A DNA stretch of 64,000 nt from Cellulomonas gelida (lineage in GTDB: Bacteria; Actinomycetota; Actinomycetes; Actinomycetales; Cellulomonadaceae): positions 1 to 64,000 of the forward strand of contig NZ_BJLQ01000014.1 of assembly GCF_006538725.1 (NCBI RefSeq), in the 5' to 3' direction. Position numbers and translations under genes: made by a program. The notes under the pieces were generated by a model. The model worked only from the letters and a program-made list of their open reading frames with translations, was not told the DNA's origin and searched no databases. Numbering within the stretch: position 1 is the stretch's first letter; every line of letters starts with the position of its first letter. Positions 1 through 64,000 of this stretch are shown piece by piece.

Positions 1-331
1 CCCGCCGCGGGGCGCGGCGGGCCGGGACGAGCAGGTCGACGACCTCCGGCGTCCCGGCGTTGGTGAGACCGTGCAGCCGTGCGCCCGCGATGCCGGTGAT
101 GACGGCGTCCGGTCCGGCCATGAGCGTCGCGGCGAGGTACCTCGCGTGCTCGTCGAGCGGCGCGCGGGAGAGTCGCACCACGCCGGGAAGCACCGCGCGC
201 CACTGGCTGACGAGCCGACCTCGGACCACCGCGTCGCTGACCCCGGCCGCGCGCAGCTGGGCGCGTGTGAGCATGCCTTCCTGCACGTCAGCCAGTGCGA
301 GCAGTGGCTCGCCGATCGATGTCCTGACCAC
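1..331 (-). CDS. AbiEi-like antitoxin N-terminal domain protein (partial, runs off the left edge)
   Basis: Only the first ~110 residues are in the window. The reverse strand reads without a stop from GTG 331 (an in-frame GTG at 343 is an alternative) to base 1. The translation contains QEGMLTRAQLRAAGVSDAVV followed by a basic stretch ending in LPGVVRLSRAP, then a helical region with GPDAVITGIAGARLHGL. This is the winged-helix arrangement found at the start of type IV toxin-antitoxin AbiEi-family proteins, many of which in actinobacteria carry a DUF559 nuclease-like C-terminus. Whether this one does cannot be seen. It is divergent from glnA2. Family assignment is by pattern, so moderate confidence. 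Confidence 0.55.
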   Translation of the reverse strand, partial: MVRTSIGEPLLALADVQEGMLTRAQLRAAGVSDAVVRGRLVSQWRAVLPGVVRLSRAPLDEHARYLAATLMAGPDAVITGIAGARLHGLTNAGTPEVVDLLVPARRAPRR

Positions 332-407
332 ACCGCATCTCACCGCGTGTCCCCGCACGATCGTCGCGACGACCGCCCCACCTGTGGACGCGCCACCCCG
401 CCCCGAG

Positions 408-455
408 CGCTGAGGTCGGCTCGCCCCGCTCCGCACGCTGAGATCGGCTCGCCCT
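408..455. repeat. Two-copy direct repeat, 28-bp period
   Basis: A 19-base unit, cgctgaggtcggctcgccc at 408-426, recurs at 436-454 with one mismatch (g415 versus a443). A shorter echo (cgctgag) occurs at 486-492. It lies upstream of the AbiEi-like gene and may be a protein-binding site or a decayed repeat. Function unknown. Confidence 0.5.
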
Positions 456-529
456 GCCCAGCCCCGGCCGACGGCCACCCGCTCACGCTGAGCTCCGACG
501 CCGCGACGCCGCCCCCTTCCGCCCGTCGC

Positions 530-590
530 TGCAGTGATGAATGCAGGGTGGGTGGTGGTCGAGCGCATGAAGCCTGCACTCATCCATGCA
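530..590. promoter_or_regulatory. Paired TGCA-N8-TGCA palindromic sites
   Basis: Two 16-bp sites, tgcagtgatgaatgca at 530-545 and tgcactcatccatgca at 575-590, share the TGCA-N8-TGCA frame. They are inverted near-copies of each other (14 of 17 bases match when one is reverse-complemented). Their centres are 45 bp apart, close to a whole number of helical turns. This suggests a paired operator between the AbiEi-like gene and glnA2. The regulator is unknown. Confidence 0.3.
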
Positions 591-790
591 CCCACGCAGC
601 GATGGCAGGTACGTAGCGGGGCGGGGTGGGGGTGGTGGCGCTCGGGGGGTGCGGCGGGGTGTCGTTGCGCTGGACGGGAGCGTGGGTGGGGGGTGCAAGG
701 TGGGGTCGGGGGTGGGTGGCTCGGAGCGGGGCGCGCCGGTGGGTGGGATGGGCACGTGTGCAGGGGGTGGGATCAGGCAGGATGGGCGGC

Positions 791-2128
791 ATGGACAGGC
801 AGCAGGAGTTCGTGCTCCGTACGGTCGAGGAGCGGGACATCCGCTTCATCCGTCTCTGGTTCACCGACGTGCTCGGGATCCTGAAGTCGGTGGCGGTCGC
901 TCCCGCCGAGCTCGAGGCCGCGTTCTCCGAGGGCATCGGGTTCGACGGCAGCGCCATCGAGGGCCTGACGCGCGTGTACGAGGCCGACATGATCGCCCGC
1001 CCCGACCCGTCCACGTTCCAGGTGCTGCCGTGGCGTGGCGAGCGGCACGGGACCGCGCGCATGTTCTGCGACCTGCTGACGCCCGAGGGCGAGCCGAGCC
1101 TTGCCGACTCGCGCAACGTGCTCAAGCGCGCGCTGAGCCGCGCGAGCGACAAGGGGTTCACGTTCTACACGCACCCCGAGGTCGAGTTCTACCTGTTCGA
1201 CGCGCCCGCAGACCCGAGCCTGCCGCTCGTCCCGGTCGACCAGGGTGGCTACTTCGACCACGTGCCGCGCGGCACCGCGCACGACTTCCGGCGTGCGGCG
1301 ATCACGATGCTCGAGTCCATGGGCATCTCGGTGGAGTTCTCGCACCACGAGGCCGGCCCGGGACAGAACGAGATCGACCTGCGCTACGCCGACGCGCTGA
1401 CGACCGCGGACAACATCATGACGTTCCGCCAGGTCGTCAAGGAGGTCGCGCTCGAGCAGGGGGTGTTCGCGAGCTTCATGCCCAAGCCGCTGGCCGACCA
1501 GCCCGGCTCCGGCATGCACACGCACCTGTCGCTGTTCGAGGGCGACCGCAACGCGTTCCACGAGCCGGGTGCGCACCTCGAGCAGTCGAAGGTCGCGCGC
1601 CACTTCATCGCGGGACTGCTCAAGCACGCCGCGGAGATCACCGCCGTGACCAACCAGTTCGTGAACTCCTACAAGCGCCTGTGGGGCGGCGCCGAGGCGC
1701 CGAGCTACATCTGCTGGGGTCACAACAACCGCTCCGCGCTCGTCCGGATCCCGATGTACAAGCCGGGCAAGGGCAACTCGAGCCGCGTCGAGTACCGCGC
1801 GGTCGACAGCGCGACCAACCCGTACCTCGCGTTCGCCGTCCTGCTCGCGGCCGGCCTCAAGGGCATCGAGGAGGGGTACGAGATGCCCGAGGGTGCCGAC
1901 GACGACGTGTGGGAGCTCACCGACGCCGAGCGTCGCGCGCTGGGCATCGAGCCGCTGCCGCAGTCGCTCGACCAGGCGATCGCGGTGATGGAGAAGTCGG
2001 AGCTCGTGGCCGAGACCCTCGGTGAGCACGTGTTCGACTTCTTCCTGCGCAACAAGCGTCGCGAGTGGGACGAGTACCGCGCGCAGGTCACGCCGTACGA
2101 GCTGAAGCGGTTCCTGCCGGTCCTGTGA
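791..2128 (+). CDS. glnA2: Glutamine synthetase, GlnA2-type
   Basis: 445 residues, the length of mycobacterial GlnA2 and shorter than GlnA1. ATP-dependent ligation of ammonia to glutamate. The N-terminus MDRQQEFVLRTVEERDIRF and the beta-grasp segment with GIGFDGSAIEG are followed by the catalytic domain with GPGQNEIDLR, SGMHTHLSLF and NRSALVRIP. Where GlnA1 enzymes carry the adenylylated tyrosine in a LPPEE context, this protein reads WELTDAERRALG, so it is probably not a GlnE target. ATG 791 is preferred over in-frame ATG 782 because family members begin MDRQ. glnE starts 4 bases after its stop, so the two probably form an operon. Confidence 0.93.
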   Translation: MDRQQEFVLRTVEERDIRFIRLWFTDVLGILKSVAVAPAELEAAFSEGIGFDGSAIEGLTRVYEADMIARPDPSTFQVLPWRGERHGTARMFCDLLTPEGEPSLADSRNVLKRALSRASDKGFTFYTHPEVEFYLFDAPADPSLPLVPVDQGGYFDHVPRGTAHDFRRAAITMLESMGISVEFSHHEAGPGQNEIDLRYADALTTADNIMTFRQVVKEVALEQGVFASFMPKPLADQPGSGMHTHLSLFEGDRNAFHEPGAHLEQSKVARHFIAGLLKHAAEITAVTNQFVNSYKRLWGGAEAPSYICWGHNNRSALVRIPMYKPGKGNSSRVEYRAVDSATNPYLAFAVLLAAGLKGIEEGYEMPEGADDDVWELTDAERRALGIEPLPQSLDQAIAVMEKSELVAETLGEHVFDFFLRNKRREWDEYRAQVTPYELKRFLPVL

Positions 2129-2132
2129 ACCG

Positions 2133-5100
2133 ATGAGCGAACGTCCCGAGCGCGGAGCGTCGCTCGCCGCACGCCTGACGCGCGCGGGCGTCGACGACGT
2201 CCCGCGGGCAGAGCGGCTGCTCGCGGACGCGGCGCTGCTCGAGGTGCTGCCCGACGCGGCGGAGGTCCTCGTCGGGCCCCTGGCCGACGTCGCCGACCCC
2301 GATGCGGCGCTGCTCGCGCTCGCCAAGCTCGCGGGAGCGGTCCGCGACGACGCCGGGCTGAGCGCGCTGCTCACGCAGACCCTCACGCACGACGACGAGC
2401 CGCGGCATCGCCTGCTCGCCGTGCTCGGCGCGTCGGTCGCGCTCGGCGACACGCTCGGCGCGCACCCGGCCAACCTGCGGCTGGTCGCCGACCCGACCCC
2501 CGGGACGGGCGTGCCGGCGGCGGAGGTGCGCGCCGAGCTGCTGCGCGCCGTGGGTGCCGACCCGACGCACGACGTTCCGGTCGCGACGGTCGTCGGGACG
2601 GACGGCATCGACGCGATGCGCCGGGCGTACCGGTCGCGGCTGCTGCGGATCACGGCGACCGACCTGACGGTGCCCGACCCCCTCAACCGCATGCCGGGCG
2701 TCGCGGCCGCGCTCGCAGACCTGGCCGCTGCGGCGCTCGAGTCGGCGCTCGCGCTGGCCCGGGCGGACCTGCCCGACCACGGCGCGGGCGTGCGGCTCGC
2801 GGTGATCGGGATGGGCAAGGCTGGCGGCCGTGAGCTCAACTACGTGTCCGACGTGGACGTCATCTACGTGTGCGAGCCCGCCGAGGGCTCGGGCCTGAGC
2901 GAGGCGGACGCGCTCGCGGCGGGCACCCGGCTGGCCTCAGGGCTGGCCCGGGCCTGCTCGACGCCCGCGGGCGAGCCTGCGCTGTGGCCGGTCGATGCGG
3001 CGCTGCGGCCCGAGGGCAAGGACGGGCCGCTGGTCCGCACGCTCGCGAGCCACCGCGCGTACTACGAGCGCTGGGCCAAGACGTGGGAGTTCCAGGCGCT
3101 GCTCAAGGCTCGCCCGCTCGCGGGAGACGTCGCCCTGGGACGCGCGTACGTCGAGATGACGCAGCCGTTCGTGTGGTCGGCGGTGCAGCGCGAGCACTTC
3201 GTCGAGGACTCGCAGGCGATGCGCCGACGCGTCGAGGGGAACATCCCCGCCGCGGAGGCCGACCGTCAGCTCAAGCTGGGCGTCGGAGGGCTGCGGGACG
3301 TCGAGTTCACGGTCCAGCTGCTGCAGCTCGTGCACGGCCGGTCCGACGAGGCCATCCGCAGCGGCAGCACGCTCACGGCCCTCGCGGCGCTCGCGGCCGA
3401 CGGCTACGTGGGCCGCGACCACGCGGCCCGGCTCGCGGTCTGCTACCGGTTCCTGCGGCTGCTCGAGCACCGCATCCAGCTGCACCGGCTGCAGCGCACC
3501 CACCTGCTGCCGACGGGTGAGGCGGACCTGCGGCGGCTCGCGCGCTCGGTCGGGATGCGCGCCGAAGGCGCCGAGGGACTGCTCGAGCGCTGGCGCCAGG
3601 TGCGGCGCGACGTGCGCCACCTGCACGAGGAGCTGTTCTACCGGCCCCTGCTGCCCGCGACGGCGCGGCTGTCCGACGAGGAGGCGAGCCTGGCTCCCGA
3701 GGCCGCGCGCGCCCGGCTCGCGGCGATCGGCTACCGCGACCCGGCCGGTGCGGCCCGGCACATCGCCGCGCTCACCGAGGGGGTCTCGCGGCGCGCGTCG
3801 ATCCAGCGCCAGCTGCTGCCGGTCATGCTCGGCTGGTTCGCCGAGGGCCCGGACCCCGACGGCGGCCTGCTCGCGTTCCGACGCCTGTCCGAGCAGCTGG
3901 GTACGACGCACTGGTACCTCAAGCTCCTGCGGGACTCGGGCACGGCCGCGCAGCGCCTCGCGCACGCGGTGTCGACGTCGCGCTACGTGGCCGACGCGCT
4001 CACCCGCTCGCCCGAGTCGGTGACCTGGCTCGCGGACGACGACGAGCTCGAGCCCCGCGGTCGTGAGCGCCTGGCCGCCGAGGTCGACGCGGCGCTGACG
4101 CGTGCGCACGAGCCCGTGCCGGCGGTCACGTTCCTGCGTGGGCTGCGTCGTCGTGAGCTCGCGCGCACAGCGGTCGCGGACGTCCTGGGAGTCGTGACGG
4201 GCGCGCGGGCGGCCCAGAGCGTGACCGCCGCGGCCGACGTCGTCCTCGCGGGGGCGCTGCGCGTCGCGGAGGCCGAGACCCGCCAGGCGCGGGGCCTCGA
4301 CCGGAACCCGACGCGCATGCTCGTCGTCGCGATGGGCCGGTTGGGCGGGCGCGAGATGGGGTATGCGTCGGACGCCGACGTGCTGTTCGTGCACGATCCC
4401 GAGCCGGGCGCGGACTCGCGCGCGGCACAGGAGTTCGCGGTCGCGGTGGCAACCGCCCTGCGCCAGCTCCTGGGCGCGCTCGGTCCCGAGCCCGCCCTCG
4501 CGGTCGACGCCGACCTGCGCCCGGAGGGCCGCAACGGCCCCCTCGCGCGGTCGTTCGACGCGTACGCGGAGTACTACGAGCGCTGGTCGTCGCCGTGGGA
4601 GAGCCAGGCGTTGCTGCGTGCGCGGCCCGTGGCCGGTGACGCCGAGCTCGGGGAGCGCTTCGTCGCGCTCGTCGACCCGTTGCGCTACCCCGAGGGCGGA
4701 CTGGACGCGAGCACGCTGCGCGAGGTCCGGCGCATCAAGGCGCGCGTCGAGGCGGAGCGACTGCCCCGCGGCCAGGACCCCGCGCGGCACCTCAAGCTCG
4801 GCCGGGGCGGGATCGCGGACGTCGAGTGGACCGCCCAGCTCCTGCAGCTGCAGCACGCCCACGAGGTGGCGGGGCTGCGCACGACGAGCACGCTCGACGC
4901 GCTCGCCGCGGCGTGCGGTGCGGGCCTGCTCGAGGCGGACGACCTGACCGCCCTGGTCCAGGCCTGGGAGCTCGCGTCGCGCCTGCGCGACGCCAACGTG
5001 CTGTGGACCGGCCGTGCGGAGGGCGCACACGCCGACGCCCTGCCGCACGACCACCACGCGCTCGGCGGGCTCGCGCGCGTCATCGGGTACCCGTCGGGCT

Positions 5101-5180
5101 CCGGTGGCGAGCTCGAGCAGACGTACCTGCGCACCGCCCGGCGCGCCCGAGCGGTGGTCGAGCGCGTCTTCTACGGCTGA
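2133..5180 (+). CDS. glnE: Bifunctional glutamine synthetase adenylyltransferase/deadenylase
   Basis: 1015 residues, typical of actinobacterial GlnE. It adds and removes AMP on a tyrosine of glutamine synthetase in response to nitrogen status. Two nucleotidyltransferase modules are visible. One at about residues 226-248 contains GMGKAGGRELNYVSDVDVIY. One at about 733-757 contains GRLGGREMGYASDADVLFV. Each has the paired aspartates of the metal site, and each is followed by helical regulatory segments with the LRxVEFTVQLLQL or IADVEWTAQLLQLQ signature. Its substrate glnA1 normally lies next to it in actinobacteria but here is 46.8 kb away. Confidence 0.95.
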   Translation: MSERPERGASLAARLTRAGVDDVPRAERLLADAALLEVLPDAAEVLVGPLADVADPDAALLALAKLAGAVRDDAGLSALLTQTLTHDDEPRHRLLAVLGASVALGDTLGAHPANLRLVADPTPGTGVPAAEVRAELLRAVGADPTHDVPVATVVGTDGIDAMRRAYRSRLLRITATDLTVPDPLNRMPGVAAALADLAAAALESALALARADLPDHGAGVRLAVIGMGKAGGRELNYVSDVDVIYVCEPAEGSGLSEADALAAGTRLASGLARACSTPAGEPALWPVDAALRPEGKDGPLVRTLASHRAYYERWAKTWEFQALLKARPLAGDVALGRAYVEMTQPFVWSAVQREHFVEDSQAMRRRVEGNIPAAEADRQLKLGVGGLRDVEFTVQLLQLVHGRSDEAIRSGSTLTALAALAADGYVGRDHAARLAVCYRFLRLLEHRIQLHRLQRTHLLPTGEADLRRLARSVGMRAEGAEGLLERWRQVRRDVRHLHEELFYRPLLPATARLSDEEASLAPEAARARLAAIGYRDPAGAARHIAALTEGVSRRASIQRQLLPVMLGWFAEGPDPDGGLLAFRRLSEQLGTTHWYLKLLRDSGTAAQRLAHAVSTSRYVADALTRSPESVTWLADDDELEPRGRERLAAEVDAALTRAHEPVPAVTFLRGLRRRELARTAVADVLGVVTGARAAQSVTAAADVVLAGALRVAEAETRQARGLDRNPTRMLVVAMGRLGGREMGYASDADVLFVHDPEPGADSRAAQEFAVAVATALRQLLGALGPEPALAVDADLRPEGRNGPLARSFDAYAEYYERWSSPWESQALLRARPVAGDAELGERFVALVDPLRYPEGGLDASTLREVRRIKARVEAERLPRGQDPARHLKLGRGGIADVEWTAQLLQLQHAHEVAGLRTTSTLDALAAACGAGLLEADDLTALVQAWELASRLRDANVLWTGRAEGAHADALPHDHHALGGLARVIGYPSGSGGELEQTYLRTARRARAVVERVFYG

Positions 5181-5413
5181 CGGGTACGCGCCCCGACGAG
5201 CGCGAGCTCGGCGGCGGTGCCACGGTGGTGCCCTTGATGCACTGACTCAGCCCGCGGCCGCACGAGTATCTACGGCGCCGTTCGTGCGCTCCTTCGTGTC
5301 GTCCGTGGTGGTCCGAGCGTGGGGGGACGCTGTGACGACGAGGTCCGGCGAGAACGTGACGACGCCCGTGCCCGCACCGCCCGGGTCCGGCCGGGCGTGA
5401 CGGGCGGCGGGCG

Positions 5414-6172
5414 ATGGGCGACCATGGGACGGAGCGCGCGGCTCAGCCGCGGACGGGCGTGCAGGAGCCCGGCGCACGCGTGACGTTGCTCGGCGACTTC
5501 CGCCTGCAGGTGGCCGGGAGGTCGGTCGAGCTCGGCGGGTCGTGCCGGCGGGTCGTCGCCCTGGTGTGCCTGCGCGGAGCGGTGCCCCGGGCACGTGCGG
5601 CGGGCACGCTGTGGCCGTCGGTCGCGGACCAGCGCGCGGGGGCGAACCTGCGCACGGCACTGTGGCGGGTGGGCCTCGTGGCGCCGTTCGTGCTGCGGGT
5701 CGACCGGGGCTGGGTCGAGCTGGGACTCGCGGTCACGGTGGACGTGCAGGACCTCACGCAGCGGGCGCTGGCCGTCGACGAGCCCGACGACGAGGTCACG
5801 TCGCTGTCGCGGCTCGCGGACGCGGACCTGCTCCCGGACTGGGACGACGAGTGGGTCGCGGAGGACCGTGAGCGCGTGCGACAGCTGCGGCTGCACCTGC
5901 TCGAGGCCGTGGCCCGCCGGCTCGCGTCCGAGAGCAGGTTCGCGGCGGCGGTGAACCTCGCGCTGACGGCGCTGCGCGCCGACCCGTTGCGCGAGAGCGC
6001 GCACCGCACCGTGATCGCGGTGCACCTCGCGGAGGGCAACCTGGCCGAGGCCCGCCGCGCGTTCGCCGCGTGCCGTCAGCTGCTGCGCCGCGAGCTCGGA
6101 GTCGAGCCGTCGGCCGCAACCGCGGCGCTCGTCGCGCGCCTCGTGCCCGACCGTGCGCTCAGCTCAGCGTGA
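5414..6172 (+). CDS. SARP/AfsR-family transcriptional regulator with BTAD domain
   Basis: 252 residues. Residues ~22-90 resemble the OmpR-type winged-helix of SARP regulators (VTLLGDFRLQVAGRSVEL, ANLRTALWRV). Residues ~95-245 match the bacterial transcriptional activator domain (HRTVIAVHLAEGNLAEARRA, LLRRELGVEPS). It faces the contractile-injection cluster tail to tail, and its last 14 bases overlap the 3' end of the 2021-residue gene. It is the only regulator-like gene next to the cluster. Two GTGACGACG repeats in its own upstream region (5332 and 5356) could allow autoregulation. SARP sites are typically 11-bp-phased heptamers, and such repeats occur upstream of the sheath gene. Control of the cluster is inference. 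Confidence 0.8.
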   Translation: MGDHGTERAAQPRTGVQEPGARVTLLGDFRLQVAGRSVELGGSCRRVVALVCLRGAVPRARAAGTLWPSVADQRAGANLRTALWRVGLVAPFVLRVDRGWVELGLAVTVDVQDLTQRALAVDEPDDEVTSLSRLADADLLPDWDDEWVAEDRERVRQLRLHLLEAVARRLASESRFAAAVNLALTALRADPLRESAHRTVIAVHLAEGNLAEARRAFAACRQLLRRELGVEPSAATAALVARLVPDRALSSA

Positions 6173-9100
6173 AGTCGCAGGTGAGTGTCTGGGACGAACC
6201 GCCGTCACCGACCTGCACCGACAGCGTGTAGGTCCCGGTGGTCGCGGTGTCGGCGAACTGCACGCGGAACGCCGAGCCGGTCGCCCCGAGGAAGGCTGCG
6301 GCGTCGGGTGCGTCCGCGCGGGAGACCGGGTCGGCCGTGCCCGAGGGCGGTGCGGCGCCGTTGATCGAGGTGATCGCCGGGGGAGTCGTGACCGGCGCCG
6401 GGACCAGGAGGAAGGCCTCGGTGCCGCGCGCGAGGGTCGTGAGCTCGGTGGCCTCCCGACGGGCAGCGTCGCGCAGCGGGAGCGTCGCGACGACCTCGAC
6501 GGTCAGGGTCCGCACGGGCACGTGCAGGTCGCGCGACAGGTGCATGCCGGCGCGGGCCAGCCCACCCTGGTAGTGCCCGTCGGTCGCGGCGTGCAGACGG
6601 CTGACCTCGACCGGGACGGGCGTCGTGGTGGCGGAGCGGGCCGTGAGCCGCGCGGCCGTGTCGATCACCAGCGCACCCGTGGGCTCGAGCGCGGTGACCT
6701 GGTGGATCCGCGGCACCGCCGGGGCGATCACGAGGTCGACCGACTGGAACGGCACGAGGGTCAGGTGGTCGCTCGTGCCGGGTGCGGACGCGTCCAGCGT
6801 CTGGCCGGCACCGGTCACCGTGACGTCGTCGACCCGCACGTCGAACCACAGGGGCTGGCGCCCGGCCGCGACCGCGTCGACCGACTGCTGGGCGCCGCCG
6901 ATCCCGTTCCGGGTCGTCACGCGGTGGGTTCCTGGGCGCGTGAACGCCGCGTAGACCGCCTGGTTGCGCTCGATGCGCGCGCCGGCGGGCACCGTGCCCA
7001 GGTCGGAGGCCCGGAAGCCGAGCGGGTCGGGCGTTCCCGCCGCCGGGTCCGTCACGGCGATCGCGCGAGGGTCGGGGTCGCGCTCGGTGAGGTCGCTCGC
7101 GACGAACGTGCCCGGGTCGGTGACGGTCGGGTTGGGGACGGTCGTGCCGTTCGGCGCGGCGGACGTGCCGACGGCGGCTCCGTTCGGCATGAGCCGCAGG
7201 TCGCGCGTGAGGTGGACCCCCGGCGCGTCGAGGCGTCCGTCCTCGACGAAGGACGTGCTGGAGGACTCGGGCCAGTAGCGGTACCGCATGACGTCGCCGA
7301 CGACGGCGTGGGCGGTGGTGAGCCCGTCGTGCGTGACGTCGCCCGTCAGACGCCCGAGCGGGGAGTACACGTCACCGGACTCGCTCGAGGCCTCCTGCTC
7401 GATCTGCGACTTGTGGGCGTTGGCGTCACCCGGGAACATCCGGTCCCACCACAGGTGGCCGAACGGCAGGAGCGAGAAGTTCTGCGTGCCGAGCAGCCAG
7501 CGCATCACGCGCAGCAGCCAGCGCGTCCAGTCGCCGGGCGCCACGGCGGGCTCGACCTGCCCGTACGGGTCGAACAGCCACTTCATCCAGCCCATGCCCA
7601 TCTCGACCATCGCCGAGGAGTCGGCGTTGCCGAGCGGGTCGCTCGCGCCCACGCGTGCGACGCGGACCGACAGCTCGTCGCCCGTGACGGGCACGGCGGT
7701 GGACAGCTCGACGCGCCCGCCGCTCACCGCGAGCACGTCCGTCCGGAACGGCCGCCCGGCGCGGTAGCGGACGACCACGCGGTCCTCCGGCGACAGGCCG
7801 TGCCCGCTGCCGAGGTCGATCGCGAAGTGGTTCGCGGCGTCGATCGTCCCCGCCTTGTACGAGTACCAGTCGAACGCGCTCTCCGGCTCGTGCGAGTCGT
7901 AGCCGCCCACCCGGACGTCGCCGGTGAAGGCGACGGCCTCGGTGAGGGTGAGGGTCGTGCCGTCCTTGGTCGCGGACCGGATCACGGTGTCCTCGCCGCG
8001 CCGGATCGTGACGCGGCCCGTCGCCGGGAGCTTCTCGGCGTCGGCGGCCTGCGCGAGCGTGAGCGTCGTCCCGCCCGCGCCGACCGTCGCCGCGAACAGG
8101 TCGCCCGTGCCGACCATCGCGCGGCCCAGCCCGTAGAACGCCTTGCCCACGAGCCAGAAGATGCCGCCCCACGTCGTGCCCGCGAGGAGGTTGACCAGGC
8201 CCCCGTGGGTCATGAGGTCGAGGATCGCGAACGGGACGTCGAAGCCCCCGACCGCCTGCTTCTTGCGCACGGCGACGCGCCCCGTGGGCAGCGCGCCGTT
8301 CTCGACCCGGACGCTGAACTCGTCGCCGGTCACGGCGGTCACCGACGCCTCGACGATCCGCGCGCCCTGAACGACCTGCAACGTGGCGCCAGAGCCGATC
8401 GAGACGGTGGCGTGCTGCGGGATCGTGACCGACCACGTGCCGCCGGTCCCGGTGGCCACCGTCGCGTCGAGGAACGCCGAGAACTCGGGCAGCTCGGTGT
8501 CGCTCGCCAGGATGCCGGGCAGCTCGAGCGCGATCATCGGGAACGCGCAGAACCACAGCGGGCCCCAGCGGTGGTACTGCACGGTGTGCGTGAGCTCGTG
8601 GTTGACGAGGGACTGCCCGCGGTCGATCTCGGTGGGCTCCTCGTCGGGCACGAGCAACGTGCCCGGCCCCAACGTCGCGGTCCGCACGTCGCCGACCGGC
8701 TCGAGCGCGACGACGACGACCGACTGGTTCGCGGCGGTCGTCAGCGGGGTCACCCCCGCCGGGACCTCGGCCAAGAGCAACGCGCCGTCGCGCGTGACGG
8801 CGTCGAAGAAGGCGGTGTCACGCGTGACGGTCGAGCCGGTGGTCGTGCTCGTGTGCGCGAAGGTCGACAGCGCGGCGCCGGTCGCGGTCACCGGTGTGGA
8901 GAACGTGACCTCCGCGACGGGCGCGTCGCCGTTCAGGATCACGGGGTGGGTGACCTCGCCGTCCACGATCCCGAGCACCGAGGTGGTGCCGCGCAGGTCG
9001 TCGGAGCGCCAGAGCGTGAAGGTGGCCGTGGTCGTCGCGCCGGTCCCGGTGCGAGTGCCGTCGGTGCCGAGGAACGGTCCGCCGGTGTCCGGGTCCGAGA

Positions 9101-12100
9101 CCGCGGCCTGCTGCACCGTGACCCCCGTCCCGACCGCTGCGGTGAGCGCGGGGCCGCCGGCCAGCGTCAGGCGACCGTTCGCGACCGACGCGACCCGGTG
9201 CCACGTGGTCGTGGCGCCCGCCGGGGTCACCGCCAGGATGTCGCCGGGCACCGCGCGCAGGAACGGCGCGGGGACCGTGGTGCCACCGGGCGGGGTGACC
9301 GTCCCGCGCAGGTCGACGGCGGCGGCCGAGGCGACGACCGCGTCGTAGGTGTAGCCGGTCGGCGCGAGCCGGACGAGCCTCAGGCCGGTCGCGCCGAGAT
9401 CGACCGCGGGGGCGAACGTCACGGCGCAGCGCAGCGAGCGGATCGCGGTCAGCTCGGTCCCGACGAGCACGGGCCGGCCGACCTGCAGCGCCGCTGCGAG
9501 CGCGGGCACCGGGGGCGTGGCCGTGGAGGGCGTGGGCGTGAACGTGCCGGACACCGCGTCGCCGGTCAGCCGCGAGGTCGCCGTCGGCGGCTCACCGGTG
9601 ACGCGCGTGAGCATGACGGGCATGCCCTCGAAGCGCTCGGGCGAGGGGACGGCGATCGCGAGCAGGTTCGTGCTGACGACCGACGTGATCGCCGAGCCGG
9701 AGGTCGTCCACCGTTCGACGATCCACGGCCCGCTGCCGACGAGCGGGCGGTCGAGCACGACGACGTCGTGCGTCGGTGCACCGGGCACGACGCGCGCGTG
9801 CGCGAGGCCCCCGCCCTCGACCCTCAGGACGACCGTGCCCGCGGACCCGTCGGGCGCGGTGCCCGCGGACACGGGCGTGTAGGTCAGGGCGGGGTCGGTC
9901 TCGACCGCGTCCGCGCGGGCGCCGAGCACGGTCCCGGCGGTGACGCTCCGGAACGACGTCGTGCCGGCGGGTGCGGCGACGTCGATGGTCACGACGCTCC
10001 CCGCGGGCGGTGCCTCGACGCGCACCCCGGTGCGCGTGCCGCCCTCGACGACGCCCGTCGCGCCCTGGCCGGGGGGTGTCGTCGGTCCGAAGTCGAGCGT
10101 CGTGCCGCTCGGGGTCACGGTCTGGTTCGGGCCGAGCGTCCCGGCCGCGACGGAGATCGGGGAGGCGAGCGTGCCGGGCAGCGGGCGCTCGAGGGGGAGC
10201 CGCGCCTCGAGCCGGGCCACGCGCGCGACGAGCACCTGACCGGTCGCCGCGGTCAGCCGCAGCAGGTCTCCCGCGGCGTACGTCGCGGTGGTGCCGCGCG
10301 CGCTGAAGGAGTTCGCCGGCGCGCCGGCGGGTCGGGACTCGCTGGACGCGGGCGCCGCGGCGAGCGGGGTCACGGTCAGCGCGGCGCCGGTCAGCGGGAG
10401 GTCCTCGGTCAGCTGGACGCGTTCGCCCATGGGCACGGGCAGCACGCCGAGCACGGTGGCGATCGCCATCGCGGTGCCGTCGTCGACGAGGATGCGTGCG
10501 CCGGCGGCGAGCCCGGTCGGCGCGGGCGCCGTCAGCACCGAGCGGAGCTCGAAGTCGCCGGCCGCCACGGGCCCGGCCCGCAGCTCGGTGAGCGTGGCGG
10601 TCACGTCGTGCCGGGTGTCCAGGCGGGTCCGGTCGAGGTGCAGCCCACCCGACGGGAACCACGGCGTGAGCGTGCCCGGTGCGGCAGGCACGCCCACGCC
10701 ACCGTGCCGCGTCCACGCGGTGAGGTCACCGGGCAACCACGGCGCGCTCGTCGGGCCGCACGCGAGGAGGGACGCCGCCGCTCCCGTCGGGGCCAGGGAC
10801 AGGTAGGTGCCGTAGTGGGTCGGCTCGTACCGACCGAGCGGGTCGACGACCTCGCCGCGCTGCAGCTCCTCGAACGCGCTGTCGGGCGCCCACACGATGT
10901 GCTGCGTGGTGAAGGCGCGGCCGCCCGTGATGACGTTCATGAAGCCGTCGCGTCGCACGCCGAACGCGCCGAGCCGGTCGGTCGTGCTCATGCCGGTCGA
11001 GCTGAAGAAGTCGTACTGGCTGCCCGCGAAGGGCGCGGCGATCAGGCTCATGAAGAGGTTGAACCACCAGTCGATCCCGAAGAACGACATGATGTTGTTC
11101 TGGAACGACCACGTCAGCGTCGACAGGACCAGGCCTCCGGACACCCCGCCCGTGGGGTCCGACCGGCCGACCGGGTCGCCCCGGCACACCTCGTACGCCG
11201 ACCGCGGCGCGCTCTCGACCGGCAGCGGGCCCTCGTACCCCGCCGGCCGACGAGGGTCGTCGTCCCCGCCGTCGCACGGGTCCGGCTCGCCGAAGGTGCC
11301 CGTGGTCGGGTCGAGGCGGCGCAGCGGCAGATGGACGACCTGCCCGTGCACGCGGCCGCCGAACAGCCCAGGGACCCCTGGGTGGCGCAGCAGCGCCTCG
11401 CCGTACGCGTCGCGGGGGATCCGCAGCGCGTCGCGGCTGGTCAGCACGCGCACGGGCGTGCCCGACGGGTCGAGGCTGAACACGGCGCCCAGCGGCGCAC
11501 CGAGCGGGCCGTCGACGCGCGCGAGGCACCGCATGCCGTCCCACAGGTACACCGCGCGCACCCGGCCGTCGGCGTCCCGCGTGACCCAGGTGCGGCCGTC
11601 GTCGTCCACGACGTCGCCCGCGGGCCGGGCCGCGACCGTGCGCCGGCCGCGGTCGTCGTACGTCAGGACCCGGGTGCCGGTCTCGTCGTGGACCTCGCGC
11701 ACGCGGCCGTCCGGGCCGAGCACGAGGCGGCGTGCGGTGCCCGGGCCGCGGACCTCGACGAGCCCGTGCGGACCATGGGTGTACCACCAGCGGTGCGACG
11801 AGGGCGCCGGGTCCGGGCCGCCGGGCAGGCACGCGACCACGCGGCCGAGCGCGTCCCGGCGCACCTCGACCCCGTCGACGAGCGTGAGGTCGTCGCCCTC
11901 CCAGCGGTAGTGCTCGCTCCACGACGGGCCGACGACCGGATGCACCTCGCGCACGAGCGAGCCCTCACCGATCCGCTCGACGCTCCGGGCGACGCCCGGC
12001 CACGTCCGGGTACCGTCCCGGTCCACGACGAGGTAGTCCCGCCCGCCGCCGCGCAGCGCGACGAGGACACCCGACGAGCCGTCCCGCTCGATCTCGAGCA

Positions 12101-12224
12101 CTCCCGCGGCGCCCAGGTCGAGCTCGTCGGTCTGCGTGCCGAGGTCCGGTCCCGGACCGGGCTGTGCCGGACCGGGCTGTGCCGGGGCGGCCGCGGGCGT
12201 GCGGGTCGGGTCGGTGATGGTCAT
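6159..12224 (-). CDS. Giant RHS/YD-like protein with HELTH metallopeptidase-like motif (candidate CIS cargo)
   Basis: 2021 residues, no signal peptide. After a proline-rich N-terminus (~1-30), residues ~40-300 carry YD-type repeats (YDDRGRRTVAARPAGDV, RRDALGRVVA). Near residues 300-350 there are RHS-core-like motifs LRRLDPTTGTFGEPDP and DPVGRSDPTGG. A hydrophobic/aromatic stretch follows, then long beta-rich modules. NHELTHTVQYHRWGP begins at residue 1208, with the HExxH histidines at 1209 and 1213. This resembles the DUF4157 peptidase motif common in eCIS cargo. Further repeated beta modules share the motif VTGDE(F/L)SVRV. It is the last gene of the CIS operon, which suggests an effector or an external fibre-like shell. 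Role is inference. Confidence 0.6.
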   Translation of the reverse strand: MTITDPTRTPAAAPAQPGPAQPGPGPDLGTQTDELDLGAAGVLEIERDGSSGVLVALRGGGRDYLVVDRDGTRTWPGVARSVERIGEGSLVREVHPVVGPSWSEHYRWEGDDLTLVDGVEVRRDALGRVVACLPGGPDPAPSSHRWWYTHGPHGLVEVRGPGTARRLVLGPDGRVREVHDETGTRVLTYDDRGRRTVAARPAGDVVDDDGRTWVTRDADGRVRAVYLWDGMRCLARVDGPLGAPLGAVFSLDPSGTPVRVLTSRDALRIPRDAYGEALLRHPGVPGLFGGRVHGQVVHLPLRRLDPTTGTFGEPDPCDGGDDDPRRPAGYEGPLPVESAPRSAYEVCRGDPVGRSDPTGGVSGGLVLSTLTWSFQNNIMSFFGIDWWFNLFMSLIAAPFAGSQYDFFSSTGMSTTDRLGAFGVRRDGFMNVITGGRAFTTQHIVWAPDSAFEELQRGEVVDPLGRYEPTHYGTYLSLAPTGAAASLLACGPTSAPWLPGDLTAWTRHGGVGVPAAPGTLTPWFPSGGLHLDRTRLDTRHDVTATLTELRAGPVAAGDFELRSVLTAPAPTGLAAGARILVDDGTAMAIATVLGVLPVPMGERVQLTEDLPLTGAALTVTPLAAAPASSESRPAGAPANSFSARGTTATYAAGDLLRLTAATGQVLVARVARLEARLPLERPLPGTLASPISVAAGTLGPNQTVTPSGTTLDFGPTTPPGQGATGVVEGGTRTGVRVEAPPAGSVVTIDVAAPAGTTSFRSVTAGTVLGARADAVETDPALTYTPVSAGTAPDGSAGTVVLRVEGGGLAHARVVPGAPTHDVVVLDRPLVGSGPWIVERWTTSGSAITSVVSTNLLAIAVPSPERFEGMPVMLTRVTGEPPTATSRLTGDAVSGTFTPTPSTATPPVPALAAALQVGRPVLVGTELTAIRSLRCAVTFAPAVDLGATGLRLVRLAPTGYTYDAVVASAAAVDLRGTVTPPGGTTVPAPFLRAVPGDILAVTPAGATTTWHRVASVANGRLTLAGGPALTAAVGTGVTVQQAAVSDPDTGGPFLGTDGTRTGTGATTTATFTLWRSDDLRGTTSVLGIVDGEVTHPVILNGDAPVAEVTFSTPVTATGAALSTFAHTSTTTGSTVTRDTAFFDAVTRDGALLLAEVPAGVTPLTTAANQSVVVVALEPVGDVRTATLGPGTLLVPDEEPTEIDRGQSLVNHELTHTVQYHRWGPLWFCAFPMIALELPGILASDTELPEFSAFLDATVATGTGGTWSVTIPQHATVSIGSGATLQVVQGARIVEASVTAVTGDEFSVRVENGALPTGRVAVRKKQAVGGFDVPFAILDLMTHGGLVNLLAGTTWGGIFWLVGKAFYGLGRAMVGTGDLFAATVGAGGTTLTLAQAADAEKLPATGRVTIRRGEDTVIRSATKDGTTLTLTEAVAFTGDVRVGGYDSHEPESAFDWYSYKAGTIDAANHFAIDLGSGHGLSPEDRVVVRYRAGRPFRTDVLAVSGGRVELSTAVPVTGDELSVRVARVGASDPLGNADSSAMVEMGMGWMKWLFDPYGQVEPAVAPGDWTRWLLRVMRWLLGTQNFSLLPFGHLWWDRMFPGDANAHKSQIEQEASSESGDVYSPLGRLTGDVTHDGLTTAHAVVGDVMRYRYWPESSSTSFVEDGRLDAPGVHLTRDLRLMPNGAAVGTSAAPNGTTVPNPTVTDPGTFVASDLTERDPDPRAIAVTDPAAGTPDPLGFRASDLGTVPAGARIERNQAVYAAFTRPGTHRVTTRNGIGGAQQSVDAVAAGRQPLWFDVRVDDVTVTGAGQTLDASAPGTSDHLTLVPFQSVDLVIAPAVPRIHQVTALEPTGALVIDTAARLTARSATTTPVPVEVSRLHAATDGHYQGGLARAGMHLSRDLHVPVRTLTVEVVATLPLRDAARREATELTTLARGTEAFLLVPAPVTTPPAITSINGAAPPSGTADPVSRADAPDAAAFLGATGSAFRVQFADTATTGTYTLSVQVGDGGSSQTLTCDFTLS

Positions 12225-12228
12225 GGCG

Positions 12229-15200
12229 TCACCCCACGGATCCAGAGACGGAGACGGACGCCGATGCGGACCCGCCCGCGTAGCGGATCGACTCCAGGAG
12301 CGCGACGAGCTCGTCGCGGATCGAGTCGACCAGGGTGGACACCGCGTCGGCGACCTGCGGCGGGATCGCGTTGACGGTGGCGATCATGCCGTCGACGTCG
12401 AGCTCGCGGAGCTGGTCACCGACCTCCACGAGCTGCTGCCCCACGCCGTCGAGCGCGGCGATCGGCAGCACGTCGGCGACGCGGGCGACCTGCTCGGCGA
12501 CACCCGAGAGGTCGGGCATGAGACCGGCGGGGTCCAGCCCGCGGATCGCGCCCGCGACCTGCGCGAGCAGCGCGTCGAGGTCGCCCGCCAGGACCGCCGG
12601 GTCGTACGCGGCGATCGTCGCGCGGACCACGGCGTGCACCTCGCCCAGCTCGTCGGCGAGGCGGGCGGGGTCGAGCAGCGCGAGCTCGTCGCGCACCACG
12701 TCGATCACCGTGAGGTAGCGCTGGGCGAGCGCGCCGGGGTTGAACTCCTCGACGAGCGCGCGGATGCGGTCGACCGCCTCGGTCACCGCCGTGCCGGCCG
12801 CGCTCAGGAACGCGGGCAGCGCCGCGACGATCGAGGCGAACAACGCGTCGAGCTCGGCCGCGAGCGGCTCGGGGTCGAGCGCCGCGAGCAACCCGTCGAC
12901 GTCGGCGAGGACCTGCGACGGCAGCACGGCCTCGAGCAGCTCGGCGACGGACACGAGGTCGTCGGCCACCGGTCCGACGAGCGCGCCCGCGAGCCCACCG
13001 GCACCCGCGGCGACCAGGGCGCGCTCACCCTCGACCGCGCGCAGGAGTGCGGCCGGTGACACGGTCGCGACCAGGTCGACGGAGACCGCGAGGTCCACCC
13101 CACCCGCGGAGAGCGCGGCCGAGCGACGCAGCGCGAGCTGCGCGTCGAGCTGGGCCGCCCCGACCGGCGCCACGGCCGCCTCGAGCGCGCGGTCGACCTG
13201 CGCCTGCAGGCCCAGGAGGCGGTCGCGCGTCGTGCGGAGCGCGCCCGCGGTGCCGCTGAGCATGTCGTCCAGCGACGACAGGACCTCGCCGACGGGTCCG
13301 GTGCCGAGGTCGACGAGCGCCTCGCGCAGCCGAGCCGGCAGGTACCCGACGAGACGCACGATGTCACCGGGCCGCAGGTCGGGCGGGGGAGCGGGCTGGG
13401 TGCCGGCGGGGGTCGGCGTCCCGCCGCCCAGGCCGATCGCGCCGAGCGTCGGTTCGATCGCGGCCCTGGCCGCGGCCTCGCCCGCCTGCGCGGCGACCGT
13501 CCCGACGCGTGTGCCGATCGCGTCGGGTGCGGGCACGGGGATCGCACCGGCGATCTGCTGGTAGAGGTCGATGGCGGGGGCCAGGAGCGTGCGCGGGTGC
13601 ACGCGGTCGACCGCGCCCAGCACCTGCGCGAACACGTCGCTGGCCGGCGCCACGAGCTCGGTCAGGTGGACGCCCTCGATCGTGCCCGCCGCGTCGTCGA
13701 GCACCTCGGTCACCCCGGACGTGAGCGACGAGATGTCGATCGAGCCGAGCTGGTCGAGCGCACCGGCGAGCATCGCGTCGAGGTCCGCCACAAGGTCCGT
13801 CGGCACGAGCGAGGAGATCGCGTCGCTGACCGCCTGCAGGCCGTCCCGCACGGTCGCGCCGACGCTCGGCGGCACCTGGAGCTGCGCGGCGGCGTCCTCG
13901 AGCGGACGCCGCACGGCCTCGTCGAGGTCGATGGTCTCGAGCAGGGACACGAGCTGGTCGACACCCTCGCGCAGTGGCTCGGGCAGCTCGACGCCTGACA
14001 CCACCTCGCTGACCTGCTCGCGCAGGTCCTGCAGCTGCGCCGCGATCGCGGTCGCGGCGTCGCTGATCTGAGTGCCCCCGACCGCGTCGGCGATCGCGGC
14101 CGCCGCCTCGCTGAACGCGCGCAGGCCCTCGACCGCACGCTCGAGCACCACGCGTGCCTCGTCGGCCACGGCCTCGACGCCCGACGCGATGTCCCCGAGC
14201 GCCGCGGCGAGCGCGTCGACGAGCTCCTTGACGACCTGCTCGAGCTTGTCGACGGCTGCGGCGACGAGTGCCGCCGGGTCGGCCGCGGCGAGGGTCTGGG
14301 CGACGTCGGCCAGCGTGTCGCGCACGAACACCACGGGTGCGTCGAGGTCCGCGTCGTCGATCACCTGCGCGAGGCGCGCGATCGCGTCCGACAGCGACTG
14401 GCGCAGCGAGCGCAGCGGGAGCTCGCGCAAGAGGTCGCGCAGCCAGCCCTTGACGACCTCGACCGACTGGTCGACGGCGCCCAGCACCGTCTCGCGCGCG
14501 GCCTGCTCGACGCTGTCCAGCAGGTCGCGCAACGCGTCGAGCGCGCGCTGCGCGTCGAGCCCTTCGACGAAGCCGCGCGCGTCGGCGATCATCCCGCGCC
14601 AGTCGTCGAGCAGGTCGAGCGCACCCTGCTCGACGCTGCCGAGCGTGCCGCGCAGCGCCCGCACCGGGCCGGCCAGGTCGCCGACGCGGGTCGCGGACAT
14701 GACCCCCGTGACCGTGCGCAGCGCCGAGGCGAGCTGCGCGATCGTCGCGGTGCGCACCTGTTCGAGCGTGGTCAGCGCGGCGCGCACGGCGGCGACGTCC
14801 CCGACCTCGGCGGCGGCCCGCACGCGTCCGAGCGCGAGGACGAGCCCTTCGCCGAGTCGAGGGTCGATGCGCACGCGCTCGAGCTGCGCGTCGACGCTCG
14901 CCGTCCACGCGCGCACGGGGTCGATCGCGGACGCGCCGAACGGGAGCAGGATCTGCATCGCGACGTCCACGAGCGCGCTCGGGTCGGACGGCAGCCCGCC
15001 GTCGACGGTGCGGACGAGCGACTGCAGGCGAGCCAGCCCGCCGCTGACCGCGCTCGCGTGGTCGCCCAGCCCGCCCGCGACCTTGCCCAGCGCCGATCCC
15101 GCATCGATGGACCCGGGCAGGCTCAGCTGCAGCGGGTCGCCCGACAGTGCGCCGATCAGGCTCGCGACCACGCGCGCGCCCTCGGCGACGGCCTGGGCGT

Positions 15201-15462
15201 ACTCGGCCACGGGAAGGTCCGCGCCGATCGCGTCGAGGAGCTGGGTGAGCGCGCCCGCGAGCGGCTCGACGAGCGCCGCCGGGTCGTCGACCGCGGCGAC
15301 GGCGGTCTGCACGGCCGTGCCCAGGTCGCCGAGCACCCCGGCCACAGCGCCGTCGCCGAGCAGCGCCTGCAGGTCCTGCGCGTCGAGCGCGACCGAGATC
15401 GAGCCCTTGGCGTCGACGATGGCCGACAGGTCGAGGCCCTGGAGGTCGTCCAGCAGCGTCAT
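12229..15462 (-). CDS. Long alpha-helical coiled-coil protein of the CIS cluster (tape-measure candidate)
   Basis: 1077 residues. The start is ATG 15462, which has GAGGAG six bases upstream; an open frame extending further upstream overlaps the neighbouring gene. Composition is almost entirely Ala, Leu, Asp, Val, Glu and Arg in amphipathic heptad-like runs such as LDALRDLLDSVEQAARETVL and LAQVIDDADLDAP, broken by short Pro/Gly linkers near residue 690. No enzymatic motif was recognised. Contractile tails need a long helical tape measure, and none is found at the usual place between tube and hub. This protein is the best candidate by composition, although its position near the operon end is atypical. 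It could instead be cargo or a fibre. Confidence 0.5.
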   Translation of the reverse strand: MTLLDDLQGLDLSAIVDAKGSISVALDAQDLQALLGDGAVAGVLGDLGTAVQTAVAAVDDPAALVEPLAGALTQLLDAIGADLPVAEYAQAVAEGARVVASLIGALSGDPLQLSLPGSIDAGSALGKVAGGLGDHASAVSGGLARLQSLVRTVDGGLPSDPSALVDVAMQILLPFGASAIDPVRAWTASVDAQLERVRIDPRLGEGLVLALGRVRAAAEVGDVAAVRAALTTLEQVRTATIAQLASALRTVTGVMSATRVGDLAGPVRALRGTLGSVEQGALDLLDDWRGMIADARGFVEGLDAQRALDALRDLLDSVEQAARETVLGAVDQSVEVVKGWLRDLLRELPLRSLRQSLSDAIARLAQVIDDADLDAPVVFVRDTLADVAQTLAAADPAALVAAAVDKLEQVVKELVDALAAALGDIASGVEAVADEARVVLERAVEGLRAFSEAAAAIADAVGGTQISDAATAIAAQLQDLREQVSEVVSGVELPEPLREGVDQLVSLLETIDLDEAVRRPLEDAAAQLQVPPSVGATVRDGLQAVSDAISSLVPTDLVADLDAMLAGALDQLGSIDISSLTSGVTEVLDDAAGTIEGVHLTELVAPASDVFAQVLGAVDRVHPRTLLAPAIDLYQQIAGAIPVPAPDAIGTRVGTVAAQAGEAAARAAIEPTLGAIGLGGGTPTPAGTQPAPPPDLRPGDIVRLVGYLPARLREALVDLGTGPVGEVLSSLDDMLSGTAGALRTTRDRLLGLQAQVDRALEAAVAPVGAAQLDAQLALRRSAALSAGGVDLAVSVDLVATVSPAALLRAVEGERALVAAGAGGLAGALVGPVADDLVSVAELLEAVLPSQVLADVDGLLAALDPEPLAAELDALFASIVAALPAFLSAAGTAVTEAVDRIRALVEEFNPGALAQRYLTVIDVVRDELALLDPARLADELGEVHAVVRATIAAYDPAVLAGDLDALLAQVAGAIRGLDPAGLMPDLSGVAEQVARVADVLPIAALDGVGQQLVEVGDQLRELDVDGMIATVNAIPPQVADAVSTLVDSIRDELVALLESIRYAGGSASASVSVSGSVG

Positions 15463-15472
15463 GACGGGCTCC

Positions 15473-16945
15473 TCATGGCGCGAACTCCATGACGGCGTTC
15501 GACAGCGCGACCGTGCACAGCTGGTCGGTCGCGACCTCCCAGCCGTCGGTCCCGGCGAGCGAGAGGCCGGTGAGCGTCGTCGTCGGACCCGTGAGGTCCA
15601 CCCGGACGCCGCCCACGACGACGGCCGTCCCGACCGGCGAGGACGCGACCGCCACCCGCACGGCCGGACCGCTCCCGCCCGGAGGGTCGAACCAGCGGAA
15701 CGTGCCGCGCGTCGCCCGCAGCGTGACCTCGACGGGCCCGTCGACGGCGACCGGTGCGGGCAGCGCGAACCACACGACGGCGGGTGCACCGCGACCGTCC
15801 GCGCCGGGCAGCGCAGAGGCGGTGAGGTTCGCACCCGCGACGCCGAGCGCCAGATCGGTCTCGCCGTGCGGCCACCCGACGACCGCGACGCGCACGAGCT
15901 GCTCGCCCGCGAGCGTCGCCGCCGCGATCCGCCGCGTCACGGGCGCGTCGTGCACCGCGACGCCCCCGACGTCCGCGTCGGCGGTGGGTACGGGGTCCGA
16001 CGAGGGGTGCAGCGCGGCTCCGTGATGGGTCACGGTCACGTCGGCCCGGGTGCGCGTGGGCGCCCGGCCCGGTGCGACACCGGGCCGCGGCACGCTCGTC
16101 GGCAGCCCTTCGCTCTCGACGCTCGGCCGTCCCTCGACGGTTCGCTCGATGACGAAGCCGGTCACGTCGAGCCGGACGAGGGCGTTGCCCGCGGCGTCCG
16201 AGCGCAGCGTGACGGGTGCGGTGCCCGGCGCGGGCGCCGTGACCGCAGCCGCCAGGTGGCGTTGCAGCGCGGGGGCCAGGTCGTGGGTCAGCGTGGAGCG
16301 CAGCGGCCCCGGGACGGCGAGCTGCTCGTCGCCGTCCGGCCCGATCACGTGCAGCCCCACAGGCATCGGGGCGGCCGCGAGCCGGACGTCGCCGTGCGCG
16401 AAGCTGAGGCTCGTGAGCTCGTCGAGCGTGCGCCCCGCGCCCACCGTGACGGTGAGCGGACCGAGGAGGTCGGGCAGCGTGAGCAGCGAGCCGGAGATGT
16501 CGCCGCCGGTCAGCTGGGCGGGCAGGTAGTGGTCACCGGGCAGCGGCGGCACGGCCACCACCGGGCTGCCGGCCTGCTGCACGACGAGGTGGAGGTCGGC
16601 GGACAGCGGGAGCGCCTCGCCGTCGGGCGCCGAGCGCAGCGAGGGGATCGTCAGGCCGCGGGTCGGCACGCGAGGGTCGGGCGGGGTCACGGTGATGCTC
16701 GTCGTGGGGTTCTTCGCGGGGGTGACGACTCCGAGGTCGCGGCCCGTGCCCGCCGTCACGGGGTCGACCGTGAGCACCGCGCTGTCCACGCGCGCGCCGG
16801 TCGCACCCGCCACGGGCCGCCACGGCGTCGCCAGGACGTACCCCGACGGAGGGATCGTCACGCCCTGGGCGACCAGATAGCTGACCGGCGCGACGAGGGT
16901 CATCGTCGCCTCGACCGGCACGAACCCGACCGAGGGGGCGTTCAC
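15473..16945 (-). CDS. Beta-rich CIS-associated protein of unknown function
   Basis: 490 residues. GTG 16945 overlaps the stop of the preceding gene (GTGA), a coupled start; an open frame extending upstream has shadow composition. The N-terminus VNAPSVGFVPVEATMTLVAP is followed by a long series of short beta-prone segments, and the protein ends LCTVALSNAVMEFAP. Sequence such as VELPLSADLHLVVQQ-type strands suggests baseplate or carbohydrate-binding-like sandwich folds, but I do not recognise a family. Its place between fibre-like genes and the large helical protein suggests a receptor-binding or baseplate-decoration role (inference). Confidence 0.65.
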   Translation of the reverse strand: MNAPSVGFVPVEATMTLVAPVSYLVAQGVTIPPSGYVLATPWRPVAGATGARVDSAVLTVDPVTAGTGRDLGVVTPAKNPTTSITVTPPDPRVPTRGLTIPSLRSAPDGEALPLSADLHLVVQQAGSPVVAVPPLPGDHYLPAQLTGGDISGSLLTLPDLLGPLTVTVGAGRTLDELTSLSFAHGDVRLAAAPMPVGLHVIGPDGDEQLAVPGPLRSTLTHDLAPALQRHLAAAVTAPAPGTAPVTLRSDAAGNALVRLDVTGFVIERTVEGRPSVESEGLPTSVPRPGVAPGRAPTRTRADVTVTHHGAALHPSSDPVPTADADVGGVAVHDAPVTRRIAAATLAGEQLVRVAVVGWPHGETDLALGVAGANLTASALPGADGRGAPAVVWFALPAPVAVDGPVEVTLRATRGTFRWFDPPGGSGPAVRVAVASSPVGTAVVVGGVRVDLTGPTTTLTGLSLAGTDGWEVATDQLCTVALSNAVMEFAP

Positions 16946-17841
16946 GACGTCACCACCAGGTCGAAGCGGGCGAGCTCCATGCCGGTGCGTGCGCCGGCGC
17001 CGGTCCCGGCGTGCGCGAGGACGACGAGGTGCTCCCGCGCCGCGGCTGCGGGCGGGGTGTAGGTGAACGCGGCGCCGTCGGCGTCGACGGTCGCGACGAC
17101 CGTGGTGCCCGGTGGGGAGGCGGCGGTGTCGAGCACGCCCGCGCCCGGACCGCCGCCGTCGTCGAGCAGCCGCAGTGCGACCGCGCCGAAGGGGGCCGCC
17201 GTCGTCGGCGCGCCGCCCGGTCCCGACGCGACGTCGAGCGTGCCCGTCGCGCCGAACGTGAGGTCGCACGCGACCGCCGCGGCGCCCGCGACCAGCGGTG
17301 CGTCGAACGTCAGCCGCATCGGCAGCCGTACCTCGCGCACCAGCGCGTGCGTGATCTCGCGGCCGTCCTGCCCGGCCACGCCGACGGGCCAGAACCAGCC
17401 CTCGGCACCGACGAGCACGTCGGGGTCGTCGTCCTGCGCACCGACCTCGAGGAGGTCGATCCCGTCGAGCCGGAAGCCTTGGTCGCCCGGTGCGACGAGC
17501 GCGCTCGCGGACCGCACGGCCGGGTCCTGCAACGCGTACAGCAGCGCGTCGGTGCCGGCGAGCTCGCCCAGCCGGTCACCGGGCGGGTCCGTGGTGACGT
17601 CCAGGCCGATCGTCACGCGCAGCCGCACGACGCGGCGCAGCGTCGAGGCGCCCGCGGCGATCTCCGGGCGCGTGGAGAACACGTCGGGCTCGAGCGGCAC
17701 GAAGCCCTCGACACCGAGCCGCACGACCGGTCCGGCACCCGCCGGCCCCGCCGCACCCCGCCTGCGCACGCGCCCGCCGAACGGCGCCGGCAGCGCCGCT
17801 CCCAGCACGTCCGCGAGACGGGACTCGAGCTCGGTGAGCAC
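16942..17841 (-). CDS. CIS-associated structural protein, family unknown
   Basis: 299 residues. It starts MLTELESRLADVLGAALPAP and is mainly beta-strand with Asp/Gly turns (DALLYALQDPAVRSASALV, FRLDGIDLLEVGAQDDDPDV). The C-terminal half has two sandwich-like repeats ending in ELARFDLVVTS. It starts 3 bases after the coiled-coil gene upstream and overlaps the next gene by 4 bases, so it belongs to the CIS operon. The DALLYAL/LEVGAQDDD arrangement resembles tail-completion or baseplate accessory proteins, but no family name can be supported. Confidence 0.65.
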   Translation of the reverse strand: MLTELESRLADVLGAALPAPFGGRVRRRGAAGPAGAGPVVRLGVEGFVPLEPDVFSTRPEIAAGASTLRRVVRLRVTIGLDVTTDPPGDRLGELAGTDALLYALQDPAVRSASALVAPGDQGFRLDGIDLLEVGAQDDDPDVLVGAEGWFWPVGVAGQDGREITHALVREVRLPMRLTFDAPLVAGAAAVACDLTFGATGTLDVASGPGGAPTTAAPFGAVALRLLDDGGGPGAGVLDTAASPPGTTVVATVDADGAAFTYTPPAAAAREHLVVLAHAGTGAGARTGMELARFDLVVTS

Positions 17842-17844
17842 GCG

Positions 17845-19530
17845 TCACCTCCGTCCGATGCGCGAGTCGACCATCCGCTCGAGCTCGGGTCGCAGCGTCG
17901 CGAGCTGCTTCTCGACGAGGAGCGGGACGTCCTGCGTCTGCCGCGCGACCTCGTTGGTGACGAGCCCGGCGACCTGCTGGCGCAGCCCCGCGAGCTCGCT
18001 CTCGACCGTGTCGCGCACCCCGGCGGTCTCGGAGGCGACCGCCTGCCGCACGACGCCCTGCACGTCGGTCTGCAGGCCGTTGCCGAGCACCTGCACCTCG
18101 GTCGTGGCGGCCTGCCGGGCGACCTCGGCGAGGTTGACCTCGAGCTCGCGGCGCGCGGCGGCCACGTTCGCCTCGAGGTCCAGCGCGAGCTGCGAGCGCA
18201 GGTCCGTCAGGCCGCGCCCGATCCGGGTGTCGATCTGCTCCTGCAGCTTGCCGATCTCCGTGAGCAGGTCCTTGCGGAGCTGTTCGCGCTCGCCTGCCTC
18301 GTTGCGGCGGTTGACCTCGATTCGCTCGTCGAGCTGGGCGATGCGGGTGTCGTTCTCCTTGACCTGGGACTCGAGCGCGGACTGGCGCTCGTCGACGCGC
18401 GCGAGCTGGCCCTGGACCTCGCCGAGCGCGTTCGCGAGCTGGTTGTCGACCGCGCGCTCGACCTGCGCGCCGATCGAGTCCTGGATCTGCGCGAGCTGGC
18501 CGCGCAGGCGCTCGTCGGCGGCCTCGAGCCGCTTGTCCAGGTCGGACGTCAGACTCTCGCGCAGCTGCTCGTCGAGTCCCTTGAGAGACTCGGCGAGCTC
18601 GTTGCGCGTCGTGCCGAGCACCTGGTCCACCAGGGCCGCGGTCTCGCGCTTGACGGCGGAGTCGACGACCTGACCGATCTCGGCGAAGCGGGACTGCAGC
18701 TGCGAGCGCAGGTCGGTGCCGAGCGTCTCGACCGCCGAACCCGCCTCGGCACGTGCCGCCTCGCGCGCCGCGTCGAGCAGCTGCGCGAGGTCGCCGGGCG
18801 TCCCGCCGCCCTGGCGGACCTCGTCGATCGCCTCCGTGAGCTGCTCCTGCGTCACGAGCGCGGACTGCAGCTCGGTGAGCCGGACCTCGAGCCCGGACGC
18901 GTCGAGCAGGGAGCCGTCGGGCCGCGTGAGCCGCTCGCGCAGCTTCTCGACCTCGTCGACGCGCTGCACGAGCTCGGGCACGTCGACGGGCCGGCCGTCG
19001 ACCTCGAGCTTGCTGCCGACCTCGACCGCGCGTCCCACCTCGACCTGCAGGGTGCGCAACGTCGCGCGCATGTCGACGATGTCGCCGCGGTCGTCGGCCG
19101 CGCCCAGCACCTTGCGGTTGAGGCGGTCGAGGGTCGCGCTGCGGGTCAGGTCGTTCGTCGCGACCGCGTCGACGCGCGTCCGGGTCGACGCGAGGTCGTC
19201 GCCCACGCGGCTCAGGCGCGAGTCCAGCAGGCCGACGTCCCGGCGCAGCTTGATGAGCGTGCTGTCCAGCGCGGGGTCCTTGAGCCCGCCGCCGGTGATG
19301 ATCTGGCGCAGCTGCGGGTCGAGCCACCCGATCGACACCTGGTCGGGGTGCTCGTGCTGGGGCACGCCCGCCTGCCCGGTGGCGACGGTCGCGCGACCCA
19401 CCTCGATGAGCGCGGCGACGAGCGTGTTCCAGTCGTCGGCCGCGATCAGCTCACCGCGCGCCTTGGCGGCGAGCGGGCCGAGGCGTTCGACGAGCGCCTG
19501 CAGGCGTTCGATCTCGACGACGGTGGCCAT
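17845..19530 (-). CDS. Trimeric-fibre-like coiled-coil protein with N-terminal DWN/HxHP module
   Basis: 561 residues. Residues ~20-75 contain ARGELIAADDWNTLVAALIE, then QHEHPDQVSIGWLDP. From about residue 85 to the end it is nearly continuous coiled coil (repeats such as LRSQLQSRFAEIGQVVDSAV, LDERIEVNRRNEAGEREQL), expected to form a rod of tens of nanometres. The upstream neighbour shares the N-terminal module, so both may dock on the same baseplate partner. HxH motifs occur as metal-binding features in phage fibres. Probable tail fibre or needle-sheath protein; family not named. Confidence 0.65.
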   Translation of the reverse strand: MATVVEIERLQALVERLGPLAAKARGELIAADDWNTLVAALIEVGRATVATGQAGVPQHEHPDQVSIGWLDPQLRQIITGGGLKDPALDSTLIKLRRDVGLLDSRLSRVGDDLASTRTRVDAVATNDLTRSATLDRLNRKVLGAADDRGDIVDMRATLRTLQVEVGRAVEVGSKLEVDGRPVDVPELVQRVDEVEKLRERLTRPDGSLLDASGLEVRLTELQSALVTQEQLTEAIDEVRQGGGTPGDLAQLLDAAREAARAEAGSAVETLGTDLRSQLQSRFAEIGQVVDSAVKRETAALVDQVLGTTRNELAESLKGLDEQLRESLTSDLDKRLEAADERLRGQLAQIQDSIGAQVERAVDNQLANALGEVQGQLARVDERQSALESQVKENDTRIAQLDERIEVNRRNEAGEREQLRKDLLTEIGKLQEQIDTRIGRGLTDLRSQLALDLEANVAAARRELEVNLAEVARQAATTEVQVLGNGLQTDVQGVVRQAVASETAGVRDTVESELAGLRQQVAGLVTNEVARQTQDVPLLVEKQLATLRPELERMVDSRIGRR

Positions 19531-19557
19531 GACGCACTCCTTCGGACGACGGTCCGG

Positions 19558-20505
19558 TCACAGGGACCGGAACAGCGCGGGACCGGCGACCGCGATGCCG
19601 CGCCGGTAGGTCTCGAGCTCTTCCTCGGGCTTGCTCACGCCGCCCGCGGCCGAGAAGGTCTGCAGGAGCGTGAGCGCACCGCTCACCTCGGGCGACGCGA
19701 GGAAGTCGTCCGCGCCCGTGCCCTGGCCGTTGGCGAGCTCCATGACCTCGCGGATCGCGGCGTTGGAGTGGTTCGCGATCATGGGCGACCACTGCGCGGT
19801 CGTGACGAGCGTGGACTGCTCGAGCTCGCTGACGCGTGTGAGCACCCGGTCGCGCACGGCGGTCGTCGCGGCGCCCTTGTCCAGGACCGCGGTCAGGCGG
19901 CCGCGCAGGTTCTGGCTCTCGACCTCGCGCCGCAGCTCGAGCAGGCTGCGCCCGAACGACTCGCTGAACCGCAGGATGTTGCCCTGCACCTCGGCGATCT
20001 TGTCGGCGATCTCCGGGTGGTCGTGGCCGACCGGGGAGACGAGCCGGGTCAGCTCGCCCACGGCCCGCGCGAGGTCGGCGACCGCCGCGGCGAGCACGTT
20101 CCAGTCCTCGGCGCGGATGACCTCGCCCGCGGCCTTGTTCGCCAGGCGGCCGACGTTCGTCGTGATCGCGCCCGCCTGCTGCTGCACGGGTGCGAGGTCG
20201 GCGTCGGGGATGTCGCGGATCGGCGTGTCCCGGAACAGGTCCGGCGGCACGATCACCGGGACGCGCGTCGGGATGTCCTGCGGGAACAGCCGCACGACCC
20301 GACGGTCGATCGCGTTGACGAGGTTCGGGTGGGAGACCGTCATCTCCCAGCTGCCCGGGTCCAGGTCGCGCACGAGCAGCGAGCCGTCGAGGAACGGCTT
20401 GCGCTCGACCGCCTGGCCGGTCGACTGGTTCACGAGCTTGACGACCGCGTCGCGGTTCGCGGGGGTGTACCCCTCGAGGCGGATGTCGAACGCTGCCTTG
20501 GCCAT
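19558..20505 (-). CDS. Baseplate/fibre-adaptor-like protein with DWN/HxHP module
   Basis: 315 residues. ATG 20505 is preferred: AAGGGG lies seven bases upstream, while GTG 20508 would leave only four. The first ~100 residues form a beta domain (FDIRLEGYTPANRDAVVKLV, DLDPGSWEMTVSHP) like a surface-exposed adaptor. Residues ~125-165 hold AAGEVIRAEDWNVLAAAVAD and then GHDHPEIADKIAEVQ, paralogous to the downstream 561-residue protein. A helical C-terminus follows (NAAIREVMELANGQG). Probable fibre or fibre-anchoring component. Confidence 0.6.
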   Translation of the reverse strand: MAKAAFDIRLEGYTPANRDAVVKLVNQSTGQAVERKPFLDGSLLVRDLDPGSWEMTVSHPNLVNAIDRRVVRLFPQDIPTRVPVIVPPDLFRDTPIRDIPDADLAPVQQQAGAITTNVGRLANKAAGEVIRAEDWNVLAAAVADLARAVGELTRLVSPVGHDHPEIADKIAEVQGNILRFSESFGRSLLELRREVESQNLRGRLTAVLDKGAATTAVRDRVLTRVSELEQSTLVTTAQWSPMIANHSNAAIREVMELANGQGTGADDFLASPEVSGALTLLQTFSAAGGVSKPEEELETYRRGIAVAGPALFRSL

Positions 20506-20518
20506 CACCGGGCCCCTT

Positions 20519-21016
20519 TCACGTCAGCCACTGGAGGTCGCCGTACGGGAACTCGACTTCCCAGAACAGCGTGAGCTCGTGGTCGTCGCCCTTGTCGACG
20601 GGTGCGAAGACCACACGGTTGTAGAGGACGGGGTCGCCGTCGCCCTGCGAGAGCAGCCCGGCCTCGCGGATCCGACCGACGGCCGCGTCGTTCGGAAGCG
20701 TCGCGCGCACGCGCACCTGGACCACGCGCCGCTCGGGGACGGAGGTCGCCGTGAACGCGGAGGCGGGGAGCGCGGTCGTCGTGTCGCCCGTGAGCGTCGT
20801 GTCGTCGCCGCTCCCGTTGGTCAGCGCCGTCACGCCGACGTCCTCGGGCGCGTCGTCGTTGGTGCCGACACCCATGTGCGTGATGGGTGCGCCGGTGCCC
20901 GCGAACAGGTCGGCGATCAGCTGGGCGCCGGTGGCCATGACTGTGTTGTGGGCCCGGCGCTCGTCGACGACCGCCCCGCCGGGATCGGTGAGGATCAGGT
21001 GCAGCTTCGCCTTCAT
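20519..21016 (-). CDS. Phage-tail-type structural protein
   Basis: 165 residues, MKAKLHLILTDPGGAVVDER, followed by THMGVGTNDDAPEDVGVTAL and ending VLYNRVVFAPVDKGDDHELT/LFWEVEF. This layout (a strand-rich domain with an MGVGTNDDAP segment and a late NRVVF motif) is seen in tail-fibre-proximal proteins of many phages and tailocins. It lies 10 bases downstream of the gpI-like gene, where eCIS and P2-like loci place fibre genes. Function beyond 'tail structural' is inference. Confidence 0.65.
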   Translation of the reverse strand: MKAKLHLILTDPGGAVVDERRAHNTVMATGAQLIADLFAGTGAPITHMGVGTNDDAPEDVGVTALTNGSGDDTTLTGDTTTALPASAFTATSVPERRVVQVRVRATLPNDAAVGRIREAGLLSQGDGDPVLYNRVVFAPVDKGDDHELTLFWEVEFPYGDLQWLT

Positions 21017-21026
21017 GGTCGCTCCC

Positions 21027-22298
21027 TCAGCTCAGCACGGAGTCGTCGAAGTCGGTCACGTCGAACGTCGCGCCGGAGTCCGGCAGCGAGTCGGCGCCGG
21101 TCGGGCCGGCGGCCCGGAAGGTGCGCGGCCAGATCCCGACGAGGTGCGCCTCGCCCGGCTGTCGTTCGGTGAACGCGCGCAGCACCACGTCCGCCGCGAT
21201 CCCCGCACCCGCGGTGCGGTCGACCGCCGTGTCGAGCCCGGCCTCGAGCCGCCCGCGCGCGAGCACGGCGTCCTCGGCTCCGCCCGGCTGCGACGTCAGC
21301 GTCGCGGCGTGCAGGCGCACCTCGAGCGTGGCGGGCTGCGCCTCGACCCACGCGACGCGCGCGGACACGAGCGCCGGCTGGGCGAACAGCGAACGGTCGA
21401 ACGCGGTCGTGTCGAACCGCGCCTGGGTGAGCGTGTCGTCGGCCATCGCGAGCAGGTACCGGCCGAGACCGGGGGAGTCGTACGTCGCGAGCGGGAGGAA
21501 CCACAGGACGTTCGTGCCGCGGGCGAGCGCGCCGGCCGCGAGCGTGGTCGCGGGGTCGCCGGGCCCACCCGCGCCCGCGGTCAGGTCCGTCCAGACCGTG
21601 AGGCGGTCGGTCACGTCGTTGCCGTCGAGGTCGGCCCGAAGCAGTGCGCGGTCGGCGGCCGACGGCGCGATCGTCAGGCGTTGGCCGAGGGCGAGCGACC
21701 CCCGGAACAGCACGGCGTGGCCCGTGGTGCGGTTCACGACGAGCGGTGAGTGCTCGGGCGCCTCGCTGATGCCGCGCAGCACGACCGCCCAGGGCGCCGG
21801 GTCGAGGCCCCGGTTCTCGACCTCGAGGTGCGCGAGGGGCTCCCACCCGCCGGAGTCCGGCAGGCGTGCGTCCCGGATGCGCGGAGGGTTGTCGAGGAGC
21901 TGGGGGCCGCGCTCGTCTGCGGCCCATGCGTCGATGCGGGCGACCGTGCGGATCCCCGCGGCCTGCTGGAACCCCTCGGCGTAGTCGCTGACGAGCGCCC
22001 GCAGCGCCTCGCGCGTCACCGCACCGAGCTGCAGGCGCGCCCGCACGATCGCGTGCACCCACGCGCGGAACTCGCCGAGCCCGGCGTGGAACGGCTCGGG
22101 GGGGATGTCGAGCAGCGCCGCCAGGGCGACCGCCTCGTCGAGGTCCGGCGTCGAGTCGAACCAGTGCGCGCGCTGCACCGAGACGCCGGCCTCGTCGAGC
22201 CCGTCGAGCTGCACGCCCCACGTGCCGGCGAACGAGCCGATCACCTCGCCCTCGCGGTACAGGGTCGGCAGGTGCTCGAGCACGGCGTCGGTGCGCAT
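21027..22298 (-). CDS. Baseplate wedge protein, gpI/Afp12-like
   Basis: 423 residues. It opens MRTDAVLEHLPTLYREG, the LP-x-(L/I)-Y-R entry typical of tail protein I/Afp12 baseplate proteins. A helical wedge domain follows, with DLDEAVALAALLDIPPEPF and a long beta-rich extension (VEAQPATLEVRLHAATL). Its ATG overlaps the gpJ-like stop by one base (TGATG), so the two are translationally coupled, as in P2 gpJ-gpI and Afp11-12. Together these two form the baseplate wedge. Confidence 0.78.
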   Translation of the reverse strand: MRTDAVLEHLPTLYREGEVIGSFAGTWGVQLDGLDEAGVSVQRAHWFDSTPDLDEAVALAALLDIPPEPFHAGLGEFRAWVHAIVRARLQLGAVTREALRALVSDYAEGFQQAAGIRTVARIDAWAADERGPQLLDNPPRIRDARLPDSGGWEPLAHLEVENRGLDPAPWAVVLRGISEAPEHSPLVVNRTTGHAVLFRGSLALGQRLTIAPSAADRALLRADLDGNDVTDRLTVWTDLTAGAGGPGDPATTLAAGALARGTNVLWFLPLATYDSPGLGRYLLAMADDTLTQARFDTTAFDRSLFAQPALVSARVAWVEAQPATLEVRLHAATLTSQPGGAEDAVLARGRLEAGLDTAVDRTAGAGIAADVVLRAFTERQPGEAHLVGIWPRTFRAAGPTGADSLPDSGATFDVTDFDDSVLS

Positions 22299-24085
22299 CA
22301 GGCACCTCCCTCGCGGACGTCGAGCGCGACCGAGCGGATCTCGGCGCGGTCGTCGGTGCCGAGCGGGTGTGCGCCCAGGCCGTCGGCGAGGCGCAGGAAC
22401 CGGTCACCCGCCTCGGTGGTCAGCGCGACGTCGCTGCGCACCACGGCGTAGCGCGTGTCGTCCCGCACCGCGGCGATGAACGCGTCGACGGTGATCGCGG
22501 TGCCGGGCCGCAGGGCGGTGGCCCACGAGCGTGCGGCCAGGCCCATCGCCTGCTCCGCGTCGCTCGCGGTGACGCCCGGCGAGAGGTGCACGGGCACGAG
22601 CGCGTCGACGAGGACCGTCGCCCCCGGGCCCGCGCCGCCCTCGGTGCTCACGAGGTGCGTGAACGGGGCGACGGGTGCGAGCACGGTGCCCGCAGGTGCC
22701 GTGACGGACGGCTGCGGCCCGGCGCCGATGTCGAGCCCGAACGTCGCGTCCACGATGCGCGGGTCGGACAGCGCGGCCGCGGACAGCGGGCCCGGACGTG
22801 CCGTGCCGCCGGGCGGCAGGTCGCGCAGCACCGCGGTGACCCGCTCCTCGAGCGCCGCCTGCAGGGACGCGAGCTCGGCGCCCCCGACCCCCGTCCCCGC
22901 GAGCACGAGTGTCGCCGTGACCTGCACGGGTGTCGTCGCGGTGCGGCCCGGGGTCACGCGGATCCCCGCGGGGCGCAGGTCCTCGATGCGCTCGGCGACG
23001 AGCGCGAGCAGCTCGGGCGTGGGCTCGCCGTCGTAGGCGATGGCGAGCGCGACCTCACCGGGCAGGCCGTGCGGGAACTCGGTCGCGGTGACGTCCTGCA
23101 CGCCCTCGAGGTTCTTGACGCCCATCGTCAGCGCGTCGAGCGTGCCGCGCGCCGCGACCGCGAGCGCGCCGCGTGCGCGGCGCCGCAGGTCGTCGTCCGA
23201 CTCGGCTCCACCGGCGGCTGCCGCCGGCGACTCGTTGCCCACCTCGCCGATACCCGCGATGAGCACCTCGAGCCGGTCGAGCTCACCCGCGCCGACCGCG
23301 GGGGTCGCGGGCGACACCGCAGCGGCGAGGACCTCGCGGGACTCCTCGCCGACCTCGAGCACGAGCGGGACGGTCGTCGCGTACCGGTTCGAGTGCGCGT
23401 CGGCGACCACGGTCCCGACGGGCACCGTGATGCGTCCGGACGACCCGGCCGAGCGCGTGAACCGCACGCGTGCGGTGGGCACGCCCCCGGGACGACGGAC
23501 GATGCCGACGAGCGCCACGACCTTGTCGAGCGACGTCCCTTGCGCGCTCTCGACGTACGCCGAGCGGTACACGGCCTCGAGCTGGAGCTCGACGAGCGCG
23601 AGCTCGCGGGCCACGGCCTCGAGCAGCGTCCGGGCGACCGAGCCGACGTTGAGGTCGGTGATGGGCGCAGGCCGGGCCTGCGACGGGTAGTAGTTGACGA
23701 CGACCGTCGAACCCGTGGGGGGCTTGCGGCCCGTCGGGCGGAACCGGATCGCGTCGCGCTCGGCGCCGTGCTGGCCGGTGGCGACGACCTCGAAGTCCGC
23801 GTCGGTGAAGCGGTACGGCACGGGCACGGTCTCGCTGACCGCCTCACCCTGCGCGTCGCGCACGACGTCGCCGTTGACGTCGCGCAGCGGCCGGGTGACC
23901 TCGACAGTGCCCTGCAGGTGGCTGACGCGGCGGATCGGCCGGTCGTGCAGCGCGTCCAGCACGACGAGGTCGCCGGCCGGGACGGTGACGACCTCGCGGA
24001 CCGTCCCGCCCGTGAGCGTGGTCAGCGTGTCGCGCACGATCTCGGGGTACGGGCGCGGCGAGAAGCCGTCCGGCAGGCCGTTCAC
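22298..24085 (-). CDS. Baseplate wedge protein, gpJ/Afp11-like
   Basis: 595 residues from GTG 24085, whose GTGA overlaps the stop of the gp25 gene; the upstream frame extension has shadow composition. A central region matches the baseplate J family: LALVELQLEAVYRSAYVESA, GTSLDKVVALVGIVRRPG, then GVKNLEGVQDVTATEFPHG with GEVALAIAYDG. The C-terminal SVALDVREGGA closes the protein. In contractile tails this subunit links the gp25-bound sheath initiator to the baseplate periphery. Confidence 0.85.
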   Translation of the reverse strand: MNGLPDGFSPRPYPEIVRDTLTTLTGGTVREVVTVPAGDLVVLDALHDRPIRRVSHLQGTVEVTRPLRDVNGDVVRDAQGEAVSETVPVPYRFTDADFEVVATGQHGAERDAIRFRPTGRKPPTGSTVVVNYYPSQARPAPITDLNVGSVARTLLEAVARELALVELQLEAVYRSAYVESAQGTSLDKVVALVGIVRRPGGVPTARVRFTRSAGSSGRITVPVGTVVADAHSNRYATTVPLVLEVGEESREVLAAAVSPATPAVGAGELDRLEVLIAGIGEVGNESPAAAAGGAESDDDLRRRARGALAVAARGTLDALTMGVKNLEGVQDVTATEFPHGLPGEVALAIAYDGEPTPELLALVAERIEDLRPAGIRVTPGRTATTPVQVTATLVLAGTGVGGAELASLQAALEERVTAVLRDLPPGGTARPGPLSAAALSDPRIVDATFGLDIGAGPQPSVTAPAGTVLAPVAPFTHLVSTEGGAGPGATVLVDALVPVHLSPGVTASDAEQAMGLAARSWATALRPGTAITVDAFIAAVRDDTRYAVVRSDVALTTEAGDRFLRLADGLGAHPLGTDDRAEIRSVALDVREGGA

Positions 24086-24534
24086 AGGTCCACCCCCAGT
24101 CCGACGGACACGGGCTCGCCGCCCGCGACGGGCTGCACCGTGAGCAGGAAGCGCAGCTCCGACGGCCCCTCGGACGCGATGTCGAACGCGAGCTCGACGA
24201 CCTCGTCCTCGACCCGGGGCTCGGCCGCCACGGCCTCGAGCACGAAGGTCTTGCACCGCGCGCGGCTGGCCTCGTCCTTGCGCTCGCCGATGAGCTCGTG
24301 CAGGCGCGAGCCGTACTCGCCGTGGCCGAGGTCGCTCAGCGCGCCGCGCGGCGTCAGGAGCCGCAGCACGAGTGCCTGCCCGAGGTTGTGCCGACCGTCG
24401 AGCAGCAGCGGCCCGTCGGCGGCGCGGTCCACCACGCCCGCGCCGAGGCGCAGGTCGAGCGCCGAGCCGTCGTGCGCGCCCATCGCGGGCGGGCCGAGCA
24501 GCACGCGCAGGTCGGTGCCGAGGACGTCGTTCAT
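24082..24534 (-). CDS. gp25/gpW-like baseplate protein
   Basis: 150 residues. The core NLGQALVLRLLTPRGALSDL then HGEYGSRLHELIGE matches the gp25/W family, in which this protein bridges the baseplate wedge and nucleates sheath polymerisation. The C-terminus ELRFLLTVQPVAGGEPV adds the usual terminal beta strand. It overlaps the PAAR-like gene upstream and the gpJ gene downstream by 4 bases each. Its presence between spike/PAAR and gpJ is the standard eCIS order. Confidence 0.85.
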   Translation of the reverse strand: MNDVLGTDLRVLLGPPAMGAHDGSALDLRLGAGVVDRAADGPLLLDGRHNLGQALVLRLLTPRGALSDLGHGEYGSRLHELIGERKDEASRARCKTFVLEAVAAEPRVEDEVVELAFDIASEGPSELRFLLTVQPVAGGEPVSVGLGVDL

Positions 24535-24932
24535 CCGGCCATCACCGTCCCGACCGGCCCGATGATCGCGCCCGTGGTCTGGTCGCTCGGGTCGTTGCAG
24601 GTCGTGACCAGGTCGCCGACGCGTGCCAGCCCCTTGCCGCCGACCTTCACGGTGCTCGAGGCCTGGTCGACCGTGCCGGCGTCGCTGGGCGGGGACTGGA
24701 ACGAGACGCCAGGTGGCATCGCGATGTGCTTCGGGCTGTTCTCGGTCGTGCTGTCCTTCGTGGCCGCGGGCTTGCCGGCGATCTTCACGGTCGAGACGGT
24801 CGCGCCCGAGACCTTCGCGACGAACGGGTGCGGCAGCGGCGTCGGCACGCTGCCCGCGGGGGTGGGCACGAGCACGATGTGGATGTCGACCCCCACCACC
24901 TGGGCGTCCTGGCCGACCGCGGGGGAGCCCAT
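24531..24932 (-). CDS. PAAR-like spike-tip protein
   Basis: 133 residues from ATG 24932. It shows the proline/glycine-rich repeats of the PAAR/DUF4150 fold: DIHIVLVPTPAGSVPTPLPH, ISMPPGVSFQSPP-type turn (SPKHIAMPPGVSFQSPPSD), VKVGGKGLARVGDLVTTC and a terminal GAIIGPVGTVMAG. Such proteins cap the trimeric spike as a sharpened tip and can carry cargo. It lies immediately downstream of the gpV-like spike gene, the expected partner. Confidence 0.8.
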   Translation of the reverse strand: MGSPAVGQDAQVVGVDIHIVLVPTPAGSVPTPLPHPFVAKVSGATVSTVKIAGKPAATKDSTTENSPKHIAMPPGVSFQSPPSDAGTVDQASSTVKVGGKGLARVGDLVTTCNDPSDQTTGAIIGPVGTVMAG

Positions 24933-25582
24933 CAGTTCACCTCCACGACGCCACCGGAGACCTTGACCTTGCCCGAGCCGTCGATGACGATCTCGGGCGC
25001 CTTGAGCGTGAGCTTCGACGACGCCTCGAGGCTGACCTCGCCGTTGCCGCCGAGCGTCAGGGTGCTGTCCTTCGCCTTGGCCGTCAGCGTCCCGGGGGAG
25101 GCGCCGTCGACGACGAGCGCGCAGTCGCCGATCGTGACCTTCGCGGAGTCCTGCGCGATCTCGACCTGCACGTCGCCGACCGTCAACGTGATCTGCGGTG
25201 TGGCCGCCTCGATCTGCAGGTCGACCTTGGTGTCGCCGGGCGGCAGCTGCAGCACGACCTTGCCGTCGGCGTTCTCGGGCGGTGCGAGGTCCCGGTGGTA
25301 GAGGCGTCCGACGACGACACCCGCGTGCGGGTCGCCGTCGGCGAACGCGACGACGACGAGGTCGTCGACCGCGGGCGTCGCGACGAACCCGAGCGCCCCC
25401 ACCGCGACCGGAAGGTGCGGCACGACGACGCCCGAGTCGCGCAGCTTCACGCTCACGCTGTGGTCGGGCGTGCCCGCGGCGGTCGTGTGGACGTCCGTGA
25501 CCGAGCCGATCGTCACCCACGAGCGCGCGTCGGCCTCGTGGCGCGCGATGCGCGCGACGGCGTCGTACAGCAGGTCGGTCAC
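24932..25582 (-). CDS. Spike protein, gpV-like (C-terminal half of a split VgrG)
   Basis: 216 residues from GTG 25582. Residues ~25-90 form the OB-fold (VTDVHTTAAGTPDHSVSVKL, PAVDDLVVVAFADGDPHAGV, VVGRLYHRDLAPP). From ~95 onward come short repeats such as VDLQIEAATPQITLTVGDVQ and LTLGGNGEVSLEASSKLTL, the triple beta-helix needle. In many eCIS the hub and spike are one VgrG-like chain (Afp8). Here the hub is the separate upstream gene, overlapping this one by 4 bases. Confidence 0.85.
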   Translation of the reverse strand: MTDLLYDAVARIARHEADARSWVTIGSVTDVHTTAAGTPDHSVSVKLRDSGVVVPHLPVAVGALGFVATPAVDDLVVVAFADGDPHAGVVVGRLYHRDLAPPENADGKVVLQLPPGDTKVDLQIEAATPQITLTVGDVQVEIAQDSAKVTIGDCALVVDGASPGTLTAKAKDSTLTLGGNGEVSLEASSKLTLKAPEIVIDGSGKVKVSGGVVEVN

Positions 25583-26601
25583 AGCAGGCCTCCCAGTCCG
25601 CCGGCGAGCCCGCCGAGCAGCCCGCCCAGCAGGTCGTCGGACGCGCCCGCGGCCACGCCGACGAGCGTGGTCCGTGCGAGCCGGGGGGCGAGCTCGTGCC
25701 GCACCGACGTCAGGAGCCACGGCCCAGCCTGCGCCGAGTCGGTGGTCTCGTCGATCCGCACGACGTCGCCGGGTCGGCGTGCGGGCTGCAGCCAGCACGT
25801 GGCGCGCATGCGTGCGGTCGACGCGGCCCGGCGGCTGGTGGCGCCGCGCGCCGCGAGGTCGACGTCGGTGCGGGTGCGCAGGACGGGGTCCGGCGTCCAC
25901 GTGCGGGAGCCGTCGGGGTCGTCGGCACCCGTGACCGCCTCGGTGCTGGGCACCCACACGTCGGGGGACAGCGCGGCACCCGATCCGCCCGCTCCCACGG
26001 GCGTGAAGTCGTGCCCGGGCGTGTGGTTCGACGTGGTGAACGACGTGAACTCGCGGTCGAGCCGCATCGCGGCCGTCGGGACGCCGACGGGCCACGCGAC
26101 GACCGTGACCCGGCCCTCGGCGTCCACGACCGCGACCGCGTCGGAGCGCGCGGCGATCGCCGCGACGTGCTCGGCGGCGGTACGCCGCGGGTCGGCCACG
26201 TACGCGGCGGTCTGCGTGAGCGCGGCGACCGGTCCGGTGTCCGCCGACGCGAGGTCGGCGAGCTTGCCGACCACCTGTACGCCGGTGAGCCCGTTGTAGG
26301 TCTCGGCGGGCCGCGCCGCCGCGAGCGCGGCGCCCGCGTCGGTCACGACGACCACGGCCCCCGTCGTCGTGTGCGCGACGTGGTCGACCGTCCCCGTGAT
26401 GACGACCGCGGCGCCGTCGCCGCCGTCGAGCTCGACGCTCGCGCGCGCGCCCGTGCTCGCGGGCACGTCGACCCCGGCGGCGATCGCGACCTCGACGCGG
26501 TTGACGCCCGGCAGCAGGACGAGCTCGGCTGCGACCGACCTGATCTGCACGGTGTACTGCAGGTCGTCGAGCGTGACGGTCGCGCCGGTGGTCAGCGTCA
26601 T
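25579..26601 (-). CDS. Baseplate hub protein, gpD-like
   Basis: 340 residues. The N-terminus MTLTTGATVTLDDLQYTVQI leads to a gpD-type hub: ELVLLPGVNRVEVAI, then YNGLTGVQVVGKLADLASAD, HVAAIAARSDAVAVVDAEGR and, in the C-terminal ring, RRPGDVVRIDETTDSAQAGP, WLLTSVRHELAP. The tail ends in a Gly/Leu run (DDLLGGLLGGLAGGLGGLL). It forms the trimeric hub between tube and spike. Overlap with its neighbours on both sides supports co-translation. Confidence 0.78.
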   Translation of the reverse strand: MTLTTGATVTLDDLQYTVQIRSVAAELVLLPGVNRVEVAIAAGVDVPASTGARASVELDGGDGAAVVITGTVDHVAHTTTGAVVVVTDAGAALAAARPAETYNGLTGVQVVGKLADLASADTGPVAALTQTAAYVADPRRTAAEHVAAIAARSDAVAVVDAEGRVTVVAWPVGVPTAAMRLDREFTSFTTSNHTPGHDFTPVGAGGSGAALSPDVWVPSTEAVTGADDPDGSRTWTPDPVLRTRTDVDLAARGATSRRAASTARMRATCWLQPARRPGDVVRIDETTDSAQAGPWLLTSVRHELAPRLARTTLVGVAAGASDDLLGGLLGGLAGGLGGLL

Positions 26602-27308
26602 GAGCCGAACACCCCACCCAGTGCGTCGAGCGCGGTGCCGAGCTGCGCACCCGAGTCCTCGAGCGAGCGCTGCACGTCCTGCACGGGCGCGAGCACGCCG
26701 TCGAAGTCGAACGACGCGAGCCCTGCGAGCGCGGAGAGCGCGTCGACGGCCGCGAGCGCACCCTCGACGGCCCCGGCGACGTCGCCCGCGAGGTCGGCGA
26801 GGTCACCGAGCAGGTCGGTGTCGAAGCCCAGGTCGCCGAGCCCGAAGTCGTCGAGCCCGCCGAACCCGGCGAGCTGGGCGGGCGGCGGCAGGGGCGGGCT
26901 CTCCGCGAGCTCGACGACGATCTCGACGACACCGGGACGCCCGGCGACCTCGCTCGCGGCCAGGCGCGTCACGACGACCTGCTGGAGCTCGAGCGCGGTG
27001 ACGATGTCCGCGGAGAACGTGGTCGCCTCGCCCGAGGCCGCGAGCGTCTGCAGCGCGGCGAGGTCGTCGAGCGCGGTCGGCCCGGCGAGCACGGCCGCGA
27101 TGGCCATGCGGTGGCTCGGGCGGCCGCTGCGCTGCTGCGCGTACCCCTGCAGCCCGAGCACCGGCACGTCCACGAAGCCGCCGTCGAGCGCGTGGTCGAC
27201 GCGCTGCGCGGCCGTGAGCGTGACGTCGCCGATCACGGGCATCGGGCGTGCGCCCGACGACGGGGCGGTCGAAGGCAGCCCGCTGGGCAGACCGGTGGGC
27301 AGGCTCAT
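26598..27308 (-). CDS. CIS protein at the LysM/gp53-like position (family uncertain)
   Basis: 236 residues from ATG 27308. The first ~120 residues form a beta-alpha domain (MPVIGDVTLTAAQRVDHALD, PVLGLQGYAQQRSGRPSHRM, AIAAVLAGPTALDDLAALQT, FSADIVTALELQQVVVTRL). The rest is low-complexity Asp/Leu/Gly helix (LGDLADLAGDVAGAVEGA). Its place just before the gpD hub is where PBSX and eCIS put the LysM protein (XkdP/Afp7), but I see no LysM motif. The N-terminal domain recalls phage DNA-circularisation/hub-adaptor proteins. Assignment is positional. Confidence 0.5.
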   Translation of the reverse strand: MSLPTGLPSGLPSTAPSSGARPMPVIGDVTLTAAQRVDHALDGGFVDVPVLGLQGYAQQRSGRPSHRMAIAAVLAGPTALDDLAALQTLAASGEATTFSADIVTALELQQVVVTRLAASEVAGRPGVVEIVVELAESPPLPPPAQLAGFGGLDDFGLGDLGFDTDLLGDLADLAGDVAGAVEGALAAVDALSALAGLASFDFDGVLAPVQDVQRSLEDSGAQLGTALDALGGVFGS

Positions 27309-28693
27309 CGGCGCAGCCCTCGCAGGTCGGCCGCGCGGTGGAGCGCGAGCGCGAGCTCGTCGGTGCTCGGCGCGGTGCCGGGCCCGTCGGTGCGCGTGGA
27401 GGCCGCCGAGTCCCAGGCATCGTGGAAGGTGGGGAGCGCCGCGGCGGGCCACGGCCGCATGAGCGTCGCGCCCGGGGTGCTCGGTACAGCTGTCGCGGCG
27501 AGCGCGCCGGCGCTCGCGGGCGTGGTGGCGCCGGCTTCGGTCGCCCAGGCGCCGCCGACAGGGGTGCCTCCGGCGCGCTCGGGCGTGGTCGTCGCGAGCG
27601 GGCCGTGCGCTGCGGCGCCGACCGGCGCGCCCCATCGGTCGACCTGCGGGGAGCGCTCGGGAAGCGTCCCGGGCGGCGACTGCGGGCTGAGGCGCGGCCC
27701 GGCCGTCAACGGCCTGCCGCCCGAGGTGCCTGGCGCGACGACGTCGCGTCGCGCAGCGGGTACCGGCCCGGCCGCGGGTGTCAGGACGGGCGGGACGGCG
27801 GGCGATCCGGCCAGGCCGGCGCCGTCCGGGCGGTCCGCGAGCTCTCGGCGCGCCGCCGGGTCGGTCGTCGTACCGGTTCCGGCACCACCCGTCAGGAGGT
27901 CCGGGTCGGGCGTTCCCTCGTGCCCGGTCGTGACGACTGGACCGGTCGTGACGGCGTGCTCGTCGGCGCTCGTGCTCGCGTCATCGGCGGACCACGGGGC
28001 ACCGCCGTCGCCGACCAGGTCGAGCGACGCGCTCGTCGGCCACCGCGAGTCGGGCGCACCGGACGCGCGCGCGTCCGCCCAGCGCGGGTCGTCGCCGGGG
28101 TCGGTGACGTCCTCGAGCGGCCCGGTCAGGAGCGCGCGCGCCAGGGCGGGTTCGAGAGGCTCGGTCGCGCGGGCCAGGAGCGCGGACGCCAGGCGGTCAC
28201 GGACGGCACCGGGCCTCCCACCGGACGCATCGGCGGCGTCCAGGACCAGGCGCGTCCAGCCGTCGTCGGCGACCACCGCGCGCGCGAGCTCGGCCGCGAG
28301 CACGTCGGCGTCGGCCGCGGCGAGCTCGTCGGCGGCAGCGCCCGCCGACCGCGCGACGAGCAGCCGGGTGCGGGCGAGCGGTCCGTCGAGCGCGGCGCCG
28401 GCCAGGTGCAGGGCGACCGCCTCGGCCGCCGCGCGCTCCTCGTCGTCCCGCGGCAGCGGCTCGCCCGGCGTGGCTGCGGCCGCGAGGACGAGCCCCGCGA
28501 GCGTCCGTGCCTCGTCGGACCCGGGCACGAGCCCGGTGACCAGCGAGACGAGACGGTCGCGCTCAGCAAGCCGCAGCCGACGCAGGGCGACGCCGAGCAG
28601 GGCGACCCGGCCGTCAGGCAGGGCCCCGCCCGGGTACGTCGCGTCGCCCACGCGCACCTCGCCACCGGCGACGAGCTGGACCGCACCGCTCAT
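27305..28693 (-). CDS. CIS protein between tube and hub genes, function unknown
   Basis: 462 residues. Residues 1-200 are compact and helical, starting MSGAVQLVAGGEVRVGDATY, with GVALRRLRLAERDRLVSLVT and VLAAELARAVVADDGWTRLV. Residues ~200-440 are Gly/Pro/Thr/Ala-rich and probably unstructured (PLTAGPRLSPQSPPGTLPER). A short helix closes the chain (STDELALALHRAADLRGL). In PBSX-like loci this site is occupied by tail chaperone plus tape measure, and in eCIS by Afp6. The length and disorder fit neither clearly. Possibly an adaptor or assembly chaperone. Confidence 0.55.
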   Translation of the reverse strand: MSGAVQLVAGGEVRVGDATYPGGALPDGRVALLGVALRRLRLAERDRLVSLVTGLVPGSDEARTLAGLVLAAAATPGEPLPRDDEERAAAEAVALHLAGAALDGPLARTRLLVARSAGAAADELAAADADVLAAELARAVVADDGWTRLVLDAADASGGRPGAVRDRLASALLARATEPLEPALARALLTGPLEDVTDPGDDPRWADARASGAPDSRWPTSASLDLVGDGGAPWSADDASTSADEHAVTTGPVVTTGHEGTPDPDLLTGGAGTGTTTDPAARRELADRPDGAGLAGSPAVPPVLTPAAGPVPAARRDVVAPGTSGGRPLTAGPRLSPQSPPGTLPERSPQVDRWGAPVGAAAHGPLATTTPERAGGTPVGGAWATEAGATTPASAGALAATAVPSTPGATLMRPWPAAALPTFHDAWDSAASTRTDGPGTAPSTDELALALHRAADLRGLRR

Positions 28694-28705
28694 GGTCGAC
28701 CGACC

Positions 28706-29086
28706 TCACCGCTCCTCGCGCACGCGCGTCGCCGTGAACGCGTAGACCGTCTCGCCGTGCCCGCCGGCGCTCATCGCGAAGGACTTCTCCGTCATGAGGC
28801 ACTCGTCGAAGCTCACGGTCACGGTCGTGCCGCCCTGCCGCAGCGGCGCGGTGATCTGGAAGAAGTCGTCGCCGACGAGCGCGTCCAGGTCCGGGGCCGA
28901 CGACGCGACCCGGATACGGCCCTCGACGTTGCGCGGCCCGGTGACCACGCCGATGCGCTCGGACGACCCGAGCGCGTAGAGGTCCTGGCGGACCGTGGCC
29001 GAGCGGTGCTCGACCGAGCGCACGCCCTCGACGGGGGTGCCGTTGACCAGGACGGAGCTCTCGTTGGCCGCATACACGGTGGGCAT
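28706..29086 (-). CDS. Inner tail-tube protein
   Basis: 126 residues, with GAGAGG-type SD six bases before ATG 29086. MPTVYAANESSVLVNGTPVE begins a small beta-barrel sequence containing DLYALGSSERIGVVTGPRNV, EGRIRVASSAPDLDALVGDD, then TVSFDECLMTEKSFAMSAGG and YAFTATRVREER. Size, strand pattern and position immediately after the sheath gene fit the hexameric tube subunit. Ten bases separate it from the sheath stop. Only one tube gene is present, whereas Afp/PVC clusters carry two or three. Confidence 0.75.
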   Translation of the reverse strand: MPTVYAANESSVLVNGTPVEGVRSVEHRSATVRQDLYALGSSERIGVVTGPRNVEGRIRVASSAPDLDALVGDDFFQITAPLRQGGTTVTVSFDECLMTEKSFAMSAGGHGETVYAFTATRVREER

Positions 29087-29096
29087 GACGCGCCTC

Positions 29097-30791
29097 TCAG
29101 TTCTTCACGCGGATGGTGGCGTAGACGAAGTCGATGGCCCGTACGGGGCGCACCGCGATGTCGATGCGGACGTTGCCCTGGGCGAAGTCGAGCTGCGTCG
29201 AGTAGACGTCGACCAGGAACGCGGGGTCGGTGCCGTCGGTCGACGGCACGAGCTCGCCGGCACGTTCCATGCGCGTGAACGTCGCGACGATCTGCTGGCG
29301 CAACGCGGTGCGTGCGTCGACGGTGTTGAGCTCGCCGATGAAGTTCTCGGCGATCGCCTTGACCTCGCGCACGCACGCGTCGGCGACACGGGTCACCGAG
29401 ATCTGGTCGCCGGTCGTGTCGAGGCCGCGCAGCACGATCACGCCGCGGCCGGAACGGTCGGCGACGACGAGCGCGTTGTGCGTCGGGCCGAGCAGACGGT
29501 TCAGCTCGCTGTCCGTGTAGCGGGCCGGTGGGATACCGAACAGGGGGACCGGCTTGAACGTCGGCGAGACCGACGGTCCGGTGCGCGCGACCGACCCGAT
29601 CACGGCGCCCGCAGCGCCCGCCGGGGTCACGAGCACGAACCTGCGGTTGCGGACGCCCGCCGCGTGGTCGCGGATCCGGTCGAGGTTCGTCTGCTCGGCG
29701 ACCGTGACGGACCCGAAGGCGATCCGCGGCGCACCCGCGTCGGCCTGGGCGACCGCGTGCGCGACCAGCGCCTGGTGCACGACCTGCACGAACGCCTCGG
29801 TGCGCGTCGGCTCGAGCGACGCGGTCACGAGGCTGATCCGGGGGTCGGTCGCGAGCAGGTTGATCGCGTCCTGGTAGTCGGCCGCCGACGGCGACGTGCC
29901 GCCGGTCAGCGGCGTCGGCGAGATCGCGACGGGCAGCCGGTCGGGTGCGGCGAGCGACGACGCCTGCCGGACGTGCACCAGCGCGCTCTCGCGCAGCACG
30001 ACCGCGGGCAGGTAGTTCGCCGAGTCGGGGTTCATCGTCAGGCGCGTGAACTCCTCGGACTGCGCGCCGTCCCGGAACACCCGCACCCGCACGTTGTCGG
30101 CGGACGGCGACAGGATCTCGACCGTCAGCCCCGTGGGGTCGACCTCGGCCTCGGGCAGCAGGGTGAACAGCGTCTGAGCGGCCCCCGAGCGGGGGACGTC
30201 CACGCCCGTGCCGTCGGCGGGGAGCACGTAGGTGCCCGCGGCGGGGAGCGTGTCGGCGAGCGACGGGTCGAGCGCGACGAGGTACAGCGATCGCGTGTTG
30301 ATGGTGTCCAGCAGGTCCTGGTGGGAGCCGGGCTCGACGACGAGGTCGGCGAACTCCTCGACCACCTGACCGCCGCGCAGGACCCGCAGGCTCACGCGCA
30401 CGGTCTCGCCCGCGGCGTTCGTCACGGTCCGCACGTCGACGGAGACCTGGTTGGCCCACGTGCCGACCGACCGGGCGCGCAGCAGCACGGCGTCCGTCGA
30501 CACCGCGTTGCGCAGGACGAGCGAGGCCGCGCCCCCGCCGGTCACCGGCGCGACGAGCACCTCCGAGGCGCCGTTCGCGAGCGCGTGCACGATCTCGGGA
30601 GCCGACGCGACCGTGCCGGGGCCGAGGCTCCCGGGGATCTCGGCCGCGCGGGACAGCCCCACCAGCGCGGCGGGGACGGGTGGCCGGTCGACGATGCCGA
30701 CGATGCCGACGACGCCCGACGACGCGGGTAGCGGCGGCAGGACGTCGAACCGCGTCTCGACCTGCACTCCGGGTACGACGAGCGTCGCCAT
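29097..30791 (-). CDS. Contractile tail sheath protein
   Basis: 564 residues, first gene of the operon. The N-terminus MATLVVPGVQVETRFDVLPP is the sheath entry motif that invades neighbouring subunits. The central insertion (~120-300) is variable. The C-terminal contractile domain includes GDQISVTRVADACVREVKAI, ENFIGELNTVDARTALRQQI, VDVYSTQLDFAQGNVRIDIA and AIDFVYATIRVKN. ATG 30791 has an excellent GGAGGAAG SD five bases upstream, but that SD lies in a long inverted repeat (see the hairpin entry). Sheath contraction drives the tube and spike into the target. Confidence 0.93.
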   Translation of the reverse strand: MATLVVPGVQVETRFDVLPPLPASSGVVGIVGIVDRPPVPAALVGLSRAAEIPGSLGPGTVASAPEIVHALANGASEVLVAPVTGGGAASLVLRNAVSTDAVLLRARSVGTWANQVSVDVRTVTNAAGETVRVSLRVLRGGQVVEEFADLVVEPGSHQDLLDTINTRSLYLVALDPSLADTLPAAGTYVLPADGTGVDVPRSGAAQTLFTLLPEAEVDPTGLTVEILSPSADNVRVRVFRDGAQSEEFTRLTMNPDSANYLPAVVLRESALVHVRQASSLAAPDRLPVAISPTPLTGGTSPSAADYQDAINLLATDPRISLVTASLEPTRTEAFVQVVHQALVAHAVAQADAGAPRIAFGSVTVAEQTNLDRIRDHAAGVRNRRFVLVTPAGAAGAVIGSVARTGPSVSPTFKPVPLFGIPPARYTDSELNRLLGPTHNALVVADRSGRGVIVLRGLDTTGDQISVTRVADACVREVKAIAENFIGELNTVDARTALRQQIVATFTRMERAGELVPSTDGTDPAFLVDVYSTQLDFAQGNVRIDIAVRPVRAIDFVYATIRVKN

Positions 30792-30846
30792 GGCTTCCTC
30801 CTCGCGCGACGACCGGCCGGCGCGAGCACGTCGACCGGAGGAAGCC
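30792..30846 (-). promoter_or_regulatory. RNA hairpin masking the sheath-gene ribosome-binding site
   Basis: On the transcript, GGCTTCCTCC (bases 30846-30837) is perfectly complementary to GGAGGAAGCC (30801-30792), the ten bases directly before ATG 30791. An inner 6-bp stem TCGCGC/GCGCGA (30825-30820 with 30807-30802) stacks beneath a 12-base loop, with an 11-base bulge on the 5' side. The whole Shine-Dalgarno sequence is therefore paired, and translation of the first CIS gene should need unfolding by a protein, ligand, temperature or translation itself. Structure is read from sequence; function is inference. Confidence 0.6.
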
Positions 30847-30900
30847 CGCGGATCCCACGCCCGCGTCGCAGCCCCCGAAGGGCAGCGTGCGACCGGCTGC

Positions 30901-30927
30901 GCCTCACGGGCGTCACGCGCGCGTCAC
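30901..30927 (-). promoter_or_regulatory. Phased GTGACGC heptamers, candidate SARP operator
   Basis: Reading the minus strand, GTGACGC occurs at 30927-30921 and again at 30916-30910, exactly 11 bp on, followed by GTGAGGC at 30907-30901. SARP regulators bind heptameric direct repeats phased by about 11 bp just upstream of the promoter. The site is 110 bp before the sheath start, and the cluster's neighbouring regulator is a SARP/BTAD protein. No clear -10 element was seen downstream. Confidence 0.45.
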
Positions 30928-30957
30928 AGCACGCGCGGGGAGCGGGCGCACCACGCA

Positions 30958-30998
30958 GACGAGCGGCGTGCACAGGAGACCCGTGCACGCCGCTCGTC
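30958..30998 (-). terminator. Strong hairpin terminator after the esterase gene
   Basis: A perfect 16-bp inverted repeat, gacgagcggcgtgcac at 30958-30973 with its complement at 30983-30998 and a 9-base loop, lies 60-100 bases past the esterase stop on the minus strand. There is no T-tract, as is usual in actinobacteria. It should insulate the CIS operon from esterase read-through. Confidence 0.75.
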
Positions 30999-31058
30999 GC
31001 AGGCGTCGCTCCGTCGGGGCTGTCGTCCGGCGATCAGCCGTCGGACGACGCCGTCAGG

Positions 31059-32468
31059 TCATGCTGCCGCGCACGTCACCGTGGCCCCAGCGCCGGACCC
31101 GGTGCCCTGGAAGCCGAACGTCGTGCTCTGGCCTGCGTTCACCTGCCCGTTCCACGGTGCGTTGGCGACGGTGATCTGCGCGCCGCCGTTCGCCTGGCCG
31201 TTCCACACGTTGGTCACCGAGCCGGACGGCAGTGTGACGGTGACCCGCCACCCGTTCAGCGGCGTGCTGCCGGCGGTGACCTTGACGTCCGAGACGAACC
31301 CGCCGGGCCAGCCGTTCACGAGCGTGTAGGTCGCGGTGCAGCCGGCGTTGGGCTGCGACGTCGGAGAGGGCGTCGGTGTGGCCGGCGGGGACGGGGTGTG
31401 CGAGTAGGTGGGGGTGGGCGTCGGCGTCGGCGGCATCGTGTGCGAGGGGGTCGGCGTCGGCGTCGGACTCGGCTGCGGGCCTGATCCCCACGCGTCCTTC
31501 AGGAACGCGGCGATGGTGTCCCAGCTCGGGTTCGGCGTGCCCTGGGTGACGCTCTCGCGGCACCCGTCGGTGGTCCGGACCGTCTGCTGGCCGAAGCGCG
31601 ACGAGCTGGTCACGTCGGCGTGGCTGTGACCCGCGCCTGGCACCGAGAAGAACTGGGTGTCGACGCACGCGGCCTTGAGGGCGTCGTACAGGATCTCGGT
31701 CTGCGCGTGCGGCACGACGTTGTCACTGCGGCCGTGCAGCAGCATCATCGGCGGGTCGTTCGCGTCGACGTAGGCGATCGGGTTGGCCTGCTGCGCCTTG
31801 GCGGGGCAGGTCGGGATCGCGCACCCGAGCAGCTGCGCCTCGGGCGCGTCGGGGCTGTTGTGGTCGATCCAGCCGCCCTGGTCCTGCTGCGCGAGCTTGA
31901 CGAAGTCCGTGGGACCGAAGAAGTCGACGCCGGCCTGGACGGCGCTCGAGACGCCGACCGTGCCGATGGTGCCCTCGAGCGAGGAGAAGCCGCCCGTGAG
32001 CGCACCCATGGCGGCGACCCAGCCACCCGAGGAGTCGCCCATGGTCGCGAACTTGGCGGGGTCGAGCTTGTACTGGGTGGCGTTGGCGCGCAGGAAGCGG
32101 ATCGCCGCCTTGACGTCGTGCACCTGGGCAGGGAACTTCGCCTGCGAGCTCGAGCGCACGCTCACACCCGCGACGGCGATGCCGCGGGGGTTGAGCTGCT
32201 GCGCGATCGCGTTCGCACCCGACTTGCCGTCGTCGGACGTCCACGCCGAACCCGTGGACCACACGACGAGTGGCCAAGGCCCGGCGCCGTCCGGGACGTA
32301 CAGGTCGAGCAGGTGGCCGCGGCTGCCCTGCGGGTCGGCGGGTGCGTAGGCGACGTTCGTCGTGGTCTGGACCGCGCTCGCGGGTGCGCCTGCCGCCGCG
32401 ATCGCGCCGACGGCGGCGAGCGCCACCGCCCCCCACCAGGCCGTCGCCCTCCTGCGTGTGCTCCACAT
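31059..32468 (-). CDS. Secreted alpha/beta-hydrolase esterase with C-terminal CBM2
   Basis: 469 residues from ATG 32468, which has GGGGAG eight bases upstream. Residues 1-32 are a signal peptide (RRRATAWW, then an Ala-rich core ending ASA). The catalytic domain has the nucleophile motif GDSSGGW, a probable acid in HGRSDNVVP and histidine in PGAGHSHADV, placing it among feruloyl/acetyl esterase-like hydrolases acting on plant polysaccharide. A Pro/Thr/Ser linker (PSPTPTPTPSHTMPPTPTP) joins a family-2 carbohydrate-binding module with CTATYTLVNGWPGGFVSDV, WRVTVTLPSG and VTNVWNGQ. The module targets the enzyme to cellulose or xylan outside the cell. Confidence 0.88.
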   Translation of the reverse strand: MWSTRRRATAWWGAVALAAVGAIAAAGAPASAVQTTTNVAYAPADPQGSRGHLLDLYVPDGAGPWPLVVWSTGSAWTSDDGKSGANAIAQQLNPRGIAVAGVSVRSSSQAKFPAQVHDVKAAIRFLRANATQYKLDPAKFATMGDSSGGWVAAMGALTGGFSSLEGTIGTVGVSSAVQAGVDFFGPTDFVKLAQQDQGGWIDHNSPDAPEAQLLGCAIPTCPAKAQQANPIAYVDANDPPMMLLHGRSDNVVPHAQTEILYDALKAACVDTQFFSVPGAGHSHADVTSSSRFGQQTVRTTDGCRESVTQGTPNPSWDTIAAFLKDAWGSGPQPSPTPTPTPSHTMPPTPTPTPTYSHTPSPPATPTPSPTSQPNAGCTATYTLVNGWPGGFVSDVKVTAGSTPLNGWRVTVTLPSGSVTNVWNGQANGGAQITVANAPWNGQVNAGQSTTFGFQGTGSGAGATVTCAAA

Positions 32469-32581
32469 GACGATGTCTCCCCTCGCGCGGTTGCCTGGTC
32501 GACCGACTGTGGTCAGCCGTGGCACGGAGGGGCTAGGGCCGAATCATTTCGGCTCGGGCACCGGAGGTTTCGGAGCGACGA

Positions 32582-33907
32582 TCAGTGGTCGTCGGCATCG
32601 GGGGAGTCTTCCGACGAGTCCGTCGTGCGGTCCTCCTCGGTCGCCGACGGAGCGACCGGCGACGTCGAGGGGGACGTCGAGGGGGACGTGGCGTCGGGGC
32701 GGCGGCGCATGCGGTCGGTCCACGTGCGGGTCCGTCGGTCGCCGGTCGGCTGGTCGCTGGTCGATCGGTCGGCGGTCGGCTCGTCGGCCTCGGCGACGTC
32801 CTCCCAGCCGCGGTTGCGACGCAGGGCCTCGACGTCCTCGTGCAGGAGCGGGTCGTCGACGATCTCGTGGCGCCGCACGTAAGTGGACGCGACGGCCTGG
32901 ATCGTCGCCATGACGGGCAGCGCGAGGAACGCGCCCATCGCGCCGAACACGGCGCCGAACCCGATCACGCCCAGGAACGAGACCGCCGGGTTCAGCTGGA
33001 GGGCCCGGGCGGAGATCTTGGGGGAGAAGACGTAGTTCTCGAGCTGCTGGTAGGCGATGATCCACGCGACCACGAGCAACGCCTTGAGCGGCGAGATCGT
33101 CAGCGCGACCGCGACGGGGAGCGCCCCGCCGATGTACGTTCCGATCGTCGGGACGAACTGCGACACGATGCCCGTGAACGCCGCGAGCGGGAGCGCGTAG
33201 GGGATCTCGACGATCATGAGGAAGATCCACGTGAAGACGGTTGAGAGCGCGGCGAGCACGAGGCGCGAGTTGATGAAGTCGGCGACCTTCTCCTGCGAGA
33301 CCTCCCAGAGGCGCAGGACCTCGCGCTGACGGCTCGGCTCGAGGTACGCGAGGACCGCGGCGCGGAAGCGGGGGCCGGCGCTCGCCATGTAGTACGTCAC
33401 GAGCAGGATCGAGGTGGCGTTGAAGATGCCGCCGATGAGCGACGCGCCGGCGCCGATGATCCCGGGAGCGAGCGACTGCCAGTGCTTGCCGAGGGTGTCC
33501 AGCGCCTCGTCCGCCGTGGGGATCTGGGTCCCGAACCGGTTGTCGAGCCACTCGGCGAAGTCCGCGTAGTACTCCGGCAGGTGCGTGACGAAGTCGACGA
33601 CCTGCTGGACGAAGAGGCTGCCGAACAGGGCGATCACGAGGGTCATGAGGACGCCCGCCGTCAGCATGACCAGGCCGGTCGCACGCGTGCGGCGCACGCC
33701 GCGCCGCACGATCCAGCGGATCGGCGGCTCCATCGCGAGCGCGATGAACCACGACCACGCGAGGATCGTGATGACGTTGGTGAGCAGCCCGAGCGAGCGC
33801 CAGATGAAGATCCCGGCGAACACCGCGACACCGGTCATGAGCAGGGCGCGGGGCAGCCACGCCGGCGGGCGCCGGGAGTCGACAGCGGTGGGGCGGAGCT
33901 TCGGCAT
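32582..33907 (-). CDS. AI-2E/PerM-family transporter
   Basis: 441 residues with about eight membrane segments. These include an N-terminal pair (AVFAGIFIWRSLGLLTNVIT), a long amphipathic region with NRFGTQIPTADEALDTLGKH, and the conserved C-terminal block FVPTIGTYIGGALPVAVALT, ENYVFSPKISARALQLNPAV, SFLGVIGFGAVFGAMGAFLA, LALPVMATIQAV. These match the AI-2E exporter family (DUF20). The last ~100 residues are an acidic, Ser/Thr/Pro-rich cytoplasmic tail with a short tandem SPST repeat. Substrate unknown. It is divergent from the next membrane-protein gene. Confidence 0.9.
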   Translation of the reverse strand: MPKLRPTAVDSRRPPAWLPRALLMTGVAVFAGIFIWRSLGLLTNVITILAWSWFIALAMEPPIRWIVRRGVRRTRATGLVMLTAGVLMTLVIALFGSLFVQQVVDFVTHLPEYYADFAEWLDNRFGTQIPTADEALDTLGKHWQSLAPGIIGAGASLIGGIFNATSILLVTYYMASAGPRFRAAVLAYLEPSRQREVLRLWEVSQEKVADFINSRLVLAALSTVFTWIFLMIVEIPYALPLAAFTGIVSQFVPTIGTYIGGALPVAVALTISPLKALLVVAWIIAYQQLENYVFSPKISARALQLNPAVSFLGVIGFGAVFGAMGAFLALPVMATIQAVASTYVRRHEIVDDPLLHEDVEALRRNRGWEDVAEADEPTADRSTSDQPTGDRRTRTWTDRMRRRPDATSPSTSPSTSPVAPSATEEDRTTDSSEDSPDADDH

Positions 33908-34041
33908 CGGTCCTCGTCGTCTCGAGCAGGATCGGGCGAGCAGGTCGTCGCGATGACGCTACCGGTGCGGGGACCTGCGGACGCGCACCGCCGGGCAGAT
34001 GCTGCCATGCTCGTCCCAGCGTGACCTCACGGAGGTGTGTC

Positions 34042-35535
34042 ATGGCGGACCAGTCGACACCACGCGAAGCGAGGGGCTCCCGGCCCCGACGCCCTGCTGC
34101 GGGCGCGCCCCCGGCGGACCAGCTGACAGAGCCGGTCCCCGTCGGCGAGGTCCCCGTCGGGGACGACGCCGTACGCGAACGGCTCGCGGCCCTGGAGGCC
34201 GAGAACGCGCGGCTCAGGGAGCAGCTCGACGCGGTCCCGACCGTGACCTCACCCGTGCCCGTCGCAGCGCCGGTGCCGCGCGGGCCCCGGCACGTCGGAC
34301 GCTCGACGCTCGCGGTCGTGCTCCTGCTGCTCGGTGCGCTCCTCGCGCCCGTCGCGGTGATCGCCTCCTGGGCCGGTGGGCTGATCGACGACACCGACCG
34401 CTGGGTCGAGACCGTCGCGCCCCTGGCCGACGACCCCGCCGTGCAGCAGGCGGTGACGAACCGGATCACGACGGCGATCGTCGACGCGGTCGGAGTCGAC
34501 GACCTCGCCACCGAGGCCACGTCCGCGCTCGCCGGGCTCGGGCTCCCACCGCGCGTCTCGACGCTCGTCGAGTCGCTGCAAGCGCCGCTCGCGAGCGCGG
34601 CGACGGACTTCGTGCGCCGCGGGGTCGAACGGGTCGTCACCTCGGACGCGTTCTCGACCGCGTGGACCGAGGCCAACCGCACGGCGCACGAGCAGCTCGT
34701 CGCCGCGCTGCGCGGCGACCCGGACGCGCTCGCGAGCATCGGTGCCGACGGCACCCTGAGCGTCCAGCTCGCCACGGTCGTCGACGCCGTGACCCAGCTC
34801 CTCGTCGACCGTGGCTTCACGATCCTCGAGCGGTTGCCCGCCATCGACGCGTCGTTCCCGCTCATGCAGAGCGCGGACCTGGTGCGTCTGCAGAGCGCGT
34901 ACCGGCTCCTGCACGCCGCCGGGACGTGGCTCCCGTGGGTGTCGTTGCTGCTGCTCGCGGGCGGCGTGCTCGCCTCGCGGCACCGTTCGCGCGCGCTCGT
35001 CGTGGCGGGCCTCGCGCTCGCGGGCGCGATGCTGCTCCTGGGCGTCGGCCTCGCGGTCGGCCGCACGCTCTACACCGAGTCTCTGCCCGAGGCGGTGCAG
35101 CGGCCCGACGTGGCGGTGATCGTCTACGACCAGGTGATCTCGCTGCTGCGGATCGCGCTGCGCGCGGTCGCCGTGCTGGGCCTCGTCGTCGCGATCGTGG
35201 CCTTCGTCGCGGGTGGCACGACCGCGGCCCGCTCGCTGCGCCGCTCGTGGTCGCGGGGGGTGGCGGCGGTGCGCGGTGCGGGCGACCGGCACGGGGTGTC
35301 CACCGGGCCCGTCGGACGGTGGCTCGACGAGCAGCGCACGTTCGTCCGCATCGTCGTCGTGTCGGTCGCGGGACTGGTCATCGTCCTGGCGGACCGGGTC
35401 ACGCCCGCGCTCGTGGGGTGGACCGCGATCGTCGCGATCCTGGTCCTGCTCGTCGTCTCGCTCCTTGCGCGGCCGGCGCGGCCGGCCGACGCGGCGGACG
35501 TCGACCCGGCGGCGAGCCCTGCCAGCGTCCGCTGA
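34042..35535 (+). CDS. Multi-pass membrane protein of unknown function
   Basis: 497 residues. ATG 34042 follows GGAGGTG closely. An Arg/Pro-rich cytoplasmic N-terminus and a short coiled coil (RERLAALEAENARLREQLD) precede a first TM (TLAVVLLLLGALLAPVAVIA). A ~190-residue extracytoplasmic domain follows (WVETVAPLADDPAVQQAVTN, FTILERLPAIDASFPLMQSA), then four further TM segments (WLPWVSLLLLAGGVLAS, LVVAGLALAGAMLLLGVGLA and two more). This architecture is common in actinobacterial proteins of unknown role. The adjacent hydrolase gene begins within 10 bases. Confidence 0.8.
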   Translation: MADQSTPREARGSRPRRPAAGAPPADQLTEPVPVGEVPVGDDAVRERLAALEAENARLREQLDAVPTVTSPVPVAAPVPRGPRHVGRSTLAVVLLLLGALLAPVAVIASWAGGLIDDTDRWVETVAPLADDPAVQQAVTNRITTAIVDAVGVDDLATEATSALAGLGLPPRVSTLVESLQAPLASAATDFVRRGVERVVTSDAFSTAWTEANRTAHEQLVAALRGDPDALASIGADGTLSVQLATVVDAVTQLLVDRGFTILERLPAIDASFPLMQSADLVRLQSAYRLLHAAGTWLPWVSLLLLAGGVLASRHRSRALVVAGLALAGAMLLLGVGLAVGRTLYTESLPEAVQRPDVAVIVYDQVISLLRIALRAVAVLGLVVAIVAFVAGGTTAARSLRRSWSRGVAAVRGAGDRHGVSTGPVGRWLDEQRTFVRIVVVSVAGLVIVLADRVTPALVGWTAIVAILVLLVVSLLARPARPADAADVDPAASPASVR

Positions 35536-35542
35536 CGTACCC

Positions 35543-36268
35543 GTGCACGGTGTGCCGCGCCAGGAAGGCCGGGCGCACCGGCGCGCCGGCGCGCACCTGG
35601 CGTGGCGCGCTCGTGACTACGAGTTCGCGGTGCGGTGGATCGTCGCGGGATGGCTGCGGCCCGGCGGCGCCGCCGAGCTCGCGCGGCCGCCCGTGCGAGG
35701 TCGGCCCGTGGTGCTCGTGCCGGGCGTGTACGAGGCGTGGCACTTCCTGAGGCCGCTCGCGCGCCGCTTGCACGAGCACGGGCTGCGGGTGCACGCGGTG
35801 CCGTCGCTGGGGCGCAACCGCCGGCCCGTGCCGGAGTCCGCCGACCTCCTGCGCGCGTCGATCGCGGCCCTGGGGCTGCACGACGTGGTGCTGCTCGCGC
35901 ACAGCAAAGGCGGCCTGATCGGCAAGCGCGCGATGATCGACGACCTGGTGTCCGACGACCCGCGCATCGCCTCGATGATCACCGTGAACACCCCGTTCGT
36001 CGGCTCGCGCTACGCGCGGTGGGTCCCGCTGCGTGCGGTCCGCGCGCTCGTGCCCCACGACGAGGCGATCCTCGCGCTCGTGGTGGACCGGACCGTGGAC
36101 GAGAGGATCGTCCCGGTGCGCAGCGTCTGGGACCCGCACGTCCCCGACGCCCGCGGGCCTGACGGCCGCGAGGCCGTGGTGCTGCGCACGCCGGGGCACT
36201 TCCGTGCTCTGGCCGACCGCGCGCTCGAGGACCTCGTCGTGCGGCACGTGCTGGACGAGGACCGCTAG
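35543..36268 (+). CDS. Alpha/beta-hydrolase, lipase-like
   Basis: 241 residues from GTG 35543 (GTG 35552 also possible; neither has a strong SD, so translation may be coupled to the upstream gene). RGRPVVLVPGVYEAWHFLRP supplies the oxyanion-hole region. The nucleophile elbow is LLAHSKGGLIGKRAM (G/A-H-S-K-G), typical of triacylglycerol-lipase-like hydrolases. Histidine in RTPGHFRALADRAL is the likely catalytic base. No signal peptide. Substrate unknown. Confidence 0.75.
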   Translation: MHGVPRQEGRAHRRAGAHLAWRARDYEFAVRWIVAGWLRPGGAAELARPPVRGRPVVLVPGVYEAWHFLRPLARRLHEHGLRVHAVPSLGRNRRPVPESADLLRASIAALGLHDVVLLAHSKGGLIGKRAMIDDLVSDDPRIASMITVNTPFVGSRYARWVPLRAVRALVPHDEAILALVVDRTVDERIVPVRSVWDPHVPDARGPDGREAVVLRTPGHFRALADRALEDLVVRHVLDEDR

Positions 36269-37092
36269 CGCCCGCCGAGCTGGAGCACACGGGACTGGCC
36301 TGGCTCGTCGGGGTCGTCGACGATCTCCTCGCCGTCCAGCCAGGAGCGCACCACGTGCGCGAGCTCGCCAGGGTGGCTGAAGTTCACGGCGTGCGCCGCC
36401 CCTTCGACGAGCACCACCGTGACGTGCGCCGGGGCGAGCTGCGCCAGCTCGCGCACACGCCGCGGCGGCGGCATGAGCGGGTCGCGGCTGCCGAGCACGG
36501 CCAGCGCCGGCACGGGCGTGCGCAGGAGCCGTTCGAGCGACGGGAACCGGGTGAGCTCGCTGAACAGGTGGAACGCGTTGACCGGGCCGAACCTCACGTA
36601 GTCGGGCAGTGCGACCGGGGCCATCCGGGTGCTCTCCCGGAGCACGTCCTGGCCCAGCTGGCGCAGCGCACGGCCCAGCGGCTGGTTCTGGACGCCGCCC
36701 GCGGGGCTCACCAGCACCGTGCGGTCGATACGGTCCGGGACCTGGTGGGCGAGCTCGAGGCTGATCGGGCAGCCCATCGAGTTGCCGAGCAGCACCACGC
36801 GCTCGAGCTCGAGGGCGTCGAGGACGCGCAGCAACGCGTCCGCCAGCGCCGGGATGCCGAGCGTGTGGCCCCAGCCCTCGCTGCCGCCGTAGCCCGGCAG
36901 GTCCGGCACGACCTGCGGTGAGTGACCCGCCAGCCGGCGGGCCGTCGGCATGAGGTACGCACCCGAGATCGCGAAGCCGTGCACGTGGACCACGGGGAGC
37001 CGGTCGGGGCGGTCGGCGCTGCACCGCACCCTGACCGTGTGACCGTCGACCACCACGCGGCGCTCGTGCCAGCCCTCGTCGGGCGTCTCCAT
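36265..37092 (-). CDS. Alpha/beta-hydrolase
   Basis: 275 residues. RLPVVHVHGFAISGAYLMPT, PDLPGYGGSEGW, the elbow VVLLGNSMGCPISLELAHQV (nucleophile Ser in GNSMG), ALAVLGSRDPLMPPPRRVRE (acid) and VEGAAHAVNFSHPGELAHVV (His) give a complete catalytic triad. AGGAG abuts ATG 37092 directly, leaving no spacer, so the start is uncertain. It converges on the preceding lipase-like gene with a 4-base overlap. Probably a cytosolic esterase or C-C hydrolase-like enzyme; substrate unknown. Confidence 0.8.
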   Translation of the reverse strand: METPDEGWHERRVVVDGHTVRVRCSADRPDRLPVVHVHGFAISGAYLMPTARRLAGHSPQVVPDLPGYGGSEGWGHTLGIPALADALLRVLDALELERVVLLGNSMGCPISLELAHQVPDRIDRTVLVSPAGGVQNQPLGRALRQLGQDVLRESTRMAPVALPDYVRFGPVNAFHLFSELTRFPSLERLLRTPVPALAVLGSRDPLMPPPRRVRELAQLAPAHVTVVLVEGAAHAVNFSHPGELAHVVRSWLDGEEIVDDPDEPGQSRVLQLGGR

Positions 37093-37145
37093 CTCCTGAG
37101 CGTGGCAGACCTGCCCCGCCCAGGCGAGGCGGGTCGAGGCGCGGG

Positions 37146-38423
37146 CTACACGAACCGCTGGAGCCAGATCTTGCCGGTGGTCGACCGGTACACCAGAGCG
37201 CCACGTCCGGCGACCGAGCGGGCGACCTCGACGAAGGTGTGCGCGACGTCGCCCTGCTCGACCGCGGTCGACCCGACCCTGCGGATCGTGCCCCACGTGC
37301 CGGACGTCGTCCGGTCGCGCGCGTACACCACGCCCGCCTCGACGCCGCTCGCCTGGACCCAGGCGACGGTCGCCGCGCGCGCGTCGCCCGCGGCCTCGTC
37401 GACGCCGACGACGCCGGAGCGCTTCGCGACCGTCGTCGGCGAGCTCCAGGTCGTCGACGTGCGGGAGCGTGAGCGCACCGAGACCGCATCGGTCGCGAGC
37501 TCGACGCGCCCGTCGGGGCGGCTGGTCAGGTCGAAGGACCACCCGGGCACCGTGGCGGTCGCCCACGCGCCCGTGGACGTGGCGCGGGACGCGACGCGGA
37601 CGCCCGAGCCCGAGTTCCACGCGACGCTCACGCTGCCTCCTGACGCCGCGACGACCGCCTGCCGGCCGTAGATGAACGCCGGGCTCGCGTCGCGCCGCAC
37701 GACCGTCGGTGCGGTCCAGGCGCCGGTCGCCGACGCGCGCGACGCGACCGAGAGCACGGCAGCGCCGGTGGTGTCCACGTCGACCGCGAGCAGGGCGGCG
37801 GTGCCGTCCGGCGCGACCGCGAGCTCGACCTCCGGCAGCGCCGCGCGCAGCGTGCGCGCCGCCCAGGAGCCGGGCCGGCCCGTGAGGACCTTGGTCGCCG
37901 TGGCCGTCCGGTACGCGATCGTGTACCGACCCGAGCGGTCGACACCCACGTCGAAGCCGCCGAGGTGCACGGAGGCGAGCTTCGTCGGGGCGGACCACGT
38001 CGTCGACCCTGCGGCCCGCGCCGCGACGTAGAGGGTCGTCGGGTCGTCCCACTCGACCGCGGTGTCGCGCGTCCACGCGACGAGCGCACCGCCCTTCGGA
38101 GACTCCACGAGCTCGACGTCGCCCGTGACCTTCGTGCGGCTGAACGCGACCTTCGGGACGGCCCCCGACGAGGCTCCGACGCCCACCACGGTCAGCGACA
38201 GGCCGCCGGACGGCCCGGAGACCGCCGTGACGTCCGTGATGCCGTCCTCGCCGACCCGCACATCGGTCGTGGCGTTCTTGGCGACGGGGAGCGCGACCGA
38301 CGATCGCCAGGTCGCCGCGGACGAGGGCACCGCGCCGAGGACGACGAGCGCGAGCGCAGCGGTCGTCGCGGCGACGACTCGACGGCGAGCGGCGTGCATG
38401 CGGTGCGTGGTACCGAGCTTCAC
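37146..38423 (-). CDS. Secreted beta-propeller-like repeat protein
   Basis: 425 residues from GTG 38423, which has GAAGGAG six bases upstream. A signal peptide ends near LALVVLGAVPSSAATW. The mature protein is a run of 45-60-residue repeats with Trp-containing strands, each like TGAWTAPTVVRRDASPAFIY, SGTWGTIRRVGSTAV or TTWSAPTKLASVHLGGFDVG, as in sialidase/BNR-type propellers. No catalytic aspartate boxes were identified. Probably exported to the cell surface or medium; function unknown. Confidence 0.7.
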   Translation of the reverse strand: MKLGTTHRMHAARRRVVAATTAALALVVLGAVPSSAATWRSSVALPVAKNATTDVRVGEDGITDVTAVSGPSGGLSLTVVGVGASSGAVPKVAFSRTKVTGDVELVESPKGGALVAWTRDTAVEWDDPTTLYVAARAAGSTTWSAPTKLASVHLGGFDVGVDRSGRYTIAYRTATATKVLTGRPGSWAARTLRAALPEVELAVAPDGTAALLAVDVDTTGAAVLSVASRASATGAWTAPTVVRRDASPAFIYGRQAVVAASGGSVSVAWNSGSGVRVASRATSTGAWATATVPGWSFDLTSRPDGRVELATDAVSVRSRSRTSTTWSSPTTVAKRSGVVGVDEAAGDARAATVAWVQASGVEAGVVYARDRTTSGTWGTIRRVGSTAVEQGDVAHTFVEVARSVAGRGALVYRSTTGKIWLQRFV

Positions 38424-38739
38424 GGGGTTCTCCTTCGAGCCGCGCGACGAGTCACACGCGAACGCTAGCGCTGCGGTCGACCGGGCGGCAGGGGTCCTCG
38501 TCGCCCTGGTCACCGGGTGCGGCGGCGCCGCCCGGCGCGGGCGGGTGCCCCGCACGGGCCCCGCGACCCGACGGCGGGACGAAGGTCCGCGGCCGATCGG
38601 GTGGCGCGCTCACCCATCTGCCCGTCCTGACCTGCAGATTCACTCGTGGGAGGCCTCCTGCGGCCGCGGCGGCGGTCGATGGATGGACCGCGGTCGCGCG
38701 CGAGGCGCATCCGTCGCGCCGAACACCTGGAGCCCGCTC
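38424..38739. other. Divergent promoter region
   Basis: 316 bases between the secreted-repeat gene and the PAS gene. No open frame with plausible composition and no strong inverted repeat were found. The region presumably holds both promoters, but I cannot assign -10/-35 elements. Confidence 0.5.
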
Positions 38740-39285
38740 GTGAGGACAACCGCGATCACCCCGACGTCGGTCGAGCGCACGTTCGGTCGGGAGGAGATCA
38801 TCGTCTCCAAGACGGACCCGCAGGGGCGCATCACCTACGCCAACGACGTGTTCGTCCGCGTCTCGGGCTTCGAGCGCAGCGAGCTCCTCGGGCGCCCGCA
38901 CTCGGTCATCCGTCACCCGGACATGCCCCGCGCGCTCTTCCAGCGGTTGTGGGACACCATCGGCGCGGGAGACGAGATCTTCGCCTACGTGAAGAACATC
39001 GCTCGCGACGGGTCGTTCTACTGGGTGCTCGCGCACGTCACGCCCTCGTCCCGCGGCGGCCGGACGGTCGGGTACCACTCCAACCGGCGCCTGCCCGCGC
39101 CGGGCGCGGTGCGGGAGATCGAGATCCTCTACGACCTCCTGCTCGCGGAAGAACGCCGGCACACGACCGGCAACCAGGCGGTGGCGGCCTCGAGCGCCCT
39201 GCTCGCGCGTGAGCTGGCCGACCGAGGCGTGACCTACGACGAGCTCGTCTGGGACGTCATCAACCGCCACGGCGGTGCGCGATGA
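38740..39285 (+). CDS. Single PAS-domain sensor protein (Aer-like input)
   Basis: 181 residues from GTG 38740, with TGGAG nine bases upstream. One PAS domain covers residues ~15-130: EIIVSKTDPQGRITYANDVF, VRVSGFERSELLGRPHSVIR, HPDMPRALFQRLWDTI and GSFYWVLAHVTPSSRGGRTV, the signature of Aer/aerotaxis-type PAS. A helical tail follows. There is no membrane segment or signalling domain. Its stop overlaps the start of the chemotaxis-transducer gene (ATGA), so the two probably act as a split redox/energy receptor. Confidence 0.85.
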   Translation: MRTTAITPTSVERTFGREEIIVSKTDPQGRITYANDVFVRVSGFERSELLGRPHSVIRHPDMPRALFQRLWDTIGAGDEIFAYVKNIARDGSFYWVLAHVTPSSRGGRTVGYHSNRRLPAPGAVREIEILYDLLLAEERRHTTGNQAVAASSALLARELADRGVTYDELVWDVINRHGGAR

Positions 39286-40187
39286 TCGGTCTCCGACGTT
39301 CGACGACCGCACCGGCGTCGGTCGAGCCGGCCCGGCAGGACGTGGTGGGCCAGGACCTCGCGCCGATCGTCGACGTGCTGCGTCTCGCTGCCTCGGGTGA
39401 CCTGGAGGCGCGCGTCGTCGAGCCGGGAACCGGACCCGTGGGCGAGCTCGCCGACATGCTCAACCACCTGCTCGACGTCAACGACGCGTTCGTCCGTGAG
39501 TCGGGCGCGGCGCTCAGCGCGAGCTCCCAGGGGCGCTTCCACCGCACGCTCATCGAGCGCGGTCTGCCGGGCGCCTACCGCGAGGGGGCCCGGCGCATCA
39601 ACGCCTCACGCGACCTCATGCGGGATGCCGCCGAGCGCTCGGCGCGCGAGTCGCGCCTACGGGCCGAGATCGTCGGGCAGGCCGTGGAGGTCTCCCAGCA
39701 CGTCGCCGCGGCGTCGACCGAGCTGGGCGCGTCCGCGCAGTCGCTCGGGGACTCCGTCGGCGACGCGGTGCGCGAGCTGCACGAGGCGACCCGGCTGGTC
39801 GAGCGGCTCGCGCAGTCGTCCGAGAAGATCGACTCGGCCGTCACCGTCATCGGTGCGGTCGCGGCCCAGACCCGTCTGCTCGCGCTCAACGCGACGATCG
39901 AGGCGGCGCGCGCGGGAGCCGCCGGGCGGGCGTTCTCGGTGGTCGCCGGGGAGGTGAAGTCGTTGTCCGACGACGTGGCGCAGTCGTCGTCGGAGATCGC
40001 CGCGCAGGTCGCCGCGGCGCAGGAGGCGGCGCGCGACGTCGTCGTCGCCATGGAGCGCATCGCGTCGGTCATCTCGCTCATCGACGAGGAGGCCGAGGGC
40101 GTCGCGACCGCGGCGGGCCACGACGAGGGCGGCCTCGCACGCATGGCGGAGACGCTGCGCAGCGACATCGGCCGCTTCACGGTCTGA
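39282..40187 (+). CDS. Soluble methyl-accepting chemotaxis-type transducer
   Basis: 301 residues without transmembrane segments. Residues ~25-110 resemble one or two HAMP units (VLRLAASGDLEARVVEPGTG, GELADMLNHLLDVNDAFV). Residues ~140-290 form the signalling coiled coil with the conserved hairpin IGAVAAQTRLLALNATIEAA, RAGAAGRAFSVVAGEVKSLS. The signalling domain is short, with few methylation helices. Pairing with the upstream PAS gene suggests a two-gene cytoplasmic receptor feeding CheA/CheW encoded elsewhere. A terminator hairpin follows within 100 bases. Confidence 0.88.
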   Translation: MIGLRRSTTAPASVEPARQDVVGQDLAPIVDVLRLAASGDLEARVVEPGTGPVGELADMLNHLLDVNDAFVRESGAALSASSQGRFHRTLIERGLPGAYREGARRINASRDLMRDAAERSARESRLRAEIVGQAVEVSQHVAAASTELGASAQSLGDSVGDAVRELHEATRLVERLAQSSEKIDSAVTVIGAVAAQTRLLALNATIEAARAGAAGRAFSVVAGEVKSLSDDVAQSSSEIAAQVAAAQEAARDVVVAMERIASVISLIDEEAEGVATAAGHDEGGLARMAETLRSDIGRFTV

Positions 40188-40251
40188 GGACGTCAGCCTC
40201 GCTCACGACGCTCGCCGACAGCACCCGGCGACGACGAGCCCCCGCCGACAC

Positions 40252-40290
40252 ACGAGACCCCCGCCGCCACGAGGGCGACGGGGGTCTCGT
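40252..40290 (+). terminator. Hairpin terminator of the PAS/transducer operon
   Basis: An 11-bp perfect stem, acgagaccccc at 40252-40262 with gggggtctcgt at 40280-40290, encloses a 17-base loop. It sits 65 bases past the transducer stop. Confidence 0.7.
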
Positions 40291-40302
40291 CACTGCAGGT
40301 CA

Positions 40303-40330
40303 CCGGCCCCCGGGAGCAGCCGGGGGCCGG
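40303..40330 (-). terminator. Displaced terminator hairpin of glnA1
   Basis: A 10-bp perfect stem, ccggcccccg at 40303-40312 with cgggggccgg at 40321-40330, lies immediately left of attL. If the element is removed in silico, this hairpin falls about 5-30 bases after the glnA1 stop on the minus strand, the expected place for its terminator. It may also act on the plus strand. Confidence 0.65.
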
Positions 40331-40332
40331 GA

Positions 40333-40361
40333 CGATCACACGTCGTAGTAGAGCTCGAACT
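40333..40361. repeat. attL: 29-bp direct repeat
   Basis: Identical over 29 bases to 51939-51967, diverging immediately outside on both sides. It starts cgatcacacgtcgtag and ends gagctcgaact, and is the fragment of the glnA1 3' end left behind by integration. Confidence 0.92.
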
Positions 40362-40370
40362 ACGTCCTGC

Positions 40371-40438
40371 GTGTTGAGCGATGTCGGCACGTGTTGACTG
40401 GGATGCATACCCGCAGGTCACGGCGCTGGCGAGTGTTG
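40371..40438. promoter_or_regulatory. Candidate integrase arm-binding repeats
   Basis: GTGTTG occurs at 40371, 40391 and 40433 within 75 bases inside attL. The first two are extended (cgtgttgagcg, cgtgttgactg) and 20 bp apart. Short repeated sites flanking the crossover core are typical arm sites for lambda-type integrases. Confidence 0.3.
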
Positions 40439-40533
40439 GCGACGGTTGGGTGCGGTTGGTGCTCTTGCGGACTCTCTGCGGACTACGGTGCTGGGGCATG
40501 GGCATCCGGCGCGTAGAGCGCGACAGGTCTCGC

Positions 40534-40719
40534 ATGGCGTACACGATCAGCGAAGCGGCCGAACTGGCCGGCACGAGCGTCTCGCGGATCCAGAAGGCGA
40601 TCCACGGCAGCGAGGCCGCGACTGGCCTCCCGACCCTGCGGGCCAGGCGCCTCGGTCGTCGGTACGCCATTCTGGCCAAGGACCTCGAGGCGTGGCTCGA
40701 GTCGCTGCCGGAGGCGTGA
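40534..40719 (+). CDS. Small AlpA/excisionase-type HTH protein
   Basis: 61 residues, MAYTISEAAELAGTSVSRIQ, then GLPTLRARRLGRRYAILAKD and LEAWLESLPEA, the wHTH layout of AlpA/Xis DNA-binding proteins. ATG 40498 in the same frame is an alternative start and has TACGGT eight bases before it, which would give a nearly leaderless mRNA. First plus-strand gene inside attL. It could be the recombination directionality factor or a regulator. Confidence 0.6.
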   Translation: MAYTISEAAELAGTSVSRIQKAIHGSEAATGLPTLRARRLGRRYAILAKDLEAWLESLPEA

Positions 40720-40820
40720 CGTAGCTGCACCGTCGAGCGTCCGCGGCACCGCCAGGGGGTCCGGGCTAGCGCGGACCCATCCGACGTGCGGGATACGCGG
40801 AATAGCGCAGGCTGTTGCCC

Positions 40821-41072
40821 ATGCGAGCAATGACACCTGCGGACGTCGCCGATGACCTGCGCCTCGAGAACGTCGAGGCCGTCCTGCGCATGTTGCGCGC
40901 CGGGACGCTCCCCGGCTTCAAGGTCGGGCGCGCGTGGCGCGTCGACCCCGACGAGCTCGCCGAGTGGAAGGCCAAGAAGGCCGCGCGCCCCGGCGACCCG
41001 AATCGCATCGAGCCGAGGTCGGCACGCTCGCAGGCCGCGCTCGACCGTCACGCGCGCCTCAGGCGGCAGTGA
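40821..41072 (+). CDS. Helix-turn-helix excisionase-family protein
   Basis: 83 residues from ATG 40821 (TTG 40815 and ATG 40830 are in frame). TPADVADDLRLENVEAVLRM, LRAGTLPGFKVGRAWRVDPD and ELAEWKAKKAARP form the excisionase-type HTH17 pattern in which a helix pair is followed by GxKVGRxWRV and a helix. The basic tail may aid DNA binding. It is the best match to a classical excisionase in the element, but other HTH proteins here compete for that role. Confidence 0.65.
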   Translation: MRAMTPADVADDLRLENVEAVLRMLRAGTLPGFKVGRAWRVDPDELAEWKAKKAARPGDPNRIEPRSARSQAALDRHARLRRQ

Positions 41073-41249
41073 CGCCGCCCTGTGCTGACCCCAGAGGGCA
41101 CTCAACGACGTGTTGGCGACGTCGGCCCCCACACCCCCGGCCCGGGGTGGCCCTGCACTGGCGCGCGCGGTGAGGGCGGACGTACTGAGCTGCCCCCACG
41201 ACGCGACATCAGCCTGAGCGCGCCGGCCCGGGGGCGGATGCCGGGGGCG

Positions 41250-41465
41250 CTACCGCCGGGCGCCGCGCTCGGTCGGCAGGGACGCGATCCAGGCGTCGAG
41301 CTCGACGGCGCGGAAGACAGGCTTGCTGGCCTTCTCGCCCACGTAGTGAGCGACGAGCGTGCCGTCGGCGACGGCGGCACGGATGGTGTCGGACGAGATG
41401 CCGGTGGCCTCGACAGCCCCGGCGAGGCTGTAGGCGACGCGCGCGAGCGTGATGAGTGTCGTCAT
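41250..41465 (-). CDS. Small HTH protein, excisionase-like
   Basis: 71 residues from ATG 41465 (GTG 41483 in frame). LAGAVEATGISSDTIRAAVA, DGTLVAHYVGEKASKPVFRA and VELDAWIASLPTE repeat the pattern of the 61-residue protein at 40534, including the terminal W-(L/I)-xSLP motif. The two are probably diverged paralogues. It is divergent from the next gene by about 20 bases, so their promoters must overlap. Confidence 0.6.
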   Translation of the reverse strand: MTTLITLARVAYSLAGAVEATGISSDTIRAAVADGTLVAHYVGEKASKPVFRAVELDAWIASLPTERGARR

Positions 41466-41485
41466 GACGAGGCAGACTGCCACCT

Positions 41486-41764
41486 ATGGGCGAGCCGACT
41501 GTCGACTGGGATGAGCATCGAACGCACTTCATGCGCTGGGTCGGAACGCTCGATGCGCTGCTCACGGAGATCAACGGAGCTGGTTCAGATGCGCCCCCGG
41601 AGCTCGTAGAGCGCAAGGAGCAGGTGTTCTCGGCGATCGCCGCCTACGCCGGCGCGATCCAGCACAAGGACGTGGTCGCGCTCGGTCTGGTCGGCATGAC
41701 GTATCCCGAGCTCTTCGATGTCGGCGGGGCTGACGAGGGAGGGGGTCGCACCCCCTCCCTCTAG
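41486..41764 (+). CDS. Small element protein, paralogue of the 83-residue protein at 47312
   Basis: 92 residues. MGEPTVDWDEHRTHFMRWVG begins a helical protein whose C-terminal half, AAYAGAIQHKDVVALGLVGM then YPELFDVGGAD, matches AYAGAVMERDAEALGLVALV, YGTDLVGDGSGA in the gene at 47312-47563. Both start with a DW-x(2-3)-HE motif. No known domain recognised. No SD is visible, and a weak CAGACT -10 lies seven bases before the ATG, suggesting a leaderless mRNA. Confidence 0.55.
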   Translation: MGEPTVDWDEHRTHFMRWVGTLDALLTEINGAGSDAPPELVERKEQVFSAIAAYAGAIQHKDVVALGLVGMTYPELFDVGGADEGGGRTPSL

Positions 41765-41829
41765 GCGCCCGGTCAACCCGAGGGGCCTCCCTCGCCGCCG
41801 ATGGCCCTCGGCCTTCTGGAGCCTTACCG

Positions 41830-41878
41830 AAGTTCGCCCGGCGAACTTGCCCGCCGCGTCGGCAGGCGGTGCTACGTT
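41830..41878 (+). promoter_or_regulatory. Palindromic operator and leaderless promoter of the cargo operon
   Basis: AAGTTCGC-CCG-GCGAACTT at 41830-41848 is a perfect 8-bp inverted repeat with a 3-base centre. It overlaps a possible -35 (TTGCCC, 41847). TACGTT at 41873-41878 lies seven bases before ATG 41886 and has the spacing expected of a -10 for a leaderless transcript. The spacer is long (20 bases). Repressor binding to the palindrome would block this promoter. Confidence 0.45.
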
Positions 41879-41885
41879 CCCCGGC

Positions 41886-43094
41886 ATGGCTGACGAGGGG
41901 GCCCCTGCAGGCAAGGGCGCGGCCGAGAGCCCGGAGCTCTTCCTGCACCTGCGCCTCACGGGCGAGCGGTTCGATGCGAAGGGCATGCCCGCGGAGTCCG
42001 CGGCCGAACTCCGTCCAGTTGTCGAGGCCCTGTTCCAGTTCGCGCGCGAGGGATGGCTCGAGGATCATCCGTGGCGCGAGCGCGTGCCGGCCGGCTTCGA
42101 AGAAGCGTTCGACGTTCGGCTCGTCTCGATCGGTGATGGCAGCGCTCGACCGCACCTCGTCTTGATGAAGCCAGCAGGCTGGCGCGACGATGACCTGGAC
42201 GAGATCTATCCGGCCATGCAGCGTGCCCCGGAGAAGCTGGTGCGGGCCCTCACGACCGTCCGCGACGATCTCGCGGTGCCGCCTTCGATGGCCGCCGAGG
42301 ATGTCGCTCGACTCGCGAAGATCGGCAAGTCCCTCTACGACTTGGAAGCGATCGAGGTGGGCATCGTGCCGCCGGGGGCACCGCTGGATGCGGAGCCTTC
42401 CGAGGTCGTTGCGGTCACTGCCGACGTGCGGGAGACGCTGAGGCAGATCGCAGTCGCGCTGAGCGCCGATCCGGAGCCCGAACCGGTGTGGGTCGAGGGG
42501 ATCATCACTGAGCTGGACGGGACGGACAAGACGTTCCATCTCCGCACTGTCGGGCGCCGGGGGCTCACCCGTTGCGAGATTGCCGATGGTGAGACCACAC
42601 TGGCGACATTCGTCAAGTCGGTCATGGCCGAGGATGGCGTCACCGCACCTGACGTCCGGGTACAGGGCTGGGCGGCGCCAGATGTTGAGGGCCGATTCAA
42701 GGTCCTACACGAAGTGACCGATGTTGAGATCGTTCGGTCCCTAGAGGAGAAGACTCTGTCGCGACGCATTGACGAGGTCGAGGCGCTCACCGACGGATGG
42801 TGGGGGCCCAACAGTCGTGCCGTCGAGATCGACACACTCGAGGCCGCGCGCGAGTTGGTCCCGGCGCTCGGCAGGCTCTCAGGTGACCGCGCGATCGTCA
42901 TCGCTCAGCCCGACGGATCCGTGGTGGTCGAGCGTGAGGTGCGGGGACTCTTCCTCACCGCTTCGATTGAACATCAGGGCACGGAGATGTTCTTGTGCCT
43001 CGACGATCCGGAAGCTGATCAGGCCGACGAGATGACAGCGCCCTTCGACCCTGAGGTCTTCGTGCGCTTCCTTGAGACCGGGGTTCTCCGTTGA
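41886..43094 (+). CDS. Element cargo protein A, function unknown
   Basis: 402 residues, no signal peptide. ESPELFLHLRLTGERFDAKG, PVVEALFQFAREGWLEDHPW and GFEEAFDVRLVSIGDGSARP form an alpha/beta N-terminal domain. The middle (~195-300) is strand-rich (EPVWVEGIITELDGTDKTFH, GEGETTLATFVKSV-like run, WAAPDVEGRFKVLHEVTDV), like an OB or barrel. The C-terminus (~310-402) contains DGWWGPNSRAVEIDTLEAAR, PDGSVVVEREVRGLFLTASI and ends FDPEVFVRFLETGVLR. No family recognised. It reads on the opposite strand to the phage-like operon and is regulated separately, as satellite cargo such as defence genes often are. Confidence 0.7.
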   Translation: MADEGAPAGKGAAESPELFLHLRLTGERFDAKGMPAESAAELRPVVEALFQFAREGWLEDHPWRERVPAGFEEAFDVRLVSIGDGSARPHLVLMKPAGWRDDDLDEIYPAMQRAPEKLVRALTTVRDDLAVPPSMAAEDVARLAKIGKSLYDLEAIEVGIVPPGAPLDAEPSEVVAVTADVRETLRQIAVALSADPEPEPVWVEGIITELDGTDKTFHLRTVGRRGLTRCEIADGETTLATFVKSVMAEDGVTAPDVRVQGWAAPDVEGRFKVLHEVTDVEIVRSLEEKTLSRRIDEVEALTDGWWGPNSRAVEIDTLEAARELVPALGRLSGDRAIVIAQPDGSVVVEREVRGLFLTASIEHQGTEMFLCLDDPEADQADEMTAPFDPEVFVRFLETGVLR

Positions 43095-43498
43095 CTGCGA
43101 CCGGACCTGAGCTCACCGAGCCAGGCGAGATCCTGCGGCGCAACGTGCCGCGCGCGATGTTCGACGGCGAGAAGATGTCGAAGACGGCGTTTGCCCCGTC
43201 GGATCACGACGGGATGACTTCGACTCTCCGCGGCCACGTCTCGGTGGCCGACGCCGCTTCCCGGTGGGAAGGAAACTCGCCCCTGATCGGTACGTGGCCA
43301 TTGCCTGTCCATCTGGCGAACGAGATCGGCCTGCCCTGCTACGACGACGGGCAGCAGCCGTGCGCCTGCGGGTGCGAGGCCATGTACCCCGAGGACCATG
43401 CGAGTGTTGACCACCGTGTCCTCCCGTCTCGGAGCGCCCAACTAAGGGCTGCTCGCAAGATCCGTGACGCAGTCGAGGCCGCAGGCCCTCTGACCTAG
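43091..43498 (+). CDS. Element cargo protein B, function unknown
   Basis: 135 residues starting at TTG 43091, whose TTGA overlaps the stop of the 402-residue gene, so translation is coupled. It contains LRRNVPRAMFDGEKMSKTAF, a glycine/serine turn, HVSVADAASRWEGNSPLIGT and a cysteine group CYDDGQQPCACGCEAMYPED that could bind metal. It ends in a helix, RSAQLRAARKIRDAVEAAG. No family recognised. It most likely acts with the upstream protein. Confidence 0.65.
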   Translation: MTATGPELTEPGEILRRNVPRAMFDGEKMSKTAFAPSDHDGMTSTLRGHVSVADAASRWEGNSPLIGTWPLPVHLANEIGLPCYDDGQQPCACGCEAMYPEDHASVDHRVLPSRSAQLRAARKIRDAVEAAGPLT

Positions 43499-43524
43499 TC
43501 GCACCGGGCCTTCTCCCGCGCTCC

Positions 43525-45363
43525 TCACCGCGCCCACGCGACCACCCCCGCGTCCAGGGGCCGCACTGCGCCCGTCATCACGCCACCGGCCTCGACTCGC
43601 ATGCGCCCGATGAGTGCGCCGTCGGAGTCGACGACGACGAGCTCGCGCGGAATGCCGCCGCCGGACGAGGCGGCGCGCTCGAGCATCCCGTCGAGCCGGG
43701 ACAGCGGAAGGACCGCCTCGGGCTCGGCGCCCTCGCCCAGGATCGCCGCGGTGGCCGAGGTGACGATGCCGCCCTGTGCGAGCAGTGGGATCTTCGGCAG
43801 CGAGAAGCTGTTGCCGCCGATGCCAGGCACCCAGTCGGGGATCGAGAAGCTCAGCGACCCGACCGTGCGGTTCCAGAAGCCGGCGATCGAGTTGAACGCG
43901 CTGCGGAACGGGCTCGTCAGCGCAGACCCGAGACCGGAGAACGCGCCGCTGATCTTGCCCGGGACCGCCTTGAAGAAGTCGAGGATCTTGCCCCAGATGT
44001 CCTCGACGCCCGCCTTGATCTGGGTCCAGTGGGATGCGATCTGCCCGACGATCGTCCAGGTCTTGAAGAAGCCGACGACCTTGCCGGGGACGCCCCGGAT
44101 CCAGTCGACGATGCCGTTCCACGCGCTCGTCGCACCGGACTTGATCGAGTCCCAGTTCGAGGCGATGACGCCGATGAGCGACCACTTCATGAAGAAGCCG
44201 ACGACCTTGGTCGCGGCGTCCTTGATCCAGCGCACGACCGCGTCCCAGCCGGCACGGACGCCGCTGACGATGGAGTCCCAGACGCCGCCGAGCCAGTCGA
44301 CGATGCCGCCCCAGACCTTCTTGAGCCAGGCGACGACGCTGTCCCAGTTCGCGATCAGCAGCACGAGCGCAGCGATGAGCGCGACGATGCCCAGGACGAT
44401 CCAGGTGATGGGGTTGGCGAGCAGGGTGGCGCTCCACTGGATGGTCGCGATCTTGGCGACGCCCATCGCGAGCGCGATGGCGGTCACGCCGCCGGCGAAC
44501 GCGCCGAGCACCCAGGTGTTCTCGGAGATCCAGGCGAACGCTGCGGTGAGCACGCCCTGCAGCTGGTCGATGACGGGCAGGAGCAGCGTGCCGATCGACT
44601 CCTGCAGGTTCCCCCAGCCGACGGCCATCTTCTCGGCCGCCGTCGCCGACGCCGCCGCGGTTCCGCCGACCTGGCCCTCGACCTCGCCGAGGATGATCTT
44701 CTGCGCACCGAGGATGTCCCCGGTCGCCATGAGGGCCTTGACCTGCTCCTTCTGCTCGGCGGTGAACGTCACCCCGGAGCGGGACAGAGCGGCCATGCCC
44801 TTGATCGGGTCGTTCAGCGCCTTGCCGAGCTGCTTGCTCGCGCCGTTGAGGTCGCCGAAGCCGGCCGCCGACAGGTCCGCGGCAGCCGCGGTCGCGCGGT
44901 CGAAGATGTTCGCGCCCTCGCCGACCTCGTTCTTGACGTTCTTGAAGGTCAGCAGCAGGTTCGCGCCCGACTGGATCGCCTCGTCATCCATGCCCGTCTT
45001 GAGCGAGATGGCCGTCGCGAGGTCGCCAACCTGGGCGGCGGTGATCTTCGCCGCACCGCCCGTGGTCTTGATGATCTGCTCGGTGGTTGCGCCGACCTTC
45101 TGCGCCTCGCGGGCCTCGTCGATCGACGAGCCGATGAAGTCCTTGGCGGCAGCGGCGGCGGACGTGATGACCGCGGCGCCGAGAGCGGCCTTCATCACGC
45201 CGCTGGCCGACGTCGAGAACGAGTTGCCGTAGGCGGTCCCTGAGGTCTTGCCGGCGGTCTGCGAGGCCTTGGAGATGGGGCCGTCGAGCTGCTTGGTGAT
45301 GCTGGCCTCGCCGCCCTTGAAGCTGGGCAGGATGGAGACGTAGGCGGACGCGATCTCAGACAC
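43525..45363 (-). CDS. Phage tail tape-measure protein
   Basis: 612 residues, shorter than most TP901-family tape measures. MSEIASAYVSILPSFKGGEA and the N-terminal helices (ISKASQTAGKTSGTAYGNSF) precede a TP901-type core with IIKTTGGAAKITAAQVGDLA, FGDLNGASKQLGKALNDPIK and GMAALSRSGVTFTAEQKEQV. A hydrophobic stretch follows (ITWIVLGIVALIAALVLLIA), then repeated W-containing segments (NWDSIKSGATSAWNGIVDWI). The C-terminus has LAQGGIVTSATAAILGEGAE. Last gene of the minus-strand operon. At about 0.15 nm per residue it would fit a tail near 90 nm. Confidence 0.9.
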   Translation of the reverse strand: MSEIASAYVSILPSFKGGEASITKQLDGPISKASQTAGKTSGTAYGNSFSTSASGVMKAALGAAVITSAAAAAKDFIGSSIDEAREAQKVGATTEQIIKTTGGAAKITAAQVGDLATAISLKTGMDDEAIQSGANLLLTFKNVKNEVGEGANIFDRATAAAADLSAAGFGDLNGASKQLGKALNDPIKGMAALSRSGVTFTAEQKEQVKALMATGDILGAQKIILGEVEGQVGGTAAASATAAEKMAVGWGNLQESIGTLLLPVIDQLQGVLTAAFAWISENTWVLGAFAGGVTAIALAMGVAKIATIQWSATLLANPITWIVLGIVALIAALVLLIANWDSVVAWLKKVWGGIVDWLGGVWDSIVSGVRAGWDAVVRWIKDAATKVVGFFMKWSLIGVIASNWDSIKSGATSAWNGIVDWIRGVPGKVVGFFKTWTIVGQIASHWTQIKAGVEDIWGKILDFFKAVPGKISGAFSGLGSALTSPFRSAFNSIAGFWNRTVGSLSFSIPDWVPGIGGNSFSLPKIPLLAQGGIVTSATAAILGEGAEPEAVLPLSRLDGMLERAASSGGGIPRELVVVDSDGALIGRMRVEAGGVMTGAVRPLDAGVVAWAR

Positions 45364-45694
45364 CGTGCACCTCCCCGTCGCGGTCGAGGATCGACTGCAC
45401 GATGACGTCGGCCCCGAGGGCTGCGGCGTCGGCGACGATGCTGGGCGCGGCGGCTGCGAACGCCCGCCGCGCTCGTTCGACGTCGCCGCCTGCCCACTCG
45501 ACGACCGTGTCCTCCCAGACGCCCACGAGGCAGGCGCACAGGTACGCGATCTCTCCGGGGGACGCCGCGGCCTCGTTGATCAGGCGCAGCACTCGTTCCT
45601 TGCCTTCGGGCGGTGGCTCGCTGAGCGCTCGTGCGATGTCCGCGAGACGGGCACCGGCGCGCATCGCGTCCTCGTGCGGCTCTCCTGCGGTCAT
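45356..45694 (-). CDS. Small protein upstream of the tape measure (tail-assembly-chaperone candidate)
   Basis: 112 residues with a GGAAGGGG SD before ATG 45694. It overlaps the tape-measure start by 8 bases. Helical: ARALSEPPPEGKERVLRLIN, EIAYLCACLVGVWEDTVVEW, ARRAFAAAAPSIVADAAALG. In siphophages the gene(s) just before the tape measure encode tail-assembly chaperones, usually with a programmed frameshift. Here there is one frame only and no convincing slippery site inside it. Identity by position only. Confidence 0.5.
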   Translation of the reverse strand: MTAGEPHEDAMRAGARLADIARALSEPPPEGKERVLRLINEAAASPGEIAYLCACLVGVWEDTVVEWAGGDVERARRAFAAAAPSIVADAAALGADVIVQSILDRDGEVHGV

Positions 45695-45794
45695 GGGTTC
45701 CCCTTCCGGGCTGTGGTGGAAAAAACGTCAGGGAGAGATCGGCCCTATGCCTCGGGGTGGCCTTGGCCCCGGGGGGGGAGGGGGTGTGCCCCGG

Positions 45795-46583
45795 TCACGT
45801 GAGCGAGGGAGTGAGCACGATCGCGTTGCCCTCGGCTCGAACGGCCGCTTCGACCATCTCGTTGAGGACTCGGTCGATGAGGGTGTTCATCGCGAGCACG
45901 ATCCCGGTCGCGCCCGTCTGGGGGTTGGTCAGGTCGTCGTACGCGTTGCGGACCTCGCCGATCTGCCCGGCAGGCGTGAACTTCGAGAGCGTCTCGCTCA
46001 GGTAGATGGACCACGAGGAGACGTACTGCTCGGCGTCGCGCGAGGTCAGGTAGTCCTCGCCCCACTGCGAGCACAGGACCCAGGCGCGCAGGGTGTCACC
46101 GTCACGCAGGGCGCGCTCGAGGAGACGGCGCAGACGTGCGGTCAGGTCGAGCCCCGTTCCTGCCGGCGCGAGGACCATCTGCAGGTCAGCCTTGATGCCG
46201 AGGATCGCGGTCTCCTGTGCGGCGTCGTGCGGCGCGGGCCGCTGCGGCGAGGACGCCTCTCGCAGGATCTCGATGGTGCGCTGGACGGCCGCGGTCACCG
46301 CGCTCGCGTTCGGAGCGATCTTCTCGCGAGCCTGCTCGCGGTACTCCTTGAGCACCCGCACCCGTGCCTGCGGGACCAGGTCGCGGTTGAGCGAGGCCGT
46401 GGTCGCCTGACGCGACAGCGTCTGCATCTCGTCGCGGATCTCGCGCAGACCGTCTCGCACCGGGTACCACGCGGCACGTGCGGAGCTGGGGACTGCGGTG
46501 CGCGAGAGCACGTCCTCCGCGGTCGCCAGGCCGTCGCCGATGATCTTGTTCCACGCTCCGATCCACGGGTTCCCGATGCTCAC
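45795..46583 (-). CDS. Helical element protein, function unknown
   Basis: 262 residues from GTG 46583, with GAAGGAG eight bases upstream; a longer open frame upstream overlaps neighbouring genes. Helix-rich: AWYPVRDGLREIRDEMQTLS, LVPQARVRVLKEYREQAREK, IAPNASAVTAAVQRTIEILR, then LSTETLSKFTPAGQI-like C-terminal helices (YLSETLSKFTPAGQIGEVRN) and TLIDRVLNEMVEAAVRAEG. No cysteine cluster or nucleotide motif. It sits between the regulatory genes and the tail genes; a role in tail assembly or helper interaction is possible but unproven. Confidence 0.6.
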   Translation of the reverse strand: MSIGNPWIGAWNKIIGDGLATAEDVLSRTAVPSSARAAWYPVRDGLREIRDEMQTLSRQATTASLNRDLVPQARVRVLKEYREQAREKIAPNASAVTAAVQRTIEILREASSPQRPAPHDAAQETAILGIKADLQMVLAPAGTGLDLTARLRRLLERALRDGDTLRAWVLCSQWGEDYLTSRDAEQYVSSWSIYLSETLSKFTPAGQIGEVRNAYDDLTNPQTGATGIVLAMNTLIDRVLNEMVEAAVRAEGNAIVLTPSLT

Positions 46584-46963
46584 TGTGCTGTCTCCTTCGC
46601 GTCGATCCACCAGCAGCCCGCGGCCTTCGTCGCCGTGATCGAACCGGCTCGAGCCCTCTTCGTGATCGCCTGAGGACTGATCCCCATCCGCCTGGCTGCT
46701 TCTGTTGTCGTGATCCACGCTCCACCCGGTGCGGCCACCTGAGCGTCGAAGGGTTGTGACTGCACAACCCCGAGCAGAGCGACCGCGGCCCGTGCGGGCG
46801 CGACGACGCTGGATGCGTGCTCGAGCGGGAGCAACCCGCGCCGCTGTCGCCCGCGGTTCGTCATCTCGACCAGACCGCCGAGCTCCAGCAGCGTCCACTC
46901 GTCGTCGATCACGAGGCGCGGCGTTCCGTCCCTCGCGATCTCGACGCGGGCGCGGCCCGTCAT
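46580..46963 (-). CDS. HTH protein with AlpA/MerR-like C-terminal domain
   Basis: 127 residues from ATG 46963. The N-terminal half (RVEIARDGTPRLVIDDEWTL, LELGGLVEMTNRGRQRRGLL) is an alpha/beta segment of unknown type. Residues ~80-127 hold WITTTEAARRMGISPQAITK, RARAGSITATKAAGCWWIDA, a DNA-binding HTH of the excisionase/MerR class. It overlaps the WhiB gene upstream and the 262-residue gene downstream by 4 bases each. Probably a regulator of the late genes. Confidence 0.6.
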   Translation of the reverse strand: MTGRARVEIARDGTPRLVIDDEWTLLELGGLVEMTNRGRQRRGLLPLEHASSVVAPARAAVALLGVVQSQPFDAQVAAPGGAWITTTEAARRMGISPQAITKRARAGSITATKAAGCWWIDAKETAQ

Positions 46964-47247
46964 GCGGCCCCTGCCGCCCTCGGGCTCTGCCGTGGGCGTC
47001 CGGGTTGCCGTTCGCGATCGGTCGACCCCGCGTAGACACCCCACTCGTCGGGGTGGTCCTCGACGAACCGGCGACAGCCCGCCAGCCCGGCGCAGCCGGC
47101 GCACAGACGCGCAGCGATCGACTGCTCGGCATGGTCGTCCGAGGTCCACGCCCTGCGCGCCTCGGCAGAGGTGTCCATGCACGGGACCGGCCGGCCCGCG
47201 GCGCGCAGCTCGACGAGGCTCGCGGACAACTCCGCCTGCGAGTTCAT
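46960..47247 (-). CDS. WhiB-like iron-sulfur regulator
   Basis: 95 residues from ATG 47247 with GGAGG five bases upstream. Four cysteines in the WhiB arrangement: C in GRPVPCMD, then after about 27 residues CAGCAGLAGC (C-x2-C-x5-C). The motif EWGVYAGSTDRER corresponds to the G(V/I)WGG turn, though W-G-V-Y-A-G is a variant. A basic tail (RERQPGRPRQSPRAAG) should bind DNA. WhiB proteins carry a redox-sensitive 4Fe-4S cluster and bind sigma factor. Phage-borne WhiBs of actinophages modulate host transcription. Confidence 0.8.
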   Translation of the reverse strand: MNSQAELSASLVELRAAGRPVPCMDTSAEARRAWTSDDHAEQSIAARLCAGCAGLAGCRRFVEDHPDEWGVYAGSTDRERQPGRPRQSPRAAGAA

Positions 47248-47311
47248 GCCGCCTCCGTGTGGTCTGCAGCCGTGGTCAGCGTGAGTCCCTGCTCCGTTCG
47301 TCGCTCGCCGC

Positions 47312-47563
47312 TCACGCCCCGCTCCCATCGCCGACGAGATCGGTGCCGTACACGAGCGCGACCAGCCCCAACGCCTCGGCATCGCGCTCCATGACGGCCC
47401 CCGCATAGGCCCGCAGCTCGATGAGCAACGCTTGCCACTCGTTCCAGAGCTCGAGCTTGCGCTCGACACTTGCGACCACGTCCTGGATCGCCGACTCCTG
47501 CAGCTTCAGCGAGAGATGGATGGACCGGCACCGGTCCTCGTGGGTCTCCCAGTCGATCGTCAT
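47312..47563 (-). CDS. Small element protein, paralogue of the 92-residue protein at 41486
   Basis: 83 residues from ATG 47563, with CGGAGG seven bases upstream. MTIDWETHEDRCRSIHLSLK and the long helix ATAIQDVVASVERK-like stretch (ESAIQDVVASVERKLELWNE) lead to AYAGAVMERDAEALGLVALV. The C-terminal third is clearly related to the protein encoded at 41486-41764 on the other strand. Function unknown. Its start codon overlaps the preceding stop by one base. Confidence 0.6.
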   Translation of the reverse strand: MTIDWETHEDRCRSIHLSLKLQESAIQDVVASVERKLELWNEWQALLIELRAYAGAVMERDAEALGLVALVYGTDLVGDGSGA

Positions 47564-48069
47564 CACGCGGCCTCCGGTCCTTCTGGCGCCGTGGACACGT
47601 GGAGCCGTGCCCGCGCGTCCGCCGCGTACTGCTCGATCACTCGATACGCGCGCTGCTTCGCCAGCTCATCGGGGAACGCCGCCTCGGGATCGCAGCCGTG
47701 TGCTCGGCACGCCAGCACGTACGCCGCCTGTGGGGTCGCGCCGCCCTCGACGGCCTCGTTGTACGTGCGCAGCCACGGAATCTCGCGCAGCGGGTCACCG
47801 TCGAGCGACTGCGGCGGCGGGTACGCCAGTCGCGCGCTCGACGCCGCCCGCTGGCGCCGCACCCAGGTGTTGACCACAGCAGGGGTGAACCGCCGGTCCG
47901 ACTCGCGACGGTGGTCGACCAGCGCCCGAGCGATCTGGTCGCGCGTCACGCCGACATCGAGGAACCGCAGGAACGTGTTGAGCATGACGTCGCTGACCTC
48001 GTACCCGTACAGCGAGGCGTCCGCGGTCAGCAGCACCTGCAGGTCGGTCCGTTCAGCAAGGGTCGACAT
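47563..48069 (-). CDS. Element protein, replication-region, function unknown
   Basis: 168 residues from ATG 48069. MSTLAERTDLQVLLTADASL, YGYEVSDVMLNTFLRFLDVG, VTRDQIARALVDHRRESDRR, FTPAVVNTWVRRQRAASSAR and PDELAKQRAYRVIEQYAADA indicate an all-helical protein. It lies directly after the replication-type gene, where phages often place a helicase loader or partner. I do not recognise the family. Confidence 0.55.
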   Translation of the reverse strand: MSTLAERTDLQVLLTADASLYGYEVSDVMLNTFLRFLDVGVTRDQIARALVDHRRESDRRFTPAVVNTWVRRQRAASSARLAYPPPQSLDGDPLREIPWLRTYNEAVEGGATPQAAYVLACRAHGCDPEAAFPDELAKQRAYRVIEQYAADARARLHVSTAPEGPEAA

Positions 48070-48071
48070 GG

Positions 48072-48923
48072 TCAGCGGCCTCCGATCTGCCGGCGCTCCT
48101 GCGCCAAGGCGTCGTCGAGAAGTGCGAGCCCGGCTCGCTCGCGTTCGCTGAGCTCGGCCTGCACGGCGCGCACGTTGCGCTCCAACGAGCGCAGGTTCTT
48201 GGACTGCACGGCCTGCTGAGCGGTCTGCGACTGGTGACGCGCCGGCAGCGGCAGGTCCGTCCACCGCTCGCCGTTCAGCCAGGTACTCGGGTGCGGCACG
48301 AACTGCGACTCGGGCAGGTTCGGGTCCGCCGCGAAGGCCCGGGCCCACTGGACGAGCTGCGTCGCGTCGTGCGACCGCCGCGCCTTCGCCCACGCTGCCC
48401 GTGCGCGCTTCTTGTCGGTCCGCCGCGGGTACGCGGCCCAGAACTCGTCGAACGCATCCGGTACCGCGACGTCCTGGCTCGCGCGCGCGGGTGAGGGTTC
48501 ACCTTCGGGTTCAGTGAGGGTTGGTAGAGGGTTCTGGGTGACGTCTACGCCGGGGGCGGGTGACGCTGACGCCGGGGGTGGGGTGACGTCAGCGCCGGGG
48601 GTGGGGGTGGCGCCTACGCCGGGGGTGACTTGCGCGCCGGGGGTGGCGCCTACGCCGGGGGTGACGGTGTAGGCGGTGGCGCGGCCTCGACGCTCCTCGC
48701 GCGCCACCGCGCCGGCGCCGACGAGCACGCTCAGGGCTCGCTGGACGTTCCGCTCGTCGCGGTTGACCCGTCGAGCGAGCGTCGCGACCGAAGGCCAGCC
48801 ACGGCCCTCGTCGTTCGCGATGTCGGCCAGCACGAGCAGAAGTGCCGGGGCGCAGCCCGCGAGCGACCCTGCGGGCTGCGCCTCGATGTACCTCACGGCG
48901 GCAGTGAGGGCCTTCATGCTCAC
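48072..48923 (-). CDS. Replication initiator/replisome-organizer-type HTH protein
   Basis: 283 residues. GTG 48923 has GGGAGG five bases upstream and is preferred to ATG 48917 (spacing 11). The N-terminal winged helix (DIANDEGRGWPSVATLARRV, NRDERNVQRALSVLVGAGAV) is typical of phage replication proteins. Residues ~90-130 are a repeat-encoded Pro/Gly/Val/Thr linker (TPGVGATPGAQVTPGVGATP). The C-terminal domain starts AFDEFWAAYPRRTDKKRARA and includes PHPSTWLNGERW, as in phage helicase-loader proteins. It probably recognises an element origin. Confidence 0.7.
   Translation of the reverse strand: MSMKALTAAVRYIEAQPAGSLAGCAPALLLVLADIANDEGRGWPSVATLARRVNRDERNVQRALSVLVGAGAVAREERRGRATAYTVTPGVGATPGAQVTPGVGATPTPGADVTPPPASASPAPGVDVTQNPLPTLTEPEGEPSPARASQDVAVPDAFDEFWAAYPRRTDKKRARAAWAKARRSHDATQLVQWARAFAADPNLPESQFVPHPSTWLNGERWTDLPLPARHQSQTAQQAVQSKNLRSLERNVRAVQAELSERERAGLALLDDALAQERRQIGGR
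48548..48661. repeat. G-rich minisatellite inside the replication gene
   Basis: Six copies of cgccggggg begin at 48548, 48570, 48593, 48617, 48635 and 48653, with spacings of 18-24 bases in units of about (gcc)tacgccgggggtg. The plus strand has six runs of five G, able to form G-quadruplexes. On the coding strand they encode the Pro/Gly linker. Initiators often carry iterons in their own gene, so an origin is possible. Confidence 0.65.
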
Positions 48924-49165
48924 CGGCGCCTCCCGTAGCGGTCCGCGAGGTACTCGGCGTCGAAGCCCTGCTCTCGGAGCTGGTCGACGTACTCCCGCCG
49001 CTGATCGCGCTTCGCCGTCTTGCGGCGAGCACGGCGCACTGGCTGGAACGTCATCCGGTCGGGCTTCTCGCGAGCGGCTCGAGCGCGCGCCGCGGTGTAC
49101 CGGTCGACGGGCTCGGTGCCGAGCGCGTCCGCGACCATCGCTCGTACCGCGTCGAGCGGCTTCAC
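48920..49165 (-). CDS. Small basic element protein
   Basis: 81 residues from GTG 49165, with GGAGG seven bases upstream. VKPLDAVRAMVADALGTEPV, then a strongly basic stretch (FQPVRRARRKTAKRDQRREY) and a helix ending LADRYGRRR. Probably nucleic-acid-binding. It overlaps its neighbours by 4 bases on each side. Family unknown. Confidence 0.55.
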   Translation of the reverse strand: MKPLDAVRAMVADALGTEPVDRYTAARARAAREKPDRMTFQPVRRARRKTAKRDQRREYVDQLREQGFDAEYLADRYGRRR

Positions 49166-49851
49166 CCTGCGTCCTCCGCACGGACCCGACCCATCGCTCG
49201 CCGACGGCGCAGCTCCGTGCCGCCGTCGGGCGTCGTGGACTCGAGCTGCTCCACCCACGCACGCCCCACGACGCCCCTGTGCACCCGCGTCCAGCGCGGG
49301 GCGGTCGCGGTGACCATGCCGGCCTGCAGCTGCCACTCGTGGACGTCCTGACCCTGGTCCTGCGCCTTCGTGCACCACTCGGGGCAGGGTGCGTCGGCGG
49401 CGGGGCGCGGTGTCGTCGCGCGCAGGAAGTCCCAGCGTGCGTCGATGAGCCAGTACGCGTACTCCGCGAGCGACTCCGGCGCGAGCTCGTCCGGCGGCTC
49501 GACGATCGCGATCAGCGGGGTCTCGTCCTCGGACCAGTCGGCGCGCCACCTCTGGACGTGCACCGATCCGCGCTGACCCGACACCGGCCGAGCCGGGTCA
49601 CCGGGCCAGACGAGCGGTGCCGAGCAGTGGAGGACCCCCGTCTCGAGGCCGTCGCCCCACATGTCGTCGCGGCAGCAGTAGCGCGGGTCGCACCACGCGT
49701 AGTGGAAGTCGACGGCCACAGGCTCGCGCGTCGTCGCGCGGTCGGGCATGATGGCGCTCATCTTGAACTCCCTGCTAGGGGTCGGGATCGTGGCCGGGAC
49801 CTGTTGCACCAGGTGCCCGGCCTTCTTCTTGGTGACGGGCGCCGCGGTCAC
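49162..49851 (-). CDS. DUF6907-like element protein
   Basis: 229 residues from GTG 49851, whose GTGA overlaps the stop of the HTH gene, the coupling used throughout this operon; ATG 49761 with AGGGAG is a shorter alternative (199 residues). It contains paired Cys motifs, WCDPRYCCRDDMW and PCPEWCTKAQDQGQDVHEW, and strands VSGQRGSVHVQRWRADWSED and PLIAIVEPPDELAPESLAEY. The CPxWC-and-Trp pattern resembles DUF6907, common in Streptomyces elements and of unknown role. Confidence 0.55.
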   Translation of the reverse strand: MTAAPVTKKKAGHLVQQVPATIPTPSREFKMSAIMPDRATTREPVAVDFHYAWCDPRYCCRDDMWGDGLETGVLHCSAPLVWPGDPARPVSGQRGSVHVQRWRADWSEDETPLIAIVEPPDELAPESLAEYAYWLIDARWDFLRATTPRPAADAPCPEWCTKAQDQGQDVHEWQLQAGMVTATAPRWTRVHRGVVGRAWVEQLESTTPDGGTELRRRRAMGRVRAEDAG

Positions 49852-50045
49852 GCGGCGCCGCCGGTGGCGGTCGATTCGAGCTCGCGCTCGATCCACCGCT
49901 CGAGGTCGTCCTCGTAGATCCGCAGACGTCCGGCGATGACGCCGAACTTTGGTCCGCGGTCCTGGTGTCGCAGCCACCTGAACGTGGCCTTGCTGATGCC
50001 CGTGCGCTCGGCCGCCTGGTCCAGCGTGAGCAGGATCCTTGCCAT
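49848..50045 (-). CDS. AlpA/excisionase-type HTH protein heading the early operon
   Basis: 65 residues, MARILLTLDQAAERTGISKA, TFRWLRHQDRGPKFGVIAGR, LRIYEDDLERWIERE, the standard AlpA/MerR-like HTH17 domain. ATG 50045 has GGGAG nine bases before it. First gene of the leftward operon and divergent from the repressor, the position of a Cro/Xis-type switch protein in temperate phages. Confidence 0.75.
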   Translation of the reverse strand: MARILLTLDQAAERTGISKATFRWLRHQDRGPKFGVIAGRLRIYEDDLERWIERELESTATGGAA

Positions 50046-50157
50046 GAGAGCTCCCTAAGTGTTGCTAGAACACGAATGGCCCGTCGTGTTGTGCTGGTGG
50101 AAGCCATGATGGGTGATGCTGGCGCAAGACGCAAGGGGATGGGGCTAGTGTGTCTCC
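50046..50157. promoter_or_regulatory. Divergent switch region with GTGTT/AACAC half-sites
   Basis: Three half-sites form two overlapping inverted repeats: GTGTT at 50059-50063, AACAC at 50069-50073 (spacing 5), and GTGTT at 50086-50090 (AACACGA/TCGTGTT with an 8-base spacer). GTGTC-N5-GACAC spans the repressor start (50150-50164). TAGTGT at 50146-50151 is a probable -10, six bases before ATG 50158. This is the likely operator region of the element's lysogeny switch. Confidence 0.5.
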
Positions 50158-50844
50158 ATGACACAAGATGCGGGCTGGCCTGGGGACTGGACGGCCGCGA
50201 TCGGCCTAGCGGTGCGAGCCGAGCGGCGACGCCAGGGCATCAGTGCGCAGCGCTTGAGTGAGTTGACAGCGGAAGCCGGTTATGAGATTCCGCGCAACGC
50301 GATCGTGAACCTTGAGCACCGGAGGAAGACCACGATCGGTGTCCACGAGATTGCTGTTCTTGCGACAGCGCTCAAGGTGTCCCCACTGTCGCTAACCCTG
50401 CCCGCGGATGTCATCGACAGTCTCGACGTGCGGCCCGGGGAGTTCGCCTCGGTCTCCGAGGTCGCACAGTGGTGGGCGTTTCCGATTCGCGCGCAGCTGT
50501 CCGCGGGGACGATCGCGGAGTCACCCCACGCGCTAGACCGGCTTGACCCGCTCACTCTTGCGTTGATGCGGGACCACTTCGTGGACGTGCTGGCAGAACT
50601 CGCTATCGAGCGGGACGAGTACACGGTGCGAGCCGCACAGGTGAGGGAGAGCGAGGCGGTGGCGGTCGATAGCGCTGCGGCAGAGGATGCGAGAGCCGAG
50701 CTGCGTGTCATCGAGCGCCGGCTGCTCTTCTGTCAGCAGCAGATCGAGTCGGTGCGTGAACGGCACCGCGCGCTGGAGAAGCGTGTTGCGATGGTTCGAA
50801 GCGATGTCGAGGCAGTTCGTGGCCAGCGTCAAGAAGCGCGCTGA
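50158..50844 (+). CDS. XRE-family repressor with C-terminal coiled coil
   Basis: 228 residues. An HTH of the XRE/cI type occupies ~12-75 (AIGLAVRAERRRQGISAQRL, YEIPRNAIVNLEHRRKTTIG, VHEIAVLATALKVSPLSLTL). Residues ~140-228 are a coiled coil (LRVIERRLLFCQQQIESVRE, RHRALEKRVAMVRSDVEAVR) probably for oligomerisation. There is no S24 autocleavage domain, so induction is unlikely to follow the LexA-type route. Its 3' end overlaps the integrase start by 41 bases. Confidence 0.82.
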   Translation: MTQDAGWPGDWTAAIGLAVRAERRRQGISAQRLSELTAEAGYEIPRNAIVNLEHRRKTTIGVHEIAVLATALKVSPLSLTLPADVIDSLDVRPGEFASVSEVAQWWAFPIRAQLSAGTIAESPHALDRLDPLTLALMRDHFVDVLAELAIERDEYTVRAAQVRESEAVAVDSAAAEDARAELRVIERRLLFCQQQIESVRERHRALEKRVAMVRSDVEAVRGQRQEAR

Positions 50845-51895
50845 CGGCGTCTGGCGCGCCCGCTACAGGGACGCCGCCGGCAAGGAGCACGCGAGGCACT
50901 TCGCGCGGAAGGTGGACGCGCAGCGGTGGCTCGACGAGGTCACGGCAACGATCGTCACGGGCACCTACGTCGACCCGAAGACCGCGAAGAAGACGGTGGG
51001 GCAGTGGTGCGCCACGTGGCTCGAGGGCTACGCGACGCGGCGCCCCTCGACCGTCCGCCAGGCCCGCGTGCACGTCGCGAAGATCGTCGAGGAGTTCGGG
51101 GCGGTGCCCCTGCAGTCGGTGCGGCCGTCCCACGTGAAGGCGTGGACGGCGAAGCTCAAGGCGGAGGGCGCCGCGGACTCTTACGTCTACGCGCTGCACG
51201 GCAGGCTGTCCCAGATCCTCGGTGACGCGGTGCACGACGGTGTGCTGCCGCGGAACCCGTGCTCGCGCCGCACGTCGCCGGGAGCGGGCAAGCAGCGTCC
51301 CTACGTCGCCTCGCCGGAGCAGGTCTGGGCGCTGCACGACGTCGTGCCGGGACACCTTCGCGCGGCGGTGCTGCTCGGCGCGTTCGCCGGTCTGCGGACA
51401 GCGGAGGTGTGCGGCCTGCGCGTCGCCGACGTCGACCTGATGCGCGGCGTGATCTCGCCCGCGGTGCAGTGGCCGGCCGATCCGTTGAAGACCGAGACGT
51501 CACGGACGCCGGTGCCGATCCCGAACGAGCTCGCGCTTCTCCTCGCCGATGGCGCCGACGAGCGCACCTGGATGGTCGAGCAGCCGACGGGGGAGCAGGT
51601 GCCGCCCTGGCAGATCGACCGGGCGGTGCGAGCGGTCCGCGAGGCGGTCGGCCTGCCGGACGGCTTCCGGTTCCACGACCTGCGGCACCATTACGCGAGC
51701 CTGCTCATCGAGGCGGGGCTCTCCGTGAAGGTCGTCCAGGAGCGGCTTCGTCACGCGTCCGCGAAGACGACGCTCGACACGTACTCGCACCTGTTTCCGG
51801 GCACGGAAGAGGCCACGCGCTCGGCGATCGGAGCAGCGATCACCGAGCACGTGGCCTCGGTCCAGGCGACCTCTCGCGGACTCCCTGCGGACTAG
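50804..51895 (+). CDS. int: Tyrosine integrase
   Basis: 363 residues from ATG 50804. An N-terminal arm-binding domain (RQFVASVKKRADGVWRARYR, KEHARHFARKVDAQRWLDEV) is followed by a SAM-like core-binding domain (RPSTVRQARVHVAKIVEEFG) and a catalytic domain. The catalytic residues are Arg in AGLRTAEVCGLRVADV, His-x-x-Arg in FHDLRHHYASLLIEAGL, and Tyr in TLDTYSHLFPG, with a further His in LRHASAKTT. It ends 43 bases before attR, directed toward glnA1, as expected for an integrase using the glnA1 3' end. Confidence 0.93.
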   Translation: MSRQFVASVKKRADGVWRARYRDAAGKEHARHFARKVDAQRWLDEVTATIVTGTYVDPKTAKKTVGQWCATWLEGYATRRPSTVRQARVHVAKIVEEFGAVPLQSVRPSHVKAWTAKLKAEGAADSYVYALHGRLSQILGDAVHDGVLPRNPCSRRTSPGAGKQRPYVASPEQVWALHDVVPGHLRAAVLLGAFAGLRTAEVCGLRVADVDLMRGVISPAVQWPADPLKTETSRTPVPIPNELALLLADGADERTWMVEQPTGEQVPPWQIDRAVRAVREAVGLPDGFRFHDLRHHYASLLIEAGLSVKVVQERLRHASAKTTLDTYSHLFPGTEEATRSAIGAAITEHVASVQATSRGLPAD

Positions 51896-51938
51896 GCCCC
51901 GGCTCGGGCAGCGTCGTCGCAGGTCAACCCGCTAGGGC

Positions 51939-51967
51939 CGATCACACGTCGTAGTAGAGCTCGAACT
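51939..51967. repeat. attR: 29-bp direct repeat within the glnA1 3' end
   Basis: Identical to attL (40333-40361). It contains the glnA1 stop (TCA at 51942-51944 on the plus strand) and its last eight or so codons. Because the element carries this sequence, glnA1 keeps a complete C-terminus after integration. Confidence 0.92.
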
Positions 51968-53366
51968 CGTGCGGGTGCGGCCGCAGACGAATCGGGTCCA
52001 CCTCGGCGGAGCGCTTGTAGTCGATCCAGGTCTGGATGAGGTCCGGCGTGAACACGTTGCCGGCGGTCAGCCAGTCGTGGTCGGCCTCGAGGTTGTCGAG
52101 CACCTCGGAGAGCGAGCCCGGGACCTGCTGGATCAGGGCGTGCTCCTCGGGGGGCAGCTCGTACAGGTCCTTGTCGACCGGCTCGGGCGGCTCGATGCGG
52201 TTCTGGATGCCGTCGATGCCGGCCATGAGCATGGCCGCGAACGCCAGGTAGGGGTTCGACGACGGGTCCGGCACGCGGAACTCGATGCGCTTGGCCTTCG
52301 GGTTCGAACCGGTGACCGGGATGCGGATGCACGCGGAGCGGTTGCGGGCCGAGTAGACCAGGTTCACCGGCGCCTCGAAGCCCGGGACCAGGCGGTGGTA
52401 GGAGTTCACCGTCGGGTTCGTGAACGCCAGTAGCGCGGGCGCGTGCTTGAGCAGGCCACCGATGTACCAGCGGGCGAGGTCGGACAGGCCGCCGTAGCCC
52501 TTCTCGTCGAAGAACAGCGGCTCGCCGTTCTTCCACAGCGACTGGTGCACGTGCATGCCCGAGCCGTTGTCGCCGAACAGGGGCTTCGGCATGAACGTCG
52601 CGGTCTTGCCCGCGGCGTGCGCGACGTTCTTCACGACGTACTTGAAGAGCTGCACCTTGTCGGCCGACTTGGCGAGCTCGTCGAAGCGGTAGTTGATCTC
52701 CGCCTGGCCGGCGGTGCCGACCTCGTGGTGCGCGCGCTCGACACCGAGGCCGAGCGCGTCCAGCTGCAGCGAGATCTGGTCGCGCAGGTCGGCGAAGTGG
52801 TCGACCGGCGGGACGGGGAAGTAGCCGCCCTTGTAGGGCGTCTTGTGGCCGAGGTTGCCACCCTCCTCGACGCGGCCCGTGTTCCAGGCGGCCTCGATGG
52901 AGTCGATGTAGTAGTACGACGCGTTCTGCTTCGTCTCGAAGCGGATGTCGTCGAAGATGTAGAACTCGGCCTCGGGCGCGAAGAACGCGGTGTCCGCGAT
53001 GCCGGTCGACTTCAGGTACGCCTCGGCCTTCGCGGCGACCTGACGCGGGTCGCGGCTGTAGGGCTCGTCGGTGTACGGGTCGACGATGTGGAAGTTGATG
53101 TTGAGCGTCTTCTCCGCGCGGAACGGGTCGACGTAGGCGGTCGTGACGTCCGGCACCAGCTTCATGTCAGACTCGTGGATCGCCTGGAAGCCGCGGATCG
53201 ACGAGCCGTCGAACATCTGGCCGTCCGTGAAGAAGTCGGCGTCCAGCGACTGGGCCGGGACGTTGAAGTGCTGCATCACGCCCGGCAGGTCACAGAATCG
53301 CACGTCGACGAACTTGACGTCCTCGCTCTTGATGAACGCCAGGACTTCCTCTGGCTTGCTGAACAT
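51942..53366 (-). CDS. glnA1: Glutamine synthetase type I (GlnA1)
   Basis: 474 residues, the length of the principal actinobacterial enzyme. ATG 53366 follows GAGGAG by six bases. Diagnostic segments: [88 protein letters not shown], and [14 protein letters not shown] with the adenylylation tyrosine. It ends FELYYDV. It is the target of GlnE and of GlnR control. A phage-like element is inserted exactly at its 3' end, with no change in the encoded protein, but its native terminator is now remote. Confidence 0.97.
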
Positions 53367-53424
53367 CCGCTGCTCCTCGGTCGATGGTGCCCGCATCGGG
53401 CTAGCCAGACGCTAGGCGTGGGCC

Positions 53425-53462
53425 GTTTCTCTGATGTGAGGCAAGTGTTTCCGTGAGGTTAC
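53425..53462 (-). promoter_or_regulatory. GlnR box upstream of glnA1
   Basis: On the minus strand, GTAAC (53462-53458)-N6-GAAAC (53451-53447)-N6-CTCAC (53440-53436)-N6-GAAAC (53429-53425) matches the actinobacterial GlnR consensus gTnAC-N6-GaAAC repeated twice, with a single mismatch at one conserved g. The nearest edge lies 59 bp before ATG 53366. GlnR activates glnA under nitrogen limitation. Regulator gene not in the window. Confidence 0.75.
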
Positions 53463-53549
53463 GCGCAGCGCGCGGGTGTAACGATCATGCGAACGCGTGG
53501 CCCCTGCAGGCGGTTCGGGCGGGCGACTGGCCCCGCTTAGGCTGAGCAG

Positions 53550-54041
53550 GTGACGACGAGGCAGAACGTGGGGTCGTGGCTCGAGGGCGGGCCGTCCGGC
53601 GGCGGTGGCCGGGGTACCGCCCTGGGTCTGCCGGCGCAGGGGAGCGGATCGGCGGCGACGATCGGGCGCCGGGCGGTCGCGCTCGTCCTCGACTGGACGC
53701 TGTGCCTCCTGCTCGCCTCCGCCTTCTTCGCCGGTGACGCGACCGGCCCCTTCTGGCAGCGCGCCGACGGCATGGTCACGCTCGCCATCTTCGCGGTCGA
53801 GAACCTCGTGCTGGTCGGCACGCTCGGGTTCACGGTCGGGCACCGGGTGCTGGGCATCCGCGTGCGCCGCGCCGGCGTGACCCCGGACGGGCCGCTGCCC
53901 GACGACGGTCGCGCGCCTGGGTTCGGCCGCGCCGCGCTGCGCACGTTCCTGCTGTGCCTGGTCATCCCCGCGGTCGTGTGGGACTCCGACGGCCGCGGCC
54001 TGCACGACCGCGCCGCAGGGACGGCGATCGTCCGCCGCTGA
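53550..54041 (+). CDS. RDD-family membrane protein
   Basis: 163 residues from GTG 53550. After a Gly-rich N-terminus, IGRRAVALVLDWTLCLLLAS opens the RDD domain, with two to three TM segments (TLAIFAVENLVLVGTLGFTV, FLLCLVIPAVVWD). It ends GRGLHDRAAGTAIVRR, the characteristic RDD C-terminal H-D-R motif. Divergent from glnA1 and part of the conserved glnA-lipA neighbourhood. Function unknown; RDD proteins may transport or regulate. Confidence 0.9.
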   Translation: MTTRQNVGSWLEGGPSGGGGRGTALGLPAQGSGSAATIGRRAVALVLDWTLCLLLASAFFAGDATGPFWQRADGMVTLAIFAVENLVLVGTLGFTVGHRVLGIRVRRAGVTPDGPLPDDGRAPGFGRAALRTFLLCLVIPAVVWDSDGRGLHDRAAGTAIVRR

Positions 54042-54098
54042 CCCACGTCCGCCGGTGGCTCGCACGCCGGTCGGCGGCGTCGAGACCAGCGGGCCGGC

Positions 54099-54809
54099 TC
54101 AGCGGCCGCGCATGCCCTTGCGGTCGGGGCGAGCACGCATCGGGTCGACGCCCTTCGGCACGGGAAGCCGCGCGCCGCCGAGCGCCTGCAGGCGCTTGGT
54201 GACCTCCGCGACCTCCTGCTTGGTGAGCTTCGGCTTGAGCCGGCGCACCGTGGACGGGAGCTTCGGCAACGGCACCTGGCCCTCGCCGCGCCCGGTCTGC
54301 AGGACGGTGACGGGCACGGTCGGGAGCACGCGAGTCGTTCGCTTGCGCTCCGACTCCAGGAGGCGAGCGACGTTGCCGCCGCCCTCGCCGACGAGCACGA
54401 TGCCCGGCCGGCCGACGCCCCGGAAGACCATGTCCTGCGAGCGGGCCTCGATCGCGACGGGCTCCTCGACGAACGTCCAGCCACGGCGGATGGTGCGCAG
54501 CGCGGCCAGTGCGGCGCCGGGCTGGCCCTCGATCCGAGAGTACGCGGCGGCCTCCGCGCGCCGCGCCAGGAGGAACATCGCAGCGAGCAGCGCGAACGGC
54601 AGCGACAGCAGGATGAAGTAGACGACCGCGTCCAGGACGAGGCCGACGATGATGCCGATGCCCAGGATGCCGACGAACGTCGCCAGCAGGATCCAGGTGA
54701 TCGCGGGGTCGGTCTCCCGCGTCATCTTGAACGCTTCCCACACCTGGTGGTACCAGCGCACCTTCTTGGTCTTGGGCGCGGCGGGGGAGGCGGACTTGTC
54801 ACGGGCCAT
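54099..54809 (-). CDS. DUF4191 membrane protein
   Basis: 236 residues. A short basic N-terminus, two TM helices (AITWILLATFVGILGIGIIV, LDAVVYFILLSLPFALLAAM), then a cytoplasmic domain with GQPGAALAALRTIRRGWTFV, RSQDMVFRGVGRPGIVLVGE and LPTVPVTVLQTGRGEGQVPL. The tail is basic (PKGVDPMRARPDRKGMRGR). Corresponds to M. tuberculosis Rv2219. Conserved next to lipA/lipB, so a role linked to lipoate or membrane homeostasis is possible but unproven. Confidence 0.9.
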   Translation of the reverse strand: MARDKSASPAAPKTKKVRWYHQVWEAFKMTRETDPAITWILLATFVGILGIGIIVGLVLDAVVYFILLSLPFALLAAMFLLARRAEAAAYSRIEGQPGAALAALRTIRRGWTFVEEPVAIEARSQDMVFRGVGRPGIVLVGEGGGNVARLLESERKRTTRVLPTVPVTVLQTGRGEGQVPLPKLPSTVRRLKPKLTKQEVAEVTKRLQALGGARLPVPKGVDPMRARPDRKGMRGR

Positions 54810-54901
54810 GCGGCCGAGTCTACCGAGCGTCGGGGGTCACCTCGCGCGCGTCCGAGGAGCGTGCACGCACCAGTCGTCGGAGGCGCTGGGACGGGCCCGG
54901 C

Positions 54902-55903
54902 TCAGCGGGCGAGCAGGCTCGACGCCTCCTGGCGTGCGGTGGTCGGCTCACCCAGGTGCGCGAGCGCGTCGGGGATCGGCAGGCCGCGGCGGCGCATGGC
55001 CTGGCCCCACAGGCGACCGGCCCGGTACGACGAGCGCACCAGCGGGCCGGACATGACGCCCAGGAACCCGAGCTCCTCGGCGACGGTCGACAGCTCGACG
55101 AACTCCTCGGGCCGCACCCACCGGTCCACGGGGTGGTGCCGCACCGACGGGCGCAGGTACTGCGTGATCGTGATCAGGTCGCAGCCCGCGTCGTGCAGCG
55201 CACCGAGCGCCTCGACGACCTCGTCGTACGTCTCGCCCATCCCGAGGATGAGGTTGGACTTGGTGACCAGACCGGCCTCACGCGCCCGGGTGATGACCGA
55301 CAGCGACCGGTCGTACCGGAAACCGGGCCGGATCTGCTTGAAGATGCGGGGCACGGTCTCGAGGTTGTGCGCGAGCACCTCGGGCCGCGACGCGTTGACC
55401 TCGTCGAGCAGCTCGGGGATCGCGTTGAAGTCCGGGATCAGCAGCTCGACACCCGTGCCCGCGTTGAGCGCGTGGATCTGGCGGACCGTCTCGGCGTACA
55501 GCCACGCCCCGCCGTCCGGCAGGTCGTCGCGCGCGACGCCGGTGACCGTGGAGTACTTCAGGCCCATCGCCTGCACGGACTCCGCGACGCGGCGCGGCTC
55601 GTCGGCGTCGAAGTCCGCGGGCTTGCCCGTGTCGATCTGGCAGAAGTCGCACCGCCGCGTGCACTGGTCACCGCCGATGAGGAATGTCGCCTCGCGGTCC
55701 TCCCAGCACTCGAAGATGTTGGGGCAGCCGGCTTCCTCGCACACGGTGTGCAGGCCCTCACGCTTCACCAGGCCCTTGAGCTCGGAGTACTCCGGGCCCA
55801 TGGTGGCGCGCGTGCGGATCCACTCGGGCTTTCTCTCGATGGGCGTCTGGGCGTTGCGTGCCTCCACGCGCAGCATCCGGCGCCCCTCGGGTGCGATCGT
55901 CAC
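54902..55903 (-). CDS. lipA: Lipoyl synthase
   Basis: 333 residues from GTG 55903. Radical-SAM enzyme that inserts two sulfurs into protein-bound octanoate. The auxiliary cluster cysteines occur in [13 protein letters not shown] (C-x4-C-x5-C) and the SAM cluster in [10 protein letters not shown] (C-x3-C-x2-C). The RSSYRAG C-terminal serine motif ([13 protein letters not shown]) is present. It acts on the octanoyl domains made by LipB, ultimately lipoylating the E2 encoded at 60820. Confidence 0.96.
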
Positions 55904-56049
55904 GTGGCCACACTAGCCGCAGCGCGCACGGGTGCACCCGCGCACGCACGAGGCGGGCGTCACAGTCACGGGACCTGGGTCCCGCGCCGCGGGGCTGGTC
56001 AGCGGTCAGGCTGGACGCAGGCAACGGTGCCTTCTGGGAGGAGACGACC

Positions 56050-56541
56050 ATGCGAGTGCTGGTGAGCGTTGCGTCCCGCCACGGGGCGACCGCCGAGATG
56101 GGCGAAGTCGTCGCCGCGGTCCTGCGGGAGGCCGGGCACACGGTCGACGTGACCGCGCCGGACGACGTCGAGCGCGTGATGCCGTACGACGCCGTCGTCC
56201 TCGGCTCCGCGGTGTACGTCGGCCGGCTGGCTGCGTCCCTGCGCGACCTCGTCGTGCGCCAGGGTGCCCACCTGAGGCTGCGTCCCGTGTGGCTGTTCTG
56301 GTCGGGCCCGGTCGGCAGCCACCCGACGACGAGCGTGCCCGACGACGTCGAGGCCATGGTCACGGCCACGGGGGCGCGTGAGGCGAAGTGCTTCATCGGA
56401 GCTCTCGACAAGGCGTCGCTGTCGATGTCCGAGCGCGCGCTCGTCGCCCTGGTGCGGGCGCAGGACGGCGACTACCGCGACCTCGACGCCGTCCGGGCGT
56501 GGGCGATGGGCGTCGCGGAGGAGCTGACGACCGCGGCCTGA
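56050..56541 (+). CDS. Flavodoxin-domain protein
   Basis: 163 residues from ATG 56050, with GGGAGGAG six bases upstream. MRVLVSVASRHGATAEMGEV is the FMN phosphate-binding loop, followed by YDAVVLGSAVYVGRLAASLR and VWLFWSGPVGSHPTTSVPDD. This is the HemG/flavodoxin-like family that transfers electrons or acts in haem or menaquinone-linked redox. It lies on the opposite strand between lipA and lipB, an insertion into an otherwise conserved block. Exact role unknown. Confidence 0.85.
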   Translation: MRVLVSVASRHGATAEMGEVVAAVLREAGHTVDVTAPDDVERVMPYDAVVLGSAVYVGRLAASLRDLVVRQGAHLRLRPVWLFWSGPVGSHPTTSVPDDVEAMVTATGAREAKCFIGALDKASLSMSERALVALVRAQDGDYRDLDAVRAWAMGVAEELTTAA

Positions 56542-56576
56542 CGCGCGGACGGGTCGGTGCGGGAGGTCGGTGCGCG

Positions 56577-57236
56577 TCAGCGCGCGTCGGCAGGCTGCGT
56601 GGCGAGCAGCGGCGCGAGCTCGTGCGCGAGGTGCTCACGCACGAGCGGCACCACCTCGGCGATCGGGACGCGGCGGCCGAGCTCGACGCTCAGCGACGTC
56701 ACGTCCGCGTCCGGGATGCCGCACGGCACGATGCGGTCGAACGCGTGCAGGTCGGGCTCGCAGTTCAGCGCGAAGCCGTGCATCGTCACGCCACGGGACA
56801 CGCGGACACCGATCTGAGCGACCTTGCGCTGCAGGCCGCCGGGCCGCGCCTCGAACCACACGCCGCTGCGTCCCTCGACGCGCGTCGCGGTGAGCCCCAG
56901 GTCGGTGCACGTGTCGATGAGCGCCTGCTCGAGCGCGCGCACGTAGCGCACGACGTCCACGGGCTCGCGCAGCCGCACGATCGGGTAGCCGACGAGCTGA
57001 CCCGGCCCGTGCCACGTGATCCGGCCCCCGCGGTCGACGTCGACCACGGGTGTGCCGTCGACGGGGCGGTCCCACGCCGCGGTGCGGCGCCCGGCGGTGT
57101 AGACGTCCTCGTGCTCGCAGAGCAGCACGGTGTCCTCACCGCCCGCGACGACGGCGGCGTGCACCTCGCGTTGCCGATCCCACGTCGGGACGTAGGGGAG
57201 CAGCCGGGTCCCGAGCTCGAGCTCCTCGAACAGCAT
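56577..57236 (-). CDS. lipB: Octanoyl-[ACP]:protein N-octanoyltransferase
   Basis: 219 residues from ATG 57236. [37 protein letters not shown], the lysine in [40 protein letters not shown] (catalytic Cys) and [14 protein letters not shown] match LipB closely. It transfers octanoate from ACP to the lipoyl domain lysine, the first step of lipoylation; LipA completes it. The coding-strand start lies 44 bases from the divergent oxidoreductase gene. Confidence 0.95.
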
Positions 57237-57279
57237 GCCGGTCAGCCTAGGCGCTGTCGGCGGTCCTAGGGTGAGGCGC

Positions 57280-58302
57280 ATGAGCACGCTACGAGTCGCG
57301 CTGATCGGCTACGGGGGCGCGGGCCGGGGGATCCACGCGCGTCTGGTCCGGGCCGCGGGGCAGCAGGTGGTGGCGGTCGTGACCGGCAGCCGATCCGACC
57401 AGGTGGCCGCCGACTGGCCCGACGCGCGCGTCGTCCCCGACGTCGACGCCCTGCTGTCCGACCTGCACGGCGTGGACCTCGTCGTCGTCGCGAGCCCGAC
57501 CGGCGAGCACGTCGCGCACGCGACGGAGGCGCTCGCGGCGGGTGCTCACGTGCTGGTCGACAAGCCGCTCGCGACGACGGCGCAGGACGCCGCCGCCCTG
57601 GCTGCGCGCGCCGACGGACGGCTCACGGTCTTCCAGAACCGTCGCTGGGACCCCGAGCAGCTCGCGCTGCTGGACCTGCTGGGACGCGACGAGCTCGGGC
57701 CCGTGCACCGGTTCGAGCGGCGCTGGGAGAGGTTCCGCCCGCAGCCGCAGGACCGGTGGAAGGAGAACGACGAGGACGCCGGCGGCCTGCTGCTCGACCT
57801 CGGTTCGCACCTCGTCGACTCCGCGGTGCAGCTGTTCGGTCCCGTGCGTCAGGTGTACGCCGAGCTCGCGGCGCGCACGACGCCCGCGGTCGACGACGTG
57901 TTCCTGGCGCTGCACCACGACAGCGGCGTCCTGAGCCACCTGCAGGCAGGCGGGCTCGTGGGCGCGCCTGGCCCGCGGACGCGCGTGCTCGGAGCGCGGG
58001 CCGCGTACCTCGTGACGAGCTTCGAGGGCGAGCCGACCCCGTTCGAGGCGCTCGACGACGCGTACGAGGAGAGCCGCCGTCCCGGTGAGCCGGTGCACGA
58101 GGGCTGGCTCGTCCGCGGCGCCGAGCGCACGCCGGTGCCCGCGCCGCGCGGGGGGCACCACGACATCTACCCGGCCCTCGCGGAGTGGGTGCTCGGTGGC
58201 GCACCGGCGCCGGTGGACCCGGCCGATGCGGTCGCGACCGCGCGCGTGCTCGACGCCGCGCGGCGGTCGGCGGCCGAGGACGAGGTGGTCCGGCTCACCT
58301 GA
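57280..58302 (+). CDS. Gfo/Idh/MocA-family oxidoreductase
   Basis: 340 residues from ATG 57280. Rossmann motif [20 protein letters not shown] at the N-terminus, [20 protein letters not shown] (the E/D-K-P active-site lysine), then a C-terminal substrate domain with [40 protein letters not shown] and [19 protein letters not shown](P)-dependent, probably on a sugar or inositol. Substrate cannot be told from sequence. Confidence 0.92.
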
Positions 58303-58367
58303 GCCCGCGCGCGGGCCTGTGGACGAGCGACGACGCCCGGATGCGCACTCCGCTTCGATGTGCGTCC

Positions 58368-59798
58368 ATGACGAGTGACGTGCGAGTCAGCCCCGAGGTC
58401 GACCTGGCGCTCGCCGCTGCGGGCTACCGCGCCCTGGCCCCCGGGGACGACGGCGCGCTGGTCGCGGTCGCGCTCGATGGTTCGGAGCGCCGCGTCGAGC
58501 TGCACGTGCTGCCGGCCGACGACACGACGCGTGCGCGCGTCGGCGCGTGGCGGTCGGTGCGGCACGAGCACCTGGTGCGCGTGCTCGAGGTGGTGCCGCT
58601 GTCGGCCGCCGAGATCGGGGTCTTCTCCGAGCACCTGCCCGGCCTCAGCCTCGTCCGGCTGTGCGCCGCGCGTGGACCCCTGTCCGACGGCGAGGCCGCG
58701 ACCCTCGCGATCCCGGTCGCGCAGGCGCTCGAGGCGATGCACGCCGTCGGCATCCAGCACGGCGGCGTCGGTCCGCGCTCGATCGTCGTCGACGCGGACG
58801 GGCGTCCGGTGCTCGCCGGGCTGGGTGTCGCGCTGCGGCACGTCCCCACGGCGTCCGACGAGTCCGCCGCCGACGTCCGTGCGCTGCTCGCCGCGGTGCT
58901 CGAGCCGCTCGCCGTGCCCGGCACGGGCGGGGGAGACGGCTCGCTCGGTGAGGCGCTCGAGGACCTGCTGCACGAGCCTGCGCCGAGCGCCGCGCGCGTG
59001 GTGGACCGGTGCTTCCGCGTCGCCGTGCCGCAGCCGGTGCGGCTGCCCGACCGGGCCGGGACCGGGCGGGACGTGGCGCACGACCTGGGGTCGCTGCGCG
59101 CGACGGCCCGCGGCGACAGCGGGGGCCGCGCGCGACGGGGTGGTGCGAGAGCCGGACGGCACGGCGCGACCAGTCGGCTCCGCCCGGCGAGCGACGTGGA
59201 GAGCGGTCCCGTGAGAGGGCGCGGCCCGGCCGGGCGACCCGGCGTGGCGCGCGTGATGATCGCCGGTGCGTGCGCCGTGGTGCTGGCCGCCGCGGTGACG
59301 GTGACCGTGCTCGTCGCACCGTGGCGCGCGACCACCGACGGGGGGACGGCCGCCGCGGCGCCCGGCCCGGTCGCGGGCCCGCGGGCGACGTCGGTGCCCG
59401 CCCGGACCGATCCGCGGGACGCAGCGGTCGCGCTCACGCAGCGGCGTGCGTCCCTGCTCGCACAGGGACGCGCGGCAGCGCTGCACGAGGTCGAGGTGGT
59501 CGGTTCGCCCGCGCACGAGGCCGACTCCCGGCTCGTGGCGCAGCTCGACGGTGACCGGGTCAGCGGCCTCGAGGTGTCGGTGACGGACGTCGAGCGGCTC
59601 GAAGCTCCGCGCGACGACGCCGGGTCGAGCGACGACGAGGTGCGCGTGCAGGTCACGAGCACCACCAGCGCGTACGAGCGCGTGGCCGCCGACGGCTCGC
59701 GACGAGCCGGCGGTCCTGCCGCGACCTCGACGGTCGTGCTCGTGCTGCGCTGGACCGACCAGGGCTGGCGGGTGTGGGACGTGGCCCCCGCCACCTGA
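58368..59798 (+). CDS. Membrane protein with degenerate protein-kinase domain (pseudokinase)
   Basis: 476 residues. Residues ~1-190 look like a eukaryotic-type Ser/Thr kinase N-lobe to catalytic loop. HRDLKPxN is replaced by HGGVGPRSIVVDADGRP, and the DFG motif by AGLGVALRH; no VAIK lysine is evident. A single TM (RVMIAGACAVVLAAAVTVTV) near residue 315 is followed by an extracytoplasmic domain (EVRVQVTSTTSAYERVA, WTDQGWRVWDVAPAT). Kinase activity is unlikely; it may be a signalling scaffold. Start ATG 58368; ATG 58341 in frame is possible. Confidence 0.72.
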   Translation: MTSDVRVSPEVDLALAAAGYRALAPGDDGALVAVALDGSERRVELHVLPADDTTRARVGAWRSVRHEHLVRVLEVVPLSAAEIGVFSEHLPGLSLVRLCAARGPLSDGEAATLAIPVAQALEAMHAVGIQHGGVGPRSIVVDADGRPVLAGLGVALRHVPTASDESAADVRALLAAVLEPLAVPGTGGGDGSLGEALEDLLHEPAPSAARVVDRCFRVAVPQPVRLPDRAGTGRDVAHDLGSLRATARGDSGGRARRGGARAGRHGATSRLRPASDVESGPVRGRGPAGRPGVARVMIAGACAVVLAAAVTVTVLVAPWRATTDGGTAAAAPGPVAGPRATSVPARTDPRDAAVALTQRRASLLAQGRAAALHEVEVVGSPAHEADSRLVAQLDGDRVSGLEVSVTDVERLEAPRDDAGSSDDEVRVQVTSTTSAYERVAADGSRRAGGPAATSTVVLVLRWTDQGWRVWDVAPAT

Positions 59799-59801
59799 GC
59801 C

Positions 59802-60692
59802 CTAGGACTGCTCGGCCGCCCACCGTGCGGCGGCCGGCAGGTCACGGTGCTCGGGCACGAACCCGCTCGCCTCGAGCGCGGCGGGGACCGCACGCACGGA
59901 CCCGAGCACCTCGGAGGCGAAGTCGCGCAGCGCGAGCCGCAGCGCGAACGCCGGGACTGGCACGCGCGCCGGCCGGTGCACAGCCTGCGCGAGGGCCTCG
60001 ACGACGTCGGCGTTCCGGTCGGCACGCGTGACGAGGTTGACCGGGCCGGCGACGTCAGCGGTCAGCAGGTGCTCGATCGCCCGCACCTCGTCGTCCAGCG
60101 TGATCCACGACCAGTACTGGCGGCCCGAGCCGAGCCGGCCGCCCAGCCCGGCGCGCAGGATCGGCCACAGCGGTCGCAGCGCGCCACCGCCGGCGCCCAG
60201 CACGACCCCGGTCCGCAGGTGCGCCACGCGCACCCCGGCCGCGGCAGCGGGCTCGGTGGCCGCCTCCCACTGGCGCACGACGTCGGCGAAGAACGTGGTG
60301 CCGAGCGGCTCGGTCTCGTCGACCTCGGTGTCGCCCCGGTCCCCGTACGCGCCGATCCCCGACGCCTGGAGCAGCACGCGCGGGCCGTCGTCGAGCGTCG
60401 CGAGCCTGCGCGCCAGCAGCCCCGCGGTGTCGACCCGTGAGGCCAGCACGTCGCGCTTGCGCGCCTCGGTGAGCGGCCGGGTGCCGGGGTTGGTCCCGGC
60501 GAGGTTCACGACGGCGTCGAACCCCCGCAGGGCGTCGGGTGCCAGCGACCCGCGTGCGGGGTCCCATGCGATCTCCTCGGGCCGCGTCTGCGCGTGCCGC
60601 ACGAGCACGTGCACGTCATGACCCGCCGACCGCAGCCGGGGGAGCAGGGCCGAGCCGATGAAGCCGTGGGAGCCAGCGACGACGATGCGCAT
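59802..60692 (-). CDS. TIGR01777-family NAD(P)-dependent epimerase
   Basis: 296 residues. MRIVVAGSHGFIGSALLPRL is the Rossmann G-x2-G-x2-G turn. DAVVNLAGTNPGTRPLTEAR, VLLQASGIGAYGDRGDTEVD and REIRTGVVLGAGGGALRPL-type segment (AHLRTGVVLGAGGGALRPLW) match the family, then a C-terminal DUF1731-like region. Corresponds to M. tuberculosis Rv2216 in the conserved block. Substrate unknown. Its stop lies 4 bases from the pseudokinase stop. Confidence 0.92.
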   Translation of the reverse strand: MRIVVAGSHGFIGSALLPRLRSAGHDVHVLVRHAQTRPEEIAWDPARGSLAPDALRGFDAVVNLAGTNPGTRPLTEARKRDVLASRVDTAGLLARRLATLDDGPRVLLQASGIGAYGDRGDTEVDETEPLGTTFFADVVRQWEAATEPAAAAGVRVAHLRTGVVLGAGGGALRPLWPILRAGLGGRLGSGRQYWSWITLDDEVRAIEHLLTADVAGPVNLVTRADRNADVVEALAQAVHRPARVPVPAFALRLALRDFASEVLGSVRAVPAALEASGFVPEHRDLPAAARWAAEQS

Positions 60693-60761
60693 CCCGTCAC
60701 CCTAGATTCGAACGGCCTGACCTGCGCCCGCAGTCACTTCCCGCGTCGCTTGCGGACGGGT

Positions 60762-60805
60762 GCGCGAACGGCCCGACCCCCGCGAGGGGACCGGGCCGTT
60801 GCGCG
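60762..60805 (-). terminator. Hairpin terminator after sucB
   Basis: aacggcccg at 60767-60775 pairs with cgggccgtt at 60792-60800, with an inner CCCC/GGGG pairing in the loop. Located 20-55 bases past the E2 stop, it separates the lpd-sucB operon from the TIGR01777 gene. Confidence 0.7.
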
Positions 60806-60819
60806 CGACGAATGGGGCG

Positions 60820-62619
60820 TCAGAGGCCGAGCTCGGCCTCGAACGCGCCCTCCTCGAGCCGGGCCTTGATGGCGGAGAGGTACCGCGAGGCGTCCGCGCC
60901 GTCCACGAGCCGGTGGTCGTAGGACAGGCAGAGGTAGCACATCGACCGGACCGTGATGACGTCCTCGCCTTCGGGGCCCTTCACCACGGCGGGGCGCTTG
61001 ACGATCGCGCCCGTGCCGAGGATCGCCGACGTGCCGCCGGGGACGATCGGCGTGTCGATGATCGCGCCGCCCGAGCCGGTGTTGGTCACCGTGAACGTCG
61101 CGCCCGAGAGCTCGTCGGGACCGATCTTGTTGTTCCGCGTGCGGGTCGCGAGGTCCGCGATCTTGCGGGACAGACCGGCCAGGTTGAGATCGCCCGCGTC
61201 GCGGACCACGGGCACGACGAGGCCGCGCTCCGTGTCGACCGCGATGCCGACGTTCTCCTGACCGTGGTACGTGATCTGGTTGCCCTCGAGGACGCCGTTG
61301 ATCTTCGGGAACGCCTTGAGTCCCTCGATGGCGGCGAGCACGAAGAACGGCAGGAACGTGAGGTTCGTGCCCTCGCGCGCCTTGAAGTCCTCCTTCGCGG
61401 CGGCGCGCAGGCGCGCGATCTTGGTCACGTCGACCTCGACCACGGTCGTGAGCTGCGCCTGCGTGTGCAGGGCCTCGACCATGCGCTCGGCGATGATTTG
61501 GCGCAGTCGGCTGGCCTTCTCGGTCGTGCCGCGCAGCGGCGAGACCGTGGGCACCTTGGCGGCCGGTGCGGGAGCGGCAGCGGCGGGCGCGGCGGCGGGC
61601 TGCGCGGCGGCGGCCTTGGCGGCCTCGGCCTTCGCGGCGGCCTCCAGCACGTCCTCCTTGCGGATGCGGCCACCGACGCCGGTGCCCGTCAGGGACGCGA
61701 CGTCGACACCCTTCTCCGCGGCGAGCTTGCGCACGAGCGGCGTGAGGTAGCCGCCCGAGGCTGCCGGCGCTGTCGCAGTCTCGCCAGCGGAGGCTGCGGC
61801 CGGAGCAGCCGGGGCTGCGGGAGCCGGTGCCGCCGCAGCGGGAGCCGGTGCCGGGGTCGCGGGCACCGGCGCCGGCGCCTGCGCGGCGGGCACGGGTACC
61901 GGGGCGGCCTCGGCGGGAGCCGGAGCCGGAGCGGCGGCCGGGGCGGCCTGCTGCGTCGCGGACCCGATGCGGGCCAGGACAGCGCCGACCTCGACGGTCT
62001 CGTCCTCCTGGACGAGGATCTCGGTCAGCGTGCCGGCCAGCGGCGACGGGATCTCGGTGTCGACCTTGTCGGTCGAGATCTCGAGCAGAGGCTCGTCGAC
62101 CTCGACGGCGTCACCGACGGACTTGAGCCAGCGCGTGACCGTGCCCTCGGTGACGGACTCGCCGAGCGCGGGCAGCGTGACGTCCTGCGCGTCGCCTGCG
62201 GCCGCCGCCTGCGCGGGTGCCTCCTGCGCCGACGCGGCGGGCGCGGCCTCCTCGTGCTGCTCGGGCGACTGCTGAGCGGGCGCCGCCTCGGCGGCGGGCT
62301 GCTCGACGGGAGCCTGCTCGGCAGGGGCCTCCTGCGCGGCGGGCTGCTCGGCCGGCGCCTCGTCGGACGACCCGGCGCCCTCGCCCGAACCGATCACGGC
62401 GAGCGCTGCGCCGACCTCGACCGTCTCGTCCTCCTGGACGAGGATCTGCTCGAGCACGCCGGCGAACGGCGACGGGATCTCGGTGTCGACCTTGTCGGTG
62501 GAGATCTCGAGCAAGGGCTCGTCGACCTCCACGGTGTCGCCGACGTTCTTCAGCCAGCGGGTGACGGTGCCTTCGGTGACGGACTCACCGAGCGCAGGAA
62601 GCTGCACGTTCTGGGACAT
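60820..62619 (-). CDS. sucB: 2-oxoglutarate dehydrogenase E2 (dihydrolipoamide succinyltransferase)
   Basis: 599 residues. Two lipoyl domains (~1-76 and ~148-222), each with [14 protein letters not shown] around the lipoylated lysine, are joined by Ala/Pro/Gln-rich linkers. The E3-binding domain (~290-330) is [40 protein letters not shown]. The catalytic domain carries [20 protein letters not shown] and the active-site His/Asp in [16 protein letters not shown]. Corresponds to M. tuberculosis Rv2215 (DlaT); whether it serves pyruvate, 2-oxoglutarate or both is not decided by sequence. Needs LipA/LipB downstream. Confidence 0.94.
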
Positions 62620-62646
62620 GACCGCGTCGTCTCCTTCGATTCCAGG

Positions 62647-64000
62647 TCAGTTGTGGGCGTGCAGCGGCTTGCCGGCGAGGGCCAGGTGGGCCTCGCCGAG
62701 CGCCTCGTTCTGCGTCGGGTGGGCGTGGACCAGGGCGGCGACGTCCTCCGGGTACGCCTCCCAGTTCACGATGAGCTGGCTCTCGCCGATGAGCTCGCCG
62801 ACGCGCGCGCCGATCATGTGCACGCCGACGACGGGGCCGTCCTTCTGGCGCACGAGCTTGACGAAGCCCTGCGTGCCGAGGATCTTGCTCTTGCCGTTGC
62901 CGGCCAGGTTGTACTCGAGCGACTCGACGCCGTCCTCGCCGTAGAGCTCCTTGGCGCGCGCCTCGGTCACGCCCACGGAGGCGACCTCGGGCTCGGAGTA
63001 CGTCACGCGGGGGATGCCCGACTCGACGATCGGCTGCGGGTTGAGGCCCGCGATCTGCTCGGCGACGAAGATGCCCTGCGCGAACCCGCGGTGCGCGAGC
63101 TGCAGGCCGGGGACGATGTCGCCGACGGCCCAGATGTTCGCGACGCCCGTGTGCAGCTTCTCGTCGGTGATGACGAAGCCGCGGTCGAGCGTGATGCCCT
63201 GCTCCTCGAAGCCGAGGCCCGAGGTGCTCGGCCCGCGGCCGACGGCCACGAGCAGCACGTCCGCGTCGAACGTCTTGCCGTCCTCGAGCGAGACGTGCAC
63301 GCCGTTGTCGTCCTGCGTGACGCCGGAGAACCGGACGCCGAGGTTGAACGCGATGCCGCGCTTGCGGAAGGCACGCTCGAACGCCTTGCTCAGCGCCTCG
63401 TCCTCGTTGGGGACCAGGTGCGGCAGGGCCTCGACGATCGTGACGTCCGCGCCGAACGACTTCCACACGCTCGCGAACTCCGAGCCGATCACGCCGCCGC
63501 CGAGGATGACCGCGGACTGCGGGATCCAGTCGAGCTGCAGCGCCTGGTCGGACGTGATGACCCGGCCGCCGATCTCGAGGCCGGGCAGCGAGCGCGCGTA
63601 CGAGCCGGTCGCGAGCACGATGTGCTCGCCGGTCAGCGTCTGGCCGTTCACCTCGACCGTGTTCGGGCCGGTGAGCTTGCCGTAGCCCTCGACGACGGTG
63701 ATGCCGCGCGACTTGATGAGCCCCTGCAGACCCTTGTACAGGCCGCCGATGACGGTGTCCTTGTACTGGTTCACGCCGGGCATGTCGACGTGGTCGAGCG
63801 TCGTGTGCACGCCGTAGTGCGCGCCCTCGCGGGCGTTGTCGGCGAGCTCGGCGGCGTGCAGGAGCGCCTTGGTCGGGATGCAGCCCTTGTGCAGGCAGGT
63901 CCCACCGACCTTGTCGGCCTCGACGAGGGCGACGGTCTTGCCGAGCTGGGCGGCGCGCAGGGCAGCCGCGTAGCCACCGCTTCCCGCTCCCAGGACGACG
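62647..64000 (-). CDS. lpdA: Dihydrolipoyl dehydrogenase (E3), partial, runs off the right edge
   Basis: About 450 residues are present; the first few N-terminal residues lie beyond base 64000. The FAD-binding start VVLGAGSGGYAAALRAAQLG is followed by the redox-active disulfide GGTCLHKGCIPTKALLH. The NAD domain has AVILGGGVIGSEFASVWKSF. The C-terminal interface domain ends HAHPTQNEALGEAHLALAGK with the catalytic His-Glu pair. It reoxidises dihydrolipoyl-E2. It is 27 bases from sucB, so the two form one operon. Confidence 0.95.
   Translation of the reverse strand, partial: VVLGAGSGGYAAALRAAQLGKTVALVEADKVGGTCLHKGCIPTKALLHAAELADNAREGAHYGVHTTLDHVDMPGVNQYKDTVIGGLYKGLQGLIKSRGITVVEGYGKLTGPNTVEVNGQTLTGEHIVLATGSYARSLPGLEIGGRVITSDQALQLDWIPQSAVILGGGVIGSEFASVWKSFGADVTIVEALPHLVPNEDEALSKAFERAFRKRGIAFNLGVRFSGVTQDDNGVHVSLEDGKTFDADVLLVAVGRGPSTSGLGFEEQGITLDRGFVITDEKLHTGVANIWAVGDIVPGLQLAHRGFAQGIFVAEQIAGLNPQPIVESGIPRVTYSEPEVASVGVTEARAKELYGEDGVESLEYNLAGNGKSKILGTQGFVKLVRQKDGPVVGVHMIGARVGELIGESQLIVNWEAYPEDVAALVHAHPTQNEALGEAHLALAGKPLHAHN

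Follow-up and report, generated by a model that had tools for sequence, protein, structure and literature searches.

A predicted headless contractile injection system without an AAA+ ATPase, encoded by a 17-gene block of Cellulomonas gelida and shared across phyla

What kind of contractile machine is encoded by a tail-like gene cluster that carries neither a phage head nor an AAA+ ATPase? This question is raised by the window, a 64,000-nucleotide stretch of the Cellulomonas gelida genome (contig NZ_BJLQ01000014.1), in which 17 genes run on the minus strand from the sheath ATG at 30791 to a final stop at 6159, with intergenic gaps of at most 27 bp throughout and overlaps at 8 of 16 junctions. 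The 17 genes of 6159-30791 form one operon for a contractile injection system (CIS) that lacks a head. The initial annotation had described a CIS cluster at 6159..30791 lacking AAA+, capsid and lysis genes, with a standard order from sheath to gpI-like gene; profile searches and the exact span bear this out. The order read in the block is sheath, tube, g03, g04, gpD, gpV, PAAR, gp25, gpJ and a gpI-position gene, followed by genes of 165-2021 aa, as annotated, although these number seven rather than eight. The features are as follows.

29097..30791, minus strand: g01, contractile sheath, 564 aa (PHROG tail sheath 2e-24; Phage_sheath_1C 24.9 bits, under the cut-off of 26.9)
28706..29086, minus strand: g02, tail tube by predicted fold, 126 aa
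27305..28693, minus strand: g03, 462 aa, conserved in 10 of 10 loci read
26598..27308, minus strand: g04, possibly gpU/Dit-like hub-proximal protein, 236 aa (profile matches of relatives)
25579..26601, minus strand: g05, gpD-like hub, 340 aa (Phage_GPD 1.3e-5, under cut-off)
24932..25582, minus strand: g06, gpV-like spike, 216 aa (Phage_base_V 28.5 bits, cut-off 23.8)
24531..24932, minus strand: g07, PAAR tip protein, 133 aa (PAAR_motif 37.7 bits, cut-off 27)
24082..24534, minus strand: g08, gp25-like sheath initiator/wedge, 150 aa (PHROG baseplate 3e-13)
22298..24085, minus strand: g09, gpJ-like baseplate wedge, 595 aa (Baseplate_J 75.6 bits, cut-off 21.1)
21027..22298, minus strand: g10, gpI-position protein, 423 aa (position after gpJ)
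20519..21016, minus strand: g11, putative tail-fibre/baseplate-type protein, 165 aa (PHROG 5417, of unknown function, 6e-19, and alignment)
19558..20505, minus strand: g12, fibre/adaptor-like, 315 aa (conserved DWN and GH(D/N)HP segments in alignment)
17845..19530, minus strand: g13, putative coiled-coil fibre-like protein, 561 aa (alignment)
16942..17841, minus strand: g14, tail terminator (residues 1-165) with Ig-like domain (171-299), by predicted structure
15473..16945, minus strand: g15, 490 aa, conserved, no profile match
12229..15462, minus strand: g16, candidate tape measure, 1077 aa (PHROG tape measure 1e-5)
6159..12224, minus strand: g17, 2021 aa, Rhs-like N-terminus and HELTHTVQ metallopeptidase-like motif (RHS_repeat 18 bits, eCIS_core 20.7 bits)
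5414..6172, plus strand: BTAD-type regulator (BTAD 56 bits, cut-off 22.1)
30910..30927, minus strand: direct repeat GTGACGC-N4-GTGACGC, 11-bp period, conserved upstream of the sheath, putative regulator site

The 17 proteins were searched against Pfam at E<=1 and against NCBIfam, and 16 of them, g17 excepted, against PHROGs. PAAR, Phage_base_V and Baseplate_J matched above Pfam cut-offs, and Phage_sheath_1C, Phage_GPD, GPW_gp25 and eCIS_core under them; PHROGs bears out three of the sub-cut-off calls, those of sheath, hub and gp25 (hub at 5e-4, with the gpJ-type wedge at 1.5e-35), and chance is excluded because the 17-gene order is conserved. For g08, GPW_gp25 (8e-4) and Sheath_initiator (1.6e-3) both lie under cut-off. 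Profile searches matched g05 to the spike protein 9gtr (Gp5/Vgr OB-fold, 6e-12) and g09 to the wedge 9ndy (4.7e-15) and to TRI-2 (CD1371, 5.2e-7), which we take to be a diffocin protein. The g04 of the window has no Pfam match, and its tentative gpU/Dit-like assignment draws on sub-cut-off matches of its relatives in Syntrophus (DUF6046 3.4e-5, Dit_like 0.023, P2_GpU 0.11) and an Alteromonadaceae MAG (DUF6046 2.5e-4). Neither g03 nor g10 matched Pfam, PHROG or PDB profiles; g10 is found in all loci whose contig extends to it, and g03, with a conserved N-terminal ~200 aa, a variable low-complexity linker and an invariant ADLRG near the C-terminus, may be an assembly chaperone or docking protein. 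The fibre/adaptor-like role of g12 is presumed from its position and motif; g13 shares the WN/HxH of g12 at its N-terminus and varies in its C-terminal half. The g16 protein, 1077-1095 aa long in 9 loci and 1115 aa in the divergent relative G738, is a candidate tape measure on one PHROG match, which may reflect composition. PADLOC gave no match for five proteins of the block. No tRNA was found in the 64-kb window. Positions 4900-6600 show no pattern of a sigma-70-type promoter or of a terminator, and the block edges have no common 12-mer in the stretches compared.

Structure prediction assigns two further parts of the tail. For g02 it gives the fold common to tail tubes, those of AFP and PVC among them, which indicates a small, single-barrel tail tube and overrules a PHROG match to a major head protein (1.2e-4). 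The predicted fold of g14 is of the Afp16/Pvc16 terminator type, nearest the R2 pyocin collar, identifying it as a tail terminator with an Ig-like extension; as g14 is a terminator, the tail would be capped. Its gene follows the fibre genes, in the 3' part of the cluster. PDB profile searches with the sheath, g02, g03, g04, g10, g12 and g17 gave no believable relative. Hydropathy peaks above 1.6 occur only in g06, g16 and g17, all below 1.9, and by this measure the block has no clear membrane anchor.

Pfam gave no match to an AAA, capsid, terminase, portal, holin or endolysin family for any of the 17 proteins, so the profile searches brought to light neither an AAA+ ATPase nor phage head genes; the flanking genes were profiled in part. 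Additionally, the Walker A motif is absent from every member of the 17 families, including those of g13 and g16, which give sub-cut-off NCBIfam matches to long P-loop proteins. An AAA+ ATPase is missing from all nine fully spanned blocks of this type (see below). Outside the block, one neighbour does encode a P-loop NTPase: in Humibacillus, the sheath gene is preceded upstream by a NACHT/AAA_16-WD40 gene, which the other hosts do not share. The same genome carries a second, conventional eCIS with AAA (93 bits), CIS_tube-LysM, a 586-aa spike, a T4_gp19 tube and Pvc16_N; since the same profile searches find AAA, LysM and tube there, the method sees such parts when they are present. Relatives of this resident ATPase were found neither in the 64-kb window nor in nine fetched regions (phmmer, E<=0.01).

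The resident eCIS bears on one alternative, that the block is a diverged eCIS whose ATPase was lost or relocated; in the genome of the window, the resident eCIS might provide this enzyme in trans. Consistent with such an origin are the eCIS-like terminator, encoded in the cluster's 3' part, the eCIS_core-like motif in g17, a hub profile nearest the Streptomyces CIS spike, the conventional ATPase in the same genome and the separate gpD and gpV genes also described for some PLTS (PMC4122934). The nearest sheaths by phmmer with a single sequence were those of the Anabaena and Algoriphagus CIS, at E values of only 0.04 and 0.74, so that the relation of the sheath to conventional eCIS is remote. 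Against it, no T4_gp19 match was obtained in the block, g02 included, nor any LysM/CIS_tube (Afp7) match among the 17 proteins; g02, g04, g10 and g14 have no Pfam relation to conventional eCIS parts, and hhalign of these four against the conventional parts of the same genome, a weak comparison with single-sequence templates, gave nothing; and in the sheath tree the block's sheaths form their own clade, far from that of the resident eCIS. Given also the lack of the ATPase from every fully spanned block, we regard this alternative as improbable.

Besides the window, a collinear block of 23-25 kb is present in eight other fully spanned loci, in four further Cellulomonas, Humibacillus, Phytomonospora, Paracoccus and a Syntrophus MAG. 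In these nine loci, g03 was assigned by position in three and PAAR is missing from one, the Phytomonospora block, which retains g17. A tenth locus, in an Alteromonadaceae MAG, is collinear for g01-g14, and the gene order is also kept in G738, a divergent relative in the Paracoccus family. Of 8000 scored, 456 are relatives of the sheath at E<=1e-3, including, from the sheath only, Nitronauta, Anaerolineae, Dehalococcoidia, Binatia and Sorangium. In the tree, the Cellulomonas sheaths are closer to those of Paracoccus and Nitronauta than to that of the actinobacterium Phytomonospora (joining branch 86/100, below the tool's star). The sheath-to-RHS order thus recurs in other actinobacteria, yet beyond them too: the proposal of a separate CIS subtype devoid of AAA+, head and lysis genes is supported, whereas its description as actinobacterial is not. 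Of the initial annotation's refuting case, a widespread and already named eCIS family, one half applies: the family is widespread, while the literature searched gave no name for it, though a 2026 catalogue that shows a Cellulomonas fibre could not be matched.

The block is carried by 5 of 81 genomes of the genus, by Phytomonospora itself among 298 genomes of its order and by Paracoccus and G738 among 295 of its family (both E<=1e-50); at E<=1e-3, sheaths were detected in 3 of 246 genomes of the phylum, one the window's own and two weak, probably other sheaths. These low counts make the block rare within any single group. It is present in named Cellulomonas culture-collection strains; C. persica, C. 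uda and C. palmilytica are among its carriers. Four CIS-minus relatives and C. xylanilytica lack the block at the glnE site, C. xylanilytica carrying it elsewhere, and 95 flank ORFs gave no cross-genus match (blastp, E<=1e-5).

A defective prophage remnant would account for the sheath-to-gpI order, which resembles the tail gene order of Mu and P2. However, the reading frames are intact and conserved across phyla in a constant 23-25 kb unit, with no head, terminase or lysis family. No sheath relative was found in 50,697 phage records or in plasmids; searches of viral contigs returned 17 stretches with the single sequence and 122 pattern stretches with the alignment, none a relative. Plasmids held no gpJ relative and phages no g11 relative; among phage records only haloarchaeal viruses resemble gpJ, with 43 matches, the best 12 of the 43 at 28-35% identity over 27-47% of length. 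Conservation across phyla refutes a prophage origin, to which we leave a very slight residual probability: the block is neither a decayed prophage nor specifically actinobacterial.

The giant g17 is a constant part of the cluster. Its RHS_repeat and eCIS_core matches lie under the cut-off of 22 bits, and eCIS_core matched 5 of 9 family members at E<=0.1. The Rhs-like N-terminus with its core-like motif is followed by a long remainder without profile match; HExxHxxQ is present in 10 of 10 loci. Usual Rhs toxins swap C-termini; g17, the divergent G738 excepted, can be aligned along most of the protein between phyla, a point against the reading proposed below. PAAR proteins are described as recruiting Rhs toxins (PMC8651086). 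That Phytomonospora keeps g17 in a block without PAAR speaks against a tip in which PAAR and g17 must pair; compared with the protein in the window, its g17 is 281 residues short, and a docking part may have been lost with them.

The BTAD gene is convergent with the operon and adjoins the block in 5 of 5 Cellulomonas; since this includes C. xylanilytica, where the block lies elsewhere, the regulator travels with the block in this genus. The repeat is exact in all five, starting 125-138 bp before the sheath ATG. The genome holds exactly two exact copies, the other lying inside a reading frame of response-regulator type whose neighbour looks like a sensor gene (by eye, mtrA-mtrB), a position that does not suggest a regulon with a second target. 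With one mismatch there are 13 genome sites versus 3 for a reversed control pattern; in the window, up to two mismatches give 3 sites versus 5.7 expected, so that weight can be put on the exact, conserved match only.

R-type tailocins and Mu/P2 tails share with the block the order sheath-tube-gpU-gpD-gpV-gp25-gpJ-gpI, separate gpD and gpV, a phage-type wedge and the absence of AAA+. The block may accordingly be asked to fit a domesticated R-type tailocin, a payload-free killing particle with lysis genes elsewhere and g17 as a giant fibre or cap. The wedge profile, which comes closest to those of phages and tailocins, and the pyocin-like terminator agree with this, as does the missing AAA+ ATPase: PMC4122934 treats the enzyme as fundamental to both PLTS and T6SS and gives it no homologue in pyocins. 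As we read that account, pyocin clusters also lack PAAR, which the block has, together with an Rhs-like protein bearing an eCIS_core-like motif and a terminator after the fibre genes; it has no lysis family, spreads across phyla as a fixed unit and lacks phage or viral-contig sheath relatives. We therefore think a tailocin unlikely.

Like eCIS (AFP, PVC, Streptomyces CIS) and PLTS, the block is headless, with sheath, tube, hub, spike, PAAR, gp25, gpJ, a Pvc16-fold terminator and, at sub-cut-off strength, an eCIS_core-like motif. Loci of the eCIS type ordinarily have no lysis gene in the cluster (PMC4122934), so its absence here speaks neither for nor against the initial annotation's other suggestion, an intracellular CIS that works without lysis. 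It differs in its tube outside the T4_gp19 family, the missing CIS_tube-LysM protein, its own sheath clade, the g10-g17 set and the missing ATPase (Afp15/Cis15), which PLTS clusters, as portrayed in PMC4122934, always contain. PAAR and a giant Rhs-like protein recall T6SS; unlike T6SS, there is one 564-aa sheath rather than TssB/TssC, and no TssJLM membrane complex or ClpV family among the 17 proteins. In PMC11566945, the cluster of the haloarchaeal membrane-bound CIS has two DUF4157 proteins, a possible likeness to the block; the ATPase mentioned in its cluster figure legend and the six-helix putative membrane anchor of one clade were not found in the block.

We consider it probable, with appreciable doubt, that the block encodes a self-contained, horizontally spread CIS of its own family, with no head, no AAA+ ATPase and a g17/PAAR payload that needs no lumen loading. 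Its parts would comprise a single sheath, a single-barrel tube, a gpD hub with separate gpV spike, a PAAR tip, a phage/tailocin-type wedge, fibre-like proteins, g16 as candidate tape measure and g14 as end cap, with no head to fill. In Cellulomonas the adjacent BTAD regulator would switch the operon on through the 11-bp repeat, and particles would assemble in the cytoplasm. The payload would ride on the PAAR spike or be the Rhs-like g17 itself, instead of being pumped into the tube lumen, and we propose that a loading ATPase of the Pvc15 type, described as loading effectors into the tube (PMC11495950), is therefore unneeded. The invariant HExxHxxQ site of g17 may serve to mature the payload or have its effect in the target; the particle may be released by host lysis or used inside the cell.

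The AAA+ ATPase serves as a dividing line; by the survey rule of PMC12210884, clusters with Cis13 and Cis14 (fibre, tape measure) but no Cis15 are excluded. This family is large and uniform yet falls on the wrong side, which leaves CIS counts and evolutionary schemes incomplete. More tentatively, and with the balance of our judgement against it, the block may represent a separate headless branch, parallel to T6SS and ATPase-bearing eCIS in many phyla, whose constitutive Rhs-like metallopeptidase g17 is delivered on or with the PAAR spike without a loading ATPase, and which is largely uncounted because surveys separate CIS from tailocins by the ATPase or by profiles of known parts. The block offers a naturally occurring case in which to ask whether proteins for injection can be loaded without an ATPase, in a compact unit that the genome of the window pairs with a conventional eCIS for direct comparison.

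The block at 6159–30791 comprises 17 genes (g01 to g17, numbered from the sheath) that form a single minus-strand operon, with intergenic gaps of at most 27 bp and overlaps at 8 of the 16 junctions. The order sheath, gpD, gpV, PAAR, gp25, gpJ described in the initial annotation was borne out by Pfam, PHROGs and NCBIfam, with two additional genes, g03 and g04, placed between the tube and the gpD hub; the eight genes it had counted after the gpI-position gene are in fact seven. Its claim that AAA+, head and lysis families are missing also held, Pfam detecting none of them in the 17 proteins. The tube protein g02 matches the PHROG 'major head protein' (1.2e-4); we rejected it as a head protein, since its predicted fold outweighs this match.

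With the window sheath as query, 456 relatives were found among 8000 scored candidates, and a Syntrophus sheath returned 410, a set overlapping the first; among the 120 matches listed per search, identity to the query is at least 58% and lengths are 553–590 aa, except for two (471 and 510 aa). Searching genome contigs yielded ten loci, seven of them readable through (C. persica, C. uda, C. xylanilytica, Humibacillus, Paracoccus, Phytomonospora and a Syntrophus MAG), and a genus search contributed an eighth, C. palmilytica. The synteny check proposed earlier recovered the identical gene order in all eight, Paracoccus and the Syntrophus MAG included, within blocks of 23.3–25.1 kb. All 17 genes show similarity to the window proteins in five of these loci, 16 do so in Paracoccus and Syntrophus, and 15 in Phytomonospora, whose block contains no PAAR gene. 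In these last three hosts g03 has no similarity match and is present by position; in 10/10 loci it combines a related N-terminal region with a C-terminal ADLRG peptide, invariant beyond a long variable linker (window gene at 27305–28693), which is probably a docking peptide. An Alteromonadaceae contig carries g01–g14 and then ends, a second Syntrophus contig carries g01–g12 near its end, with g03 unmatched, and a Rhodothermaceae contig carries g01–g02, also near its end. The order is again the same in a divergent Paracoccus-family genome (G738; sheath identity 37–44%), where similarity searches at E ≤ 0.01 recovered 16/17 genes, g14 no better than at 0.001. Between genera, 95 flank ORFs gave zero matches while the block stayed constant, and the unit is therefore the block. 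The C-terminus of the coiled-coil, fibre-like g13 is helix-hairpin-helix-like in Syntrophus (L032:16446–17732) and Alteromonadaceae (L034:16859–18202), by Pfam matches below cut-off; the remaining seven versions in the alignment have different ends.

As a positive control for the missing ATPase, the window's own genome (G000; 3.79 Mb, 91 contigs) has an additional eCIS of conventional type, on contigs C20 (L012) and C25 (L038/L039), the two parts of which we infer to form one system. The same methods returned from it an AAA domain (93 bits), CIS_tube-LysM, a T4_gp19 tube, Pvc16_N, a sheath in which both sheath Pfam domains are present, and a 586-aa spike protein that has a gpV domain and the length of a fused protein. 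Upstream of that sheath, a gene of 904 aa looks, by eye, like a LuxR-type regulator. Used as query against all frames of the 64-kb window and nine fetched regions, the conventional ATPase matched only itself, and no Walker A motif was found in the 17-family proteins of any locus. Some results point the other way. Both g13 and the candidate tape measure g16 match long P-loop proteins of NCBIfam below cut-off, and one g16 matches DNAX-lid, which we read as coiled-coil similarity. In the same direction, a NACHT/AAA_16-WD40 gene lies directly outside the Humibacillus block, but it is not common to the other hosts; this kind and the CHAT-domain kind are frequent in conflict systems.

L024:30–3515, plus strand, NACHT/AAA_16-WD40 protein, Humibacillus flank
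L025:9674–12133, minus strand, CHAT-domain protein, Humibacillus flank

According to PMC4122934, PLTS clusters always have the ATPase, lack lysis systems and, in several groups, keep gpD and gpV separate; because both of the latter traits are reported there, the absent lysis genes and split spike of the block are not unusual, and its unusual trait is the missing ATPase. A cluster from Cellulomonas flavigena is listed in the same text. PMC12210884 leaves out any cluster in which Cis13 and Cis14 occur without Cis15, the AAA+ ATPase, and the criterion in PMC8213781 is ten core genes plus one eCIS-specific gene. No name or description for the ATPase-less block was found in the literature covered, most subscription journals and preprints lying outside that scope. 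An eBAP4 fibre from Cellulomonas sp000688475 is depicted in PMC12923769, which presents eBAP5 as a previously missed eCIS subtype; the system of that fibre, or eBAP5, may be the same as the 6159–30791 block. The C. fimi sheath listed in PMC9230969 (523 aa) has the size of the conventional G000 sheath (522 aa), unlike g01 of the block.

The block is present in 5/81 Cellulomonas genomes, adjoining glnE in four of the five carriers and lying on another contig in C. xylanilytica. At the five block-free glnE sites compared (four CIS-minus genomes and C. xylanilytica), neither the sheath nor g17 was found; glnE abuts the AI-2E transporter gene at three of them, separated by no more than 38 bp between aligned ends, and two are without this neighbour. 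In the sheath tree, Paracoccus and Nitronauta fall on the Cellulomonas–Humibacillus side (86/100, not starred), and the actinobacterium Phytomonospora lies outside the group formed by these four; together with the sheath identities, these positions speak for movement of the block by horizontal transfer. Between the block and the AI-2E transporter gene, the window carries an esterase with a cellulose-binding domain (31059–32525), with no match in the regions retrieved from the four remaining Cellulomonas carriers. There seems to be a second island at 34000–51900, between the transporter and glutamine synthetase genes.

50687–51895, phage integrase gene, in the putative second island
51942–53396, glutamine synthetase gene

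A convergent BTAD regulator at the 3' end of the block, found even at the different site in C. xylanilytica, and a direct repeat, GTGACGC-N4-GTGACGC, 125–138 bp upstream of the sheath, each occur in 5/5 Cellulomonas; the regions fetched from non-Cellulomonas hosts showed neither. SARP-type regulators bind heptamers with an 11-bp period. When one mismatch is allowed, the G000 genome has 13 matches to the repeat, against 3 for a reversed control pattern. BTAD is among the eCIS shell domains named in PMC8213781.

The N-terminal part of the 2021-aa g17 is Rhs-like, with YD-type repeats plainest in G738. Core-like motifs (LDPxxGxF...DP and DPVGRxDPxG) occur in nine close loci, in varied form in Syntrophus, and were not found in G738. 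HExxHxxQ is found in 10/10 loci, even in G738 with little other alignment in the middle, and overlaps an eCIS_core match below cut-off. The nine close loci do not show the C-terminal swapping known from common Rhs toxins; for g17, both a role as constitutive payload and one as structural processing protein are possible.

According to PMC11495950 and PMC8651086, respectively, Pvc15 loads effectors into the tube and Rhs toxins are recruited at the tip by PAAR proteins. In Phytomonospora (L030/L031), g17 is shorter than the window's by 281 aligned residues, possibly a loss linked to the absence of PAAR from the block, and as evidence on a spike-borne payload this locus cuts both ways. Given a PAAR protein and an Rhs-like giant in the absence of the ATPase, the system is most simply read as one in which the payload would be carried on the spike, with no loading ATPase.
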